Source: Macrocystis pyrifera (taxonomy: Eukaryota; Sar; Phaeophyceae; Laminariales; Laminariaceae). From it: a stretch of DNA of 64,000 nt. Location of the stretch: assembly GCA_031763025.1 (NCBI GenBank), contig JASSKH010000003.1:4206718-4270717 (forward strand). The letters run 5' to 3'. Under the pieces are notes generated by a model. The model saw only the letters and a list, made by a program, of their open reading frames with translations. It was not told where the DNA came from and did no database searches. Of this stretch, positions 1-64,000 are shown one piece after another. Both the position numbers and the translations under genes were made by a program. The number at the start of each line of letters is the position of its first letter. Positions within the stretch are counted from its first letter, which is position 1.

Positions 1-161
1 GGACAATGCCAAACGTGTTGGAAACTTGACAAAGGTTGGAGCCGGACCAACTATCAATTGGTTCCTTGTATGCCGTTAGATACTTGGTCGATGGCGGCAC
101 CGGTGGTCTGGGAAGGAGAGAAGGAGGTAAGGGATAACTTTCGCAGGTGCTTTGTGATATA

Positions 162-1055
162 ATGTACGAAGTTCACAGAGGAGCATGAAAGTTAGCGGAT
201 GTGCAGGTAGGGTCGGACCGATCAGCGTCGTGAATGTCGTGGGGGAGGCACAGACTCCAACGACGCAACGGAAGAAGCGATGGGAACGGAACCATATCCC
301 CACCGCATGCAAGCTCAAGAAATGAGCCGAAATTTAGGGTGAGGGTGTATATTCGAAGCACCGTGGCAGGGATGCTGACGACATGTACCGGTATAGAAGG
401 CCACTTTCTCGAATTTATTACTATATAATGTTTGGGACAGTCCTTTTTTCTGTACTCGTACTCCCAGCGACCTTCGAGATAAACCGCAGCCCCAGGTAGG
501 TGTCGCTACGCCTCCCCCCGAAGGTACTTTCCTCTGTGAGCAGAGGGTTCAGCATTCGCATTGTTCTCGTCGATATGCGCCGATCTGGTCAACTCGCGCT
601 CTCGCACTTTCCGGCGACAGTTTCGGTAGACCTACACATTCAACAAATGTATGTACATATGTTGTATTCCAGACTTTACTTTCAGGGATAAAGCGACTAT
701 ACAGACGCTGTCACAGAGACCAGCTAACTACCCAAGTGCAACAGGCGTACATATATGCCCTGAATGAAGCCGATACCGCTTTAGGCGGACGTACGAGAAT
801 TCACGAAAGCACTAACCAGGGGGATTATAGATGTACTAATAATGGTAGCATAACATACTTCGAGGTGTACATATATATGTACTACTGTGTGCGCCAGGTA
901 TCGTATAGGGTTATCTGATCTGATAAGGGTTATCATGAAAGAAGGTTGAAGAACGACGAAGTACAAGGCACGACGAGCAGTTGTGTGCAGAAGACTAAAT
1001 GCGAACACTGCATGAACCGTGAATAGTCACACACGACAACACCCCCCGAAACACT
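162..1055. other. intergenic, no gene seen
   Basis: Apart from the SINE fragment at 544-613, nothing recognisable. Open frames are short and overlapping. Confidence 0.6.
544..613 (-). mobile_element. SINE body fragment
   Basis: GGGTTCAGCATTCGCATTG through CTCTCGCACTTTCCG matches the middle of the SINE near 37675-37740. It is diverged and has no tRNA head or tail. Confidence 0.6.
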
Positions 1056-1056
1056 A

Positions 1057-1161
1057 TTACGGGGGTCCATAGTTAATGGGACCAAATTTTGTTACTAAAA
1101 ATAGGTAAATATATAGGTTTTTATGTATGCCATAGGTCCTATTAACTATGGACCCCCGTAT
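1057..1161. mobile_element. 105-bp MITE, TA target (family B, copy 1)
   Basis: The left end reads TTACGGGGGTCCATAGTTAA with its inverted complement on the right. TA flanks the left end, and the right end has one change (CCGTAT). The internal sequence is AT-rich, with AAAATAGGTAAATATATAGG. The family occurs at 17 places in this window. Confidence 0.9.
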
Positions 1162-1163
1162 TA

Positions 1164-1966
1164 ATTGATCGGCACGGCGTAATACTTGCAGCGAAGCAGA
1201 AAGCATGCAGACCAGCGATGCTGCCTAGACAAAACACGCAGATATATCGGGCGTATCCACAACCTCACTACTCTGCGTGGTTCGTGTTATATTTTCGTTT
1301 TCGAAGACGATGCGAAGCGTTTCGCAACATTCAAAAACTCGAAAGTGACAGACACACGTAAACCGGCATCCTTCAACACATGCGTAGCAAAACACCGACC
1401 GCTGCTGTATGTCCGCCCAAACGCTGAAGAAGGTACTACCTGGTATTAAATGCATTTAATTTGTCATCCCCAGTGCGCAACGCGAGCGTGAGTCAAATTA
1501 AATTTTTATTATATCATGTACCTCGTATAAAGTAAATAGGAACGAGGATACCTGTAACTCGAAATACGAAGGTACGTGTCAACAAATTTAATTCGTGTAC
1601 GGCGACAACGTACGTAACTACAAGTCCCTATCAGTGAACCTGAAAGAAACAAAAAAGTTTGGGGATAATCGCGCTCCTCGATAACACCAACTCTAATTGA
1701 CCCGTGTTTTTTTCACTATAATAGGTGCCTAAACACATTGGACATCGTTTGTAGAGAGTATATGGGGAAAACAGTACTTATTTAATGAGGGCCACAAATC
1801 CTATTTTCTTACTGGGAAAAAAACTTTAATTTCCTATACGAATTGAATGAAACATGGTAATTTAAGTGGAATCCATCAACAGGGCGCTCTTTGTATATAT
1901 TAGCAAGAGACACGAGACGTCTTGTTCTTTCGCAAACACCGAATATTAATGGAGTAGTTGCGTTTT
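1164..1966. other. AT-rich intergenic stretch
   Basis: No gene or repeat relative was recognised. It contains one TACCTGGTA motif at 1437-1445. Confidence 0.6.
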
Positions 1967-1973
1967 GAATGTT

Positions 1974-3993
1974 CACACCTCGGATAAGGTAACACTGGGA
2001 TAACCCTTATCTACGTTTTGGGGCCTAACACAGGAACGCGTCGTAATGTACTAACATATTGTTACCGCAAGAGGAGCGATCACGGTAACGCGGTAACACA
2101 ACAGTGTTAACTGGAAACCCACGAACGTGCACGTGCCTTAACGTTATGTTGCTGTTCGATCTCGTCTAGGTCTGGTGCAGTAACATTATGTTAGGTTATG
2201 CCGTGATGAGTCCTTGAACCAACACTGTAACACAATGTTAGGCTTTGACCAAACACGTACGATATCACTCTAACATGCCCAGCTCGATATCCGCATATTT
2301 ACTAACACGATAACATAATGTTGCTGTTGACACAGCGTTAGACATAACACACTAACATAATGTTACCCTTAGGATGAATGTTATACGTGACTCCCTGACA
2401 TAACGTTACCATGTTCGCCAGCACTACTGGCACGTAACATTGGGTTACAGATAACACACTAACGTAACATAACGCAGTGGCCAGCACTACTAACACTACG
2501 TTATCTGGACCCTCCATCTGATTGCCTTATAGGCTCGGATAACGTAACACTTAACGCGCGTTTGATACGTTACAGTCTTATCCGGCCCATACGTAACATT
2601 ATGTTAGGGTGTTAGCCTAAATGCGGAAGTCTCTGTAACATTATGTTACGGTGTTACTGTCAGTAAAGATCTGATGGTGACATTCCGTTACCGTGTTACC
2701 ATAGAGATCAATCTGGGTCTAACAATATGTTACTGAGTTACCGTTGGGGCCGAAGTAGTTTTAACGTAATGTTACTACGTTACCCTTTGGATCTTCTCGA
2801 GATCTAGCATGGGTTACCTGTGTCACCTGTGTTGGTGGTAAAGCGGCGTGTGGGAGCAACATAATGTAGCCTTTTTATTCAATTTCGCCGACATCCCAGT
2901 AGGGGATACCCACAAAATATCCCCGGGGGGATAATAGTATGACATCCTCGGTAAAAAAACGCCACCACATTTTAAAACCCCACAACAGGGGAAATTTAGG
3001 AAGGATTCCCGCAAAAAAGCGTCATTTTTTTAGGAAACCTCGCCAGTACGTTATCCATATATTAACACAGTACATTATCCATCTATAACGTAATCTGCAC
3101 ACTCGCACGTACGAGTTAACACGGCAGTAACATATTGTTGATGTTAGATTGGGTGTGTATGTTATCTGCTAACTTGTGTCACTACATACATTGCGTACGA
3201 ACTAACACATTAACATAATGCTAGTGTTTTATCCATCATATTAGACGTTATTCGTTTGACGTACGTTATGGTAGCAAGACTTACGTAACACCCTCACATA
3301 ACGTCGCTCGATACGGACTGATGCTGACACGGTAACATGATATCGATGCTAACGTTGTATTGACCATACACTTAACCCCTCTACTGTGTTTTACGATAGC
3401 CAGTAGGAATTTTCACTAACATCCTAAAATAGTGTTATGTACGCGCTTATTCGACCGTGTACGTTATCCGTCTAACTGATGTTACGGTTGCAAGTAAGAA
3501 TCCCGTTGACACACAAACATAACGTTACTCGCTACGGGCTGATGTCGCTAACACGGTAACATAATGTGAACGTTTAATTGACCATGTGCGTTATCCCTTT
3601 AACGTGAGTTACGATAGCCACTAGGAATTCCGCTAACACCCTAACATAGTGATACTCGCTATGAGTTGCATACCCTAACACCGTAACACATATACTGCGG
3701 CCAGTACGGGATCAAGGTAACACTCCAGCATAATGTTACGCGATTGCCCGCCGATACCGTAACACACTAACACTATGTTATCTCCATATCCAGAAAATAG
3801 TCAACGTATTACGGGGGTACATAGTTAACGGGACCAAATTTTGTTAGTAAAAATAGGTAAATATATAGGTTTTTATGTATACCATAGGTCCTATTAACTA
3901 TGGACCCCCGTAATAGTAACGCGATGTTACGGGTGTTTTCGCTGACGCCAAACATTAACATAAAACGTTAAGTATTACGTTATCCGAGGTGTG
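1974..3993. mobile_element. 2-kb TIR element, copy 1, with target-site duplication
   Basis: The ends are inverted copies of CACACCTCGGATAA (1974-1987, and the complement of 3980-3993). They are flanked by GAATGTTC at 1967-1974 and again at 3994-4001, a 7- or 8-bp target duplication. No ORF of note lies inside, so it is non-autonomous. The body is full of TAACATWATGTTA palindromes. A second copy lies at 11981-14019, and a 105-bp MITE has inserted at 3809-3913. The superfamily is unknown; an 8-bp duplication would fit hAT-like elements. Confidence 0.85.
3809..3913. mobile_element. 105-bp MITE inside 2-kb TIR element copy 1
   Basis: Full-length family B copy between TA dinucleotides at 3807-3808 and 3914-3915. 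It interrupts the 2-kb element at a site that is uninterrupted in copy 2. Confidence 0.92.
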
Positions 3994-4407
3994 GAATGTT
4001 CGGACAGTCCTCACTAAAAACTAGTGATACACCAAATTTTCTGACACTTTCAAAACGGAACTGCTCCGTGAATATTCAGCGTTTCCGAAAAAAAAAACGT
4101 CCTTGTTCCTACTGCTGATACCAAGAGAGGGCCCCGTTGATAGATTCCATGTACCATGCTTCAATTCGAATTTGACCAATTTTTCTGTACCAATTTCGCG
4201 ATATTTTTTTCCCTACGGGACTAACAGGCCTCTGGCCCTCACTCAACTGATAAGATTTTCCCAAGCGCTATTTCAGTATCACAGATGGCTCACGCAGTCG
4301 GGCACCTACTCTAAAAAATCGCGGGTCAACTAGAGTTGGTGTCATCGAGAAAAACGGTTTTCCATAAACGAAAAAATATAGATCAGGTTCCCTGACAGGG
4401 ACTACTA

Positions 4408-4514
4408 CTACAGGGGACCATAGTACACAGGATTTACGGTAAACGCAAAAACCTATATATTTCACTACTTTTACGAGCAATGTTTTATCCTGTTTTCTAT
4501 GGGGTCCCCCGTAA
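4408..4514. mobile_element. diverged family B MITE
   Basis: Subfamily with GGGGACCATAGTA ends, 107 bp and TA-flanked. The internal part is diverged (ACCTATATATTTCACTACTT), so this is an older copy. Confidence 0.8.
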
Positions 4515-4604
4515 TAGACTAAATATATGGGTATTCACGCTACCACTGCGAAGGTCTCCGTGCATACGAGCAGTTTGACGACAGGTACCATCCAGGAGAA
4601 CATA

Positions 4605-4709
4605 TTACGGGGGATCATAGATAACAGGACCTACGGTGCACACCAACACCCATATATTTCCATATTTTTACCATCAATATTTGGTCCTACTTACTATGGT
4701 TCCCCGTAA
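4605..4709. mobile_element. family B MITE
   Basis: 105 bp between TA at 4603-4604 and 4710-4711. The ends are TTACGGGGGATCATAG and the complement of TTACGGGGAACCATAG. Confidence 0.88.
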
Positions 4710-4969
4710 TAATAACACATTGAACGAACGAATAACCTCCCCCGGACTCTCGCCTCCCCCCGTCCCCCCCACTTCTTGTATACCAAGTATGGTATACCTG
4801 GTACATATTTACTGCACGGTGGGTTAGCACCGGCCGCCAGCGACGCTGCAATATACGCCAATCGCTGCGTGAGGTAGGCAACAAAAATCCGTTTTTTTTT
4901 CGTTCTGACGGTGACCATGAGTGGTGGCCGAGTTACGTCATCTTGTGCACGGTGTGGAACCTTAATCCC

Positions 4970-5345
4970 CATGGAATGGAGGAGATCGTATCACGTAGTG
5001 TACATAGAATAATAGACCCACGAGGCAGTTATGTAGTATGCCCATTGCTATATCTGGGAGTAGCCACACCGGAAGAGCAAACAAGCCCTTCGATGCTGTC
5101 ATCCGTGAGCAAGAGCTCAACATACGCCCAAGGTACCGACGTTCGCCTCACGAGCGGCTCTTAGTTCTTAGGAGGACGCCGCCCACCGTTCACGCGACTC
5201 GTAGAACACCTTACGGAGTTTCGCGGTTGGTGCAAGCAATGTCTGCCTGGTCGGTAAAACTCCGACATGTCCCGTCCCGGCATTGCAGGGATGCTAGGGT
5301 CTACGGTAATACGACTACGGCCATGCATGATTATGAGTTCACCTT
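4970..5345 (+). repeat. dispersed repeat C, copy 1
   Basis: About 370 bp, shared in order with 56430-56770: ATCGTATCACGTA, CCACGAGGCAGTT, CGATGCTGTCATCC, GCAAGCAATGTCTGCCTGGT and CGACTACGGCCATGCATGA. The class is unknown, and no terminal repeats or ORF were found. Confidence 0.65.
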
Positions 5346-6055
5346 TGTCCCCATGCCAGCAACCCCTTCCAACCCCACCGCCCGCTCGCCCCCCTCCCCC
5401 CATTCCACCACCCACCCACACCGAGGTTGTAATACTTTTTATTGGACAGGTTGACAGATGAATTGCAAGCACTTGGAGCGAGAAAGCTGTTCGTGCATCA
5501 CCAGAACGAGGGTGCCTGTGCAAGTCCCTCGCTGTTCCTCTCCTGGTACCCCCCCCGCACCTGTACTATCAATAGTTTGTAGTGATGAGATTTAGATTGA
5601 CCCGGTACCACCACTCATATCCCCACCACCGCGCCGTCCGACCGCTGCTTTGAGCGCTGCGAAAACCACAAGCGTTGAAAGGCAGTCGGTGACAAACGAC
5701 CTGAGAACAGCCTGCATAGAGTATGCCGAGGACAGTCATCATTCAGACGACCTACATAGTAAAACAGTAGTCATCATCCAGACGAAACACAAATAGGTCA
5801 TGAGCCTCGCATTATGATCCTATTGCATTATGTAACGTGCAGGTTCATGGCGAGAGCCTATGTGTCGTTATCAAACAGCGGTAGTTGTGAGCGTCGAGAG
5901 CAGGGTAAGGAGCTCATCTGGCGATGCAAGATAGACCAGAAAAGAAGCTATCCGATCAGTGATGAGAGGTCGACAAAGATGATAAATATTCGTCGCTCAC
6001 GAGACGTTCGCCGTTCGCGCATATCGTTTCCAGAAACAAATTGACACATTTTAAT

Positions 6056-6077
6056 CCCCCCCCCCCCCCCCCCCCCC
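6056..6077. repeat. poly-C run
   Basis: 22 consecutive C in otherwise unremarkable sequence. The rest of 5345-6950 holds no gene or recognised repeat. Confidence 0.9.
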
Positions 6078-6956
6078 ACCCCCACAATTTTCGAAAACAA
6101 ATCGCACGTTTTTTCATGTCATTTGTTTTTTATGTGTGATATTGCATTACATTGTACTGAATGAGGGGCTTCGCCTTGGCGGGCTGCTGTCCATTGCTGT
6201 CCCGCGTGTTCCCGCAACGGGCGACAACTAGACCTTTCGCTGTTCCCTCGTATTTCGGCACTACGGTAAGAAGCCCAGGCATAAAACATAAACATTGGAC
6301 GGGGAAACCCCCTAAATAGACCCAATGCCTATTTATCGCCTCTGGCGAACTAGGCCTCGTACCTTTATTGGAGCCTGCGGTCAAAAATTGTGCGGGGGCC
6401 GAAAACGGGTGTGCGACAAGCCGTGTATCTGCTTTCTCTTGTGGGGCGCAGCGCCTTTTTCTCAGAAAAACACTGCAACTGCACAACACTTCACCACCTG
6501 TTTAGAACCCTGAGCAATATATTTTGGCATGCTGGTGTAAGTCTTCCAAATGTATGACCTTTCGCCATCAAAATGTCAGTTTACTACACCGTTGTTGTGT
6601 ATGCATTGTATGTAGACATCGTCATGCCTAAATATCAGTCAAAATTGAGCTGGTTTTAGTATGCACGAGTTATTTTACAAAACACATTCGAAAAGCATCT
6701 TTTGTTTCACGCTGGAGGTTGGTACACAGTACACCGCGATAACAAAAAGGGCCACGGCCTAATCCCTCTCCTGCGTTCGTCGAATATCCTGTCGCTTTCG
6801 CGGCGACGGCGGTTGATTCAGCATCCTCCCGAGAAAAGAAGCTCGCGGGTGACAAATATGGGGCAAGAAAAGCAGCTCACAGGTTGCAAGTATGCGGCTG
6901 GAAAATATTTTCGATGCAACGATACCACATACAAGTACCAAGTGCCACGAATTCAC

Positions 6957-7995
6957 GAAGGATACATTTTACTTTTCGGTTTGATATATCTACACGCAGC
7001 CACTCCAAGCCGCTATCCGCTGCACGTGAACAAACTGAACGTGTTTCCACTACATAGGCGCTTGCTTCGTGACTATGCGCTGTGTATGTCGCGAAAAACT
7101 TGGGTGAAGACGAAGATGGTTCTTCTTTTCTCGATTAATACTTTTTTATCTACAGTACGAGAAGAATGTCATTCAGCGAAATGTCCATGGATCTCCTGCT
7201 ACTGCTCTACAGCTTGAAATTTGTGCTCGTCGTCTAAACACTAAAAGTAGGATTGTTCAAGAAGGATGTACGCTGCTTTGTATATTTGACGGTTTTATAT
7301 ATCTGCACACAGTATATCCAAGCTGCTGTCTCCGGGACAAGACCAGACGGGACATGTTTCTAGCACTTATACGTCTGCTGTGAGACTTGCGCTGTGTATG
7401 TCGTGAGAACTTGTATGGGGATAAGCATGGGTTTTGTTTCTTCGATGGCATTTTTTTTCAAGTACGAGTACGATACCGGCGCAGGAGATGTCAAAAGAAT
7501 ACGAGCACTGCTCTAAAAGTTCAAATGTGTGATGGGTCGTAAAAAAACGTATGTATAGACGAAGGATTCATTTTAGTTTCGGTTTGATACCTGTTGACCG
7601 TTAACAAAGTAAACGTGCTTTCAGAACGTGGGTGCTTGCTTTGAGACAGCGCTGTGTATGGTGCAACCAAAAATCGCTAGGATAAGCATGGCTTTAAGTT
7701 CCTCGATCAAGATTTTTCAAGTACGAGCACGATTCCGCCTCAGGGAAATGCCAAAAGGACACTCTCGTACTGCTTTACGTACAATGTATGACTTGAAGAT
7801 TGTATTCGTTTCAAAAACACCAGTTTTAATGAAGAATACGCTATGCTTTACGGTGTCATATCTCTGCATGCAGTCACTCCAAGCCGTGGTCCTCTGCACG
7901 CAAACGGACGGAATGTGCTTTTAGCGTGTCGACGCTTGTTACGTAACTGTGCGCTGTGTATTTTGCGGGAAGCTTGGGTGACGATGAGCATGCTC
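6957..7995. repeat. tandem array of diverged 300-bp units
   Basis: Four units start at 6957, 7261, 7561 and 7831 with GAAGGATA-like words. Each carries a version of TATATCTGCA, GCGCTGTGTATGTCG and TTTCAAGTACGAG. Spacings of about 304, 300 and 270 bp and clear divergence between units indicate an old tandem expansion. Several open frames here (for example 6702-7217) are by-products. Confidence 0.75.
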
Positions 7996-8185
7996 ACCCT
8001 AACGCGCTACATAAGGCCAGGTAAACCTGTGACCCCAAATGCCATCACAAATAATTTCCGGGCATGGCAACCCGGTATTCCCAACAAGGTTCATCAAAGG
8101 TGGGAATGCATTGAATATGTTCTGCAAAGGTAAAACCGCGATCCCAGCACCATGTGTGTGTATAGATTTCAGTGTGAATCTCCTA

Positions 8186-8290
8186 TTACAGGGGTCCATA
8201 GTTAACAGGACCAAATATTGTTAGTAAAAATAGGTAAATATATAGGTTTTTATGTATACCATAGGTCCTACTAACTATGAACCCCCTTAA
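8186..8290. mobile_element. family B MITE in the tandem array
   Basis: 105 bp, TA-flanked, with ends TTACAGGGGTCCATAGTTAA and the complement of TTAAGGGGGTTCATAG. It interrupts the 8.0-10.55 kb tandem array. Confidence 0.9.
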
Positions 8291-9631
8291 TAATATGTAA
8301 GGCGGGAGAGTAACAAAGGGAAGGGGCGTAAATTGAACACGCGAGAGAATGCCAAACTTTAAACAAAAAGCTGTAAAACTATCATCACATAGACACCGTT
8401 CCGCCCGACAAAATCGGCCCGTACCATAGTATCACGTGTGTTGATCCCTGTAGGCGAGTCACCCAATTGTTTTGCGGTATCCGGGGACAGGTCGCCCAGA
8501 ACAATAACGCATTATTACACACGAACATAGACCCCACATCTCCGTGGACCAGAACCAACCACCGCACGCAGTGTCCCAAACCAGCCGCCCTATACTCGGT
8601 GCGAGATACGAGAAGTTGCGAACAACGTATCACAAGACGCCAGAAAAACTTGAAACCCTACGTTCCATCAAAAGTGGTTTCCAGGCACGATAAACCGGCA
8701 ATCCCGAATTCCATCATATATACGTTACATTACTGCCGAGGTAAAACGACAATGCCAATACCAAAAACATCAATATCAATTTCAATGCAAGATCTCCCAA
8801 TATAGCCAGACAGCAGTACCTATGGCAAGGGAAATGTTCAACAAACCAGTGTAACAACCAACTCCCCTACTAAACTTGGTGCTAGATACGAAAGGCCCCG
8901 AACAATGTGTCACCAAAGGCCAGGTGAACCTGCGACCCCGATTTCCATTTTTATTGTTTCTCTGTCACGCACTGACCCCCGCAGGGGAGCCACCCAGCTG
9001 GTGCGGTATCCGACCCAACACAACAACGCCTCAGCAAATAACCTACGCGTATAAACCTCACATCTCCGTAGACGAGTTTAGCAACCACCGCGCGCAGTAT
9101 AACAAACAACCCCCCTACTCGGCGCGAGATACGACAGGTTCTGAACAGCGTGTGGAACAGATAGCAGGTAAGCCTACGACCCCAGTGTTCCATCGTAAAT
9201 AATTTCTGGGCACTATGTTCCAGCAGTCCCGAATTCCATCATACATGTTATATAATTGCCGAGGTAAACCGGCGATCCCAATCCCAAATACCCCAGTATC
9301 AATCTCAGTGTAGATTTCCCGATATGAAGCGAGTCAGTACTTAAGGGAAGGGAGATGTTCAAAAACAAATTGAGCTGGTGAAACTTCTGCGCAAAATCGA
9401 CTACATCGCCTTCACCTCGACATCGTACCGCCCGATGACATCGGCCCCCATCAGTAGCTGTGTAGCCGACTGACCTCGGCAGGCGAGCCACCTGTCAATA
9501 GTCGATGCGGCATCCGCGGACAGGTCGCACAAACCTATAATGCCTCATTACACAATATAACCCCCACGTATCGATGGACCAGTATCAACCACCGCATGCA
9601 GTATCACAAAGCGCCCCCCTTCGCAATGCTA

Positions 9632-9736
9632 TTACGGGGGTCCATAGTTAATAGGACCTATGGTATACATAAAAACCTATATTTTTACCTATTTTTACTA
9701 ACAAAATTTGGTCCCATTAACTATGGACCCCCGTAA
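9632..9736. mobile_element. family B MITE, reverse orientation, in the tandem array
   Basis: 105 bp with perfect GTCC-type ends and TA on both sides. Its internal sequence is inverted relative to the copies at 3809 and 8186. It interrupts a second unit of the 8.0-10.55 kb array. Confidence 0.92.
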
Positions 9737-10559
9737 TAGATACGACAGATTCCTAACAACATGTCACAAAAGGCCAGGTAAACCTGCCTACCAAAATTCC
9801 CTCATACTTCCCGTCCGGGCATGGCAAACCAGCAATCCCAATTTCCATCAGAGGTCGAAATACATATAATATATATGGTAATTGTCAAGGCAAAACGGCA
9901 ATCCCGTATCAAATCGCTCAATGCGCCTGTCAGTATAGATCTCTCTAATTACTGCGAGACGGTAGCTAGAGGAAGGGAAAGGGCCAAGGAAAACAAAAGT
10001 ACAGGGGAGATACCTCCAAACAAAATATGTGATACCGTCTTCACGTATAAATCGTTTCGCCCCACAATGTCGACCTACTGTATGTATTAGTACTGCATCA
10101 CCGACTGACCCCAGCGGGCGAACCACCCAGTTGGTGCGGCATCCGGGCACAGGTCGCGCAGATTGATAACGCCTCAGTACACCACATAAACTCCCCGCAT
10201 ATTAGCAGACCAATACGAACCTCCGCACAGATAATAACGCCAAGCCCCCCTACTCGGTGCGAGATACTACTGGTTCAGAACAACGTTTCACGAAAACCCA
10301 GGTGGACTTGCTACCCCATATGCCATCTTAAATATCTTGCAGGCATGTTTAACCGGCGACCCCAAATTCCATAATGCATACTTGATGATTGCCAAGGTAA
10401 GACAGCGATCTCAATACCAAATATCTCAATGCTAGCTTCAGCATAGATTTCCCGAAATTTAGCGAGACTGGAGACAGGTGAAGGGAAACATCGAACAAAC
10501 GAGAGTATGCTGGTAGAACCTTGAACAAACACACATCACAAACATGACCCGAGTTTAGA

Positions 10560-11430
10560 CCAATACCGATGCGCACATAATTCAAACCCAGAAATATGAA
10601 GCGAGAAGGAAACGGCAATAAGGAGTGAGGCAGATACGTCGTGAAGGGCTGTAGCCCGGGTTGGACAAAGTACGATTGTGTGCCACCTGCTTGGGCTCGG
10701 ATTGGCAGATACCAACCGAAATAAAAAGCATGAAAACTCTGGTGTCTATGTACGTTGCAGAAATGGTGCATGCTTTCTGCAGTTCTGCAGGTATATAAAG
10801 CACCTTCTCGAGCTCTCACACGGGACTGAACTAACTTCTCCACTGATCGGTCTCAGCAGACCACTAATCGACACCTAGGATGTGTCCTCGAAAGGTCTCC
10901 TACCGATCGAAAATTTGTGGGGTTCTTCTACATCCCCATCAAGTGTCCACCAGCGCGCCGACACAGCGTCTCCCGCCTTGGTCGCTACACACATATTTCA
11001 CTTGTCTCCACGCCCTGTGACTTGATGATAACGAGGCTGCATAAGATGCTGCTTTGCTCGTTGTCAACATTCAAGCGTTGGCGGTGCACGACTGACGAGA
11101 GAGTACACCACCCCCCCACTCTACAAAACGCAGCATGGCGTACACGCTCGACGCTAGCATAATATCAAAACCATGTGTATGGTCAAAAAGGACAGGATCG
11201 CCTAAATATAAAAGATAGGTTGGTCCAGGCCGGATATCATACATGAGTACGATCGAGTTCTGCTCTGACTTCGGCATGAAAAGCACCATTATTCATATTT
11301 CCCTGTAAATGTCAGCCTGGCTTTCTTATGGGGGCAATCTGTTCATTAAACTGTACGTATTTGCTGGTCGGCGTTCATCGGACTGTACATTTTGTTACGT
11401 GCGCCTTTTAGTACAAGAATTCATCACGTT
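10560..11430. other. intergenic, no gene seen
   Basis: Unique-looking sequence between the tandem array and the GGCCGGGCC block. The 164-codon minus frame starting at 10843 runs into the array and is not credible. Confidence 0.55.
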
Positions 11431-11640
11431 GGCCGGCCGGTCGAGTGTTCAACGGGCCGGACCATGTATTTGTCGGGCTGGCCCATATCTAGAGCGTGCG
11501 TTTCATGGGCCTGGCTGCCATGTTATGGGCCGGGCCGGGCCGTGAACGTTCGGAACTGTGATGGGTTGGGTCGGGCGGCGGCCCCTCCCCTGAAAAATTG
11601 ATGGACCGGGCCAGGTCGCGGCCCATGTGTTACGGTGGTT
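11430..11640. repeat. GGCCGGGCC-rich repeat, left of TIR element copy 2
   Basis: Degenerate repeats of GGGCCGGGCCGG, TGGCCCAT and GGGCCTGG. A similar block occurs at 14180-14290 on the other side of the 2-kb element. Confidence 0.6.
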
Positions 11641-11980
11641 TTTCCCTTCTTCCAAGGGTTCGAGGGTTACCACCGAAGAAGTGACTGGGCGTAGTAATCG
11701 AAGGGGGGGGATGTGACCAAACCCGGAGGTAGACACATGCCCGCACGAAAAGATGTGCGGCCGATGCAGCTCGCAACATTTCCCAAAGTAGCCTTGACTG
11801 CTACCATCGGTGCTATACTACTCCAAAAGAGCACCGGGCAGGACAGCGCCTACGATGACTGACCAACAAGGACCGCAGGCTGCGTACCACAATGGTCAGT
11901 CAATGCATGAACATGGGCAGACTGCGAGCGTGGCATGTACGCCCAGCATAGAGCGGTCTAGAACTCTAGGAAATGAAAAT

Positions 11981-14019
11981 CGCACCTCGGATATATTAGC
12001 ACTGGGATAACACTTATCTACGTTATGGGACTTAACACAGGAACACGGTAACGTACTCAGAAAGTGTTAGTACTGGAGGAGCGAGCACGGTAACGCGGTA
12101 GCACAGTGGTAACTGGAGACCCACGAACGAACGTGCACACGCCTCAACGTCATATTGCTGCTCGATCTCGTCCAGCTCTGATACTACAGTAACTGTTTGT
12201 TATGCCGTGGTCAGTCCTTGAACTAACGCTGCAACACATTGTTAGGTTTTGACCAACCACGTACGTTATCACTCTAACTTGCCCTTATCGACATCCGCAT
12301 ATTTACAAACACGATAACATATTGCTACTGTCGACGCAGCATTAAACATAACACTAACTTAGTGTTACCCTCAGGAAGAGTGTTATACATAACACCCTAA
12401 CTATCATAACGTTGCTATGTTCGCCAGCACTGCTAACACATACCAGGTAACATTGTGTTACAAATAACACAATATATAGTCTACAGGTAACGTATCATAC
12501 CGCAGTGGCCAGCACTACTAACACTTAGTTATCTGGACCCCCCATCTGATTGTTTTCGGCTCGGATAACGTAACACTTAACGTACGTTGGATACGTTACA
12601 GTCTTAGCCGACCCATACGTAACATTATATTAGGATGTAAGCCTAAATGCCGAGGTATCTGTAACACTATGTAACGGTGTTACCATCAGTAAAGATCTGA
12701 TGATGGTAACGTTCCGTTACCGTGTTACAATAAAAATCAATCCGGGTCTAACATTGTGTTACTGATTACCATTGGAGCCGACGTCGTTCTAACGTAGTGT
12801 TACTATTACGGGGGTCCATAGTTAACAGGACCTATGGTGTACATAAAAACCTATATATTTTCCTATTTTTACTACCAAAATTTGGTCCCGTTAACTATGG
12901 ACCCCCGTAATACGTTACCCTTTGGATCTTCCCGATATCTAACATGTGTTACCTGCGTTAGTTAGTGGTAAAGCGGCTTGGCGAAGTAACATAACGTAGC
13001 CGTGATTCCGCCGACATCCCAGTAGGGGATACCTACAACAATATCCTGGGGGGGGGGGATATCACGGCATCCCCGGTAAAAAATGTTTCCATTTTTAAAA
13101 CCGCAAAACAGGGGATGTTTGGGAGGGATCCCAGCCAAAAGAACGCATCATGTTATTCTGGAAACCCCGCCAGTACGTTATCCATCTATAACACAGTACG
13201 CTATCCATCTACAACGTATCCTGCTCACTCGCACATACGAGCTAACTTGTCGTTGATGGCAGTAACATAGCGTTGATATTAGATTGAGAGTGTACGTTAT
13301 CTGCTAACTTGTGCCACTACATACATTGCATACGAGCTCACACACAAACAAATGCTATTAATAGTGTTTTTTCGATATTATACGCTATCCGTTTGACATA
13401 TGTTATGGTAGCAAGGCTTCCGTTGACACCCTCACATAACGTCGCCCGATACGGACTGCTGTTGCGGCTGATACGGTAACATAATGTTAGCGTTGTCTTG
13501 ACCGTATGTACGTCATCCCTCTAACGTGAGTTACGATAGCCCCTAGGAATTTCACTAACACACTAACATAGTGCTATATAGTCGTTTATTTGGCCGTGTA
13601 CGTTATCCGTCTAAAGGGGGTTACGGTAGCACGGAAGAATCCCGCTGACACACCAACATAACGTTACTCGCTACGGGCTGATATCGCTAACACGGTAGCA
13701 TAATGTTAACATTAAATTGACCAAGTACGTTATCCCTTCAACGTGCGTTACGCTAGCCATAAGGATTTCCTCTAACACGCTAACATTGCGTTACTCGTTA
13801 TGGGCTGCATACCCTAACACCGCAACACATATACTGCGGTCAGTGCGGGATCAAGGTAACACTCTGTCATCATGCTACGCGATCGCCCGCCAATATCATA
13901 TCACACCGACACTATGCTATCACAAAATACAGAAAGTAGTTAACGTAGTAACGTCACGTTACGTTTTTTTTTTTTCGCTGACGCCTAACCTTCACATAAA
14001 ACACGCTATCCAAGGTGTG
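11981..14019. mobile_element. 2-kb TIR element, copy 2
   Basis: This copy aligns along its length with the element at 1974-3993 in the same orientation. The left end is CGCACCTCGGATA and the right end is the complement of CACACCTTGGATAGC. The flanking duplication is no longer clear (GAAAAT on the left, GAAATAAT on the right). A MITE is inserted at 12806-12910, at a different place from the MITE in copy 1, so the two MITE insertions came after duplication of the host element. A TACCAGGTA insertion at 12441-12449 is absent from copy 1. Confidence 0.85.
12806..12910. mobile_element. family B MITE inside 2-kb TIR element copy 2
   Basis: 105 bp with GTCC-type ends and TA on both sides. It splits the motif GTTACTACGTTAC that is intact at the matching place in copy 1 (near 2775). 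Confidence 0.92.
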
Positions 14020-14179
14020 GAAATAATACAAACTTTGGTGTGAAAACAAGCTCAATCTTGTCGCACCGTGCCGAAAGAACGCCGGAGCGGTAACTCCTAT
14101 CGCGGGCGTTTTGCATGCAGGAATTGTGACTGCTCTCCCAGAACTGATACATGCACGCCACGAGACTGTGACACACCCT

Positions 14180-14290
14180 CTGAAGATTTGACTGGCCGGG
14201 CTGGGCCGCGGCCCACCAAATCCATCATTGATGGGCCGGGCGGGGCCGGCCTGGCCCAACCCGGGACCGGGCAACCAGCGTCGGCCCAGG
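14180..14290. repeat. GGCCGGGCC-rich repeat, right of TIR element copy 2
   Basis: GGCCGGGCTGGGCCGCGGCC, GGGCCGGGCGGGGCCGGCC and CAACCCGGGACCGGGC match the words of the block at 11430-11640. Confidence 0.6.
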
Positions 14291-14707
14291 GCTTATTGTC
14301 ACAGCTTTCACTGCAAATGCGCGGTTTTAGTGTGATGTCTAATTTGGTATGAAAATGTGGCCGCAGCGATGTATGCGTGAAAGGTGTACACAACGTACCT
14401 GGTATGGTATGTAATTGCGGCTCTATACTACTACGTGTGATACTGTGCGATGTTTACTTTTCTTCGTGTTGCACGTGCGGCACGAAACCATGTCCTCGTA
14501 CATCGTGATATGTCCCGGATTCGCCGTTTCGTCTCCCCTACTTCAGAAAATAAATAATCTCCCCTCCCCCCCCCCCCCTTGCTCAGTTTTTTCCCTCGTT
14601 TTACGACCCACCCTACAATACACCAGCAATGCAGAAACAAAGAACACGGCACACAGCAGCAAGTCTCGTAGAACCACTTTCCGTGCATATTGTCGTCTCT
14701 TTCACTA

Positions 14708-14813
14708 TTACGGGGGGACCATAGTAAATAGGACCAACTATTGTTGCTAAACATAGGGAAACATAAAGGGTTTTGTGTGTACCGTAGGTCCTGTTTACTA
14801 TGGTCCCCCGTAA
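14708..14813. mobile_element. family B MITE, GACC subfamily
   Basis: 106 bp, TA-flanked, with ends TTACGGGGGGACCATAGTAA and the complement of TTACGGGGGACCATAGTAAA. Confidence 0.9.
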
Positions 14814-14814
14814 T

Positions 14815-17135
14815 ACAAGTAGTATTCTTCGAAGCCTCTCCTCAGGGCCCCGAATGGAAAACGGGCTACTACAGCAGTATTGGGCTATTATACCGCTGTA
14901 GTTCGTCGCATGCTCGGCGCAATGACGATGATATGTCGCCTCTTCTCTAGGGTGCGCGAAACTCGATCTTGATGCACGTACACACCGATGAAGTCACAGG
15001 CGAGAAATGATTCAATATCCACCACTGTTGAACACCTGCCTCTTGGGAAGCCGAAAGGCCGCTCCGATATCCAAGATGCAGGCCCTGTAGAACTTTCGTG
15101 GCGAAAGGTTTAAAGGATGTCGGCACCAACCCGAGGGACAGCTGTACTGAACGCCGGGCAAAAGACAGCACTGCCCTTGGTGCTGACCCAACCATATACC
15201 AGAAGGTCATCACCGCACAGACAGACAGACATAGAGAACGAATGTTCGCTTCACAGATCCCGGCTGACTCTCGTGATATGAGTGGAGTACTCATGGGCTA
15301 TAGATATTGATAATATATTGCAGTCCTGTAGTCCCATGAATGCGCGAATAATCCAAAGAATGGATTAACCCGGCGGATATTCCGTTAGTCGAGAGTAACG
15401 TTCTTTTAGGAATGTTCCCTAGGGCGTATAACCCGTTAGACGAGAGTAATGTTCCTTAAGGCAGATAGGACCACGAAGTGAAAAATTCTTATATTAGCAG
15501 AAGAACTATCGTTAGCCATACGAAAGTTCTGTAGGAGTACATCAGATAAGAGGAATTTAGGAAAGCTTGTAGCGTGGGGTGGGACGAGTATATCTGGGCG
15601 TCGAGTCCCTCCCCCCCACCTCTCACTTTTCTACCAGAGCACCTCCTCAGCTCTCGCCATCAATAAGAAGATGTAAATCAGAAGAAGCGAAGCACTGCAT
15701 CCCAGCTGCTAGAAACACCTGCGTCCCTTACCCTTACCCTACCTCGGTCACCGCTTCACATTCTGGGGAACTGATGGGGGGCTCCGCAAAGCTCAAAAGT
15801 AGTCAACACACACACAGCTCGGCGGTAAAATCTAGCCGCACCAAGCTTCCTTTTGGGTGTCGGTATCTTGGCACCCTTTTACGATCGCACAAATATCGTC
15901 CACCCATCATGCCAGCTGAATTGCGTGCCAGCCATCAGCAAGAGTTCATTTAGTCTTGGCATGGTTCTTTTAGAGAGATGGGTGGCTGTTTGTTGTGGTG
16001 GTCGACAAAGGAAGAAGTGAAAGGGGGTGATTTTCCACGTTTTGTCCCCGAAAATGCCGCGGCAGTGCTAAAGGAGCTATAAAGGTGCCAGAACGTATGC
16101 CTGCCACGTCATGGCTCTTATTTTGCCTGGTCAGGTCGTCTGAAAGCTCAAAGAACGCCGCCCTGGTTGCTGTGGCGATGACAAGCGTCAATCAGTTGCT
16201 CAACCCTTCTTCCGTAAACAAAATTTGGTGTTTTGTGCGCACCGACTGGTTCAGGAGTGTTTATCATAGCTCGGGTGGATGGTGGGGTAGGGGTCGAGAA
16301 CGGAAACAATCGTTGGGTGTTCCAAAACACACCTCTCGGCGAGACCATCGATTCTCCCACCGTCGATGGTCAAGATCATCCGAAGAAGATAGTGGATCAT
16401 CCATTCCCGATCTTGTATGATCTGTATGATCTACCTCATGTTGCCGGGTGGGACCCGTATATATAATCCGCATAATGTACTTCAAGCCCAAGTTTCCTGG
16501 GTGTGATCTATCTGCCCTATAAGGCAGATCCTGCACAACCTCTCGCAGCGGCAGGTGGGGAATTCGATAATCTACAGTAGATAGATAGATAGATAGATAG
16601 ATCATGATCTATCTGATACGTTCGCCTTTTGGGTATTTTGGAGTCGTGATCGCACACACGTTCCATTTTCCAGGTCAAGTCACAACCTTTCGCTTGGGGC
16701 GTGAACACCACCCGCCCACACCCCTCTTTTATCCTATAGTATTATCTGACTGATTTTATCCTACCAGGGCAGAGTATGATCTGAAACGCTGTTTTCTACT
16801 GCAGCGCAAAACGCAACGCCGGCCTCTCTTGAGATCTAGATATACAGAGTACCAAGAGCATATATTACAGCCGAGGCCGTACAGCAGTCACGGCTACAGC
16901 CGAGGCCACAGCCACAGCATTGCCTCATTCCTTCTCGGAGGTCTAGCGCAGCATCAGAACCAGTGTACCGGTGTGTTCAATGGTTCCCTTAGGCTCTCGT
17001 TCGTTCTTGTGTACAAGGGAAGCTATTCGACGTTCACCCTCTCTAGAGTCCTACTGCAGGGCATGCCTACCGCTATCAACGAACCGGCGAGCCAAGTCAG
17101 CAGGGGAAAGGGCAAAACAAAAAGACGCAGACACG
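14815..17135. other. intergenic, no gene seen
   Basis: Contains the GATA microsatellite and a local duplication near 15385-15465 (CGTTAGTCGAGAGTAACGTT and CGTTAGACGAGAGTAATGTT). Nothing coding was recognised. Confidence 0.55.
16570..16615. repeat. (GATA)n microsatellite in a hairpin context
   Basis: Six GATA units run into AGATCATGATCT, giving a short palindrome. The palindrome word AGATCATGATCTATCTG recurs at 44799. Confidence 0.8.
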
Positions 17136-17139
17136 TCAA

Positions 17140-17560
17140 AGACACGCTAAACACACCATACCCGAGTGGCAGTAGGGCGCAAAAAGGCAGAAGGCCGACA
17201 AAGGACAATCTTGGTGATTTTCTCGACAAAAGGACAACCGTGACGCTTTCGACAAAGGGCAATCGTGACGATTGACTCACGTAAACACACACTCGTGTCC
17301 CGCCGGCAGCCCGCGAATGGCGCAGCGACGAAGGACAACCGTCGCGATTTCGGCAAATCGTTATGATTTTCACTCGCGAGAAACACACGGTGTCCCACCG
17401 GCGGAGCGCAAAAAAAAAAAAAATGCAAAGGTAAGGCGACAAGAGACAACCGTCATGATTTCGACAATCAGTCATGATTTTTTTTATTCGCGGGAAACGC
17501 ACCGTGTCCCACCGGCAGAGCTCGAAAAAACAAAAGCAAGAAGACGACGAGAGACAACAA
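17140..17560. repeat. tandem repeat, about 110 bp x 4, downstream of the enzyme gene
   Basis: The block GTGTCCCACCGGC recurs at about 17296, 17391 and 17507 with an eroded form near 17158. GACAACCGTCATGATTTCGACAA-like words lie between (quoted in shortened form elsewhere). Period is about 100-116 bp. Confidence 0.6.
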
Positions 17561-17962
17561 GTGTGCATGTTTCACGAGTCCTAATCCGGCAGAACAGAAA
17601 AAGGTACGGACAACAAATCGGCTCGCGTATTGTGCATCGACTTCCATGCACACAAAAGGGTGGCATGCAAGCAAGTTTTAGTTACGAATATCTGACCAAG
17701 ACAGCTATACTATTCATTTGACCACACGGTACAAGAGCTGCCAAAAAAAAAAAAAAAAAAAAAACCGGCACCACTATGGTTGTTCGGTCCACACGCAAAA
17801 AAAACGATCGCGCGGAACGAACGAAAGAGAGACAAGACACCAACTTTTCCAAGGTACGTCAACGCAAAAGAGCAGTCTGCTCCTCGCTGGGAAACACAAG
17901 CCCTTCCGGCGTCACAAATACGCCACCGATCGAAACCGGAACGGCAGAGCAACCAGCGGTGG

Positions 17963-20900
17963 TCAGAGCTCGTCTAAGCCCTTCTTGAGGGCAGAGACGA
18001 GGTCTTCTGTGTCCTCTACCCCGCATGATACGCGTACAAAGCCATCCGTGATGCCAACCTTCAACCTGGTGCGCGTCGACGGGGTGGGATGGAAAGGACG
18101 GGATGGGTACGATGTAGCGGGTAGCATGGGATGGGTAGGACGGTAGGGATAAGATAGGGACAGGCATGATGGGATGGCTAGAATGGGATGGGTGTGATTG
18201 AATGGGTAGCATGGGGTGGGTTGGTAGGATAGGATGGGTAAGATGGGACGGTCAAGACGGGACGGGTCGAATCGAGTGGGTAAGATGTAATGGGAACGAC
18301 GGGATCGGTACGACGGGATGGGGATAATGGGATGGGTACGGTGGGATGGGTACGTGAGATGGGTACGATCGGGCGAGTAGGATAGGATGGGTACGATGGG
18401 ATGGGTGCGATAGGATGGGTACGATGGCATGGGAAGGATGGGGTGGGTAGAATGGGATGGGTACGATGGGATAGGTACGATGGGACGAGCAGAATAGGAT
18501 GGGAAGATGGGATGAGTAGGGTCAGGTAGCATGGAAAGGGTGATAAAGTGGGTAGGATGGGATCGGCAGTATGAGACCACCAGCGTAAGCGGGTCAGGAG
18601 ATAGGCTAGGGTGGGTAGGGCGGCGCACAGGAGCGGAAGCAGGAAGAGTTACCATTATATTCTTCGAAGCCTCCACCGAAACATGTGAGAATAAGCATTC
18701 GATCAGAAGACGACTCTTTTCCCAGCCGTAACTTGGCTCCACTTGGTTGACTCTCAACGACACAAGCAACAAGCCCAGGCGTAACATATCTGCCGCTACG
18801 ATCGCTCAGCCTCTTGTGTTTAGGAATGGCCCGCCTGCATGTTGTGCTCTGGAAATGGTCACTTTGTGGCCCGCTCAGGAGTGTGAATGGCCTGCTTGCG
18901 CCTGGGAACAGCCTCCTTGTGCTTCGAAACAGCCCCTCCCGTGCCTGGGACTGGGCTGCTTGTGCTTGTGCTTGCCCTTGTGGATGACCTTCCGGAAATT
19001 AATAATGGTGCAGGGATGTGCTCGCGCCGTAGCTGTATATGCAAGACCTTGATACAGCCAACTACAAGCGAGGCCCCGCTATATATTCCGTGGCGGTGTA
19101 AAATTCAAAAAAAAAAAAAAAAAAGAATTGGCATCAATCCAGGATCTTCAAAAGACGCTTGGTGCAACCAAAGCACCGCACGAAGCACAACACCGATCCG
19201 GCGAACAAGACGTGGCCTGGCGAGGGGACCAACCCCGTCCGCTCGCTGCCGGCAGGGCAGCACATCACAATCGAAAGATCAACAAGCGTCACTCTCAACC
19301 GATACCTGACTTTCTCGTGAAACTGAGGGAGGAATGGTTGTTACAAAGAAGGGCTAGGCCAGCCCCGCACACGTAAGGACAGCGCTCAACCACGTCGTAC
19401 TCGGCGCCGCGCCAGCCGGCCGTTCCCCTCTCTTCCCATGCGGACTGCATAGATATCAACTCCACCAGGACATTAGCCGAGAAAGAGGAAGAACAAGAAG
19501 ACTCACCGATCCCCCTGGTGTATGGTCAGGCAACACCCACCCGCCCGCTCGCCCTCCCTCCCGCTCCTGGAGTCAACAAACGCATCGCCATCAAAACACT
19601 CATGTTTGCTCTCAAAACTGAATTTCGCCAAGGAAACACAAGGGACACACTCACCGGTCTTCCTGGAGCATGTTGGCGTGCGTCATCACCGCCGGACACG
19701 TCAGGATCGACTCCGTCGCCCCCAGGTTCTCGCAGAGACTCCATGGCCGCTGCACCGAGTTCATCAGCTTGCGCCCGGCCTCCGTGCCCCCCGTGACCTC
19801 GAACCAAAGCATCGACCCGTGGATGCCGTTGCCGTGTTGCGCGTCCGCGAGAGCCTTCTGGGGAAAGCTCGCCAGCCCCGGATAGCGTACGATATCCACC
19901 TGGCGGACACACGAGCGAAACGGTGGTCGGGTGGTCGTTTGCACGATTGCTGCTGCCAAGCAGTCGGGTGGCCTGACGTATAGACGTAATGAGCGGAATA
20001 AATGGTCAAGTGGATGGCCTGGCGTCTATAGTACGAGAGATGTATACCCTAGAGCTTGTATGGAAAAAAATCGGCGGCCAGGTTGACATCACAACCCTTG
20101 CACAACAGGCTCTTAACCTTCCTTCCCCCCCCGGTATGTAGCGTACGATGTCCGCGCGAAAAGGATGGACAGGCGGCCTGCCGTTGACGTGCATAGTATA
20201 GATAGACCTTGGCTAGCATTCGACGATCCGGTTGAAACACAGTTGACTTTGAAGGCATTTACCATCACCCGAACTCCGACCACCTGGGAAATTTCTCGGA
20301 ATTTCTCGGAATGAAGATGTATTGAGGAGCTAGTATAGGTATCAAGCAAGCCGTAAATTTCTCGGAATGAAGATGTATTGAGGAGTTGTGTCCAAGTTAG
20401 GCCAAGCCGTGCACACTCTTAATAGATGCATTTATACGTCGCCTCGATTCCCTCGTCGGCCAATACGTGATCACCGCATCACACTTGGGACGGGGAACAG
20501 AGGCTGGCAGACACATATAGGCTAGGGAAGGCGGCGCGGGGGGGGGGGGGGGGGCTCACCTGACCTGAATGGGCATTAATTAAGCCCTGAGATAAAAACA
20601 AATCAAGCGCAGGGTCAAGCGCAGGGTCTTGAATAAGAACACCGTATCCGGCCAGCGCAATCGGTCGACAGACAGGCTAGCTTCCAAGGTAAAACAACCC
20701 CATGTTGCAATAAACACACAACAGGAACTTCTCGCAAGCGTACGTAGCGGCCGCACGAAGCACGTAACTCGTTGGCCGCGTGTGTGCCCCCACACTCCAT
20801 CAGATACCCCGGAAAAAAAAACACACACACAGTCGAAAAAGTCCGGTTAATATTCCCACCACCCCACGGCAAGCGTACTGGACATCTGGACATACCTTGT

Positions 20901-21089
20901 CGTGCTTCTCCAGCATCTCCGCCACCGCCTGCGCGGTCCTGCATTGCTGGCGGAATCGCAAGGACATCGTCTTGCTGTGCTGAAGGATGTAGAACGCAGC
21001 CTGAGGGCTGTGTAACAACAACAAAAAACGAAACCGACGATATCACTATCAGCATTAGAAGCAGCGGCACGGGCAACAAACGAAATGCA

Positions 21090-21133
<44 letters not shown>

Positions 21134-24100
21134 AGGCGATAAAGCAAATCGACCGAAGGCCGAGGCAAACGACGAAGCTGCGCGGACTCACCACAAACTA
21201 GCCCGGCTGTCCCTAGACAGTCTCCGGTTTTGACCGATATACTCTTTAGTACGTGCGCTCTTGCCGACGGAATACAATTCTTAGCCCCAGCCCCACCGGA
21301 AAAAATACAGAATACACTGGCACAGAGGGGCACTGGGTAAAGTGGCAAAAAGCGCGGCTTCAAGGAAAAGACCTAAAGGGTGCACACACCGTCACTGTTT
21401 TTTTGTGTTCTGCCGCAAAACGTAGCCCACGGTAATTCCAAGAAATTCTCGCAACACGTGGAGGCCGCGCAATCGCAAATGATATTAAACAAAACAAAAA
21501 AAAAAAAGATCCAGGTGCGTACGTAGGACAACTTGTCCTACAAAAAAGAAAAAGAAAAAGCAAGTGGGGGGACTTCTAAAGGTGGGCAAAGACGTCTAAT
21601 GACTAATGACGGTCCGTCAACTACTTATAGAAACGAGGACCGGTCAAGGGCGTACGTACAGACGTACAGCCGTACGGCCGACATTCTCCCCGCCACCAGA
21701 AGACATACCGAAAACTACTGTAGTTAACCTTGCACATCACCACAATAGGGGTATTACTCCAAGACGCGTGCTTCACTCAGCAAACAGGGGTATGTATGTA
21801 CGATTTCCTGATAGCTCGTTTTTCTCACCGCGAGTTATTCTTGCAGATTTTCCTGGGAGAGGGGGGGGGGGGGTGTGGGAGGTGGGTTCCACGTGCTGTT
21901 TGTTAAATTCAACTTTCCTCATATTTTTCCTTCTCCATAAATTTCACCAATCGTGACAGAACGCCTCTGTATCTTGATATCTGGGACAAATTTCTGAAAA
22001 TAATCGAAAAATTAAAAAAAAAAAAAGGAATCCTGGGGGGGAAAAGGCTCTCGGAAAAAAAACAGCCCCTAACTGTTAGTAGGCGACGGAGTTTGCGTGT
22101 CGGGCTCTGCTTACAACTTCTGTCAAAAGCGGCTGTTGGCCTGTTTATACAGCTTCTTACAAACAAAAATTACGATGCACTCCCGGGTGGCGCTCTCCAC
22201 TGCACCTGCTCCTCTCGGGGGCCAGTCAGGTCGGGTCAACGCGCCCAAGCCCCAGTGGTAACAGCAGCAGCCTGCTCTGATGTTGCAATGGGAGCTATGG
22301 GTTAAATTGACACACCACACGAAATTTGAACGTGGAAGTGTGGTGACCTTAAGCTTAAGCTTTATTTTTACCAATCCGCCGGAGGATAAAATGAAAAAAA
22401 AAATGAAAAAAAAAGTGCAACCCCTGTCATAGAGCGGGTCTCACACTAACTCCAAGTGTTTTTGCGCTTCCAAAAGGGTTAAGGTCGAAGGAAGAACATG
22501 CCAAAGAGTTCCAGCGCGGCGTTTTTTTTTATTCTCTTTTCTTTTCTTTTCTTTTCTCAAAAAAACTTCCGTCCGCCACACCCCTGAAAAAGCACTCTGA
22601 CTAGACGCCTGCGGTTAGCGGGGCCTTTCTTCTGGCGGTCGGGTCTCGCCCTATGTCAACTCTAACTCGTAGCGTACGACACGAGAGACCAACACCGCTG
22701 TACCTGAGAATGTTCCCGTGCATGTTGCTGTAGAAGTGGATGCGCTCGTCAAGCTCCTTCGTCGAGGATGCGACCGCTCCGCCGACAGTAACGTTGTGAC
22801 CATCGTAGAACTTTGTTAAGCTCTGGTCGGGGGGAGGGGGGGGGGGGGGGGGGGGGCAAGACCCCAGGCGTGCAGCGACGGCGACGGGGCGGCGGGTGAG
22901 GGGGGTGAATTCATTATACAGTGCCACAGGGGAACATAGTAAATAGGACCTACGGTACACACAAAAACCTGTATATTCACCTATTTTTATCAACAGTATT
23001 CGGTCCTATTTATTATTGTTCCCCGTAATAGTAAATATATCAGGCGAGACGCAATTTCTCGGTCGAAGGACCTTTTCTACATGCATACGATGTATGCATG
23101 CACGACAAAACTGAAACCGCGCGGTCGACGAAATAAGAAACAAGAACAGAGAAAAAGAGGCAATAAATGGACCAATGAAACATATTTAAAAAAAACGACA
23201 TGCGCTCCATGCAAGTATTAAGAAACGTATCGCACAAATTAAGAAACACAACAAACTAACAAGTACGCCAAAGAAACCACGCGCAGCGTACGCGGTTGCG
23301 TAGGCGTAGGAAGAAACGACGCACGGCACCACGACATACAGTATGTGTCTAAAAGCTGCGGAATGCGATGAAAGCAGCTTCGACGGTGGGGCAGGCCGGC
23401 ATTTGGCCATCCGCCCCCTTCAAGATAGAGGGGGGGCTTTTTTTTGCTACAAAGATTAATACTGGAAGAGGCGACAGCAGCAGCAGCAGCAGCAGCAGCG
23501 GCAGAAGCGGAGGCAGCGGCAGCAGCAGCGGCAGCAGCAGCGGCAGAAGCGGAGGCAGCGGCAGCAGCGGCGGCGGCGGCTACAACAAAAACAAAAAACA
23601 AAACTTGGAAAAAAAAACTGAAAACAACAGCAAAAAACCCTAAAGAACAACAGCAAGAAAAAAGCAAGTTCAACAACACCAACAAAAAAACCACCGAGCA
23701 AAACCAACATATCCACAAACCACAGCAAGAACAAAATAACCAAAAACCACCGAGTAACTATAATACCACGCACCAGAAACAACCACAGCAACATCACAAA
23801 ATCGAACCCATTGACAACGGCACCGGTCAGGCATCAGAGCTCGTCCCAAAACGCTCAGTGACCCAACACACTACACTTCTCCATGCCGTCACCGTCCACC
23901 TGCAAGGTCATGTCAGCCCCGAGCTCGATAGGTTTGGTCATCAGCGGAGTCGCGAACGTGGAGTCACACACGTGGAGAACGCCCGCAGCCTTCGCAACGG
24001 CGCTCACCGCCTGGAGCAACGCCGAACCACGACGCCAATAGCACAAAGAAAATTCAGCAGGCATCAGAAACGGGGGGGCGGGGAGGGGTGGGGGGGGGGG

Positions 24101-24694
24101 GGGAGGAGGGGGAGTTCGGTTGGTCAGCAACAAAAAAAAAAAAAGAAAAAAAAAGAGAGAGGTGGCCCGTCCGAGGAGGAAACGTAACCATGAATGGAGG
24201 AGTTTTCAAGACAAGGGGGGCGAAGCGGCCTGACCTCCGCGCCTGGCAACGAGGCGAGATGCTGAGCAGAAAGATCGCCATAAAAGCGATTTGTCCCGCC
24301 GCGACACTCCCCACTCCATCCAAAAAACAGCATGCAGTATTGGTATCCCCGACACCCTGTCGACCCCGTACACGCGGTTACCGGTACAGAAGTTGTTGTG
24401 TCTGCTGCCGCCGGCCTCGCCGGTCGTAACATCACAACGACACAAAAAAATATAGCACAACTATCGTCCAACACCCAACACCCAGAGATACGAGGATGAA
24501 GAGAGAGAGAAAACAAAACCAAGCCCCCTCCGTCGTACACCCCTCCCCCCCCCCCCCCCGTCCCTTCCCTTCCCTTCCCGCCCCTCCCCCCCCCCGTCCC
24601 CTTCCCCGCCCCCCCTTCGTATGTCCTCCACTCCCTTCCCCTGCCCCACTCCCCCCCCCTCCCTCCCTTCCCCCTCCCCTCCCCTTCCCTCCCC

Positions 24695-24731
<37 letters not shown>

Positions 24732-25755
24732 CCCCCCCCCCCCCCTCCCCTCCCCCCCCACTCCCCCCCCCGCCTTTCATGCTCTCCATCTTCTCTCACC
24801 CGGATGTCCGTGAGGGTCAGGGTCGGGTTCGCGGGCGTCTCGCTAAAGATGAGCTTCGTGTTCGGTCGGATAGCAGCCTTCACGACCTCTGCGTCCCGGA
24901 AATCGACGAAGCTGAAGGTTATGCCGAGGTCCGAGAACATGACCCTCGCCACTCGGTTTGTGCCCCCGTACGAGCACTCGGTGATCACGCAGTGGTCGCC
25001 TGTTTTTTTTTTTTTTTTTTTTTTTCGGCCGCGCGAAAAGCGAGAAGGTACGTTTGGATCTAGAGTGGGCTAATCGGGCGGTCGTGGTACTGGTGGCGGT
25101 GGTGGTGGTGGTGGTGGTGGTGGAGGAGGAGGCGGGAAAGCGGTCGATTCTACTGTAATACAACAAAGCAACAACGCGAAAACACGATATCCACTCCGAG
25201 GACGACAGAGATGGCATACAAAAAAAAAAAAAAACCCGACGATTTGTTGCCCTCCAACATATTCGTGCACCCCGCTCGCTGTTGCGTCAACAAAACAAAA
25301 CGCGGGAAAAAAAGGCGCCTTGATCTGATTCATTTTTTTTTGTAACAGCACGATGGCCACACTATGTACCTCGCCAGTCCCCGTAAGCAGACAACACCAA
25401 AACGCCGCACAAATGGCCGCGTGCCAGTGGCAGCGCACACCGCACGCACGCTCACAGCGCCATCCCCCCCCGCCGCCGCCGCCGCCCGCCTCCCTCCCAC
25501 CGCTCAGGACGGCCGATTCGCGTGGCGTGGCCTCGCGCTGAACCGACGTGCTGGGTGGCATATGATCATATGATAGCTCACACATTCAACCCGAGCAGAA
25601 CACACTCACACTCGAGACCCTTGAAAATCTTCCGACCGCTGCGCAAAAAAAAAAAAAAAACTCGCGACCGACACGACGCGCTACCATCACCTCTTGGGAC
25701 GTAAGAGGAGGAGAGACAGAAAAAAAAAAAAAAAAAAAAAAACGTCTGGAGCAAG

Positions 25756-25786
<31 letters not shown>

Positions 25787-27204
25787 CCCATGATTACAGC
25801 AACCGCCACTGCCTCGTTGAGAGGGAGAGGATACAATGGTTGCTGTCGCCCAGGTTAAAATGAAGGAGGAACCGTACTGCACGGACTCACGAGCAACATG
25901 ATCCCACCCGTACTGCGTCTACTCAGGCAGCGGGTGACACCAAATGTAGCATGGTGTGGGCGCAGGACACGATCCCGCCCGCACTGGGGAGGCGCTCACG
26001 CCCCTCCTCCTACTTGGGCGGCGTTTTGATAACACTAAATTAACCAACCATTGTCTTGGTCGTTATCTCGGAGTTCCCAAAAGGGATTAATACCACGTAT
26101 ACATATACGTGCACACATACATATATTTGCTGAATTTCAGATCGCTGGTCGTGTTATGCCTGCCGTTTCATTGGGCTGTGTAGACCGTAAAACTGTGTCA
26201 GCAGCTGGTGGGCCGTTTCGTTTTCTCGCTCGGCTTGCACAAACAAAAAGTCATCGGATTTTTACACTTGCGGCACCCCTTTTACCCCCAAAAAGTCCGA
26301 AGGCCTCCGAAGGGGAACCTTGTATACTAATATATACCTGGTATACATCAACTACAAAAAACAATATACCGGTGGTTTTCACAAAGCGCCTTCGCGCGTA
26401 CCGCCTTTCCCGTCCCCAAGCCACCCCTGCCCTGCCCGAAACCGGTCAAGGCTTGCCCGAACCAAAAAGCGCGATGGGGGAGGTCAGGAGGGGGGGTGGG
26501 GGAGGGTACCCATTGTCATGCATGGCGGTAGTCCTATGACCATCGACCCCATTAACAGCATCCCTACATCGCCGGGACAGGGGAGTTTTTCACCAACCCG
26601 GCAGGCCATACTTGCACCAAGCTTCGCGAAGCGCCGTGAGGTGCTGGGCGAGTCACATGACGGGCGAGCTTGCATCCTACTCAGAACCGCTTCTGAGGCG
26701 GATTTCGGCACCTCGTGCGTCCTTTCTTGCATATGGATGACCGCGTCCAACTAATGGATAGGGGGGTTAACAGCTACGAGCTCCCAAAAGAGCGCGCGCG
26801 GGGGGGGGGGGGGGGGGGGAGGGACACACACACCCCGTGACCCATCCGCCAACGCCTCTTGCCGGTTTCGAGGAGGGTCCACAAAAAAGGCAATTATACA
26901 AGGTAAAAGCATCCGCCAAAAAGATAATCATCAACTTTCAGGGAGATCGACGAAACCAGACTTCACACGGCCCAAACCATCCCCGCTACATGACGGGCGG
27001 CCTCTGAACTTTGAAACCCACCAACACTCCACCAAAAAAAATGGCATACTCACCGGCTTTGAGGAAAGCCGACATCACAGTCACCGTGGCGGCCATGCCG
27101 GTGGAGACGCAGCACGCCCCCGCCGCCCCCTCCAAACCCGCCACCTTTGCTTCCAGCGCGGAAACCGTGGGGTTGGCTGTGCGCGAGTACGAAAACCCCT
27201 TGTC
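17963..27204 (-). CDS. PLP-dependent Cys/Met metabolism enzyme (cystathionine gamma-synthase/lyase or methionine gamma-lyase type), 7 exons, N-terminus missing
   Basis: Trans-sulfuration family enzyme acting on cystathionine, homoserine esters or methionine through pyridoxal phosphate. Exons in coding order are 27204-27054, 24999-24800, 24010-23900, 22822-22704, 21007-20896, 19899-19655 and 18065-17963 (TGA). All have GT/AG borders, and the phases fit at every junction, giving 346 residues in hand. Seen in order: SYSRTANPTV (residues 5-14, tetramer and phosphate contact), CSYGGTNR, FSETPANPTL, HVCDSTFATP (Asp133, expected to hold the pyridine nitrogen), SLTKFYDGHN (Lys158, expected Schiff-base lysine), SPQAAFYILQHSKT, VRYPGLASFPQ, CPAVMTHA and a C-terminal GITDGFVRVSCGVEDTEDL. 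The family is usually 380-420 residues, so about 40-60 N-terminal residues are missing; no convincing upstream exon was found before 34 kb. Introns are 0.8-2.1 kb and full of simple repeats. The exact substrate cannot be decided from sequence alone. Confidence 0.93.
18085..18560. repeat. GGGATGGGTAC minisatellite in the enzyme's last intron
   Basis: Dozens of imperfect 9-11-bp units of GATGGGTACG and GGGATGGGTA fill the intron just upstream of the last exon (18065). Read on the minus strand it gives a meaningless 274-codon His/Pro/Ser frame. Confidence 0.85.
20538..20554. repeat. poly-G run in enzyme intron
   Basis: 17 G on the plus strand in the intron between exons 5 and 6, so poly-C in the transcript. 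Confidence 0.9.
21092..21130 (+). repeat. (CAG)13 microsatellite in enzyme intron
   Basis: Thirteen uninterrupted CAG/AGC triplets lie about 85 bp upstream of exon 5 on the coding strand, where they read as CTG. Confidence 0.9.
22924..23028. mobile_element. family B MITE in enzyme intron
   Basis: 105-bp GACC-type copy in the intron before exon 4 of the PLP enzyme gene. The left end is worn (CCACAGGGGAACATAG), while the right end is TA-flanked. Confidence 0.85.
23475..23582 (+). repeat. AGC/GGC microsatellite in enzyme intron
   Basis: Interrupted AGC, GGC and AGA triplets cover more than 100 bp. They create false Ala- or Ser/Gly-rich open frames on both strands. Confidence 0.85.
24536..24776. 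repeat. 240-bp C-rich tract (G-rich on the coding strand) at an intron start
   Basis: Almost pure C with a few T on the plus strand. In the pre-mRNA of the minus-strand enzyme gene it is G-rich and begins about 25 bp after the exon 2 donor at 24799, giving strong G-quadruplex potential. Confidence 0.85.
25002..25025. repeat. A run at a 3' splice site (T run on plus strand)
   Basis: About 23 T on the plus strand, so the coding strand reads a long A run followed by CAG at the acceptor of enzyme exon 2 (24999). The usual pyrimidine tract is absent. Confidence 0.85.
25640..25785. repeat. three long A runs in enzyme intron 1
   Basis: Runs of about 17, 21 and 28 A lie at 25644-25660, 25721-25741 and 25756-25783, within the 2-kb first sequenced intron of the enzyme gene. 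Confidence 0.85.
26510..26745 (-). repeat. dispersed repeat C, partial reverse copy in enzyme intron 1
   Basis: CATGCATGGCGGTAGTCCTA, ACATCGCCGGGACAGGGGAG and CCAACCCGGCAGGCCATACT are the complement of the 5' part-to-end of repeat C as seen at 5180-5325. It lies between exons 1 and 2 of the PLP enzyme gene. Confidence 0.6.
26800..26820. repeat. poly-G run in enzyme intron 1
   Basis: About 20 G on the plus strand, preceded by GCGCGCGC. Confidence 0.9.
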
Positions 27205-27599
27205 CTGCGGTTCGTTGGGAAAACAAATAGAGGGGGGGGGACAGCGACGTGACTTTGGGAGGGGAGGTGCGCAAGCAGAGAGGTCTCATTCCGGAAGAGG
27301 CCAAAAACACTGTTTCGTCTAACGTTGCCGGACGCCTGCGAACATAAGAGACACAAGTCATCGCCTGTTGGAAGGTGAAGAAACGTTTTGAAATCTATTT
27401 TGGTGCCAGGAACAATCTTCGAAGCAACACCGGGCAGACATGCGACGCGAGTGGTCGAAGTGCCAGCTTGAGACTTCCGTGCCAACCGGCATTCCCAGGA
27501 ATCTGTCGAAAGCAGCCGTGTGCCACATCGCACGCACACCCCCCTCCCCCTTACCCCCGAGCACGAGCGTACCCGGACAGCACCGGATGTGATTGAACT

Positions 27600-27865
27600 A
27601 GTTCAACGAACAGACCGCACCGCACCGCGCCGCCGGAAAAAAAAACAAAAGTTCAACCGGCATCGCTCGAAGCCGGTGCCATACTCGTTCCGCGGCAGTA
27701 CAGGGCTGGCTAGTGGTCTGGTGAGGCGCTTGAACGATGTCAATGAACAGACCGCACCGCACCGCACCGCACCGCGTCGCCGGAGTTCAACTTCAACCGG
27801 CATCGCTTGAAGTCGGTGCCATGTTCGTTCGGTATTCGTTCCGCGGCAGGACAGAGCCGGTGGTG
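27600..27865. repeat. tandem duplication with CCGCA repeats upstream of the enzyme exons
   Basis: Two copies (about 27602-27707 and 27739-27862) share CAGACCGCACCGCACCGC, TTCAACCGGCATCGCT, GAAGTCGGTGCCAT and CGTTCCGCGGCAG. The missing N-terminal exon of the enzyme was sought here without success. Confidence 0.7.
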
Positions 27866-28099
27866 TGGTCCATTCGGTGCTGGGTTCCGAGGGCGCACCA
27901 AAAGAGGAGAGTCAGTGAAAGAGCAATCGTAAATCACGTAGCAGTGATTAACTGAACTGACTCGCACCCCTCCTCGCACAAAGGGCACCGGTAAATCACT
28001 CTGCCTTAAGTCGTATACCAGGACTACACATGAAAAATAAATAAAAAAAAAAAAAAGGAAGCGGCTTACGGTACACTCCTTCCCTAGAGTCACAAGGAG

Positions 28100-29930
28100 A
28101 ACAACCCGGAACTATGGATATTTCTGGACGATACTAGAAAAAAAAAAGGACCGTTTTTCGGGAAATGTCTACTTGGATCTAGCACACATATCATACCGGT
28201 ACCACCTCCCCCCCCCCCCCCTGTGTGGGACCCGAACAACAAAAGCGGGGTGTCGTTTTTTTGTTTCACTTTTTTTCGCTGTCGTATCAGGTGCAAAACT
28301 GCCATTTTCGTGCACAGACGTCGTCAATGACGGGCAGATGTTTGCGCGTAAAGATCCCTTTTGACTGTAAAAAAAAAAAAAAAAAAACAACAACAACAAC
28401 AACCATAAAACAAACTCCAAGAATTGGCAAAACGAGGCACCACGGGGAGTCCTGCCCTCGCTTTCCCGCCCGCCCTTGGTGCAAGCAGTATAATGAAGAA
28501 AAAGGGAAAAAAGGAGGTCGAGTTTTCACTGCCAAAATAGAGCCAGGGCGGCATGGGGGCCGCGAAGCAGCGACGATTACAACCAGCTACGAAGATCAGT
28601 GCAATCTGTCTGTCCGACTTAATCTACATGCGCATGTGGTCCACGGAAACAAAAGGTGGAGTCTCAACTGGTCAATGGCCAATTGACCGCGTTCGTCGCG
28701 GAAAATACATGCCCGGTACGAGGTACAACATATAGAGCGTACATTGACAATAACTGCTGTGGTCGAAAATACACCGTTTTCGTCCGCACAGCACAGCACA
28801 GTAGTTGAAGTTGCATCTTCACGCTGGCCCGTGAGGCTGAGTGCAAGCACAAAACAAAAGCGGAACGAAAACGGATATAGAGCCTTCGAAGAAAACTGTG
28901 ACCAGCGACGAAACAAAAAAAACGAAGGAATCCATCCTCCTCAGTGGGAAGCTCCAAAAAACAGCTCCATCCGTCCTACATAAAGCAGCACGTCCAATTT
29001 ATGCCAACCAACCGAGTCGACTCTGACTGAGCTTCGTTGCTGCCGGGGTCGCTTCAAGTTTCCGAATGAAGAGTTCTGAAGCCAGCACGGAGCCTCCGGA
29101 GAGTGCGTCGTTCGAGGCAATTAAGGTTTCGAGGGTATGTTCAGAGTGGGCGTTTCTCGTTGGCGGGTCAATACTGTAATCAAGTGATACTGTAGGTGTA
29201 CTGTACCAGGCTACAATAATGACCTCGTTTCATGTGTGAATATACAACATATCATGTACCTGATCCATCCATACACAACATATGATAATATTATACGAAA
29301 ATACAAGAACCGTGAGGCGAAAAGGCCAGCGGTGCGGTCCAACACGTATGATGTAGCCTCAGGGTGCTTGCGAAGAATCTGGTTGGGTTGCATTTTTCGT
29401 AGTATGTTTCCTATGAATACATATTTAGCAATCCCAACCCACGAAAAAACTACTTGATGTGGGAAAAAGTGACCTAAAAGTGAAGTTTTTTTACCTGCTG
29501 TAAGTATGCTTGGTTTGGGTAAGCAACTCTGTGGGTTGGTTAGCAAGCGGAGCAACATTTGACCACCTGTTAAACCAATCAGCTCTTCATGTTCGTCGGA
29601 TTCAGTAAAAACCTACCTGGTATGTTTTTATATCCCAACCAAATTGGATTATCACAAGCACCCTCTATTACACACTATGGCAACACATTACATAAAGCTC
29701 TCTCTATATATACAACCCCTGCAGACACTGCTGTCAAGTCACTACTCGAATATATGCCAGCGTGCAACCGAAGAAGTTTTTAAGCCATTGGGCCGCGTCA
29801 CCTACATACAGGTGCATACCTGGTAGTAGTCTATACCCCAGTCTGCTGCTACATGCTGCCCGGGTGCGAGTTGACTTGTCGCTTGTTGGTCGATTGTTTG
29901 TTGTGTTGGTGTCAGGGAGTTGGTTGTTTT
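28100..29930. other. region upstream of the enzyme gene, no exon identified
   Basis: Searched on the minus strand for the enzyme's N-terminal residues; no frame fits. A short plus-strand frame from ATG 29067 ends at a GTATGT donor-like site but has no partner exon. Confidence 0.5.
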
Positions 29931-29934
29931 AATA

Positions 29935-30039
29935 TTATGGGGGTCCATAGTTAATGGGCCCAAATTTTGTTAGAAAAAATAGGTAAATATATTGGTTTTT
30001 ATGTATACGATAGGTCATATTAACTATGGACCCCCGTAA
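29935..30039. mobile_element. family B MITE
   Basis: 105-bp GTCC-type copy between TA dinucleotides. It is the first of four copies within 700 bp. Confidence 0.9.
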
Positions 30040-30133
30040 TAGTGTTGTTGCCGTTCTGACGCTCTCGCAGATAAGGTTGGTTGGGTGTTGGTCGGGGTTG
30101 TTGGGGTGCCTCCGCAATCTACCACTACTCATA

Positions 30134-30238
30134 TTACGGAGGGCCATAGTAAATAGGACCTACGGTACACACAAAAACCTATACATTCCCCTCATTTTAC
30201 CAACAATGTTTGGTCCTATTTACTATGGCCCCCCGTAA
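30134..30238. mobile_element. family B MITE, GACC-like
   Basis: 105 bp, TA-flanked. The ends carry GGCCATAGTAAATAGGACC, a third end variant. Confidence 0.9.
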
Positions 30239-30399
30239 TAGCACAGAGTAGTACCAGCTACTCTGTACCAGGTATGATACTGTATGAGCACCAAGTTGAC
30301 TGCACCATAGCCATCAGCCAACATCTACAGTAGTAGATATACCACGAAGCGCAGAACGCACGAGTACCATTACTACTATTAATAGTACTTCCCCTGCTA

Positions 30400-30506
30400 T
30401 TATGGGGGGGTCCATAGTAAATAGGACCAAATATTGTTAAAAAAAATAGGGAAATACATAAGTTTTTGTGTGTATCGTAGGTCCTATTAACTATGGTCCC
30501 CCGTAA
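30400..30506. mobile_element. family B MITE
   Basis: 107 bp with an extra G run at the left end, TA-flanked. It is separated from the next copy only by TACTAGTA. Confidence 0.9.
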
Positions 30507-30514
30507 TACTAGTA

Positions 30515-30621
30515 CTACTGGGGACCATATAGTAAATAGGACCGAACATTGTTAGTAAAAATAGGTAAATATATAGGTTTTTGTCTTTAGCGTAGGTTCT
30601 ATTTACTATAGTCCCCCGTAA
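30515..30621. mobile_element. family B MITE
   Basis: 107-bp GACC-type copy with a 2-bp insertion in the left end (CCATATAGTAAATAGG). It lies 8 bp from the preceding copy. Confidence 0.87.
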
Positions 30622-30960
30622 TACTATACCACTGCTGTGTACGACAATTATTATTAATAATAGTATGACATGACACAGAGAGCTTGCAAAAATGATGAGT
30701 TTCGACGAAATCCTCCATCTCACAGAACATCTTTGGTTTTAAATCTTGCAAAAACCCGTAAAGCCAGCGACAATGATATCGCATTATTCCCGGTAGATAT
30801 TGGTGCTATTGGTGCATGCATGTTGATACCGCACATACTGGAGATGAAATGCCGGGGCCCAGGAACTCGCAAGGCCGAGGAACAGTACTGGTTTCCCTTC
30901 ACTGCCAGTTGCCCGCTATAGATAGTGCCTGTAGAATCGCTTCGGACAGATGGGATTAAC

Positions 30961-31180
30961 CAGTGCGGTAGCGTGCGGAGTAAATAGTGCCGGTTGGCGC
31001 TAAAACTACAATGCCGGTGTTTTTGGCTGGCGCATACCAGCACTAAAGAGGCAGCACTACTGACCATAACCAGTGTGGTAATGTGCCGAGTATATAGTGC
31101 CGGTTGGCGCCAAAACTATAATGCCGGTATTTCTGGCTGGCGCATAGCAGCACTAAATAGGGACCACTACTGAACATACA
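30961..31180. repeat. 110-bp tandem duplication
   Basis: CAGTGCGGTAGCGTGC at 30961 and CAGTGTGGTAATGTGC at 31071 start two copies sharing AGTGCCGGTTGGCGC, AATGCCGGT and GGCTGGCGCATA. Confidence 0.8.
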
Positions 31181-31360
31181 CAAAACTGGCACCGTTTGCA
31201 CCAGCGCGCGTTCTGCCGTCTTGACCCTAGAGTGCATCGTCTCGACACCACGTTAATCAGGAGGAGAACACGCAGCGCAGCACGCACGAGCACCACTGCT
31301 ACCCCTACTACGAGCAGTGCTGTTGTACGGGCTTACATACGTACGGACATCAAAATACTA

Positions 31361-31465
31361 TCGTGGGGGTCCATAGTTAACAGGACCTATGGTATACATA
31401 AAAACCTATATATTTACCTATTTTTACTAACAAAATTTGGTCCCATTAACTATGGACGCCCGTAA
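31361..31465. mobile_element. family B MITE
   Basis: 105-bp GTCC-type copy with the same internal orientation as the copies at 9632 and 12806. TA flanks both sides. Confidence 0.9.
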
Positions 31466-31685
31466 TACGAGTGTTGAGCATCAACAGAAGAAGCCTCCTC
31501 ACCACGCTCCGAAAGACATCGCACTTCAACAACCGGAGTGCACTGCTGCTGTTGCACTGACACACAACGAATCGAGGCCGTACCGAACCTTCCGCAGCAC
31601 TTTCTTCGGCAGGGTATTGACCGAGCGCATGCCCCCGGTGTCAGGGCTGCGAGTTGCCTGGGCTTCTCGGCTAGTAAATAAACTA

Positions 31686-32097
31686 TTACAGGGGTCCATA
31701 GTTAATAGGACCTATGCGTGCCTGTCAAGATCAATTTCGTGGGTTCAAGTCCCACCGAGTGCATGCTCATAGGGACTTTTTCTTGCATAAAAAATTGATA
31801 AGCGGAAAGCGCGAAAGCGTGAGTTGGCCACATTCGATGAAAATCGACGAGCACTGGGAATGCTGAACCCTATGCGCGACAAAAATAAAAGGCACGTACC
31901 GGGGGGGGGAAAGGGACGACACCTGTGACCACGGCTTGTCCAGAAGATCGTCGAGGGTAAAACCTCCTACGAGTGGGCTGGGAAGTAAAAGTGATGGATA
32001 AAAAAAAATAAAAAAAAAAAATGTTATACATAAAAACCTATAAATTTACCTATTTTGACTGACATTATTTGGTAGTATTTACTATGGTCCCTCGTAA
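31686..32097. mobile_element. family B MITE split by a SINE
   Basis: The left part (31686 to about 31716) has the GTCC-type end and GTTAATAGGACCTATG. The right part (about 32021-32097) resumes with TTATACATAAAAACCTATAA and ends in CTCGTAA. The 300 bp between them is a SINE, so the SINE jumped into an existing MITE. Confidence 0.85.
31717..32020 (+). mobile_element. tRNA-derived SINE, 5'-truncated, inside a MITE
   Basis: It begins within the tRNA-like part (GTCAAGATCAATTTCGTGGG) and contains the B-box GTTCAAGTCCCAC. It runs through the shared body (GCATGCTCATAGGGACTTTT, GACCACGGCTTGTCCAG) and ends in an A-rich tail (31999-32020). It matches the minus-strand copies near 37.5 and 46 kb. The short repeat ATG on both sides may be part of the target duplication. 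Confidence 0.85.
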
Positions 32098-32099
32098 TT

Positions 32100-34190
32100 G
32101 TTGGTTGGCGAACGCCGGTCAACTAAATTGACTTGTCAGTGGCTTGACTATTCATAGTCGGCTGGCGCTAAACGGCTTCATTTTACCCGGTACTTCGTAC
32201 ATACAAAATGTATAACCTCAAGTATAAAATATACGTCAACGGCCTTCGGCACTGCCTTCGGCACCAACATCGATCGTCGCAGTAGACCTCTCAGCTGTCT
32301 CTTCCTCTCTGAACGAGCGGTCGTACGGGGAAATGCGACCCCCGTACACAGGAAACAAGCCTCCTATAAACAAGCAAAGTGAAAAAAGTCGGACAGTTGG
32401 CATCGCTACGACTGACTGTAACACGTACCCAACTGACACCTACAACGGTAGGATTAATATTTATAGCTGGCGAGTTTTTGGTCATCCAGGTCACAGCTCT
32501 ATACACCCGGTATACTTTGGTCGGTGTCCTACCGAAACCCTTAGATTGTTTGCACGCATCATAAGAGACTGTAGGAAAGTACTGAGTAGTGTATAGCCCT
32601 GACTGCTGTCTACAAGTCACCTGTCTAAACTTCAGCTTGCAAGCCCTCTCACAACTCAGCTCCTGAGGTCTCTGCGTTTACGATGTATGACACGTACGAG
32701 ACCAGACAGCTGGCCGGCTGCATTCCGGTGCTTGGGTTGAAGCTGAAGCAGTGTACTTTCATCGTATATACCACAGGTACAATATCGAACCCCAGGCCAT
32801 ATATCAGGCGCGAGTACAGCCAGTGTGCTGTCATACCATGTACCAGGTACGAGGTATACTTGGTACCTGGTATGATATTAACAGCAGTACCAACCCTTGC
32901 GACAAGCGGAGCCACCTTCTCCAAAATGTTACAGAAGTGATGGGGTTTTAGTATAGGACTCGGGGAATGTGACAAGCGGCACAACAGCGAATGCGTCGAC
33001 AGGTGGGAGCCAGGGTTGATGAACATACCAGACCCTTGCACCTGCACCTGCAGCAGTGGCTTGTGGCACAAACGGTGGACATAGTCAACAGCACGATCAA
33101 TACGAACCCTGACCAAGCAGATCAGTACGACGTACTCACCGCCAATGAACAGACATAATGAGGGGTTTTATGTCTTATTCCAGCTATTAATATCATGTCA
33201 ATACAACCTGTACCCGGCTACTGCTACTGCTGTATTACTAAATCTTGTATTAATAGCTAATGTGGAAGGTAGGTACCAGGAACGAGGTAGCTCCTGCAGA
33301 ACTACGGCTGCTCGTATTCCTTGGGGTACCTATAACAAAATGCACAAGTACAGCACCAATAGCGATACTACAGTAGTATGTCGTTGGTGAGGTTGGGCAT
33401 GGTGGCGGTGTCACGCTGCCCGCGACTATGCCACAGCTGCTGTGCTCGTGCAGCCGTCTGTTGGGCTGGCTGGCGTAATCAGCAGTTAATCCTTTTTACA
33501 ACTATCTCACCAGGTAAGTTTCAACAGATTGCTGAATAAATGTAGTCGATTGCACGATGGGTGTCAGGATGGCGCCGCTCTCCTTGTCCGGGTTCACGCC
33601 CTCGTGCACAAACTTGCTGCAGGCACGACAGCAACGGATTTCCATATGTCACGGCGGGCGTGAGAGAGTCGGGCGAGAGGGTTACACGGGGCCATGATAG
33701 TCACATGTGTTCGTGCCACCTCAGGGCCACAAACGCTGCATGCAGCACTGGAAGAGAAGCAAAAGAGGGCAAATTGCGTTACAAGTTCAACAAGCTCTAC
33801 GACAGTTATGTGCATCGATGGCAGTCGTTCGCTCCGCACAGCACGCCTTGAGGCTCACGTTTCCATCGACATATCTTTGCCTTCCGGCCACGTCCCCGTT
33901 CCTGCCGACATGATCCTTTCGTGTTGCGGTAGACAGCAGTGGATCTGAGATGGAGTGATCAGAGCGCGGCGCTACGGCGGTGGCGATCTACCAGGAAACT
34001 TACGTTGCCTCCCCGTCCGTTGCCGCCCATAGAAGTCTCTAGAAACCCTTACATTGATATTTTGAAGGATTTTGAAGGGGCCATATTTTGAAGTTTTAAA
34101 AAGTTGTCCCCTGCTGGCAGAAGGTTGACGGCTGGCGGGCGTGAGAGATTAGACAGCAGTAAAACTCTCCAGCGGACACGCTGGACTCTT
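32100..34190. other. intergenic, no gene seen
   Basis: Holds paired TACCWGGTA motifs at 32841 and 32864. The 155-codon minus frame (32649-33116) is within chance length. Confidence 0.55.
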
Positions 34191-34424
34191 TGAATGGTCC
34201 AACCCGGAACCCTATTTCTTTTTTCCAGGAAACACAGTTGGCTCAATTGCCGCAGCTGTAATGTTAAATTGAAGCTCCACCCTCTGGTGTCGACTGCTTG
34301 GCGAGTACTCTTGCTGCTGCTTCTTCTCCTGCTCTTGCCGTCGTCGGTGGTTCTGATTCCCAGATTGCTGGGTCTGCACAGCGGTGCAACAGCAGAAGCG
34401 GCCGAAAACGGACCACAGCCGAGG

Positions 34425-37400
34425 ATGACGGAAACTTTGCGCCAATTCAGAGCGCACCAGGTAGCCACTGGCACGGCAGTACGGGAAGGCGTGACGAAGT
34501 TCGTGCTTCAAGAATACGTCGGCGTCCCGACCGGGCAGGAGTCAGGCTCGGGCTCGGAGAGCAGCAGCTCATCATCGTCGTGGCGGACGTTGAGCTTCGA
34601 GGATGTCACCGGGCTGTGGCGCAGCAGTCCGACGTTCGCCGAGATGTTCGCGGCGTCGATAGCAGCGGTTCCCTCGGAGGCTTTATTTTGGGAGTCTGCC
34701 CCCGTTACAAGAACTACCATGGTGAGGGAAGAGCACGGTCTTGTCGCTGAAAAGCGGAAGTTGGCCAAAATCGATGAAACTCGACGAATGTTAATGCTGC
34801 ACCATACCCGGGTATGTATGCGCGATCAGAATTAAGAAGGGGTGCTACCTGTTCGTCTTCTCGGGTACCGGACGGGATTACCCGTACGGGTACTACCCGC
34901 CACCGAGTCCGAGCCCGACCCATAACCCGCCGGGTATTTCGGGCCGGGTACCCGGGTATCCGGTTAGCAACGTCCCCTGGATGAGTAAGCCTTATAATAC
35001 CTCCAGAAACCCCCTCCTCTGTCGCTGCCAGAACTCGTCGGGGTCCATGCCAATTTTGGGGGGTGCAATAGTGTGTCTTGTCGACAGTTCTTCTTTTCAG
35101 ATATTATTAATAGTATGGGATGAAAGAGTGGAAGCACCTCCACGCAGGTGCTTCCGCCCCGTCGGCGAAAACCGCCCCAGAGTATTGATATAATATTGTG
35201 CATATCATGTACTCTGCGTTAGTTTCTCCGACGATAAAGAACTATGTCATATCTATTCTCGTACCAGGTATATACATGTTCGTGTGAGATATCTCCTGAT
35301 TACCTGAACAAATTTCGTATCGTATTCCAATATCATGATAATTTGCGTCCGTGGGGTGGGCGGGCGGAGTCTCAATTCTTCTTCTTGCTTCTTTCTTGCC
35401 TCTAAGTAGAAGCAAGGCTTGCTGAGTGATCTTGTCAGAGCTACAGGTTCGTCTATTATTAATAATACATTAATACGATGAGGCGGTTCTCGATACGGGG
35501 ATGGGGAATTGTTTTGGAACTATTTTCGATCTCCTTCTCCGAGGATCCGTTTGTATCTTGTCGACAGTTCTTCTCAGATAGTACATGGGATGAAAGGGTG
35601 GAAACACCTCCTTCCTGTTGTCGGTGCTACCACCCCTCCCTCACTTTCAACGGTCCTTTCGGACTTTGGATAGGTTCGTGTGATTTATTCATCAACTGTA
35701 CGGACACAGGCCTTTTGTCCCATACTTGACGTCACTTTCCTCCTCGGTGGCTAGTCGACTCCAAGTAATATCTCTACTCATGCTCTATCGTATCATATCA
35801 TAAGCTCGTTACATGCAAAACTGAAAGACGTGAAAACCTCGTATGGCTCCAAACACGGCGAGGCGGAATTTGCGGGGTGGCAGATGCAAAAAAAAAAAAA
35901 AATGATGGGGTTCACACAGATCCCCGGATCCTTCGACGGGAGGGTGCTGGGCAGACACGTGCTCCAACCCGGGCTACCGGCCGTCCCGGTCAGGAGCTAC
36001 GCCAGAGGGGGCGGAGAAGGAGCCTCGGGGCACTGCATCCCCAGTCCTGCACATGCTCCAAATCCCGCACAAGCGGGGCGGGGGTCAGGATACCAACGCG
36101 GCCGCGGCACCTTCGGTAGGAGCGGAGGGGGGGGGTAGGGGTGGCAAGCGCATGTGCGGTGTCTGCTCCCGTAAAGGTTTGCCGGCTGACCACTCGCACA
36201 GAACATGCCCCCTTACCACCTGCCACCATTCATTGCCATCAGAATGGGCATGTGAGGGCAAACTGCCCGAACCCGTAAGATGAGGGGCTCATGTGAGATT
36301 TTGAGATGGGCGTCGTGAAAGGGAGTGGATGACCGATGAAATGTGGGCGAGTAGCATTACATAGCGTAAGAGAGGGTCTGACAACACTCAGCAACAGGAA
36401 CGAAAGGCGGTAGTTCTGTTTGTAAAAACACGGAAGAAGGCGTCATCAAGGCCAGGAGCGGAAGTAGTTGTTGGTTTGACATATGTCTTCACGGGGGGCA
36501 ACAGCACAACAGGGACAAGTGGACGGCGGCGTTGGTCGCGTTTGCGGCCTAACAAATAGGAGGCAGGCAGGTTACAAAATCGGAGCGGTCTCTCCGTGAG
36601 CGGACGTGTTACCTCAGAATGATGAATCGGTTCTCGGAGAGTCTTGAATCAAGTCCACTCGTTTCTAATATGCTACTGTACGAGCATATCATACATGACC
36701 ATGATTCCACCTCCTGTTCTGTTCGCTGTACCCTATTTTCTGTTTTTATTCGCCACCCCCATATTGAGAACTCGGCTTTTTTTTTGTTCATTAGAGTGTT
36801 TGCGGAAAAATGCCTCCAGGAGTATAGTCTCCTCCGGCCGAAAAAGGTGAAATCCCTTCCCATCATCATCTTGGCGTTTTTGCGGACGAAGTAAACCAAA
36901 TCCTGCAGGCAACGCCTCCGACATTGAGGAGGGGGGTGGGGTTGTGCGGCAATGTGGCAAAACGAAGAAAATAACGAAAAGAACAAGAACAGTGTGCGAG
37001 GCAAGGGCGCCCGGAAAAAAAAAATTGAACCGTCACGGTTTTTTTTTTTCGCAAGACAGCGGGGGGGGGGGGGGGGGGGGGGGGCGTACTCGATAGGAGA
37101 GATGTACTCGATATCATGCATGGCATGGCCGTAGCAGTCGTATGACCGTAGACCCTCGCATCCCGACAGGGGGGGGGGGTTACTAGAACCAAGTGAAAAA
37201 AATGAAAATAAGGAACATTTTTTCTCTTTTCTTTTTTCATCATATTATCACAACGGTTGCAACGGTTCTCCATTCCGACTTCTCGAGGTGTGGTGTGTCG
37301 TTTTCTCTTTTCCACGGACGCCCCTGCTGTGCGAGTAGCAATGGCAGCCTGGTAACGGGTGTCGGCGGCAGAGTTGACCGCAGTGCCGCCACTGCTATCC

Positions 37401-40400
37401 CACGACCGCAAGCAGCAAGCAGCAAGCAGCAGCACAGCAAGCGGCAGCTAGCTAGCGCTAGCGGGTGCTAGCTAGCGCTAGCCGCAGCTGGGGGCAGCAT
37501 CAGGTTGAACAACAAACATTTTTTTTTTGTTCTTTTTTTTTTCATCATCACTTTTACTTTCCAGCCCACTCGTAGGAGGTTTTACCCTCGACGATCTTCT
37601 GGACAAGCCGTGGTCACAGGTGTCGTCCCTTCTCCCCCCCGGTACGTGCCTTTAGTTTTTATCGCGCATAGGGTTCAGCATTCCCACTGCTCGTCGACTT
37701 TCATCGAATGTACAGCTAACTCACGCTCTCGCGCTTTCCGCTAATCAATTTTATGCAAGAAAAAGTCCCTACGAGCATGCACTCGGTGAGACTCGAACTC
37801 ACGAAATTGATCTTGATAGGCTCGCGGACCACCTACCAAGCCGCCGGGGACGCCGGTACATAAACAGCATCAGCACCAGCACCAATACCAACTTCCATTT
37901 TTGCATTTTTCGATTGCTGCTGTTGCTGTTGCTGCGCTTGGCCTACGTGCGCCACAGCGCCGACGCGCTCCGCCACCACCACCGCCGCCGCCGTTGCTGC
38001 TGCTGCTGCTGCTACCGCAGTATGGTGGAATTGAAATGATACACGAGCTGTCATGCCGTCACGCTTTACAAGCAAGGCGGTACGAGAGTACAAGTACGAG
38101 TAGGAGTCCTTTCGGAACGACGCATCCTCCACGACACCAAGCGAGCGAGAGCGTACCGTAGCAGCGGGCCGCCGATGGCCCGCTGGCACAATCCAATGCC
38201 GCTCGTCCGCGTTATACTCCAGCTACACCTCTCGAGCCTCTGTGCTCCCAGCGGTTGTCGTGTGGTGTACAGCAAGCAGCCTGTGCGTGTAGGCATCGAA
38301 GATGTTCGGTGTTTATAAGCCAATGGTATGGGGAGCAAAAACGTGCCGTAAATTTCGTCAAATTCCCACCTTCGCTAAAGTACTTTTTTGCATTTTTTGC
38401 CAATTCCTACCTTCGGTTTTATTGTGGGGAAGGGAAGGTACGAAAAAAAAACACTTTCGCGAACACTCTCGGGTTTTTTTTTCACCTTCTCCATTTTTTC
38501 GTTTCTTCCTTTTTCATTTCTCGTTTTTGCCCCTTTTAGTTTTTGCTGCTGTCGCCTCGATTCCGGTCCCATCTCGTAAAACGTACGTACCTGGTGTTTA
38601 TATATTTTCAGCATGTGTTACATGATTTCGTGTCTGAATATGTTGATACGTGTATACGTGCATTTTGTTTCGTTTTCACTATATATTCGTGTACTATTAA
38701 TACCTGATGTACAGGTGGAATGTGTGATCAGTTACAGCAAGTAGTAGCTCAGCGACATTTGCTTTGTTTTGTTTTCCTGGGGTATCTTTCCGCTCCAGAA
38801 TTATTGGAGCGTGTCCTGCGACCACGGACTCTATTCTGGCGATGAGTGATTTTGAAGGTCACGAACATCAACAACACTTGACCTAAAGCATTTTACATTA
38901 ATGTCATCTTGAGGGTTGATGTGCTAAAGCGTGACCCAGCCATGTTTAGGGTCGAAACCCCGACGAAGAACCTCAAGTAGTAGCAGCGCCCATTCTAACA
39001 AAATCGAAGGAAGGATCTTGGGTTATAGCATGCAATGCCTGGTACCGTTTGACGCCTATAGTTCTCTCAGCGACATGGCATTCAAAGTGCGCCCTGTCCT
39101 CCACTAGCCAGGCCCGCTTGGGGACTGTATAGGACTGTATACGTGATGATATATTGACCGGGTACCCGGTGGAGGCGGTTTCGGTCACCTGAAAAACCGA
39201 GTTACCCGGTCACGAGTCCGAGTCCGACGTCCAGAATTTAGCGGGTACCTGGCGGGTAGTACCCCTAGAATGAAGGCAATGAAGGCAAGCGCCGGGGGGC
39301 AGAAGGGAAGACAGCGGTGACCATGGCTTGTGCAGAAGGCCGCTGAGGGTGAAACCTCCTTCGAGTTGAGCCGCAAAGTAAAAGCGACGAGTCAAAAAAA
39401 TAAATTAAATGTAACAACTCAACATGGCACTTCACAGATTATTACCGACAGGCGGCATACCTAAACACAGCAGATATATACCGGTATGTGTTGAATGGAG
39501 TTCTATCGCTATATACCGGTACAGCAGTGGTAATCTACGTGATAGGTGCGAAACTTCCTCGAAGGTGGGACGCTTGCCGCAGAACGTAGTGAATGCACAC
39601 ACACCTCCCACCGTCCACCATCGCATCTTGTATCCTTCCTTGCGTTAATATCCGCCCGTTACACGCTGGCCAAAACTCTTGCACGCGTTCAGAGCAAGCC
39701 GTATGAGTACGTCACGGTCGACTCTCCCCATCTGGCGTCAGTGTCGGAGGATGGACGTGCTTTCGCCGAGCACCTTGCGTCGCAAGAAGGTGAGGCATTG
39801 GCGTGTGCGATTGAGGAAGACTATCTCTATGCCTATTGCTCTTTCTCTAGCACCTTGCGCACATATAAGCTTGTCCTGGAAAAAAATATACATATCCCGG
39901 ATTTCTCTCGAGTTGGACCGGGGTTATCATAGATCGGGTTTGGGACACGCAGTCAACTGGCTGAGTACGAGGGTCGGTCCCTACTAAGGGGTCATGGTTT
40001 CGGTTTCCTCCCGCTGGGGGCTTTGGCGTGCCGCTGTTAGTTTACGGTCTTTGCACCACAGTATTCAGCGTGCCTATTAAATAGTGCTGAGAAACGTGCG
40101 CAGAGGATGGCGGTGGCCAGGATGTCAAGCAGATCTCCAGTCTTAACCAGTCGGCGCGCTTGATCCTGTGAACCAATGGGCTACTGCACGCTGTACTCAG
40201 GCACGAACAACGTGGTGACGTTCCGAAACATGCGAAAGGACGCCCGTCTCGTCGTTCCTTGCCGGGGAGGACAGGCAGGCACCAACTACGCGCACCTGGC
40301 CACGTTCGTACGCAGCGCGCCTCGAGAACAGGTGAGATGGAACCCACGGCTGTCGTAGCCGGACGGACACCCAAAGGCCTTGCTCGGAACAATTACACAG

Positions 40401-41528
40401 AGCTCTCCTATTTTGATAAACCGTTCGACCGCGCAGCAGCTTTTATGTGGACGTTCCTTACGGGCACCTGCGATTGCTTTGACTCGAGGAACTTAGTGCG
40501 ATATTCATTACCAGGTGAGGTGCAAGCTCGTTTTCGTGCCACACGGCATACCTTCTCGAGAAGACGAGGCCGAAGCAACACCCGAGCGGTCGACTTGTGG
40601 ACTGTTGAGCGGTTGGCCTCCTCTGCAGAAGAGCTCTGTGACGCTGGCGTACGTGGAGCAGGCTACCGCGATCGCGGGGCAGACGCCCGACCCCGACAAG
40701 AAGAATACTCCAGGAAACCGCGAAGGCTACCCGTAGAAGTTGTGGCGCACAGCATTTCCTCGCAAGCAGTACCACCGCCATGCCGCCCCCTACCTCACCG
40801 TGTCGTGCCTCTGTAATATTGGCCGTGGACGCAGGTGGTTAAGTTTTTCGGAGCTGTCGGCGCTGGCCTTGAAGAGGAGGTCGCTTCCAGGGTGGACGAA
40901 AGCCCTGTTTGGCTCAGCACGTCAGGACTAGGCGTCTACTGGTGAGAGCGAGCGTAGCCGACTATTTGGAGTAGTAAGTAGAATACGTGCCGCTGTCTTC
41001 AAAGAGGTATTCGCTTCGTGGTTCTCCACGACGGGGGATAGGGCGCGCGGCCAAATTATGATATGTCGTGGATCTCCGCTGCTAGGGGTGTTGCAAGCAG
41101 TAGATTCTACGACTTGGGCCGGCATTGACACAATGGTTGATAGTCCACACTAACCCCTCGTCAACATCTTCATTCCGAGAAATTCGGAGTTGGGGATAGG
41201 GGGGTTAAGTCAAGGATGTTTTTAACAATTTTATCGGAGCTGGGGAAAATTTCAAGCAGCCCTCGTTGCCAGAGGTGACATCAATGCCCGATGAGTTGCT
41301 AGTTTCGCAGGCCCGCGTCGCCCAATTGCTATGTACGGATACCCATGCACCACGCGTATATATTGTGGCCTCTTACGCTATTTTGTTTTTTTTGTACCAG
41401 GCAAGTGTTTACTCTTTACACGCGCGTTCCCTTGTCCACCCCCGCCTGTGCCCGTGATGCGCAGGCTGCACGCCAGGCTTGACTCTGTGCCGAAGTACTA
41501 CTCGTACACGCCGTACAAGCAAGGGTAG
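34425..41528 (+). CDS. DUF6940-family protein, 5 exons
   Basis: Conserved family of unknown function, known from bacteria and algae. Exons are 34425-34721, 39693-39789, 40201-40331, 40835-40941 and 41465-41528 (TAG). Junction phases agree (0, 1, 0, 2), giving 231 residues. Conserved blocks run in the order I recall for the family: LSFEDVTGLW (57-66), FWESAPVT (88-95), KPYEYVTVDSPHLA (101-114), FAEHL, NNVVTF, ARLVVPC, YAHLATFVRSAP, PVWLSTSGLGVYWLHARLDS (200-219) and PKYYSYTPYK. Residue W211 and glycine 132 are split by introns exactly where the family sequence needs them. The ATG at 34425 is the simplest start. An in-frame reading continues upstream to 34194 through a leucine-rich stretch, but that stretch also looks like the pyrimidine tract of a 3' splice site ending near 34360, so an upstream exon is possible. 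Intron 1 (34722-39692) is filled with SINE pieces and GC-rich repeats. Confidence 0.88.
34747..34830 (+). mobile_element. SINE body fragment in DUF6940 intron 1
   Basis: AAAGCGGAAGTTGGCCAAAA and CGATGAAACTCGACGAATG match the SINE body near 31801-31870 with scattered changes. It starts 25 bp after the exon 1 donor. Confidence 0.6.
34850..34980. repeat. GGGTACCCG-rich repeat, copy 1
   Basis: Imperfect repeats of GGGTACCGG, TACCCGTACGGGTACTACCC and GCCGGGTACCCGGGTATCCGG-like words, rich in short palindromes. It follows directly on a SINE fragment, as does its relative at 39150-39265. Confidence 0.6.
35960..36270 (+). other. Cys/His-rich coding-like fragment in DUF6940 intron 1
   Basis: A GC-rich island inside the first DUF6940 intron reads as a Gly/Arg-rich stretch. 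It is followed at about 36140-36200 by KRMCGVCSRKGLPADHSHRT, a CxxC plus His/Cys spacing that resembles a zinc-knuckle of the kind found in mobile-element proteins. It is not part of the host gene model and looks like an old, decayed fragment. Its family could not be determined. Confidence 0.3.
37100..37190 (-). repeat. dispersed repeat C, short fragment
   Basis: CATGCATGGCATGGCCGTAG and CGTATGACCGTAGACCCTCG match the end of repeat C (complement of 5280-5335). A 24-bp G run sits just before it. Confidence 0.55.
37519..37856 (-). mobile_element. tRNA-derived SINE, near full length
   Basis: On the minus strand it starts CCGGCGTCCCCGGCGGCTTG and shows a D-arm-like GGCTTGGTAGGTGG. The T arm GTGAG-TTCGAGT-CTCAC forms the Pol III B box, and 5' GTCCC can pair with GGGAC. 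The tRNA-unrelated body ends in an A-rich tail (T run on the plus strand at 37519-37552). It lies in DUF6940 intron 1. Confidence 0.85.
39150..39265. repeat. GGGTACCCG-rich repeat, copy 2
   Basis: GACCGGGTACCCGGTGG, GTTACCCGGTCACGAGTCCG and GCGGGTACCTGGCGGGTAG share words and order with the repeat at 34850-34980 on the opposite strand, and again adjoin SINE sequence (39283). Confidence 0.55.
39283..39415 (+). mobile_element. SINE 3' fragment with A-rich tail
   Basis: GACCATGGCTTGTGCAGAAG, GGTGAAACCTCCTTCGAGT and the tail CAAAAAAATAAATTAAATG match the 3' half of the SINE at 31717-32020. It lies about 280 bp before DUF6940 exon 2. Confidence 0.65.
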
Positions 41529-41780
41529 AGCCGGCATATAAAAAGTACGTCCTTATTGTAGAACAGGGCAAGGGTTGCCCTGCTGTTCCCTAGGTGTTAC
41601 CATTAAATACAAGATTGGACGGAGGTATAGAGATTCTCGGGCGACATATATTTTTGATTCGAACTTTACTTGATTGAAGATGCTGCTGTTGTCGCTATTC
41701 ATTGTTCCTTCCGTGGGTTTTCAGAAGAAGTGATAGCAGCAGGAAATACCAGGCATGCTTATACAGTAGACGCTGACCAC

Positions 41781-41811
41781 CTGACCCGAACCCTAGCCCT
41801 AACCCGAACGC
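41781..41811. repeat. short telomere-like stretch
   Basis: CCCGAACCCTAGCCCTAACC is a degenerate run of CCCTAA-type units of about 30 bp, just downstream of the DUF6940 gene. Confidence 0.4.
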
Positions 41812-42269
41812 TATGGAGTGACCTGTGCTTGGATGTAACAGAAAAGGTGCCGCAGGTTTTAGGTACGGAGAAGTCACTAGTAGTGTCACTGTAGTTTTTT
41901 GTCGACCTGTGTAGAAGGGTAGTTGTCTGTCGTCCTTCGTTGTTGTAGGCTGTTGTTGTCGTGGGCCGTTTAACTCTTTTGTCGCAGTCGGTCTTTTTTT
42001 TCATGGAAATAATTTTTGTTCCCCTTCAGCCTTTCTTCCTGGGGATTTTTATGAGCAATGGACGATGAAACTCGTGCCTCATGCCGCACATTGTCGGACG
42101 GGAAATTGCTGGCCTCATTATGGACACTATGGACACCTAATTGCTGTATTTTTCTACCTGTTGCGGTAACACAAGACAGCACTGCATGTGGAAGACCCTA
42201 CACGAAACGTACATACATGCACGTGCGTGTGTACGTAGAACATCCATTTACACGTACAGCAGTAGTAGT

Positions 42270-43330
42270 GGTCACGATGTTTACCCTCAATTGTGCGATT
42301 TTTTCATCGTTTTTATTCGTTTTTTTTTCGCCGTTATCTCGCTCTGTTTGAATTATTTTCCATTATTTTTTTAGTTTTGATCGAATTTTTCGATTTTTTC
42401 GCCTGTTTTTTCTTCGTTTTCGTATATTTTTTCGCATTTTTGCCGATTCTTAACGTTATTCCGTAGAGTCTCGTCCTGCTTTTGTGATTGTTCGTATGCG
42501 AGCTCGCACGTATGGTCCGGAATTATAGAAGGGGACGCACGTAAAGCACCCCTTGCATGTTCTTTTTCGAAAAGTTCACTTGCAATTTTTCATGTTTTTC
42601 ATCCGTTTTTCGCGATTATCTCGCGCACGTTTGATTGTTTAACATTTTTTTTCAACTTTTGGTTGATCGTTTTTTTCGGCTTTTTTTTCGTTTTCGTTTT
42701 TTCTGCCGATTCTTGACGTTTTCCTCGGTTTCGTCTGCTTTTGGTATTCATGTCATGCGTGAGGTACTTGTTCAGAAATACGAGCTACGCTTGACTATTC
42801 GTATGAGTTGTAGAAAGGGACGCACGTAAGTAAAGCACCGTTTGCATGTTCGTTTTCGAAGAAGTTACCATGTTTACCCCATTTTTGCGATTTTTTAATC
42901 GTTTTATCCGTTTTTCGATAATAGCTCGCTGTTTTTTTATTATTTTCCATTTTTTTCTGGAGTTTTGGTCGATCAATTTTTGCGATTTTTTTTTGCTTTT
43001 TGCGTTTTCATTTCTTTGCCGACTCCTCGTTTTCGTCCGTTTTTGTGATTTTTTATCGTTTTTATGCGTTTGTCGCGAATATATCGCTCAGTTTTGATTA
43101 TTTTTTTCATTTTTTTTGGAGTTTTGGTCGACCAATTGTTTCGATTTTTTTGGCTTTTTTTTCGTTTTCATTTTCGTTTTTTTGCCAATTCTTAACGTTT
43201 TTCCTCGGTCTCGTCGTTTTTTGGTATTTTTCTCGTTCGTGAAGTTTTTGTTCAGAAACATAAGCTTAACTATTCGTATGAACACGTACGAAAAACCACG
43301 GAAAGCAAAAATCCCCGTCCCCACTCATGT
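42270..43330. repeat. T-rich tandem repeat, about 295-bp units
   Basis: Units begin near 42277, 42570 and 42865, with a shortened one near 43050. They share GCGATTTTTT, TGCCGATTCTTAACG, GGGACGCACGTAAAGCACC and TGCATGTTC. The strong T bias creates Phe-rich false frames. Confidence 0.75.
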
Positions 43331-44009
43331 AATAATTTTCGGCCTGATTGAAACACCTTGCACCGGTCGAAGAGAAAAAAAAATCGAACAACGGAGCTTT
43401 TCTCTCAGCCTCGTACGCCGCCCACCCGTCTCGCGACCACCTCACCACCGATTTGGTCCGGGTAAAGCTTTCCTCCTTCTCTGCCACAGTGAGCCCCGTC
43501 GCCCGCCTCGCTTGACGCCCGGTGCTCACCGTGGCCCTCGTTCGCCAGCTTGACAAAATTAGTGCTCAGGCTGCGTTGCTCTCTCTGTGAACTTTATTTT
43601 GGTCGCAAAAATAAACACCGCTTGAGTTTTATTATGCATATCATAACGATCCTTATAGACTGTACATGGTACACGCGGAGCCTCACAAGGAGGCCAGACA
43701 GAGCCCAGTCGTGCTTCCCTCGTGTCCCGAGGCACACGCGACGCTTAGCCACGAAAACAGCGACCGCGCTCCTTGCAACCCCCCCTCTACCCGCCAGCAC
43801 CCGCTGACACCCGCGACGGCGCCGGGCTCGCCCGCGGTGCCGTACTCTGAGTATACGCACGCGCACGAAACGAAATAAGATTTCTTCAGAAATATAAGCC
43901 ACGCTTGACTCGTACCTGGTATGTCGTATGAATAACGAGTACAAGAAGGCGCTTGAATTCATGAATTTGTTCGTAATTACAAGCTACGCCCGACATTGTT
44001 GCTTTTTTA

Positions 44010-44310
44010 CCAGAAAACGGTATACCTTGACAGAAAACGTCATCTAACTTGGGTTTGGTGCGCGCTGATCACCTCGTTTTATTTCTTTGTACCGAAAATT
44101 GGCAAAATGACACTGTTGTACCGTTTTTTGTCGTTTTTGCGACTTGGATGGATGGATATGGATGTTTTGCCACAAAACGGTATACCTTGACAGAAAACGT
44201 CATCTAACTTGGGTTTGGTGTACCCTGATTTCCTTATTTGAAATTTTAGTACCGTAAACTGGCAAAAAACCGTTGGTGTGCCATTTTTTTTGTCATTTTG
44301 TCCGTTAGGG
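44010..44310. repeat. 160-bp tandem duplication
   Basis: 44014-44060 and 44174-44220 are identical over 47 bp (AAAACGGTATACCTTGACAG and onward). The rest of the unit (ACCGTAAACTGGCAAAA, GTCATTTTG) is similar. Confidence 0.85.
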
Positions 44311-45217
44311 CAAGTTTTTAATTTTGCTTCTAGATACCATAGATAAAAACCTAGGGAACTGTAGTAAATGGTTCGTTTTGGTACAGAAAATAGAGTGCGT
44401 TCGGGCGCATGGCACTGTGCTCTCGTGTTATTGCCACTGGTTCACAAGCAAGGCAACTAAACTGCTGCGTGCGCTGGAATGCCGAGGGACATCGAGTGGG
44501 GGCCTGAGGGCCACTCGGGTGATCTGTTGCGCGAAAAAATCGTGTGGGTGTTCAGTTGTCGGGTGCAGAAGTGGTTGAGGCAGCCTACTGCAGGTCGTCC
44601 TTTGGGCGGGTTAGGAAGTCCAGCAGTTTCGGAAAAGCGAATATAACCGAAAGCATGCACCCCTGGTTTACGAGACAGGGCTTGACAAACTGATGCACGG
44701 GTGCAGTGGAGGCCGAGCAGGCACACTTATCATACTACTCGCTTCCCCTCCCCGTTCCCTCTTTTCGGTCTTCTAAAGTCTTAACACACGTCGCACAGAT
44801 CATGATCTATCTGCAGTAGACCATCTAGTTCCTCGGCTGCCGTTGTGATAGGTTTTGCATATAGCGCAGATCCAACCCATGAAAAAAATGTGCTACTCGT
44901 AGATCATGCAGATTATACGGCTCCCTCGCGGCGGCAACGAACTACTGTATACCATACTTATGAAAAAAATACCTTGCCCGATTATATCTCTACTACATTC
45001 TGTGGGAATTGTTTAATCTGCCCGAGTGTCCGAGGTGACGTTGAACGTATTCTCAAAATTATTCGTCGATTAGAATGTTCTCCGCAATTTCCTTTGCACA
45101 GTACACGGCGCGAAAAATCGCGTAATGTCGGCGGCAAGCCACTGGGGTGCCCACGGCGCCACGACGAGGAACCGCGATCTGAGCATCGGTAGGTAACATA
45201 TATACCATCAATCGTAC

Positions 45218-45898
45218 CTATGAGCGAATCAACATCGCGATACACAGGCCAGTCGCCAGCAAGCGCCAGTCGCTGCTGCTTCCGCCGCGCAACGTTGTCA
45301 GCATATATACACGGGGCGTGAAAAAATGCGGGTGATAGTCGTCATGAGATAATAAACGCATCAAAAAGCGCCGCTCCGTCGTGTGCAGGCCCGCGAAATT
45401 TCCGGGCCACCGCCGCTCTGAAAGCTGCTTGTGTTCACGACTGGCATCGCACGCCAGTCGAAGTTCCTCGTGTACCGCCTGCGTTGTGCGCGTTAAACCG
45501 TTAAAGCAATCAACCCGTGTGTGTCGCACCAACTGTGTCTTGCGGGCCAAGTTTCCGCGCTCAAATAAAACAACATTTAAAGTCCATACGATACAACAGC
45601 AGTACACACAGAAAATGAGCGCACTATATATACGCACGACCGATGCAACCCATGCTACAGAAAAGTAGAATCTCAGCTGTGTTCCTGAGCCGAGCAGAAC
45701 AAACGGCACCACGACCACACCGTTAACGATCGCACGCGAAACCTGTCCAGCAACAGCACAAATACCTCCCGTTCTAGATGGCTGGTCCGAGGCGAAAACG
45801 ACCAACCAACAGGGCAAATACGCCCCGTTCCATAGAAATGCGTCCTCAAGTGTGCACCCGAGGTATGTGTCGGCGCCCCACCTCAACAGGCTAAACAC
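45218..45898 (-). CDS. orphan ORF, 226 codons, predicted membrane protein
   Basis: This is a single open frame from ATG with no recognised homologue. The N-terminal half has two hydrophobic stretches, AIVNGVVVVPFVLLG and a longer one around FYFSVAWVASVVRIYSALIF followed by VYCCCIVWTLNVVLF. The C-terminal half is charged and ordinary. A frame this long is expected only about 0.1 times by chance in a window of this size with random codons, which is why it is listed. It stands alone between the 44-kb duplication and a SINE. No promoter or splice support is visible, and it may be an accident of composition. Confidence 0.3.
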   Translation of the reverse strand: MFSLLRWGADTYLGCTLEDAFLWNGAYLPCWLVVFASDQPSRTGGICAVAGQVSRAIVNGVVVVPFVLLGSGTQLRFYFSVAWVASVVRIYSALIFCVYCCCIVWTLNVVLFERGNLARKTQLVRHTRVDCFNGLTRTTQAVHEELRLACDASREHKQLSERRWPGNFAGLHTTERRFLMRLLSHDDYHPHFFTPRVYMLTTLRGGSSSDWRLLATGLCIAMLIRS

Positions 45899-45960
45899 CT
45901 AATATCGTCCTCCAGGCTCTTGCTTCAGGCTAATCTCTTTGCCCATTCCCGTCTCCCTGT

Positions 45961-46289
45961 ATTTTTTTTTTTTTTTTTTTTTTTTTGTTCATCACTTTTA
46001 CTTTCCAGCCCACTCGTAGGTGGTTTTACCCTCGACGATCTTCTGGACAAGCCGTGGTCACAGGTGTCGTCCCTTCCCCCCGGTACGTGCCTTTAGTTTT
46101 TATCGCGCATGGGGTTAAGCATTCCCACTGCTCGTCGATTATCATCGAATGTACAGCTAACTCGCGCTTTCCGCTCATCAATTTTATGCAAGAAAAAGTC
46201 CCTACGAGCATGCACTCGGTGAGACTCGAACTCACGAAATTGATCTTGACAGGCTCGCGGACCACCTACCAAGCCACCGGGGACGCCGG
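45961..46289 (-). mobile_element. tRNA-derived SINE, near full length
   Basis: Very similar to the copy at 37519-37856 over its whole length. The tail is a long T run on the plus strand (45961-45986), and the tRNA-like head ends at GGGGACGCCGG. Divergence between the two copies is low, so the family moved fairly recently. Confidence 0.85.
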
Positions 46290-46955
46290 CTTACATATAG
46301 GTAAAAACGACAAAACCACTAACCACTAATAACTAACAACGACGAGTGCATCCTCGCTCCTCCTGCACTCGGACATGACGCTTGAACGCACCGCGCAACT
46401 GCCTTGCGCCCTTCTCGCGTCGTCGTGTTTTTACGTTTTAACGGGGAAACAGCTGGTTCCGGAGTGTTTGGCTGCGCTCTTGTATCTCCGCCTTCCTTAT
46501 CAACACCGAAAGCGTGCTGGTGCTCGTGGAATTGCCGCATGCATCACTGGAGAACAAACGTGACACAGAAATCGGGAAGGGAAGTTATACCGGATGTTCG
46601 AGCAGGAGCTGATGACGGTGGATAGTGCATGGTATGGTATGGCATGGTTTCCATGGACAATCCCCCACACGCCCAACCGCGTCTCTACTGGAAAAGCGCG
46701 CCATTGCCTTGACCATCCCTTGCGTTTTCTCCCCATAGCCATACCAACATTTTCCTAAGTCCTGAGGCCAGCTTCCGAATTTCGAGGCTCGGGCAGCGGA
46801 GGCACTACACATCACCTCCGAGCCGATAACTCGGACGTCTACATAAGGTTTGGCACTGCATCGTTCGAAGAGCACTGAAGACGAACCTACTTCGTATCTG
46901 CACTGCTGCACGCGAAACATCACCGAGGAAATAGTGTATCGTCAAATTATGGTAC

Positions 46956-48800
46956 TCACACCTCGTCGACGCCCTCCGACTTCTTGAGGAAACCCTTGAC
47001 AACGTACTTGTCCATGGCCGGTGTTAATGCCAGGGCCAGCGCGATACGTAACGGCACCACGAGCCGCGCGAAAGTGAGGAACCCCGCCGTCAAACCGAAG
47101 AGCTGCACGTCCGAGCGGTTGCGACAAGACGACAAGTGGTCAGTTCGTTGACAAAAAACGGTGGCGGCAGGAGTCCACGTTAGGCATGCATACATTGAGG
47201 GTCGACAGCCAACTTTAACCGGCTGGCCTGTTGGTTCTCCGGCAGTAGCCAAATCGTCGCCAGAGTCGGTGCACGTGATTCGCTACAAAAAAAAAAGGAA
47301 TAGACGGTACGTGCCCGATTGCAGTTTTGGGTTTGACCGTGAAGAGATGAAAAATACATCGCAAACAAAAACATGGTAAGACTTGTTCCGCTATACGTGC
47401 AATTTAGGAACAACGAAACCAACTTACAAATGCACCATCGATGGCCAGAGCATCGATGATACGTCCAACAACCTCAAACTCTCGCAATAAGGCAGTAGGA
47501 TTGCCGGGCCGGTACGACACAGCTGTACGGCGGACCCTTCAAGTAAATGGCACGCATCCGCAACATGCCTAGGAAACATTGCAGGGTCGTTTGTGCCATC
47601 ATTCCCTGCACCGGCCAATGGCCGAAATACAAGCCAATTACGTGCCACGTGATGAAACACTGTCATGTTGCAATTTCTAACCTCCCTAACCTGTTTTCTA
47701 GCTGGTTCTATGAGCAGTACCCCGCACCCACCTCTACACCCATGTTCACATTGAGTGGACAATGATGTCAACGACCCTACAATGCTTTTCGACAAAGCGC
47801 CCTCAACATATGTATATACCAATCGAATTATTCTGCAAAGAGACCCCACTCTACGGGCACACGGACACGCTCCATCATTTCGCCACTCGCCGTCTCTTTT
47901 CCCTCCAGTGTCGTGAGGTCCAGCCACTCCCCGTTGTCTGGTGATAGATCACGACCGCAAGGGGCACGCTGATGATCCAGAATGCAAGCTCCGTCCCGCC
48001 GTAGGCCAAGGCTCCGGCAAGCCCCGCCGACTTAATTTTCTCCTTGAAGTCGATTTCCGGTTCGCCGGGGGGGCTTTTTACGCCCCACGCGATGAGGGCT
48101 TTGTCGAGCGACTGGGAGAGCGGCAAGGAGCAAGAAGAGAAGCGAAGCGGTGGGCGAAAAATCGTCAAGGACACACATGTATAGATAAATTTATCTATAC
48201 CCGTAGGGCGGACCGGGCGGTGAAACACTCACGCTCGAGACCCACAAAAAGGCTGTACCAGACACAAACGCTTTAGCAAGAACCCTTAGCAACAAAATAC
48301 AAAATGGAGGGGGGGGGGGGGGGGTCTGAGTCACAACTTCGATAGGAACCTGGTAGTAAGAGTCTGGCATTTGCGCTATGGGGCGACCATATAAACCATG
48401 AGTGCAAGGTGATGAATCGGTATCCCACGACCGGGTATGACAACGCGTTTTGCGACGCAAAGCCGATTGCCCGAATGGCAACACGCTCGTAGATGTACCA
48501 GAGTTTAGCGGTGGTACACGAGCGGCACACGTTATCAAAAAATATCACGCTGCACGCTGCCTGTCATGCTGTACGCTGACTACGATCTGTTCGTGGTGGC
48601 AGCAATCGACAACATCGTGCAAAACGCATGAGGGGAGCTGTAGGCTCGAGGCGATCTCCGTCAAATTTCGCGAACTTCCAACCATTAGAAAAGGGAATCC
48701 GAGCACCACTCACGCTCGTTTCATCGTCTTCGGAAGAGCCCGCCGACATCTGCAGGCAAGCTGAAGCCCGCGGTTGTTGCGCAATGGAGCTGCGGGCTGA
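46956..48800 (-). CDS. conserved small membrane protein, likely plastid-targeted, 3 exons seen, apparent frameshift
   Basis: Exons in coding order are 48800-48714, 48111-47861 and 47102-46956 (TGA). The first carries a Ser/Ala/Arg-rich stretch ending in QMSAGSSEDDETS, like the end of a transit peptide. The second holds EIDFKEKIKSAGLAGALAYG and then a hydrophobic segment, AFWIISVPLAVVIYHQTTG. The third has FLTFARLVVPLRIALALALT, a second hydrophobic segment. The pair of segments and the motif ARLVVPLRI with LTPAMDKYV resemble small membrane proteins of phototrophs related to the FAM210/DUF1279-like group; that name is from memory and tentative. Phases match only if one base is missing in the CCCC run at 47929-47932: the family frame TGEWLDLTTLEG is read downstream but is out of frame by one. 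The start exon is not certain; an ATG near 48966 opens a short frame. The last GAG is followed by GTGTGAGT, so a further exon cannot be excluded. Confidence 0.72.
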
Positions 48801-49810
48801 CTGAGTGGGGATTCGGCATCCTGCCAAAATCAAAGGTGTAAGGGGCGTTCCGGAGCAAGAAGTAAGACAGCTCGTTTGAGTCAAAAAAAAAAACACAGAA
48901 GAAGCGAAGCAATCGTAAAAGTGCCGGAGACGTTGGACAACAAGAGGGCGACGTAGAACAGTCCAACCACTAACGCATGAATAAACTCAATGGCTGCTGC
49001 CGGGCGACATCAACCGCTCCCGGCATTGCGAAGCTTCCAACTCCGGTGGAGTTCAACAGGTCGGCCGAAAACATCGCAACGCCAGCTTGTCAACTAGAAG
49101 AGAGTCATGAAGACGCTCGCGATGCATTCATTTGTACAAGCGATAACTCCCGCTCGTGCTTCACCAAATATCGGACTCTTGACCACATGTTGCACCGCCC
49201 AGAAAACACGAGATGCGAATGCCATTTTTAGTGTTGAGCATTATGAGCGGGAATACCAAGGTACGAGTTAATAGAGTACCCAGACCGGCTGTGCCTCGCT
49301 AGACTCGCCGGTGTTGGTGTCCATATTTTTAGATAATTTTACATCGCAAACATGACAAGAGAAACAAGCGATGGCAAAAAAAAGAGTCAATGGAACGAGT
49401 GCTGTCGCTCGGTCGACCACTGACAAGGCTCGGCCTGGGCCTTCCGGATGAGCTTCCTGGCAAACATTCTCGGCAGTCTGCACCAATACCATGAGTGCGA
49501 GCACAGAGTCTACTGTATTCATATACAGGTACAGAAAATCTATTTCAAGGTATGGAATGCTACTGACTGATAGATAAGCGTCCATCGGTCATCGAAACCA
49601 TATAATACCGCAGTAGCACGTCAAACACGAGGTCAGGTCCAAAACGCCACTGGGACACACTGCTGCATTCCGCATACAACAAATATGGGTGCCATTAATA
49701 CCAGATACCAGATGAGCAATTACTATATATAGGGCTGTGAGATTTTTTTGCCACCACTGTAGACATAGTGGTGGAGAAGTAAGCCAACTAACTGACTTTA
49801 GAAGGCTGTA

Positions 49811-49916
49811 TCACGGGGGACCATCGTAAATAGTACCAAATATTGTTAGCCAAAAATAGGGAAATATGTAGGTTCTTGTGTGTACCGTAGGTCCTATTTA
49901 CTATGGTCCCCCGCAA
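49811..49916. mobile_element. family B MITE, GACC subfamily
   Basis: 106 bp, TA-flanked. The left end is TCACGGGGGACCATCG and the right end is the complement of TTGCGGGGGACCATAG. Confidence 0.88.
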
Positions 49917-50034
49917 TAGTACCCTTTCTGCAGACAAGCACACATATTGCGCGTTACAAACACACCATAAATACACGTACAAAGACGCACAAGATCAAAA
50001 AGCTCGTTAGAGTGTCCTCCGGATACCAGTCAAA

Positions 50035-50215
50035 TCACAGCTTCTTGTACCCTTGGCACTGGCGGGACTCAGCTCATCACAGACCCCAGGTACCGTTGGG
50101 ACTGGCGAGGACTCAGACGTTTCAGCTCCAACTACCCTAGGGACTGGCGGTACTCAGTCATTTCAGCCCCCATGTACCCTGGAGACTGACTGGGTCATCC
50201 AAAATGACAGGTACA
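50035..50215. repeat. minisatellite, about 43 bp x 4
   Basis: Four units share GTACCCTGGGGACTGGCGG-like and GACTCAGTCATTTCAG-like words, starting near 50038, 50085, 50127 and 50168. The last unit is the most diverged. Confidence 0.75.
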
Positions 50216-50337
50216 GGCGAGTCATTTTCTGAGTCCCCGAGGACTGGTACTGGTGCTCTAACGACCCTTTGTAAATGACCGAACCCACTTCTGGAATACC
50301 TCCCCAAAAGCTACTATTCATACTCGTACCTCCACTA

Positions 50338-50465
50338 TTTACAGGGAACCATAGGACCAAATATCAATATTGATACTGCCTGTAGTAAAAATAGGAAAAT
50401 ATATACCTGGTAGGTTTTTGTGTGTATCTTAGATTCTACCAGGTATTTACTATGGTCCCCCGTAA
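50338..50465. mobile_element. family B MITE carrying two CCWGG micro-insertions
   Basis: 128-bp GACC-type copy. Its extra length comes mostly from TACCTGGTA at 50404-50412 and TACCAGGTA at 50437-50445, each replacing a single TA of the family consensus (ATATATAGG and CCTATTTAC), plus a changed stretch around 50365-50390. Confidence 0.85.
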
Positions 50466-50469
50466 CACT

Positions 50470-53400
50470 GCTGTAGTCAAGGACTTGCATCGAGCGGCAT
50501 GACACTACTGCTGTACTCTGATGTACTGCTGATGCTGTTGTACGTACGTACATTACAGCAGTATGGGCTTGGGTACTCGAGTCGTAGTCGAGGTAAAAGA
50601 ATCGCCTCGTACCACAGAGTTGCAGACGATAGCGGGGCCAGATTCACGCGCAAAACAAGCATGAGTACTACTCTACAAGTAGTCAGGGCGGTGGAGGACA
50701 AGAACAACACCAACGGGGAAGGGAAGCGCAAGGACGTCAACACATCGAGATTGTCAGACCGCTGTCAGGACGTCAAGACAGTCAGGACAACTGGACTGAA
50801 TCATCATCAGACCTGTGTAATGTACCAGGTACAGAGTATACCCCAGGTAGAGTGTTCCAAGCAACACGTCAGGCGGCTGGAAACATGTTCACGATTTGAT
50901 CAAATCATGCTCAAAGGAAGAGGCATTCACTCCCACTAAACACCAACAGCCTCACCCGGTCCTATACGAAAGGCAGTATGGGATACCCGCCATAACGACT
51001 GCACGCCTGGAGACGCGTAGTTGCTCAAACAGCGGAGGACCCGCGTGGGAAAAGTGGCATTGCTTTGGAGCGCTGTATCATTGAAATTCAAGTAAAAATC
51101 AGGTCCGCAAGAGAGGTAACCTGCACGACTCACCAAGCCTCGACGATCCGCTCGACAGGACGAAGGCAGAAGAACTGTGCAGCAGTACAAGGGCAAAGGA
51201 TGCCAGGAACACCACCGATTTCATTGCCATCCGGGGCTCTTGTCGCGGCTATAACCTTGGTGGTTGATAACTGTGTGACGTACCTGTGGCACCTGCCAAG
51301 GGGTAGTCGGGAGTTCGAGTATTATGTAATAGCCATACATTGCAGGGCACACCTCTGTATGACCCCGCACAATCTACAAGACCCACGGGGTCGCTCGTAC
51401 ATACCTGGTACCTGGTATCACGCATCACGCACGGGTACAGCTGCTCCATAACCACAGACTAGCACTACGTAGAGCTTGAACGTTGAAGCCTGACCGGGTC
51501 TTCTCTCTGCTGGAGCTTCTCCTCGAGGGAACTTTTTTTAGATCGTTTCGAATATACCTGGTAACGAGTATTTTGAATCTTTATTGCAGCGTGAATTGTA
51601 TGAACAATTTCGGCGTGTTGCGCTGGATCCAGGATGCAGAAGCCGGCTTGGTGCCTTGGGATGTTGTTCGCTACTCCGCGTGGTCCAGGATATCGACTGG
51701 AGTGGTGGCGAGTCATAGGCAGTGATCCTCAATAAGGTGGAACGGCAGCTTTGTACCAAGACTACTGTAGTATACTAGAGTACAGTCAGTATAAAATACA
51801 TTGGCACGGAGATGACGCACAGCACTGCGGCTTCACGATATCAGCTCCAATGGTAGACAGACGTGGACCATGTTACAGTACATGACAATGCACCTCTCTG
51901 GTAGCCTGGGCAGGTCTGCAGTAGCCGATGTTTGTGCCGCCAACACGGTGCGCCGCCAACACGGGGCGGTGCCGTTTGCACGAAAACACATCACCGGTGT
52001 CACAAAGAGCCGCGGCAGGGATAAAATTATAGATCGGAAAAGTTTGCACTGCTCGCTGTTGTGTGACCTTGCGCGTGTCGCCCGTAGCTTTCGTCGAACT
52101 CTACTGTATCATACCAGCCGACATTGCATATGTTACGAGGAGGGGCATTTATAGTGCACGACCGGGATCGAACTCGTAAGAAGGTTTACCCCGCTGAATG
52201 ATGGGTTGTGCCTGATTCTCAATCAGTGCGTCATGTGACCAGTAAACACTACAATACCAACACCAACGCAAGATCGATAGGCGGAACGACGGGCTCGATC
52301 GACCAAGCGGCGCGCGACCGACGACATCGCAGCATGTGCGATGTGGGTGCCAAACAGGTGTTGGTCGAGCCTCTTTGACACAATAGACCAATACGGGGTG
52401 GTGTTGTGCAGCCGTCTCCCCGAAAACCGCAAGATCCTAGACAAAATGTTGTGTTTCGACACCAGGGCGGTTGGATTTAGAAATGACGCCTGGTAGCTGC
52501 CCGAACCGGCCCCCTACTATTGACAGGAAGACATTCAGCATTTGTATGGGCAGGGATTGTGTCGTCAGAATCTCCCTGTCGAAGCGTAAAGAGTTAAGAA
52601 TAAGAAATATCGAGAAAGTAACGCCTTCCTCCGCAAGCCTGTTACAGGCGGAAAAGAGCACCTGGCACTTCTAAGTGCCGCCAAAAAACGAAATAGACTC
52701 GACGCCAGACTGTACGTGCCACGTGTCCTGTCGACCTGTAGCATGCCACGTAGCCGTGCATGCTTGTCATCCGTGAACGCGTTTGTTTGTTGGGCTGTCA
52801 ATCAACCCCGCTACCCCTCTCGACAACTGAAATACTAGAAAAAATTAGGGAAACTTGGTAGCCCCCGCGAGCTCCTGGGAAATACCCAGCTCGAACTCTC
52901 AGAAACAGCAGGCGAGACACAGCAGTCGCAGGTGTCAATGCCTCGATCTTTTTCTGGCCTGACGGTCGAAGCCTTCTCCAACGAGTGCTGGTTTTCTGCT
53001 GCTTGCTGTGACTGTGTTGATATTCTGGCGCCCAACATGTGGCATTCCAGACTATCACGTGGTTTCTCCGTGATGTTCCTGTATACCAGGTATACAGTAC
53101 GTGTACACGGAGAAAAGGTTTCTGCCAGCATTGGAAGGAGTGGTATGTTTCTACTAAAATCATGCGTCTCTCTCTACCTGGCCCTGTTTGCTGTTGGGCA
53201 AGCGACGCAGGCCGACGCCTGTGCCGTATCTATGCCCCCGAGAGTACTGGTATTCGTGTTAGCGCTGATCGAGCCATCGCCGCTAAGCGAGGGCACCTTT
53301 CGCCCTCCATAATCCCCAAAAGAAATTGAGCGCGTGTCGGATGCACCCAAAACCAAAGGTCTAGAAACCGTCAACCCACCGCGATCGCTACACCGTGGGT

Positions 53401-53750
53401 TGATCGCATGCTTGCACGTCCTCGTCCTGACGCAAGCTGCCCAAGTGGCATTGCCCAACGCCCCCAGCGACGGAGGCCGTGGTGAGGTCGTGGAAGATTA
53501 TCTGAGAGCAGCGGCAGTGGATAGAGCAAGGTCTCGATGGCGGCGGAGACAACAGTGGCGATGATAATACGAGGGTATCGAAGAGTGTGAGCAGCGTACG
53601 ATAAGCAAGCGCAGCTTCAGACAGTAGCAGTAATCGTGGCTCGCACCTTTCGCCGGCCCAACAAAAAAGGAAAGACGATGTACGCGTTTGAAATGCCATC
53701 TATCAAAGAGGGAAACTTCACGGGCTTCCGTATTTTATCGTATGGGCGTA
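50470..53750. other. intergenic, no gene seen
   Basis: No recognised gene or repeat family. The stretch is notable for five exact TACCWGGTA motifs (50823, 51402, 51409, 51555, 53084). Confidence 0.55.
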
Positions 53751-53759
53751 CCACCGTTA

Positions 53760-54435
53760 TTTGCCGTGGGCATTAAGGGCCACGTTTGTGGCAGTGCCCA
53801 TGGTATGTCGTGGCAACCCACGGCAGCCCACTGCATGCGACGACATATCGCGTCATGTCGTGGTAGACCACAACATTTTCCATGGCACACTGCGGAAGGG
53901 CTGTCGCGGCAGGCCCCACAGAAAGCGCCACGGCAACCCTCACGGCACGTCACGGCAAGCCCCACGGCAAATTTCAAGTCCCACGGCGCGCCACCGCACC
54001 GAATCACGGTATTTCGCGGTGATGCCCATAAAAATATATATGGCTATGAACATGGCAAGCCCCGCGGCCATGACCACAACCAGGCTTGCAGCAATGTCGG
54101 GGCGAGGCCCGCGGTAAGGCCCGTGCAGCAAGGCCTGCGGTAAGGCTAATGAAAGCAGGGCGAGCCTTTGGCGGCTAATCAATTGTGTTTCTGCACTTTA
54201 TGGGAGTGCCTTGTGGTGGGGCAAGAATGCCAAATGGGATGAGTACACTGCGGGGTCAAAGTACCTATCGGGAACAGGATGCCGGGTGGGTGTCTTGCCG
54301 CGGATACTGCCGCCGCGAACCTTGCCGTGGACATGGCCGCGGGGCTTGTCGTGGGCTGCCATGGCAGGTATGGCGGCAATATCCGTAGGCACAACCGTGG
54401 CACGTGCCACGGCAGCGCCATGATGCATGCCACTA
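53760..54435. repeat. CCACGGCA/TGCCGTGG-rich minisatellite
   Basis: Degenerate short units such as CCCACGGCA, TGTCGTGG, CACGGCAAGCCCCACGG and GCCATGGCAGG continue for about 680 bp without a fixed period. The several open frames on both strands here are side effects. Confidence 0.65.
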
Positions 54436-56429
54436 GAAATCCAAGCAATGTGCGTCAATGGCCTCGCCACCGACAGCAGTGCCGCCGTCCGCCGTGCCGC
54501 GATCCACTGCCGCTACGATACCACCGGCGGCACCGTATAAATTCGTTCATCGCCTGAAACGCTACCGATATTTCGTCTCTTCCTCATCGAACCGGAAGGT
54601 GACTTGAGCGTGCTTATGCCTCTGGGCGTGTACACGCCATCAGGAGACGACCCTACTGGAGACCGAGCAGACCGTACGGCCGGCGTGGGCTCAACACACA
54701 CATGTGGCACTTTGGTTCGATAGCAAGAGGGGTGTGTCGATGAGCGATCGCCGCGCCTCCGTGTTCATGTGAATCGTAGAACGTGAGCACAACGGCCGCC
54801 GCACGAGCTGCTTGGCCCGATCGGATGCCAAGCAGTGAGTGACCTGCTTGCGCCCGATGCCGATAAAGATGCCGTGACGTCGGGGCGTTCCTCAGCTCGG
54901 AGTGATTCGATGTCGCGCGAAGTTTGTTTCCTTCTCAATGCAGATACGTATGCGCCGACACCGGAGTGGCAACGAGTGGGTACACGTGTTCGGAAGGGTT
55001 GTCAAACACCAGCGTGAAGATATGTATTTCGGTGGGACGTTTGTCACCATCGAGTCTGGTTCTTGAACCATAGCCATCGTATGTTGGCTATCTTTTCGAG
55101 AATGCGTGTGAGATACGTTTTTGGGAGACTTGTCACCTTGATGTACATCAGGCTGTTGTTCAGGTTAACTTGCAAGAGGGTTTTTTCATTCCGTGGGGTG
55201 GTGTTTGGGACGATGTTTGGTGGGAGAATGAACCGCCGTACTTGTGGTATGCAGCACCATGACAGCCGTGTCTTTCAAAACTGTCTAAATACTCTTGATA
55301 TTGAGCAGTGGCTCGCTGACGAATGTCTTTTTGGTTTATTTGAGGACGGATATGAACCCAAAACTACTCTGTACAGTACTCGCGTGCAGCAGTTCTTGTA
55401 GATGGCATTAGCGAAGTACTATGAAATGGCAGTCGGGTGTAAAAGTGTGAGAGTACATGCAGGCGTGGTGAATTGCGTACGGAATGCAAGCGTCTGGTTC
55501 CTGCCAAGCACCTTTGCGAGCTGCGCGCTCGTATGCTGCCTGCCATATCTCTGGCGAGCGGGAGTTCGTCTGTGGATTATTCCGTTCACGTGGTTAGTAA
55601 GGTATTTTTCGCTGATTTGTTGGCGGGGACGTACCATTTTCCTTTGGAAGAGCGTGTTCCTCTCCCTCTGTAGGAGCTGGATAAGGTATCATGGTACACT
55701 GCCGTTGGTAAAAGAGGACTATCCGTGCTGGGGGCAAAAGGGGGGAGCGGAACAGAGAACGGCGCGGCCGGAATGCCACTAATGAGAGGCTGCCCCTTTT
55801 TCGCAGCCGTCGTAGCGGCAACGAAAACGTACCCGCCCAACCTAATTCGCTGGTTTACTCGTGAGACCCCGATGACAACGAAAGCTCTCATCAGGAGAAA
55901 AATCAGCAACGATTGCATTGCCACGACCTATGATACATAGCGCTCGCCCGGGCACCGTAGATTTCGTATCGGCGCATGTCCAACCTGCCCGTGCCGGCAA
56001 CGAGGAGGGGCCATGTGCGCTGTCTATATATATGCTTTTTTTTCTTCGGCAATTTCGAATTGGTGATGTGAGACCCACCGACGGCCAAGAACCCGAGACA
56101 GTTAGAAAACATGGAAGCGCTCAAGCAGAACTTAACATCTGAGATATACCTACGAGCACCTACGGTGTCGTCCCGCGTTCCGTTTGCAATACCTTTCTGA
56201 CACGCAACAAGCTGTTCGGAGGATGCACTTTAACTTTTTATCTTTTTTATCGATCTTGATCCCGCTACGCGTGGGCGGGTACATAGCACCGGTCGCGAAC
56301 GCTTTGCAGGTGAAACGCTGGACCCTGCTTTGCGGAGGCGAGGAAATAGTTAACAATAGCCCGACCCGCCTTGCACCCTTCCCCCTCGAGATATTTTGTG
56401 CGGGGCGCAGAACCTTAACTCCGCGCAAG

Positions 56430-56770
56430 GGGAATGATCGTATCACGTATTATGTATATGGCAATGCGCCCACGAGGCAGTTCCGTTGCATATCCATTCA
56501 TTGCTGTCTCTGGAAGTGGCCACTTCAGAAAAGAAAACAACGCCTTGGACGCTGTCATCCATATGCTCGAGAGTCTGCCTCACACGTAGCGTAGTTCTTA
56601 GTGGGATGTAGTTCACCCTTCATGCAACTCGCCGGACAACTCACGGTGCTTCTCGCTTGGTGTAAGCAACGTCTGCCTGGTTGGTGAAAACTCAACGTAC
56701 TCTGCCCCGGCATTGTAGGAGTGCGAAGATCTGTGGTGATACGACTACGCCCATGCATGACATGAGCACA
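56430..56770 (+). repeat. dispersed repeat C, copy 2
   Basis: Same orientation and block order as 4970-5345, with many substitutions: GGACGCTGTCATCC, GTAAGCAACGTCTGCCTGGT, CCCCGGCATTGTAGG and CGACTACGCCCATGCATGAC. Confidence 0.65.
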
Positions 56771-57649
56771 CTCCCCCTTCCTCCCTCGCCCGTACAGTAG
56801 TAGCTCCATCGTGATCTCGTCTTCGACGACTCGACGGCAGCCACGTGGGCGCGGACGCACTCCACACTACGACCCTAGCCATTTTCAAATGATCCCCTTC
56901 ACCTCTGTTGCAGTCGCCGTAATCTACCATATGTAGGGGTGGGGGTACAACTACGACGTCAATTAGTGAGTTGAGGTACTGTACAGAACTTGAATTCATG
57001 AAGTGTGCTTTTTTCGGAGATTATGTATGTTGAACAACTTTTGAGGAAACTGTTGTCCAGGACTGCTAGACGCGATACATGCTATAGACCAGGGGCGTAT
57101 GGTCCTCTTCTAGGCTGCGTGGTGTCATGGTGACGGGATCGTTTACACTAGAGGAGTCGACAAACAGACACTGCTGCCTAATCTGCGCACAACGGAGTAT
57201 TTTGATACGCTTCGCATACGTACCAATGAGCAGTCCAATAAGATACGTGGCACTTGGCATGATTTGCCCCTGATTCCTGACGAGCCCGCAAAACAGCAGC
57301 ACGAGCTCGTTGGGCTGATAATTGGTGCGCATACAAAGCGTACTAAACGTGCTCTTTGTGTAACAAGCAGAAGATCTCTCTCTTGAAGCTTTTACTGGTT
57401 GAGCACTATCCTTCAGCGGGAGTTCCAGGATATACTTCGTAATGAAAGTGATGCAGGAGACCGGTACTCCAAGGAAAAAATAGTAATCTGAAAGCCTCCA
57501 CAAAGCGAACGCTCTCGATTCCTCAAGACTGAGATGCACTTGATTGGCTTCAACCTACTACCACAAAGACGAATATATCGGATGCAAGTCACACCGACGA
57601 TCCAAATCAGCATAATCGAGCTTGAACGTTATACGAGTACAGTATATGT

Positions 57650-57795
57650 TTTTTCATGGCAGCGGTGGCATGGCACTTCCATGGCCGTTCATGGCACTGC
57701 CTATTGCTGTTCATGGTGTTGCCATGGGACTGTTGAATAACACCTGCCATGGTGGCACTGACATGGGATGTCGTGGGGCTGCAATACAGCCATCG
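57650..57795. repeat. CATGGCA-rich minisatellite
   Basis: TTCATGGCAGCGGTGGCATG, TTCATGGCACTGCC and CATGGTGGCACTGACATGGG look like a short relative of the array at 53760-54435. Confidence 0.6.
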
Positions 57796-59015
57796 CAATG
57801 CACGACGACCTAGAGCTATATCAAGCCTGCCGAGCAAGCCATCAGGTCCGGGTTAGGGGTAGGGACAAGACACTGTCGTGACACAACCCCTCAAGTTTGA
57901 GAATCCAGTTCATTCTAGGAGGACGATCAGTCGCATGGACCTTGAACACTCAGCCAACCGAGTCAACCAACGGGGAAAGGTGTGCTTGCTGGAGTGGCTG
58001 TGGTGTATTTCCCGGCACGATTCCTTCAATAGAGCGGCGGCAACGTGACAACCTGCCAAGTATTCCGCCCCTGGTTGAGATTTGTCTGGTATGTGCTGGT
58101 ACGTAGCAGGGCCCTGCACACATCATATACTCCATTCACTCAGTATGCGTGTAGGACGGTGTGGATGCTAAAAACTCGTAGCGCCTGGTCGTCCGTACAT
58201 CATTCCGGTTGCAGGTCAACACACATCCATGCTTCGTGTGCGCACTCCTGGCACCTGCTGACATCGACGATATTGCACGTCTACTGCAATAATTACACCA
58301 CGTATTGGGAGTTCGTCTGGGCCCCGGCCGGCTACAGCCAGATGCAAGTTCCCACAATATGACAACACGAAAACATATTCAGGTGACCGACTTTGTACCA
58401 GACAAGTCCGGCAATGGCAGCGTACGTGACCTTCCGTACAAGAGCTGCCAAATTAGTGATTTGCCCCAGGGTGTTCACACAACGTATCGCACCCAGGTAA
58501 CATCCTGATTGTCCCCCTTGACAATTCCCTCGGCAATGCGTTCAGAGTAGCGCTTACGCCTGTGTTGCCGTGTTGCCTAGGGAATATCGTTCAGAGCACT
58601 TGAGGCACTGCCCCTGGTCGAGACTCTGACCCCTTTCATCATCGATATTGGCGATGGCTCTCGCTGGACCAGCACTCTTCTTTAATCCGTTCCTTAGGCA
58701 TCCCCTGCGCAACGTACGTGCGTGTCACACAGATGGGTACGGGGATCACAAAAAAAGTAGAATATTCGTCTTCACATGTTGACTTGGATAGAAACTCGCT
58801 CTACGTATTTACCCCCGTTGACCTCTCGGCTCGACAAGCAATGGGCATGTTGTTCATTTGAGTGAGGTCACGTGTCTTGACTAAGTAGATCTAACCCCGA
58901 TTCTTGGAGAGCCGGCCTCCTTTTGTCGAACCTCCCTATTAAAAGGCGCAGGACCGAGCACCGCAGCCGCAGCACCTAAGGTGTCGCGTGCGCCGGTCTA
59001 TTGAAGCCGTTTTTA

Positions 59016-61870
59016 CTATCGCCGCGGCCAAAATGTAACGGAAACTATGTTGCACTGAAAGCCCAAGAGGGTGCTCCGCGCAGTCGGTAGCGTTAGCGCA
59101 TCCTCACGAAACTGCAGCGGACAATGGTGGCTACTGTTTTTGATTTGATCGATGAAGCCTTTTGTATCGGTTAAGCTTCGGCCATTCGACCGAGAAACTG
59201 ACCTGGGTGGACAAGAGGATGTCGCCGGTGCTGTCCTTGGTGTTGATCTGCTTCATCTCCGCAACGGTCTTCCGCGCGTTCACGAACTGTTCCAGAGGAG
59301 ACACCGTGCCGATGGCTTCTGCGAGGGTTGCATCTAGAGCTTGCTTCAAGTTCACCGCCGATCTACCACCTCGTTCCCTCGCCTTAAAACCTCCTAGGGG
59401 CATTGGTGCAGTGCCATTTCCCCCACTCCCAAAATTGTTGCAGGCGGGGGAGTTAGCCACTGGTGCTATGCCCGTATCCCTAGATTCGACAGTTTTCTTG
59501 GGAGAAGTTCGAGATGTCCGACAGTCTACTTGTCTTTTCTTTCTACCTGGTACCGCCGACGACCCAGCTAACGATCCACATTTTGCGGGAGACGGCCGTC
59601 GCTCTCGCACACCCGACGTAACAGCACTTGATGGTCTAGGCGCCATTTTCTTCTGTTCGACGCTTAGAGCATTCCAGGCCGGTTTGAATTCACCTCTGTC
59701 CCGCTTGCCGCCGCTGCCGCACAGGAGACTGGTTTCAGCAGATGACGGGCGGCTGCAATACGGGGAGCCCGAGCCGTGCTCTGACACTTGTCGCTTACGG
59801 TGTCCCTCAGTGTTCGAGGAGGCCGTTCGCCGGAGCAGTCGACCCAGCGTGGTTTTTCGAAGCGAGGGTGGTGGCTGCTGGGGAGTATCAGTCCCGTGGT
59901 CAGCCTTTCCAAACAGGAATTCTACCTCCGGACCACTCAGCAAGGGGGTGAAGCTGGGAGATTCGCGATCCTCAGCGGAGGCCCGTCGGCGATCCATCGC
60001 TGTGTGGGGTCGCTGTCGGACAGGCATTTGGGCAGTACCGCGCAGTACTTCTGCTCCTCGCTTGGAAAGAGGCTTTCCCAGCCAAACGCCACCGTCGCGT
60101 GGGGCCCACCTCGGAGCGCGGGGCTGGCGTCTACGTAGATAGCTCGTTCGCCTTACGGGAATACTTGCCTGCGGAAGAAAGCGGCGATTTAGTAATGGAG
60201 GGGGGGGTGAACAGTGCGGAGTTATGCTGCTGGTGCGTCGTGCTTGTGTGAGATCCAAATATTAGAAAAGGTGCGTGCCGCGCACGGCATATTGTTTTTC
60301 TCTCGAGAACAACGCCCGAACGCTTGATCCTTCACAAATGAAAGCGGCCCCCACATATACTGAAACTGTATGTCACGTGAGCGTCGATAGCTCTTGTTCT
60401 GAGCTTTGATAGTGGGAACCGTTGCGGCCCCCGCTCGCTGGCCGCGGAAGATAAGTGTAGTCCAGGAAAATTGTCGACACACAGAGTACCTCAGCCGGAG
60501 TATCGTGTCAGCATGGGTTTCGCACAGGATTCGAGTGGGCCTTAGTTCCTTGCTATAATTCCCCCGCGGTCGCCGTTCACCGTCAACAGCTTCATATTAA
60601 GCAATACTCGTCAACAGCTACCGCGCTACAGTAAACGTTCCCATACCGCCTAGAGGAGTCAACCAGCGAGTCGAAAGACATGATAGACGCTGCAATATAC
60701 GGTGTAGGGATGTGCAAAAAAAAATATGAGGCTCCTCGCTTGGAGAGATCTCTACAGCAATACCTCACCCAAAACCTGACTTTTGATAGAACAATGGAGA
60801 TGCAAGCCCGACCAAAAGTCCTACCTGGTATATATTTATGACCAAAGCACGTATGTCACAAAGATTATGGTAAACATGACGATTTTGGGTCGTTTACAAC
60901 TCAGCTGAGGAGCCCCCGTCATTCAAAGAAAAAGATTACCTATATGTGCTAAAAAAAGGCAATAAGACATGCCCTATCGTGATACACGTCCCACCCGAAA
61001 GCACACCTACAGAACTTTTGCTGATCTCTAAAGTACGTGCCTGCGACGCGGCGCCACGTTTTCTAGTGGCATGTGATGCATCGTCCGCCCGGGCTCTCGC
61101 AGACCCTGGTGTACCGTGTCGCGTATCTCCACCCTGCTGCGCTTCCGAGGAAGCCCTTTCCTCCGCGTCCTTGGTAGCCTGCAACAGCTTCTGGCTGACC
61201 GCGCGAGCCAAATGGGAGCTGGACGCACGCGACAATCTCGAAAACTTTCCGGACGATAAACATGCGGAGGGTGCCGATTGAGGCCTAGGCCCGGCCCTCG
61301 TCCCCCGCTCTGGAGCATCTATCTTCATCCGGCTGATGTCAACCCTGCGTTGCGTTGAGCGGGACTCGTTATCTTCCGCCGCCCTCTGACTTCCGTCTGC
61401 CTCGCCGGCTCGATCCTCTTCGGGCGGTGCCTTGCTCCTCCGTGTCACAGCCGGCTCATCTCCGTCTTGGTTCGCCCCATCCCGTTGGCAGGACGGGGAG
61501 GAAGATATGTCGGCGGCTTCTAAAGCGCCGACTTTTCGTAGAGCTTCTCCGCGTTTGTTGTGGCTCCGGCTTTCTGCGCAGTCGATGCTGCCGTCGGCGG
61601 GCGCTGAGGCACGCTTGTTGTCTTCACCCGTGACAACCTCGAGCGATTCCCCGTCTACGCGCGGCTTCCCGGCCTCTAGGTCACTACCATCGGTGTCAAA
61701 ATCAGCCCGCAGTTCGGCCAGCAGGCGTACCACGTCGCTGTCGTCCACTAGGCGCCCTTCTTCTCCTTCCTCGGCCGCAGTCTCTTCGTTTGCGTGTCCG
61801 TCTGTGTCTCCCCCTGATGCGCCCCCCGGCGCCACATCCTGGTCGTCGCCTGAAGGCTCGGTATCAACGG

Positions 61871-61914
<44 letters not shown>

Positions 61915-63034
61915 CTGCTGCTACTTCGGATGTTCGCGGGCCTCTTTTTTCGAGGTGGAAGCCCGTGAGTTTCTCTGTACAGATCCTCGAAGACCTGCGA
62001 ATGTGCGTTTGGAGAACGCGCAGGGCACAGAGCCGTGGCGCAAAGGTTACCCAGCTTCCTACGGTACAGTATCGGCCCTCTCGTAAGAAACCTGGAAGCA
62101 GATTTTAGGCTAATACGATGACCTCTAGGATGACATCAGATGTTAGGCTAACATGATGACATAAAATGCTAGGCTCGCATGATATGATGGCTTTCTTAAC
62201 AATTTCCTATATAGACGGCGAGCGCCCGGGCTGCACACGTTTCTCATTTTGCACCAAGTCTAGCATGTTTATCTACTTGTAGGCAGATTTTTCTTGAAGA
62301 CTGTTTTATCGAGAGAGGGGCCGAGAGTGTTTTTGAGTAAAAACAGCAGTGTCCAACTCAAAATTACTACGTCACTCTACAGTAGGCGTAAGTGTAACGA
62401 CCGCTAGGTGCTGATATTTATATACCAGGTATACACTAACGGTTCTTACATTCCCGTGGAGACTGGTACGTACGTACTGCACTGCTTAAAGCTTGTCCCT
62501 AAACTACTGTGGGTGCTGGCCATGACGGGGCTGTACCCGGGGATGCCTAAAAATGTTGTTGGACACCACAACACATACCTGGTGCAGTTTTACTGTACAG
62601 TAGTTGAGGCTGAGGCAGCCCGAATGGTCGAACTACAAAAATGGCAGTGCACCGCGCCCATAGGAATCGTACCGTAGCCGTTGAGCGTTCCGTATCCTTT
62701 GGGGCGCGGGTGACTGCCTCAGCAACAGCATTAAACAGTCCGTTGAGTAATTCTGGCGTAACAAGCTTCACACTTGTATCCTTGGTGATACACCCAACGA
62801 TGCTGCCGCACTGCTGTATCGCACCTCGCCGATGGACAATGAACCGCGGCACTCCGAGGCGCCGCGGGCCTCCTCCGCCTCCGTCTTGGCCTGGAGAGCG
62901 GCCAACTCAGAGAAGAAAAGATCTCCCCGATCATCGTCGCCGCAACTTCGGTCGAGGACGCTGAGTCCCAGCCCTTCTTTCACCGGCGAGATGAGCATGA
63001 GTGTCTTTTCAAAGTTATCCACCATGTCCTCCAT
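59016..63034 (-). CDS. Ser/Arg/Ala-rich protein of unknown function, 4 exons, all introns phase 0
   Basis: I do not recognise this gene. Proposed exons in coding order are 63034-62825 (70 codons from ATG), 61994-61011, 60168-59203 and 59111-59016 (TAG), about 751 residues. All borders are GT/AG, and every exon is a whole number of codons. Exon 1 begins MEDMVDNFEKTLMLISPVKE and is acidic at its end. Exon 2 begins VFEDLYRETHGLPPRKKRP, then has a serine run coded by AGC repeats, an acidic part (LLAELRADFDTDGSD) and a helical end (LARAVSQKLLQATKDAEERA). Exon 3 is basic and low-complexity. Short motifs recur: RPQSAPSA, RPSSAETS and RPSSAVTS. Long open frames in GC-rich, biased sequence support coding. 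The antisense strand of exon 3 is also open for 326 codons but has no such support. The exon 2 donor and the small last exon are the weakest parts. The ATG lies directly after CAG, so an upstream exon could exist. Confidence 0.62.
61871..61920. repeat. CTG/CAG repeat inside a coding exon (serine run)
   Basis: About 14 CTG triplets on the plus strand, read as AGC serine codons in exon 2 of the unknown minus-strand gene. The run is interrupted by one TTC, then continues with CTG. Confidence 0.85.
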
Positions 63035-63039
63035 CTGGC

Positions 63040-64000
63040 CAGCAGCAGTAGGCAGCAGTAGCAGTAGCAGCAGTCGCAGTAGTATTCAATAGATGCAGAT
63101 TCTTATTGGGGCACTATCTTCAAACAACCTTGAGCATAGGTTATTATATAGGATTTAGTGCAGAGATCACCACTAAGCCGGGTTTTTTTTAACCCAATTA
63201 GCCTAGCGTTCTCCAAAAAGTGAGCAATAAGTTCTTATTGGACACTTTCTTAGTGGCGGGCCTATACTATATATAGTGTAGTTCTATTAATAGTACGGGA
63301 CCGACCATGTGCGGTACTCTTTGTAGGATAAACGGCGTCGTGTTGACGGTGGCGTGTGGCGTTGTATTTGTTTAGCACTTTGTTGGGGTGTGAAGATATA
63401 CGACAACGCAGAAGTGCTGAGTCCAGCTGTCTAAGACGTACCAGGTAGACACTACTGCTGTAGCACCACCACCACGCAGGCAGTCGTGTTTTTTTTTCTC
63501 GCGCCAAGCGACTGCCAAACATGGTTTTCTCAAGTGCGCGCATGATACAGACTGGATTCCTTCTGCAGGTGCTCGCATCTGGTATTTATACGAATATAAT
63601 TATTGTTAAAACCACAGAACGTGCAGTAATCTGGACCAGAAAAGAGGGGACGCCAGCAGGGTGGATCCCTTTTCGGGAAAGCCTCCTTGTTGTATGGGGA
63701 GACAGTGATTGCGTATCACTCCGTGAGCGATATCGCAGCTCTACAACAGCACGGCAAAGTAGAAAGAGGCTAGGAAAAAACAGAGGTTATGACGAATTCA
63801 GCGATCGCTGCAGCGGCCACCCCGCTCCCTTTTCGTCGTGTCTCTCGGCGGGTGCGTCTGGTCACAGTCGCATCGAACCTACGTTAGCTTCAAGTACATC
63901 GCAACCCATGGTAGTGAGTGGTGCACCGTATCTCAGGTGCCTGTAGTTGCTTGCTATAACAAACATAATTGTACATTGTGCCGTATCAAGCGTGGTGGGA
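63040..64000. other. window end, no gene seen
   Basis: Contains CAG/CAGTAG triplets at 63041-63085, a short inverted repeat around CCACTAAG (63170) and CTTAGTGG (63250), and one TACCAGGTA at 63439. The 141-codon plus frame at 63521-63946 is unrecognised. Confidence 0.45.

What the first reader, a model, noticed from the sequence alone, without database searches (positions are those of the whole stretch)
1437..63447. TACCWGGTA: a 9-bp near-palindrome enriched about 45-fold across the window
I count 23 exact TACCAGGTA or TACCTGGTA sites: starts 1437, 4795, 12441, 14396, 26335, 29614, 29817, 30266, 32841, 32864, 35262, 43913, 50404, 50437, 50823, 51402, 51409, 51555, 53084, 59544, 60822, 62423 and 63439. 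Equal base use predicts about 0.5 (64000 x 2 / 4^9). Nearly all lie outside exons, and many extend to TATACCWGGTATA. Where a related repeat copy exists, removing CCWGG plus one TA restores the ancestral site. The best reading is an excision scar of a TA-targeting (Tc1/mariner-like) transposon whose ends begin CCW, or a tiny mobile unit. A functional binding site or a splice-related CAG|GTA unit is the alternative.
Basis: partly seen in the sequence, partly recalled or inferred. Interest (0 to 1): 0.88.

Follow-up and report, generated by a model that had tools for sequence, protein, structure and literature searches.

The report
Genome-wide scars of hopping DNA transposons
A nine-letter word that is about fifty times too common in this genome (probably giant kelp) is most likely the scar left when small DNA transposons cut themselves out, so the genome keeps a readable record of very many past excisions.

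Summary
In detail: all 23 TACCWGGTA sites are at the stated coordinates (shuffles mean 0.44). The genome, probably Macrocystis pyrifera, holds 121,279 against 2,421 for the reversed pattern. Repeat copies without the site differ by exactly 7 bp, TA versus TA-CCWGG-TA (48 of 79 aligned copies, from 4 of 17 sites; controls 13 of 4,751). At two TAs of an abundant repeat the inserts form a repair-type spectrum: mostly CCAGG/CCTGG, with CCAG, CCGG, CCATGG and others. TA-CCAG-TA is enriched and TA-CCTG-TA is not, which points to ends 5'-CCA…TGG-3' and 3-nt overhangs: CCA+GG or CC+TGG. Candidate sources exist: short inverted-repeat elements beginning TA-CCACTCTGWCCC (1,167 ends, control 6), 83 or 152 bp long. 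That they made the scars is inferred, and no transposase was linked. TA 7 bp away on either side is preferred about 5-fold, and a scar supplies exactly that spacing; 5,620 tandem double scars exist. Scars of this kind are known from mariner/Stowaway elements; the uniformity and number are what is new.

The parts
1437..1445 (.). scar TACCTGGTA
4795..4803 (.). scar TACCTGGTA
12441..12449 (.). scar TACCAGGTA; the one aligned copy, at 2338-2521, lacks exactly 7 bp
2338..2521 (+). unscarred copy of the repeat around 12441
14396..14404 (.). scar TACCTGGTA
26335..26343 (.). scar TACCTGGTA within TATACCTGGTATA
29614..29622 (.). scar TACCTGGTA
29817..29825 (.). scar TACCTGGTA
30266..30274 (.). scar TACCAGGTA
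32841..32849 (.). scar TACCAGGTA, TA also 7 bp away on both sides
32864..32872 (.). scar TACCTGGTA
35262..35270 (.). scar TACCAGGTA
43913..43921 (.). scar TACCTGGTA
50404..50412 (.). scar TACCTGGTA in a short abundant repeat; 21 of 22 aligned copies lack exactly 7 bp
50437..50445 (.). second scar TACCAGGTA in the same repeat copy; 23 of 26 aligned copies lack exactly 7 bp
30442..30625 (+). two unscarred copies (30442-30510 and 30553-30625) of the repeat that carries the scars at 50404 and 50437
50823..50831 (.). scar TACCAGGTA
51402..51417 (.). double scar TACCTGGTACCTGGTA (starts 51402 and 51409), read as an excision at the TA of an earlier scar
   Evidence: the order of events is inferred
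51555..51563 (.). scar TACCTGGTA
53084..53092 (.). scar TACCAGGTA within TATACCAGGTATA
59544..59552 (.). scar TACCTGGTA
60822..60830 (.). scar TACCTGGTA
62423..62431 (.). scar TACCAGGTA within TATACCAGGTATA
63439..63447 (.). scar TACCAGGTA
53245..53252 (.). possible minor scar TA-CTGG-TA (C+TGG); any single copy may be chance

Best explanation
TACCWGGTA is the footprint of cut-and-paste DNA transposons that work in the mariner/Stowaway manner. The element inserts at TA and duplicates it. On excision the cut on one strand at each end lies three bases inside the element, so each flank keeps a 3-nt overhang CCA next to its TA. End joining usually keeps all of one overhang and two bases of the other. 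That gives TA-CCA+GG-TA or TA-CC+TGG-TA, which is TACCWGGTA in either orientation and a net gain of 7 bp. Less often it gives CC+GG, CCA+G or CCA+TGG. The likely sources are short non-autonomous elements (83 or 152 bp counting both TAs) with terminal inverted repeats like CCACTCTGWCCCAAAATATAAG, and perhaps a second family beginning CCAATATGTCCGGAAATATAACGAC. The target preference is TA with another TA 7 bp away on either side. A scar provides TA-N5-TA, so scars attract further insertions, and double and triple scars result. Shown: the count, the exact 7-bp insertion at four sites and in two repeat lists, the spectrum of inserts, the existence of elements with TA-CCA ends, the TA spacing. Inferred: the 3-nt overhang, end joining, and that these element families made the scars. 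Not found: the transposase.
For: Exact gain of 7 bp: of 82 sites in 341 kb held, 17 had aligned copies; 48 of 79 aligned copies differ by exactly -7, against 13 of 4,751 for 800 sampled control TAN5TA places, 296 of which had copies. Genome-wide, at two TAs of an abundant repeat, 7 bp is the commonest insert length among the first 100 listed: 34 of 100 (of 815 matches, reversed control 13) and 25 of 100 (of 788, control 0). Spectrum there: CCTGG 13, CCAGG 7, CCATGG 2, CCGG 2; and CCAGG 19, CCTGG 9, CCAG 9, CCGG 2. End model: TA-CCAG-TA 23 vs 7.4 expected, TA-CCGG-TA 24 vs 7.0 (a palindrome counted on both strands, so 12 sites), but TA-CCTG-TA 8 vs 11. Elements: the end TACCACTCTGTCCCAAAATATAAG with up to 3 mismatches occurs 3,646 times vs 0 control; TACCACTCTGWCCC with a non-G nine bases upstream 1,167 vs 6. 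Five inverted pairs with TA outside, four of 83 bp and one of 152 bp, one of them read in full (L038:1038-1120). TA at -7 in 23 of 63 and at +14 in 24 of 63 non-doubled sites, against 6.7% nearby. Doubles: 5,620 vs 0. Decay like neutral DNA: one-letter transitions 39 over 8 patterns, transversions 37 over 16, background about 2 per pattern. Literature: Stowaway and rice mariner footprints are TA plus 1-4 bp of terminal repeat plus TA (PMC1925063, passages), repaired mainly by end joining in yeast (PMC4561436, passages).
Against: No transposase was tied to the elements: DDE_3 gave 0 matches, Transposase_1 gave 0 with silent controls, and the DDE_1 genes (39 matches) are not bounded by these ends in the stretches held. 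Only 4 of 17 alignable sites have any -7 copy, two of them in one repeat copy; three have mainly -6, four mainly 0, six mixed or small differences. Link of scars to the CCACTCTG family is weak: one search asked only for seven letters (GGTCCTA) before CCA, and with thousands of such ends a few would follow GGTCCTA by chance; its reversed control had more matches (508) than the pattern (247). Among predicted minor scars, CCG is only 1.6-fold, CCA 1.2-fold and CC 0.9-fold over expectation, and CCTAGG, not predicted, is as frequent in the sample as CCATGG (one site each), with CCAAGG/CCTTGG at two sites. In the window itself CCTG/CAGG (3) outnumber CCAG/CTGG (1). Insert lengths of 1 to 4 bp are also common in the lists (40 and 36 of 100). 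In double scars A-then-T is far commoner than T-then-A (22 vs 1 of the first 50 listed), unexplained. No second strain or species was compared, and scars inside duplicated DNA are counted more than once.
Confidence: 0.87

Rival explanations
1. Excision scars as described, but made mainly by a different TA-targeting family with CCA (or CCWGG) ends that is now rare or extinct; the CCACTCTG elements share only the end.
For: The scar reports only three letters of the end; more than one family with CCA ends seems to exist; no element with TACCA ends and a good inverted repeat stood out in the contiguous sample apart from pairs inside larger palindromes or repeats; no transposase linked.
Against: The CCACTCTG family is numerous, TA-flanked and ends in CCA.
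Confidence: 0.4
2. A functional site: a protein-binding, methylation or chromatin-boundary palindrome kept by selection, like HIP1 in cyanobacteria.
For: Palindromic, sharp-edged, genome-wide. CCWGG is a known methylation context (recalled).
Against: Exact 7-bp insertion relative to copies of the same repeat, a repair-type spectrum of variants at the same TA, and one-letter variants with an excess of transitions as in unconstrained decay.
Confidence: 0.03
3. A tiny mobile unit: CCWGGTA itself moves or is copied into TA, for example by templated addition.
For: Exact unit of 7 bp and tandem doubles (5,620).
Against: Shorter and longer inserts of the predicted excision kind (CCAG, CCGG, CCATGG) at the same TA, and the presence of larger elements with TA-CCA ends.
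Confidence: 0.04
4. A splice-related CAG|GTA unit or a component of introner-like sequence.
For: The word contains CAG|GTA.
Against: Both orientations are common (31 A, 44 T at the centre); the flanks carry TA at plus and minus 7 symmetrically, not a splice consensus.
Confidence: 0.01

Closest known systems
Stowaway MITEs and rice mariner-like (Osmar) elements
   Same: TA target and duplication, short elements with terminal inverted repeats, footprints of TA plus 1-4 bp of terminal repeat plus TA, mixed repair outcomes (PMC1925063 and PMC4561436, passages). Primers on a rice Stowaway element begin tactccctccgtccc (PMC3660474, passages); the kelp end TACCACTCTGWCCC resembles it at the last five letters.
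   Different: The Stowaway consensus CTCCCTCCRT is not met. Here one pair of scars dominates and numbers 121,279.
Sleeping Beauty and Tc1-type footprints (TA-CWG-TA)
   Same: 3-nt overhang and a central A or T that can come from either end (recalled).
   Different: The overhang CCA is not self-complementary over three bases, so the common product is 5 bp, not 3. A TA-CWG-TA excess is also present (104 vs 37 expected, both orientations) and may belong to another family.
HIP1, the highly iterated palindrome of cyanobacteria
   Same: An over-represented palindrome across a genome (PMC4390886, search listing with start of abstract).
   Different: HIP1 is linked to methyltransferases in that abstract; here the word is an insertion, read as left by excision.

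Membership tests
Tc1/mariner-type TA transposons (non-autonomous) | TA target duplicated on insertion | tested here: met
   For scars: unscarred copies carry one TA, scarred copies two. For elements: the pattern searched included TA, and inverted pairs have TA on both sides; an empty site of an element was not seen.
Tc1/mariner-type TA transposons (non-autonomous) | terminal inverted repeats | tested here: met
   Five inverted pairs, four of 83 bp and one of 152 bp, found from listed positions and one stretch read in full (L038), where the right end reads CAA instead of CCA.
Tc1/mariner-type TA transposons (non-autonomous) | excision leaves a few bases of the terminal repeat between two TAs | tested here: inconclusive
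   The insert spectrum fits ends CCA…TGG, but that the bases come from these particular elements is inferred; no locus with both element and scar alleles was seen.
Tc1/mariner-type TA transposons (non-autonomous) | related DDE/D transposase in the genome with the same ends | tested here: inconclusive
   DDE_3 0 matches; Transposase_1 0 but controls silent; DDE_1 39 matches, none bounded by these ends in the stretches held.
Stowaway MITEs | 10-bp terminal repeat CTCCCTCCRT | tested here: not met
   The kelp end is CCACTCTGWCCC; consensus from PMC1925063. It works like Stowaway but is not filed as Stowaway.
HIP-type functional palindromes | maintained as a site rather than inserted as a unit | tested here: not met
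   Exact 7-bp insertion and transition-biased decay.

The most novel reading that the evidence does not exclude
In this kelp, short TA elements are cut out of the heritable genome far more often than they stay: some 120,000 uniform scars against a few thousand recognisable ends of the best candidate family. The cutting may be done by a host-kept pogo-like (DDE_1) transposase rather than by an autonomous element, as domesticated transposases do in ciliates. Because each scar makes a new preferred target (TA-N5-TA), scars breed scars.
Probability: 0.12. Interest if true: 0.9.

Novelty: new variant of a known kind. Interest (0 to 1): 0.63.

Why it matters
Excisions are often messy and hard to read afterwards; in a rice comparison only 8 of 94 putative excisions left just the clean double target site (PMC4423477, passages). 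Here a large number seem to have left one recognisable word. One genome sequence can therefore be used to count past excisions, map where the element lands, and see how breaks are repaired in the germ line. Each scar adds 7 bp, which would shift a reading frame, so this would be a large source of small insertions in kelp. The target preference that scars themselves satisfy is a simple positive feedback that can be tested.

Tried and rejected
Tried without result: an intact element with TACCWGG ends in the sample - rejected, because ends need only be CCA; intact TACCA…TGGTA elements in the stretches held - the best pairs lie inside larger palindromes, repeats or low-complexity sequence; the DDE_1 genes as source - ten of the twelve fetched share a string of 25 letters, two of these compared over 8 kb align almost throughout and one lies near a contig end, and no such ends flank them in the stretches held; scan of viral contigs for the double scar (9 stretches) - about what chance would give in so large a collection (my estimate), not followed; dependence of the central A/T on the side of the outer TA (24 vs 21 of 80 sites, doubles included) - none; clustering of the 23 sites - not significant (p 0.07 and 0.12). 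The TAGGWCCTA palindrome looked like a second scar but most copies are part of an abundant short repeat. For the expected number of double scars a rough figure under uniform use of TAs is 121,279 squared / 28.3 million, about 520 (my arithmetic; the script there printed 1,039, which counts each pair twice).

Changed on checking: I first took the four CCACTCTG ends as sitting in the scarred repeat. Only seven flanking letters were required there, and a few such would be expected by chance, so I withdrew that and lowered the main confidence from 0.90 to 0.87 and raised the 'other source' rival from 0.3 to 0.4; the small-unit rival went from 0.03 to 0.04.

Dropped before counts: one search left out the nine viral loci; one search left out the viral loci, L028-L037 and L040 as near-duplicates; one search counted only the window and L005-L024 (264 kb), the stretches not chosen for a site. 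Searches list only their first 100 or so places.
Full report
Observation. The excess survives third- and fifth-order Markov models. The window lies in a 537,376,219-base genome of 223 contigs. Size and contig number match the giant kelp assembly in PMC10498591 (537 Mb, 223 contigs, GC 50.37%; passages and table), and the window's GC is close, so I take it to be Macrocystis pyrifera; this is an inference. Genome-wide there are 121,279 TACCWGGTA against 2,421 for the reversed pattern and 7,131 TATACCWGGTATA against 5. Sites inside duplicated DNA are counted each time, so the number of events is smaller.

Anatomy. The word has hard edges: in 276 kb, 75 copies against 0 to 7 for each one-letter variant, and 1 with C or G at the centre. 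Outside the word two preferences appear: a purine before and a pyrimidine after, and TA exactly 7 bp away on each side. In 264 kb not chosen for sites, 63 of 69 copies are not part of a double; of these 23 have TA at -7 and 24 at +14, against 6.7% nearby, and 48 have a purine before and 50 a pyrimidine after. The consensus is therefore TA-N4-R-[TA-CCWGG-TA]-Y-N4-TA.

What it is: an insertion of exactly 7 bp. Aligning each site with copies of the same repeat elsewhere shows copies with TA where the site has TA-CCWGG-TA. Of 82 sites in 341 kb, 17 had usable copies, with 79 aligned copies in all: 48 lack exactly 7 bp. Among 4,751 aligned copies of 296 control TAN5TA places (of 800 sampled), 13 do. 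The -7 copies come from 4 sites (L009 9359; window 12441, 50404, 50437), the last two in one repeat copy. Of the other 13 sites, three have mainly -6, four mainly equal length, and six mixed or small differences.

Spectrum. To see more independent events I asked the whole genome for inserts at two TAs of that abundant repeat (first 100 of 815 and first 100 of 788 listed; reversed controls 13 and 0). The commonest insert length is 7 (34 and 25 of 100); lengths 1 to 4 together make 40 and 36, and length 6 makes 5 and 15. Inserts that begin with C or G and end before a TA are CCTGG 13, CCAGG 7, CCATGG 2, CCGG 2, CAG 2, CTG 2, CCAAGG 1, CCCTGG 1 and others, and CCAGG 19, CCTGG 9, CCAG 9, CCGG 2, CCAGGG 2, CTG 2 and others. 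Six entries (CCTGG followed by TG instead of TA) are the same string and may be copies of one event. A mixture of one dominant product with shorter and longer ones at a fixed TA is what end joining of staggered breaks gives, and not what a binding site or a self-copying unit gives.

End model. In 297 kb, TA-CCAG-TA (with its complement CTGG) is 23 against 7.4 expected, TA-CCGG-TA 24 against 7.0 (12 palindromic sites counted on both strands), and TA-CCTG-TA (complement CAGG) 8 against 11. If the shorter forms were later deletions from the scar, CCTG should be as common as CCAG. If the left flank brings a prefix of CCA and the right flank a suffix of TGG, then CCA+GG, CC+TGG, CC+GG, CCA+G and CCA+TGG are expected and CCTG is not. 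Not everything fits: CCG is only 1.6-fold, CCA 1.2-fold and CC 0.9-fold; CCATGG and CCTAGG were each seen at one site, CCAAGG/CCTTGG at two; in the window alone CCTG/CAGG occur 3 times and CCAG/CTGG once. CCATGG occurs 2 in 100 and CCTAGG 0 in 100. I conclude that the element most likely ends with CCA…TGG and leaves 3-nt overhangs, as mariner-type elements do (recalled).

Source. A search for GGTCCTA-CCA followed by any base but G listed about 100 of 247 matches (the reversed control had 508, so only recurrence is informative). Four run into CCACTCTGxxCC… and four into CCAATATGTCC-like ends; four more are the CCATGG footprint and one CCAAGG; a few other strings recur two or three times. Only seven flanking letters were required, so these ends need not lie in the repeat. 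The end TACCACTCTGTCCCAAAATATAAG with up to 3 mismatches occurs 3,646 times against 0 for the control, and TACCACTCTGWCCC (with a non-G nine bases upstream) 1,167 times against 6. From the listed positions and one stretch in hand, five inverted pairs have TA at both outer ends: C130:2644680-2644762, C137:1408823-1408905, C142:747630-747712 and L038:1038-1120 (83 bp each, TAs included) and C141:591050-591201 (152 bp). L038 is the only one read in full; its right end is CAA, one base off. These elements are the best candidates; that they made most scars is inferred.

Transposase. DDE_3 gave no match; Transposase_1 gave none but its controls were silent. DDE_1 (pogo-like) gave 39 matches. Ten of the twelve loci fetched share a 25-letter string; two of these compared over 8 kb align almost throughout at about 96-97%, and one lies near a contig end. 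None of the DDE_1 stretches held is bounded by the CCACTCTG ends; L038 merely contains one of the 83-bp elements. So the autonomous partner is unknown. Ectocarpus carries 17 Mariner-Tc1 families with almost 12,000 copies, mostly non-autonomous (PMC12477816, passages).

Scars on scars. TACCWGGTACCWGGTA occurs 5,620 times and its reversed pattern never. If insertions chose TAs at random about 520 would be expected (arithmetic). The excess is roughly 11-fold; the 5-fold preference for TA-N5-TA would explain much of it, and local clustering or duplication could explain the rest. In the first 50 listed, the central letters are A then T in 22, equal in 27, and T then A in 1 (counted by eye); some of these sit in contigs that look like copies of each other. 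Sites in general show no dependence of the central letter on the side of the outer TA (24 vs 21 of 80). This asymmetry is unexplained.

Age and selection. One-letter variants are enriched for transitions (39 over 8 patterns) and barely for transversions (37 over 16; background about 2 each), as expected of sequence that decays without constraint.

Known or new. Footprints of TA plus 1-4 bp of terminal repeat plus TA are described for Stowaway and rice mariner elements (PMC1925063, passages), and end joining repairs them in yeast (PMC4561436, passages). The kelp ends differ from the Stowaway consensus. Searches of the held library for the word itself (109 papers hold the letters, 20 listed), for brown algal transposons and footprints (94, 12 listed; 15, 12 listed), for CCWGG with transposon and excision (15, 10 listed), for genome-wide excision footprints (6), for kelp miniature elements (43, 8 listed) and for over-represented transposon footprints (2) listed no title on such a scar in kelp. 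I saw listings only, apart from the papers named, of which I saw passages or (PMC9587614) the abstract. The mechanism is of a known kind; the number and uniformity, and the preference for its own scars, make it a new variant.

Noticed in passing
Genome-wide sample (297 kb), TA-CWG-TA: TACAGTA/TACTGTA is 2.8-fold over a second-order expectation and appears as an insert in the same repeat: possibly footprints of a second TA family with CAG ends.
   Followed up: partly
window 3845-3913, 9632-9700, 30442-30625, 50404-50445 and elsewhere: An abundant short repeat (GGTCCTATTWACTATGG and AAAAACCTATATATTTACC, with the palindrome TAGGWCCTA, 29 copies of it in 276 kb); its nature was not worked out.
   Followed up: partly
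276-kb sample, CGTTSAACG: 461 copies of the palindrome CGTTSAACG, perhaps a satellite; not examined.
   Followed up: no
297-kb sample, TA-CTCG-TA and TA-GTCG-TA: TACTCGTA/TACGAGTA 43 vs 10 expected and TAGTCGTA/TACGACTA 26 vs 6: other possible TA footprints or parts of repeats.
   Followed up: no
L039 (C194 near its end) and L040 (C162): A repeated block of about 8 kb at 96-97% identity carrying a pogo-like DDE_1 gene; ten of twelve fetched DDE_1 loci share a string with it.
   Followed up: partly
double scars genome-wide: A-then-T doubles greatly outnumber T-then-A doubles (22 vs 1 of the first 50 listed); no mechanism found.
   Followed up: partly
window 17963-18787 (-), 34194-34835 (+): Weak Pfam matches in window ORFs: Cys/Met metabolism PLP enzyme (E 3e-6, just under the cut-off) and DUF6940 (E 5e-7).
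   Followed up: no
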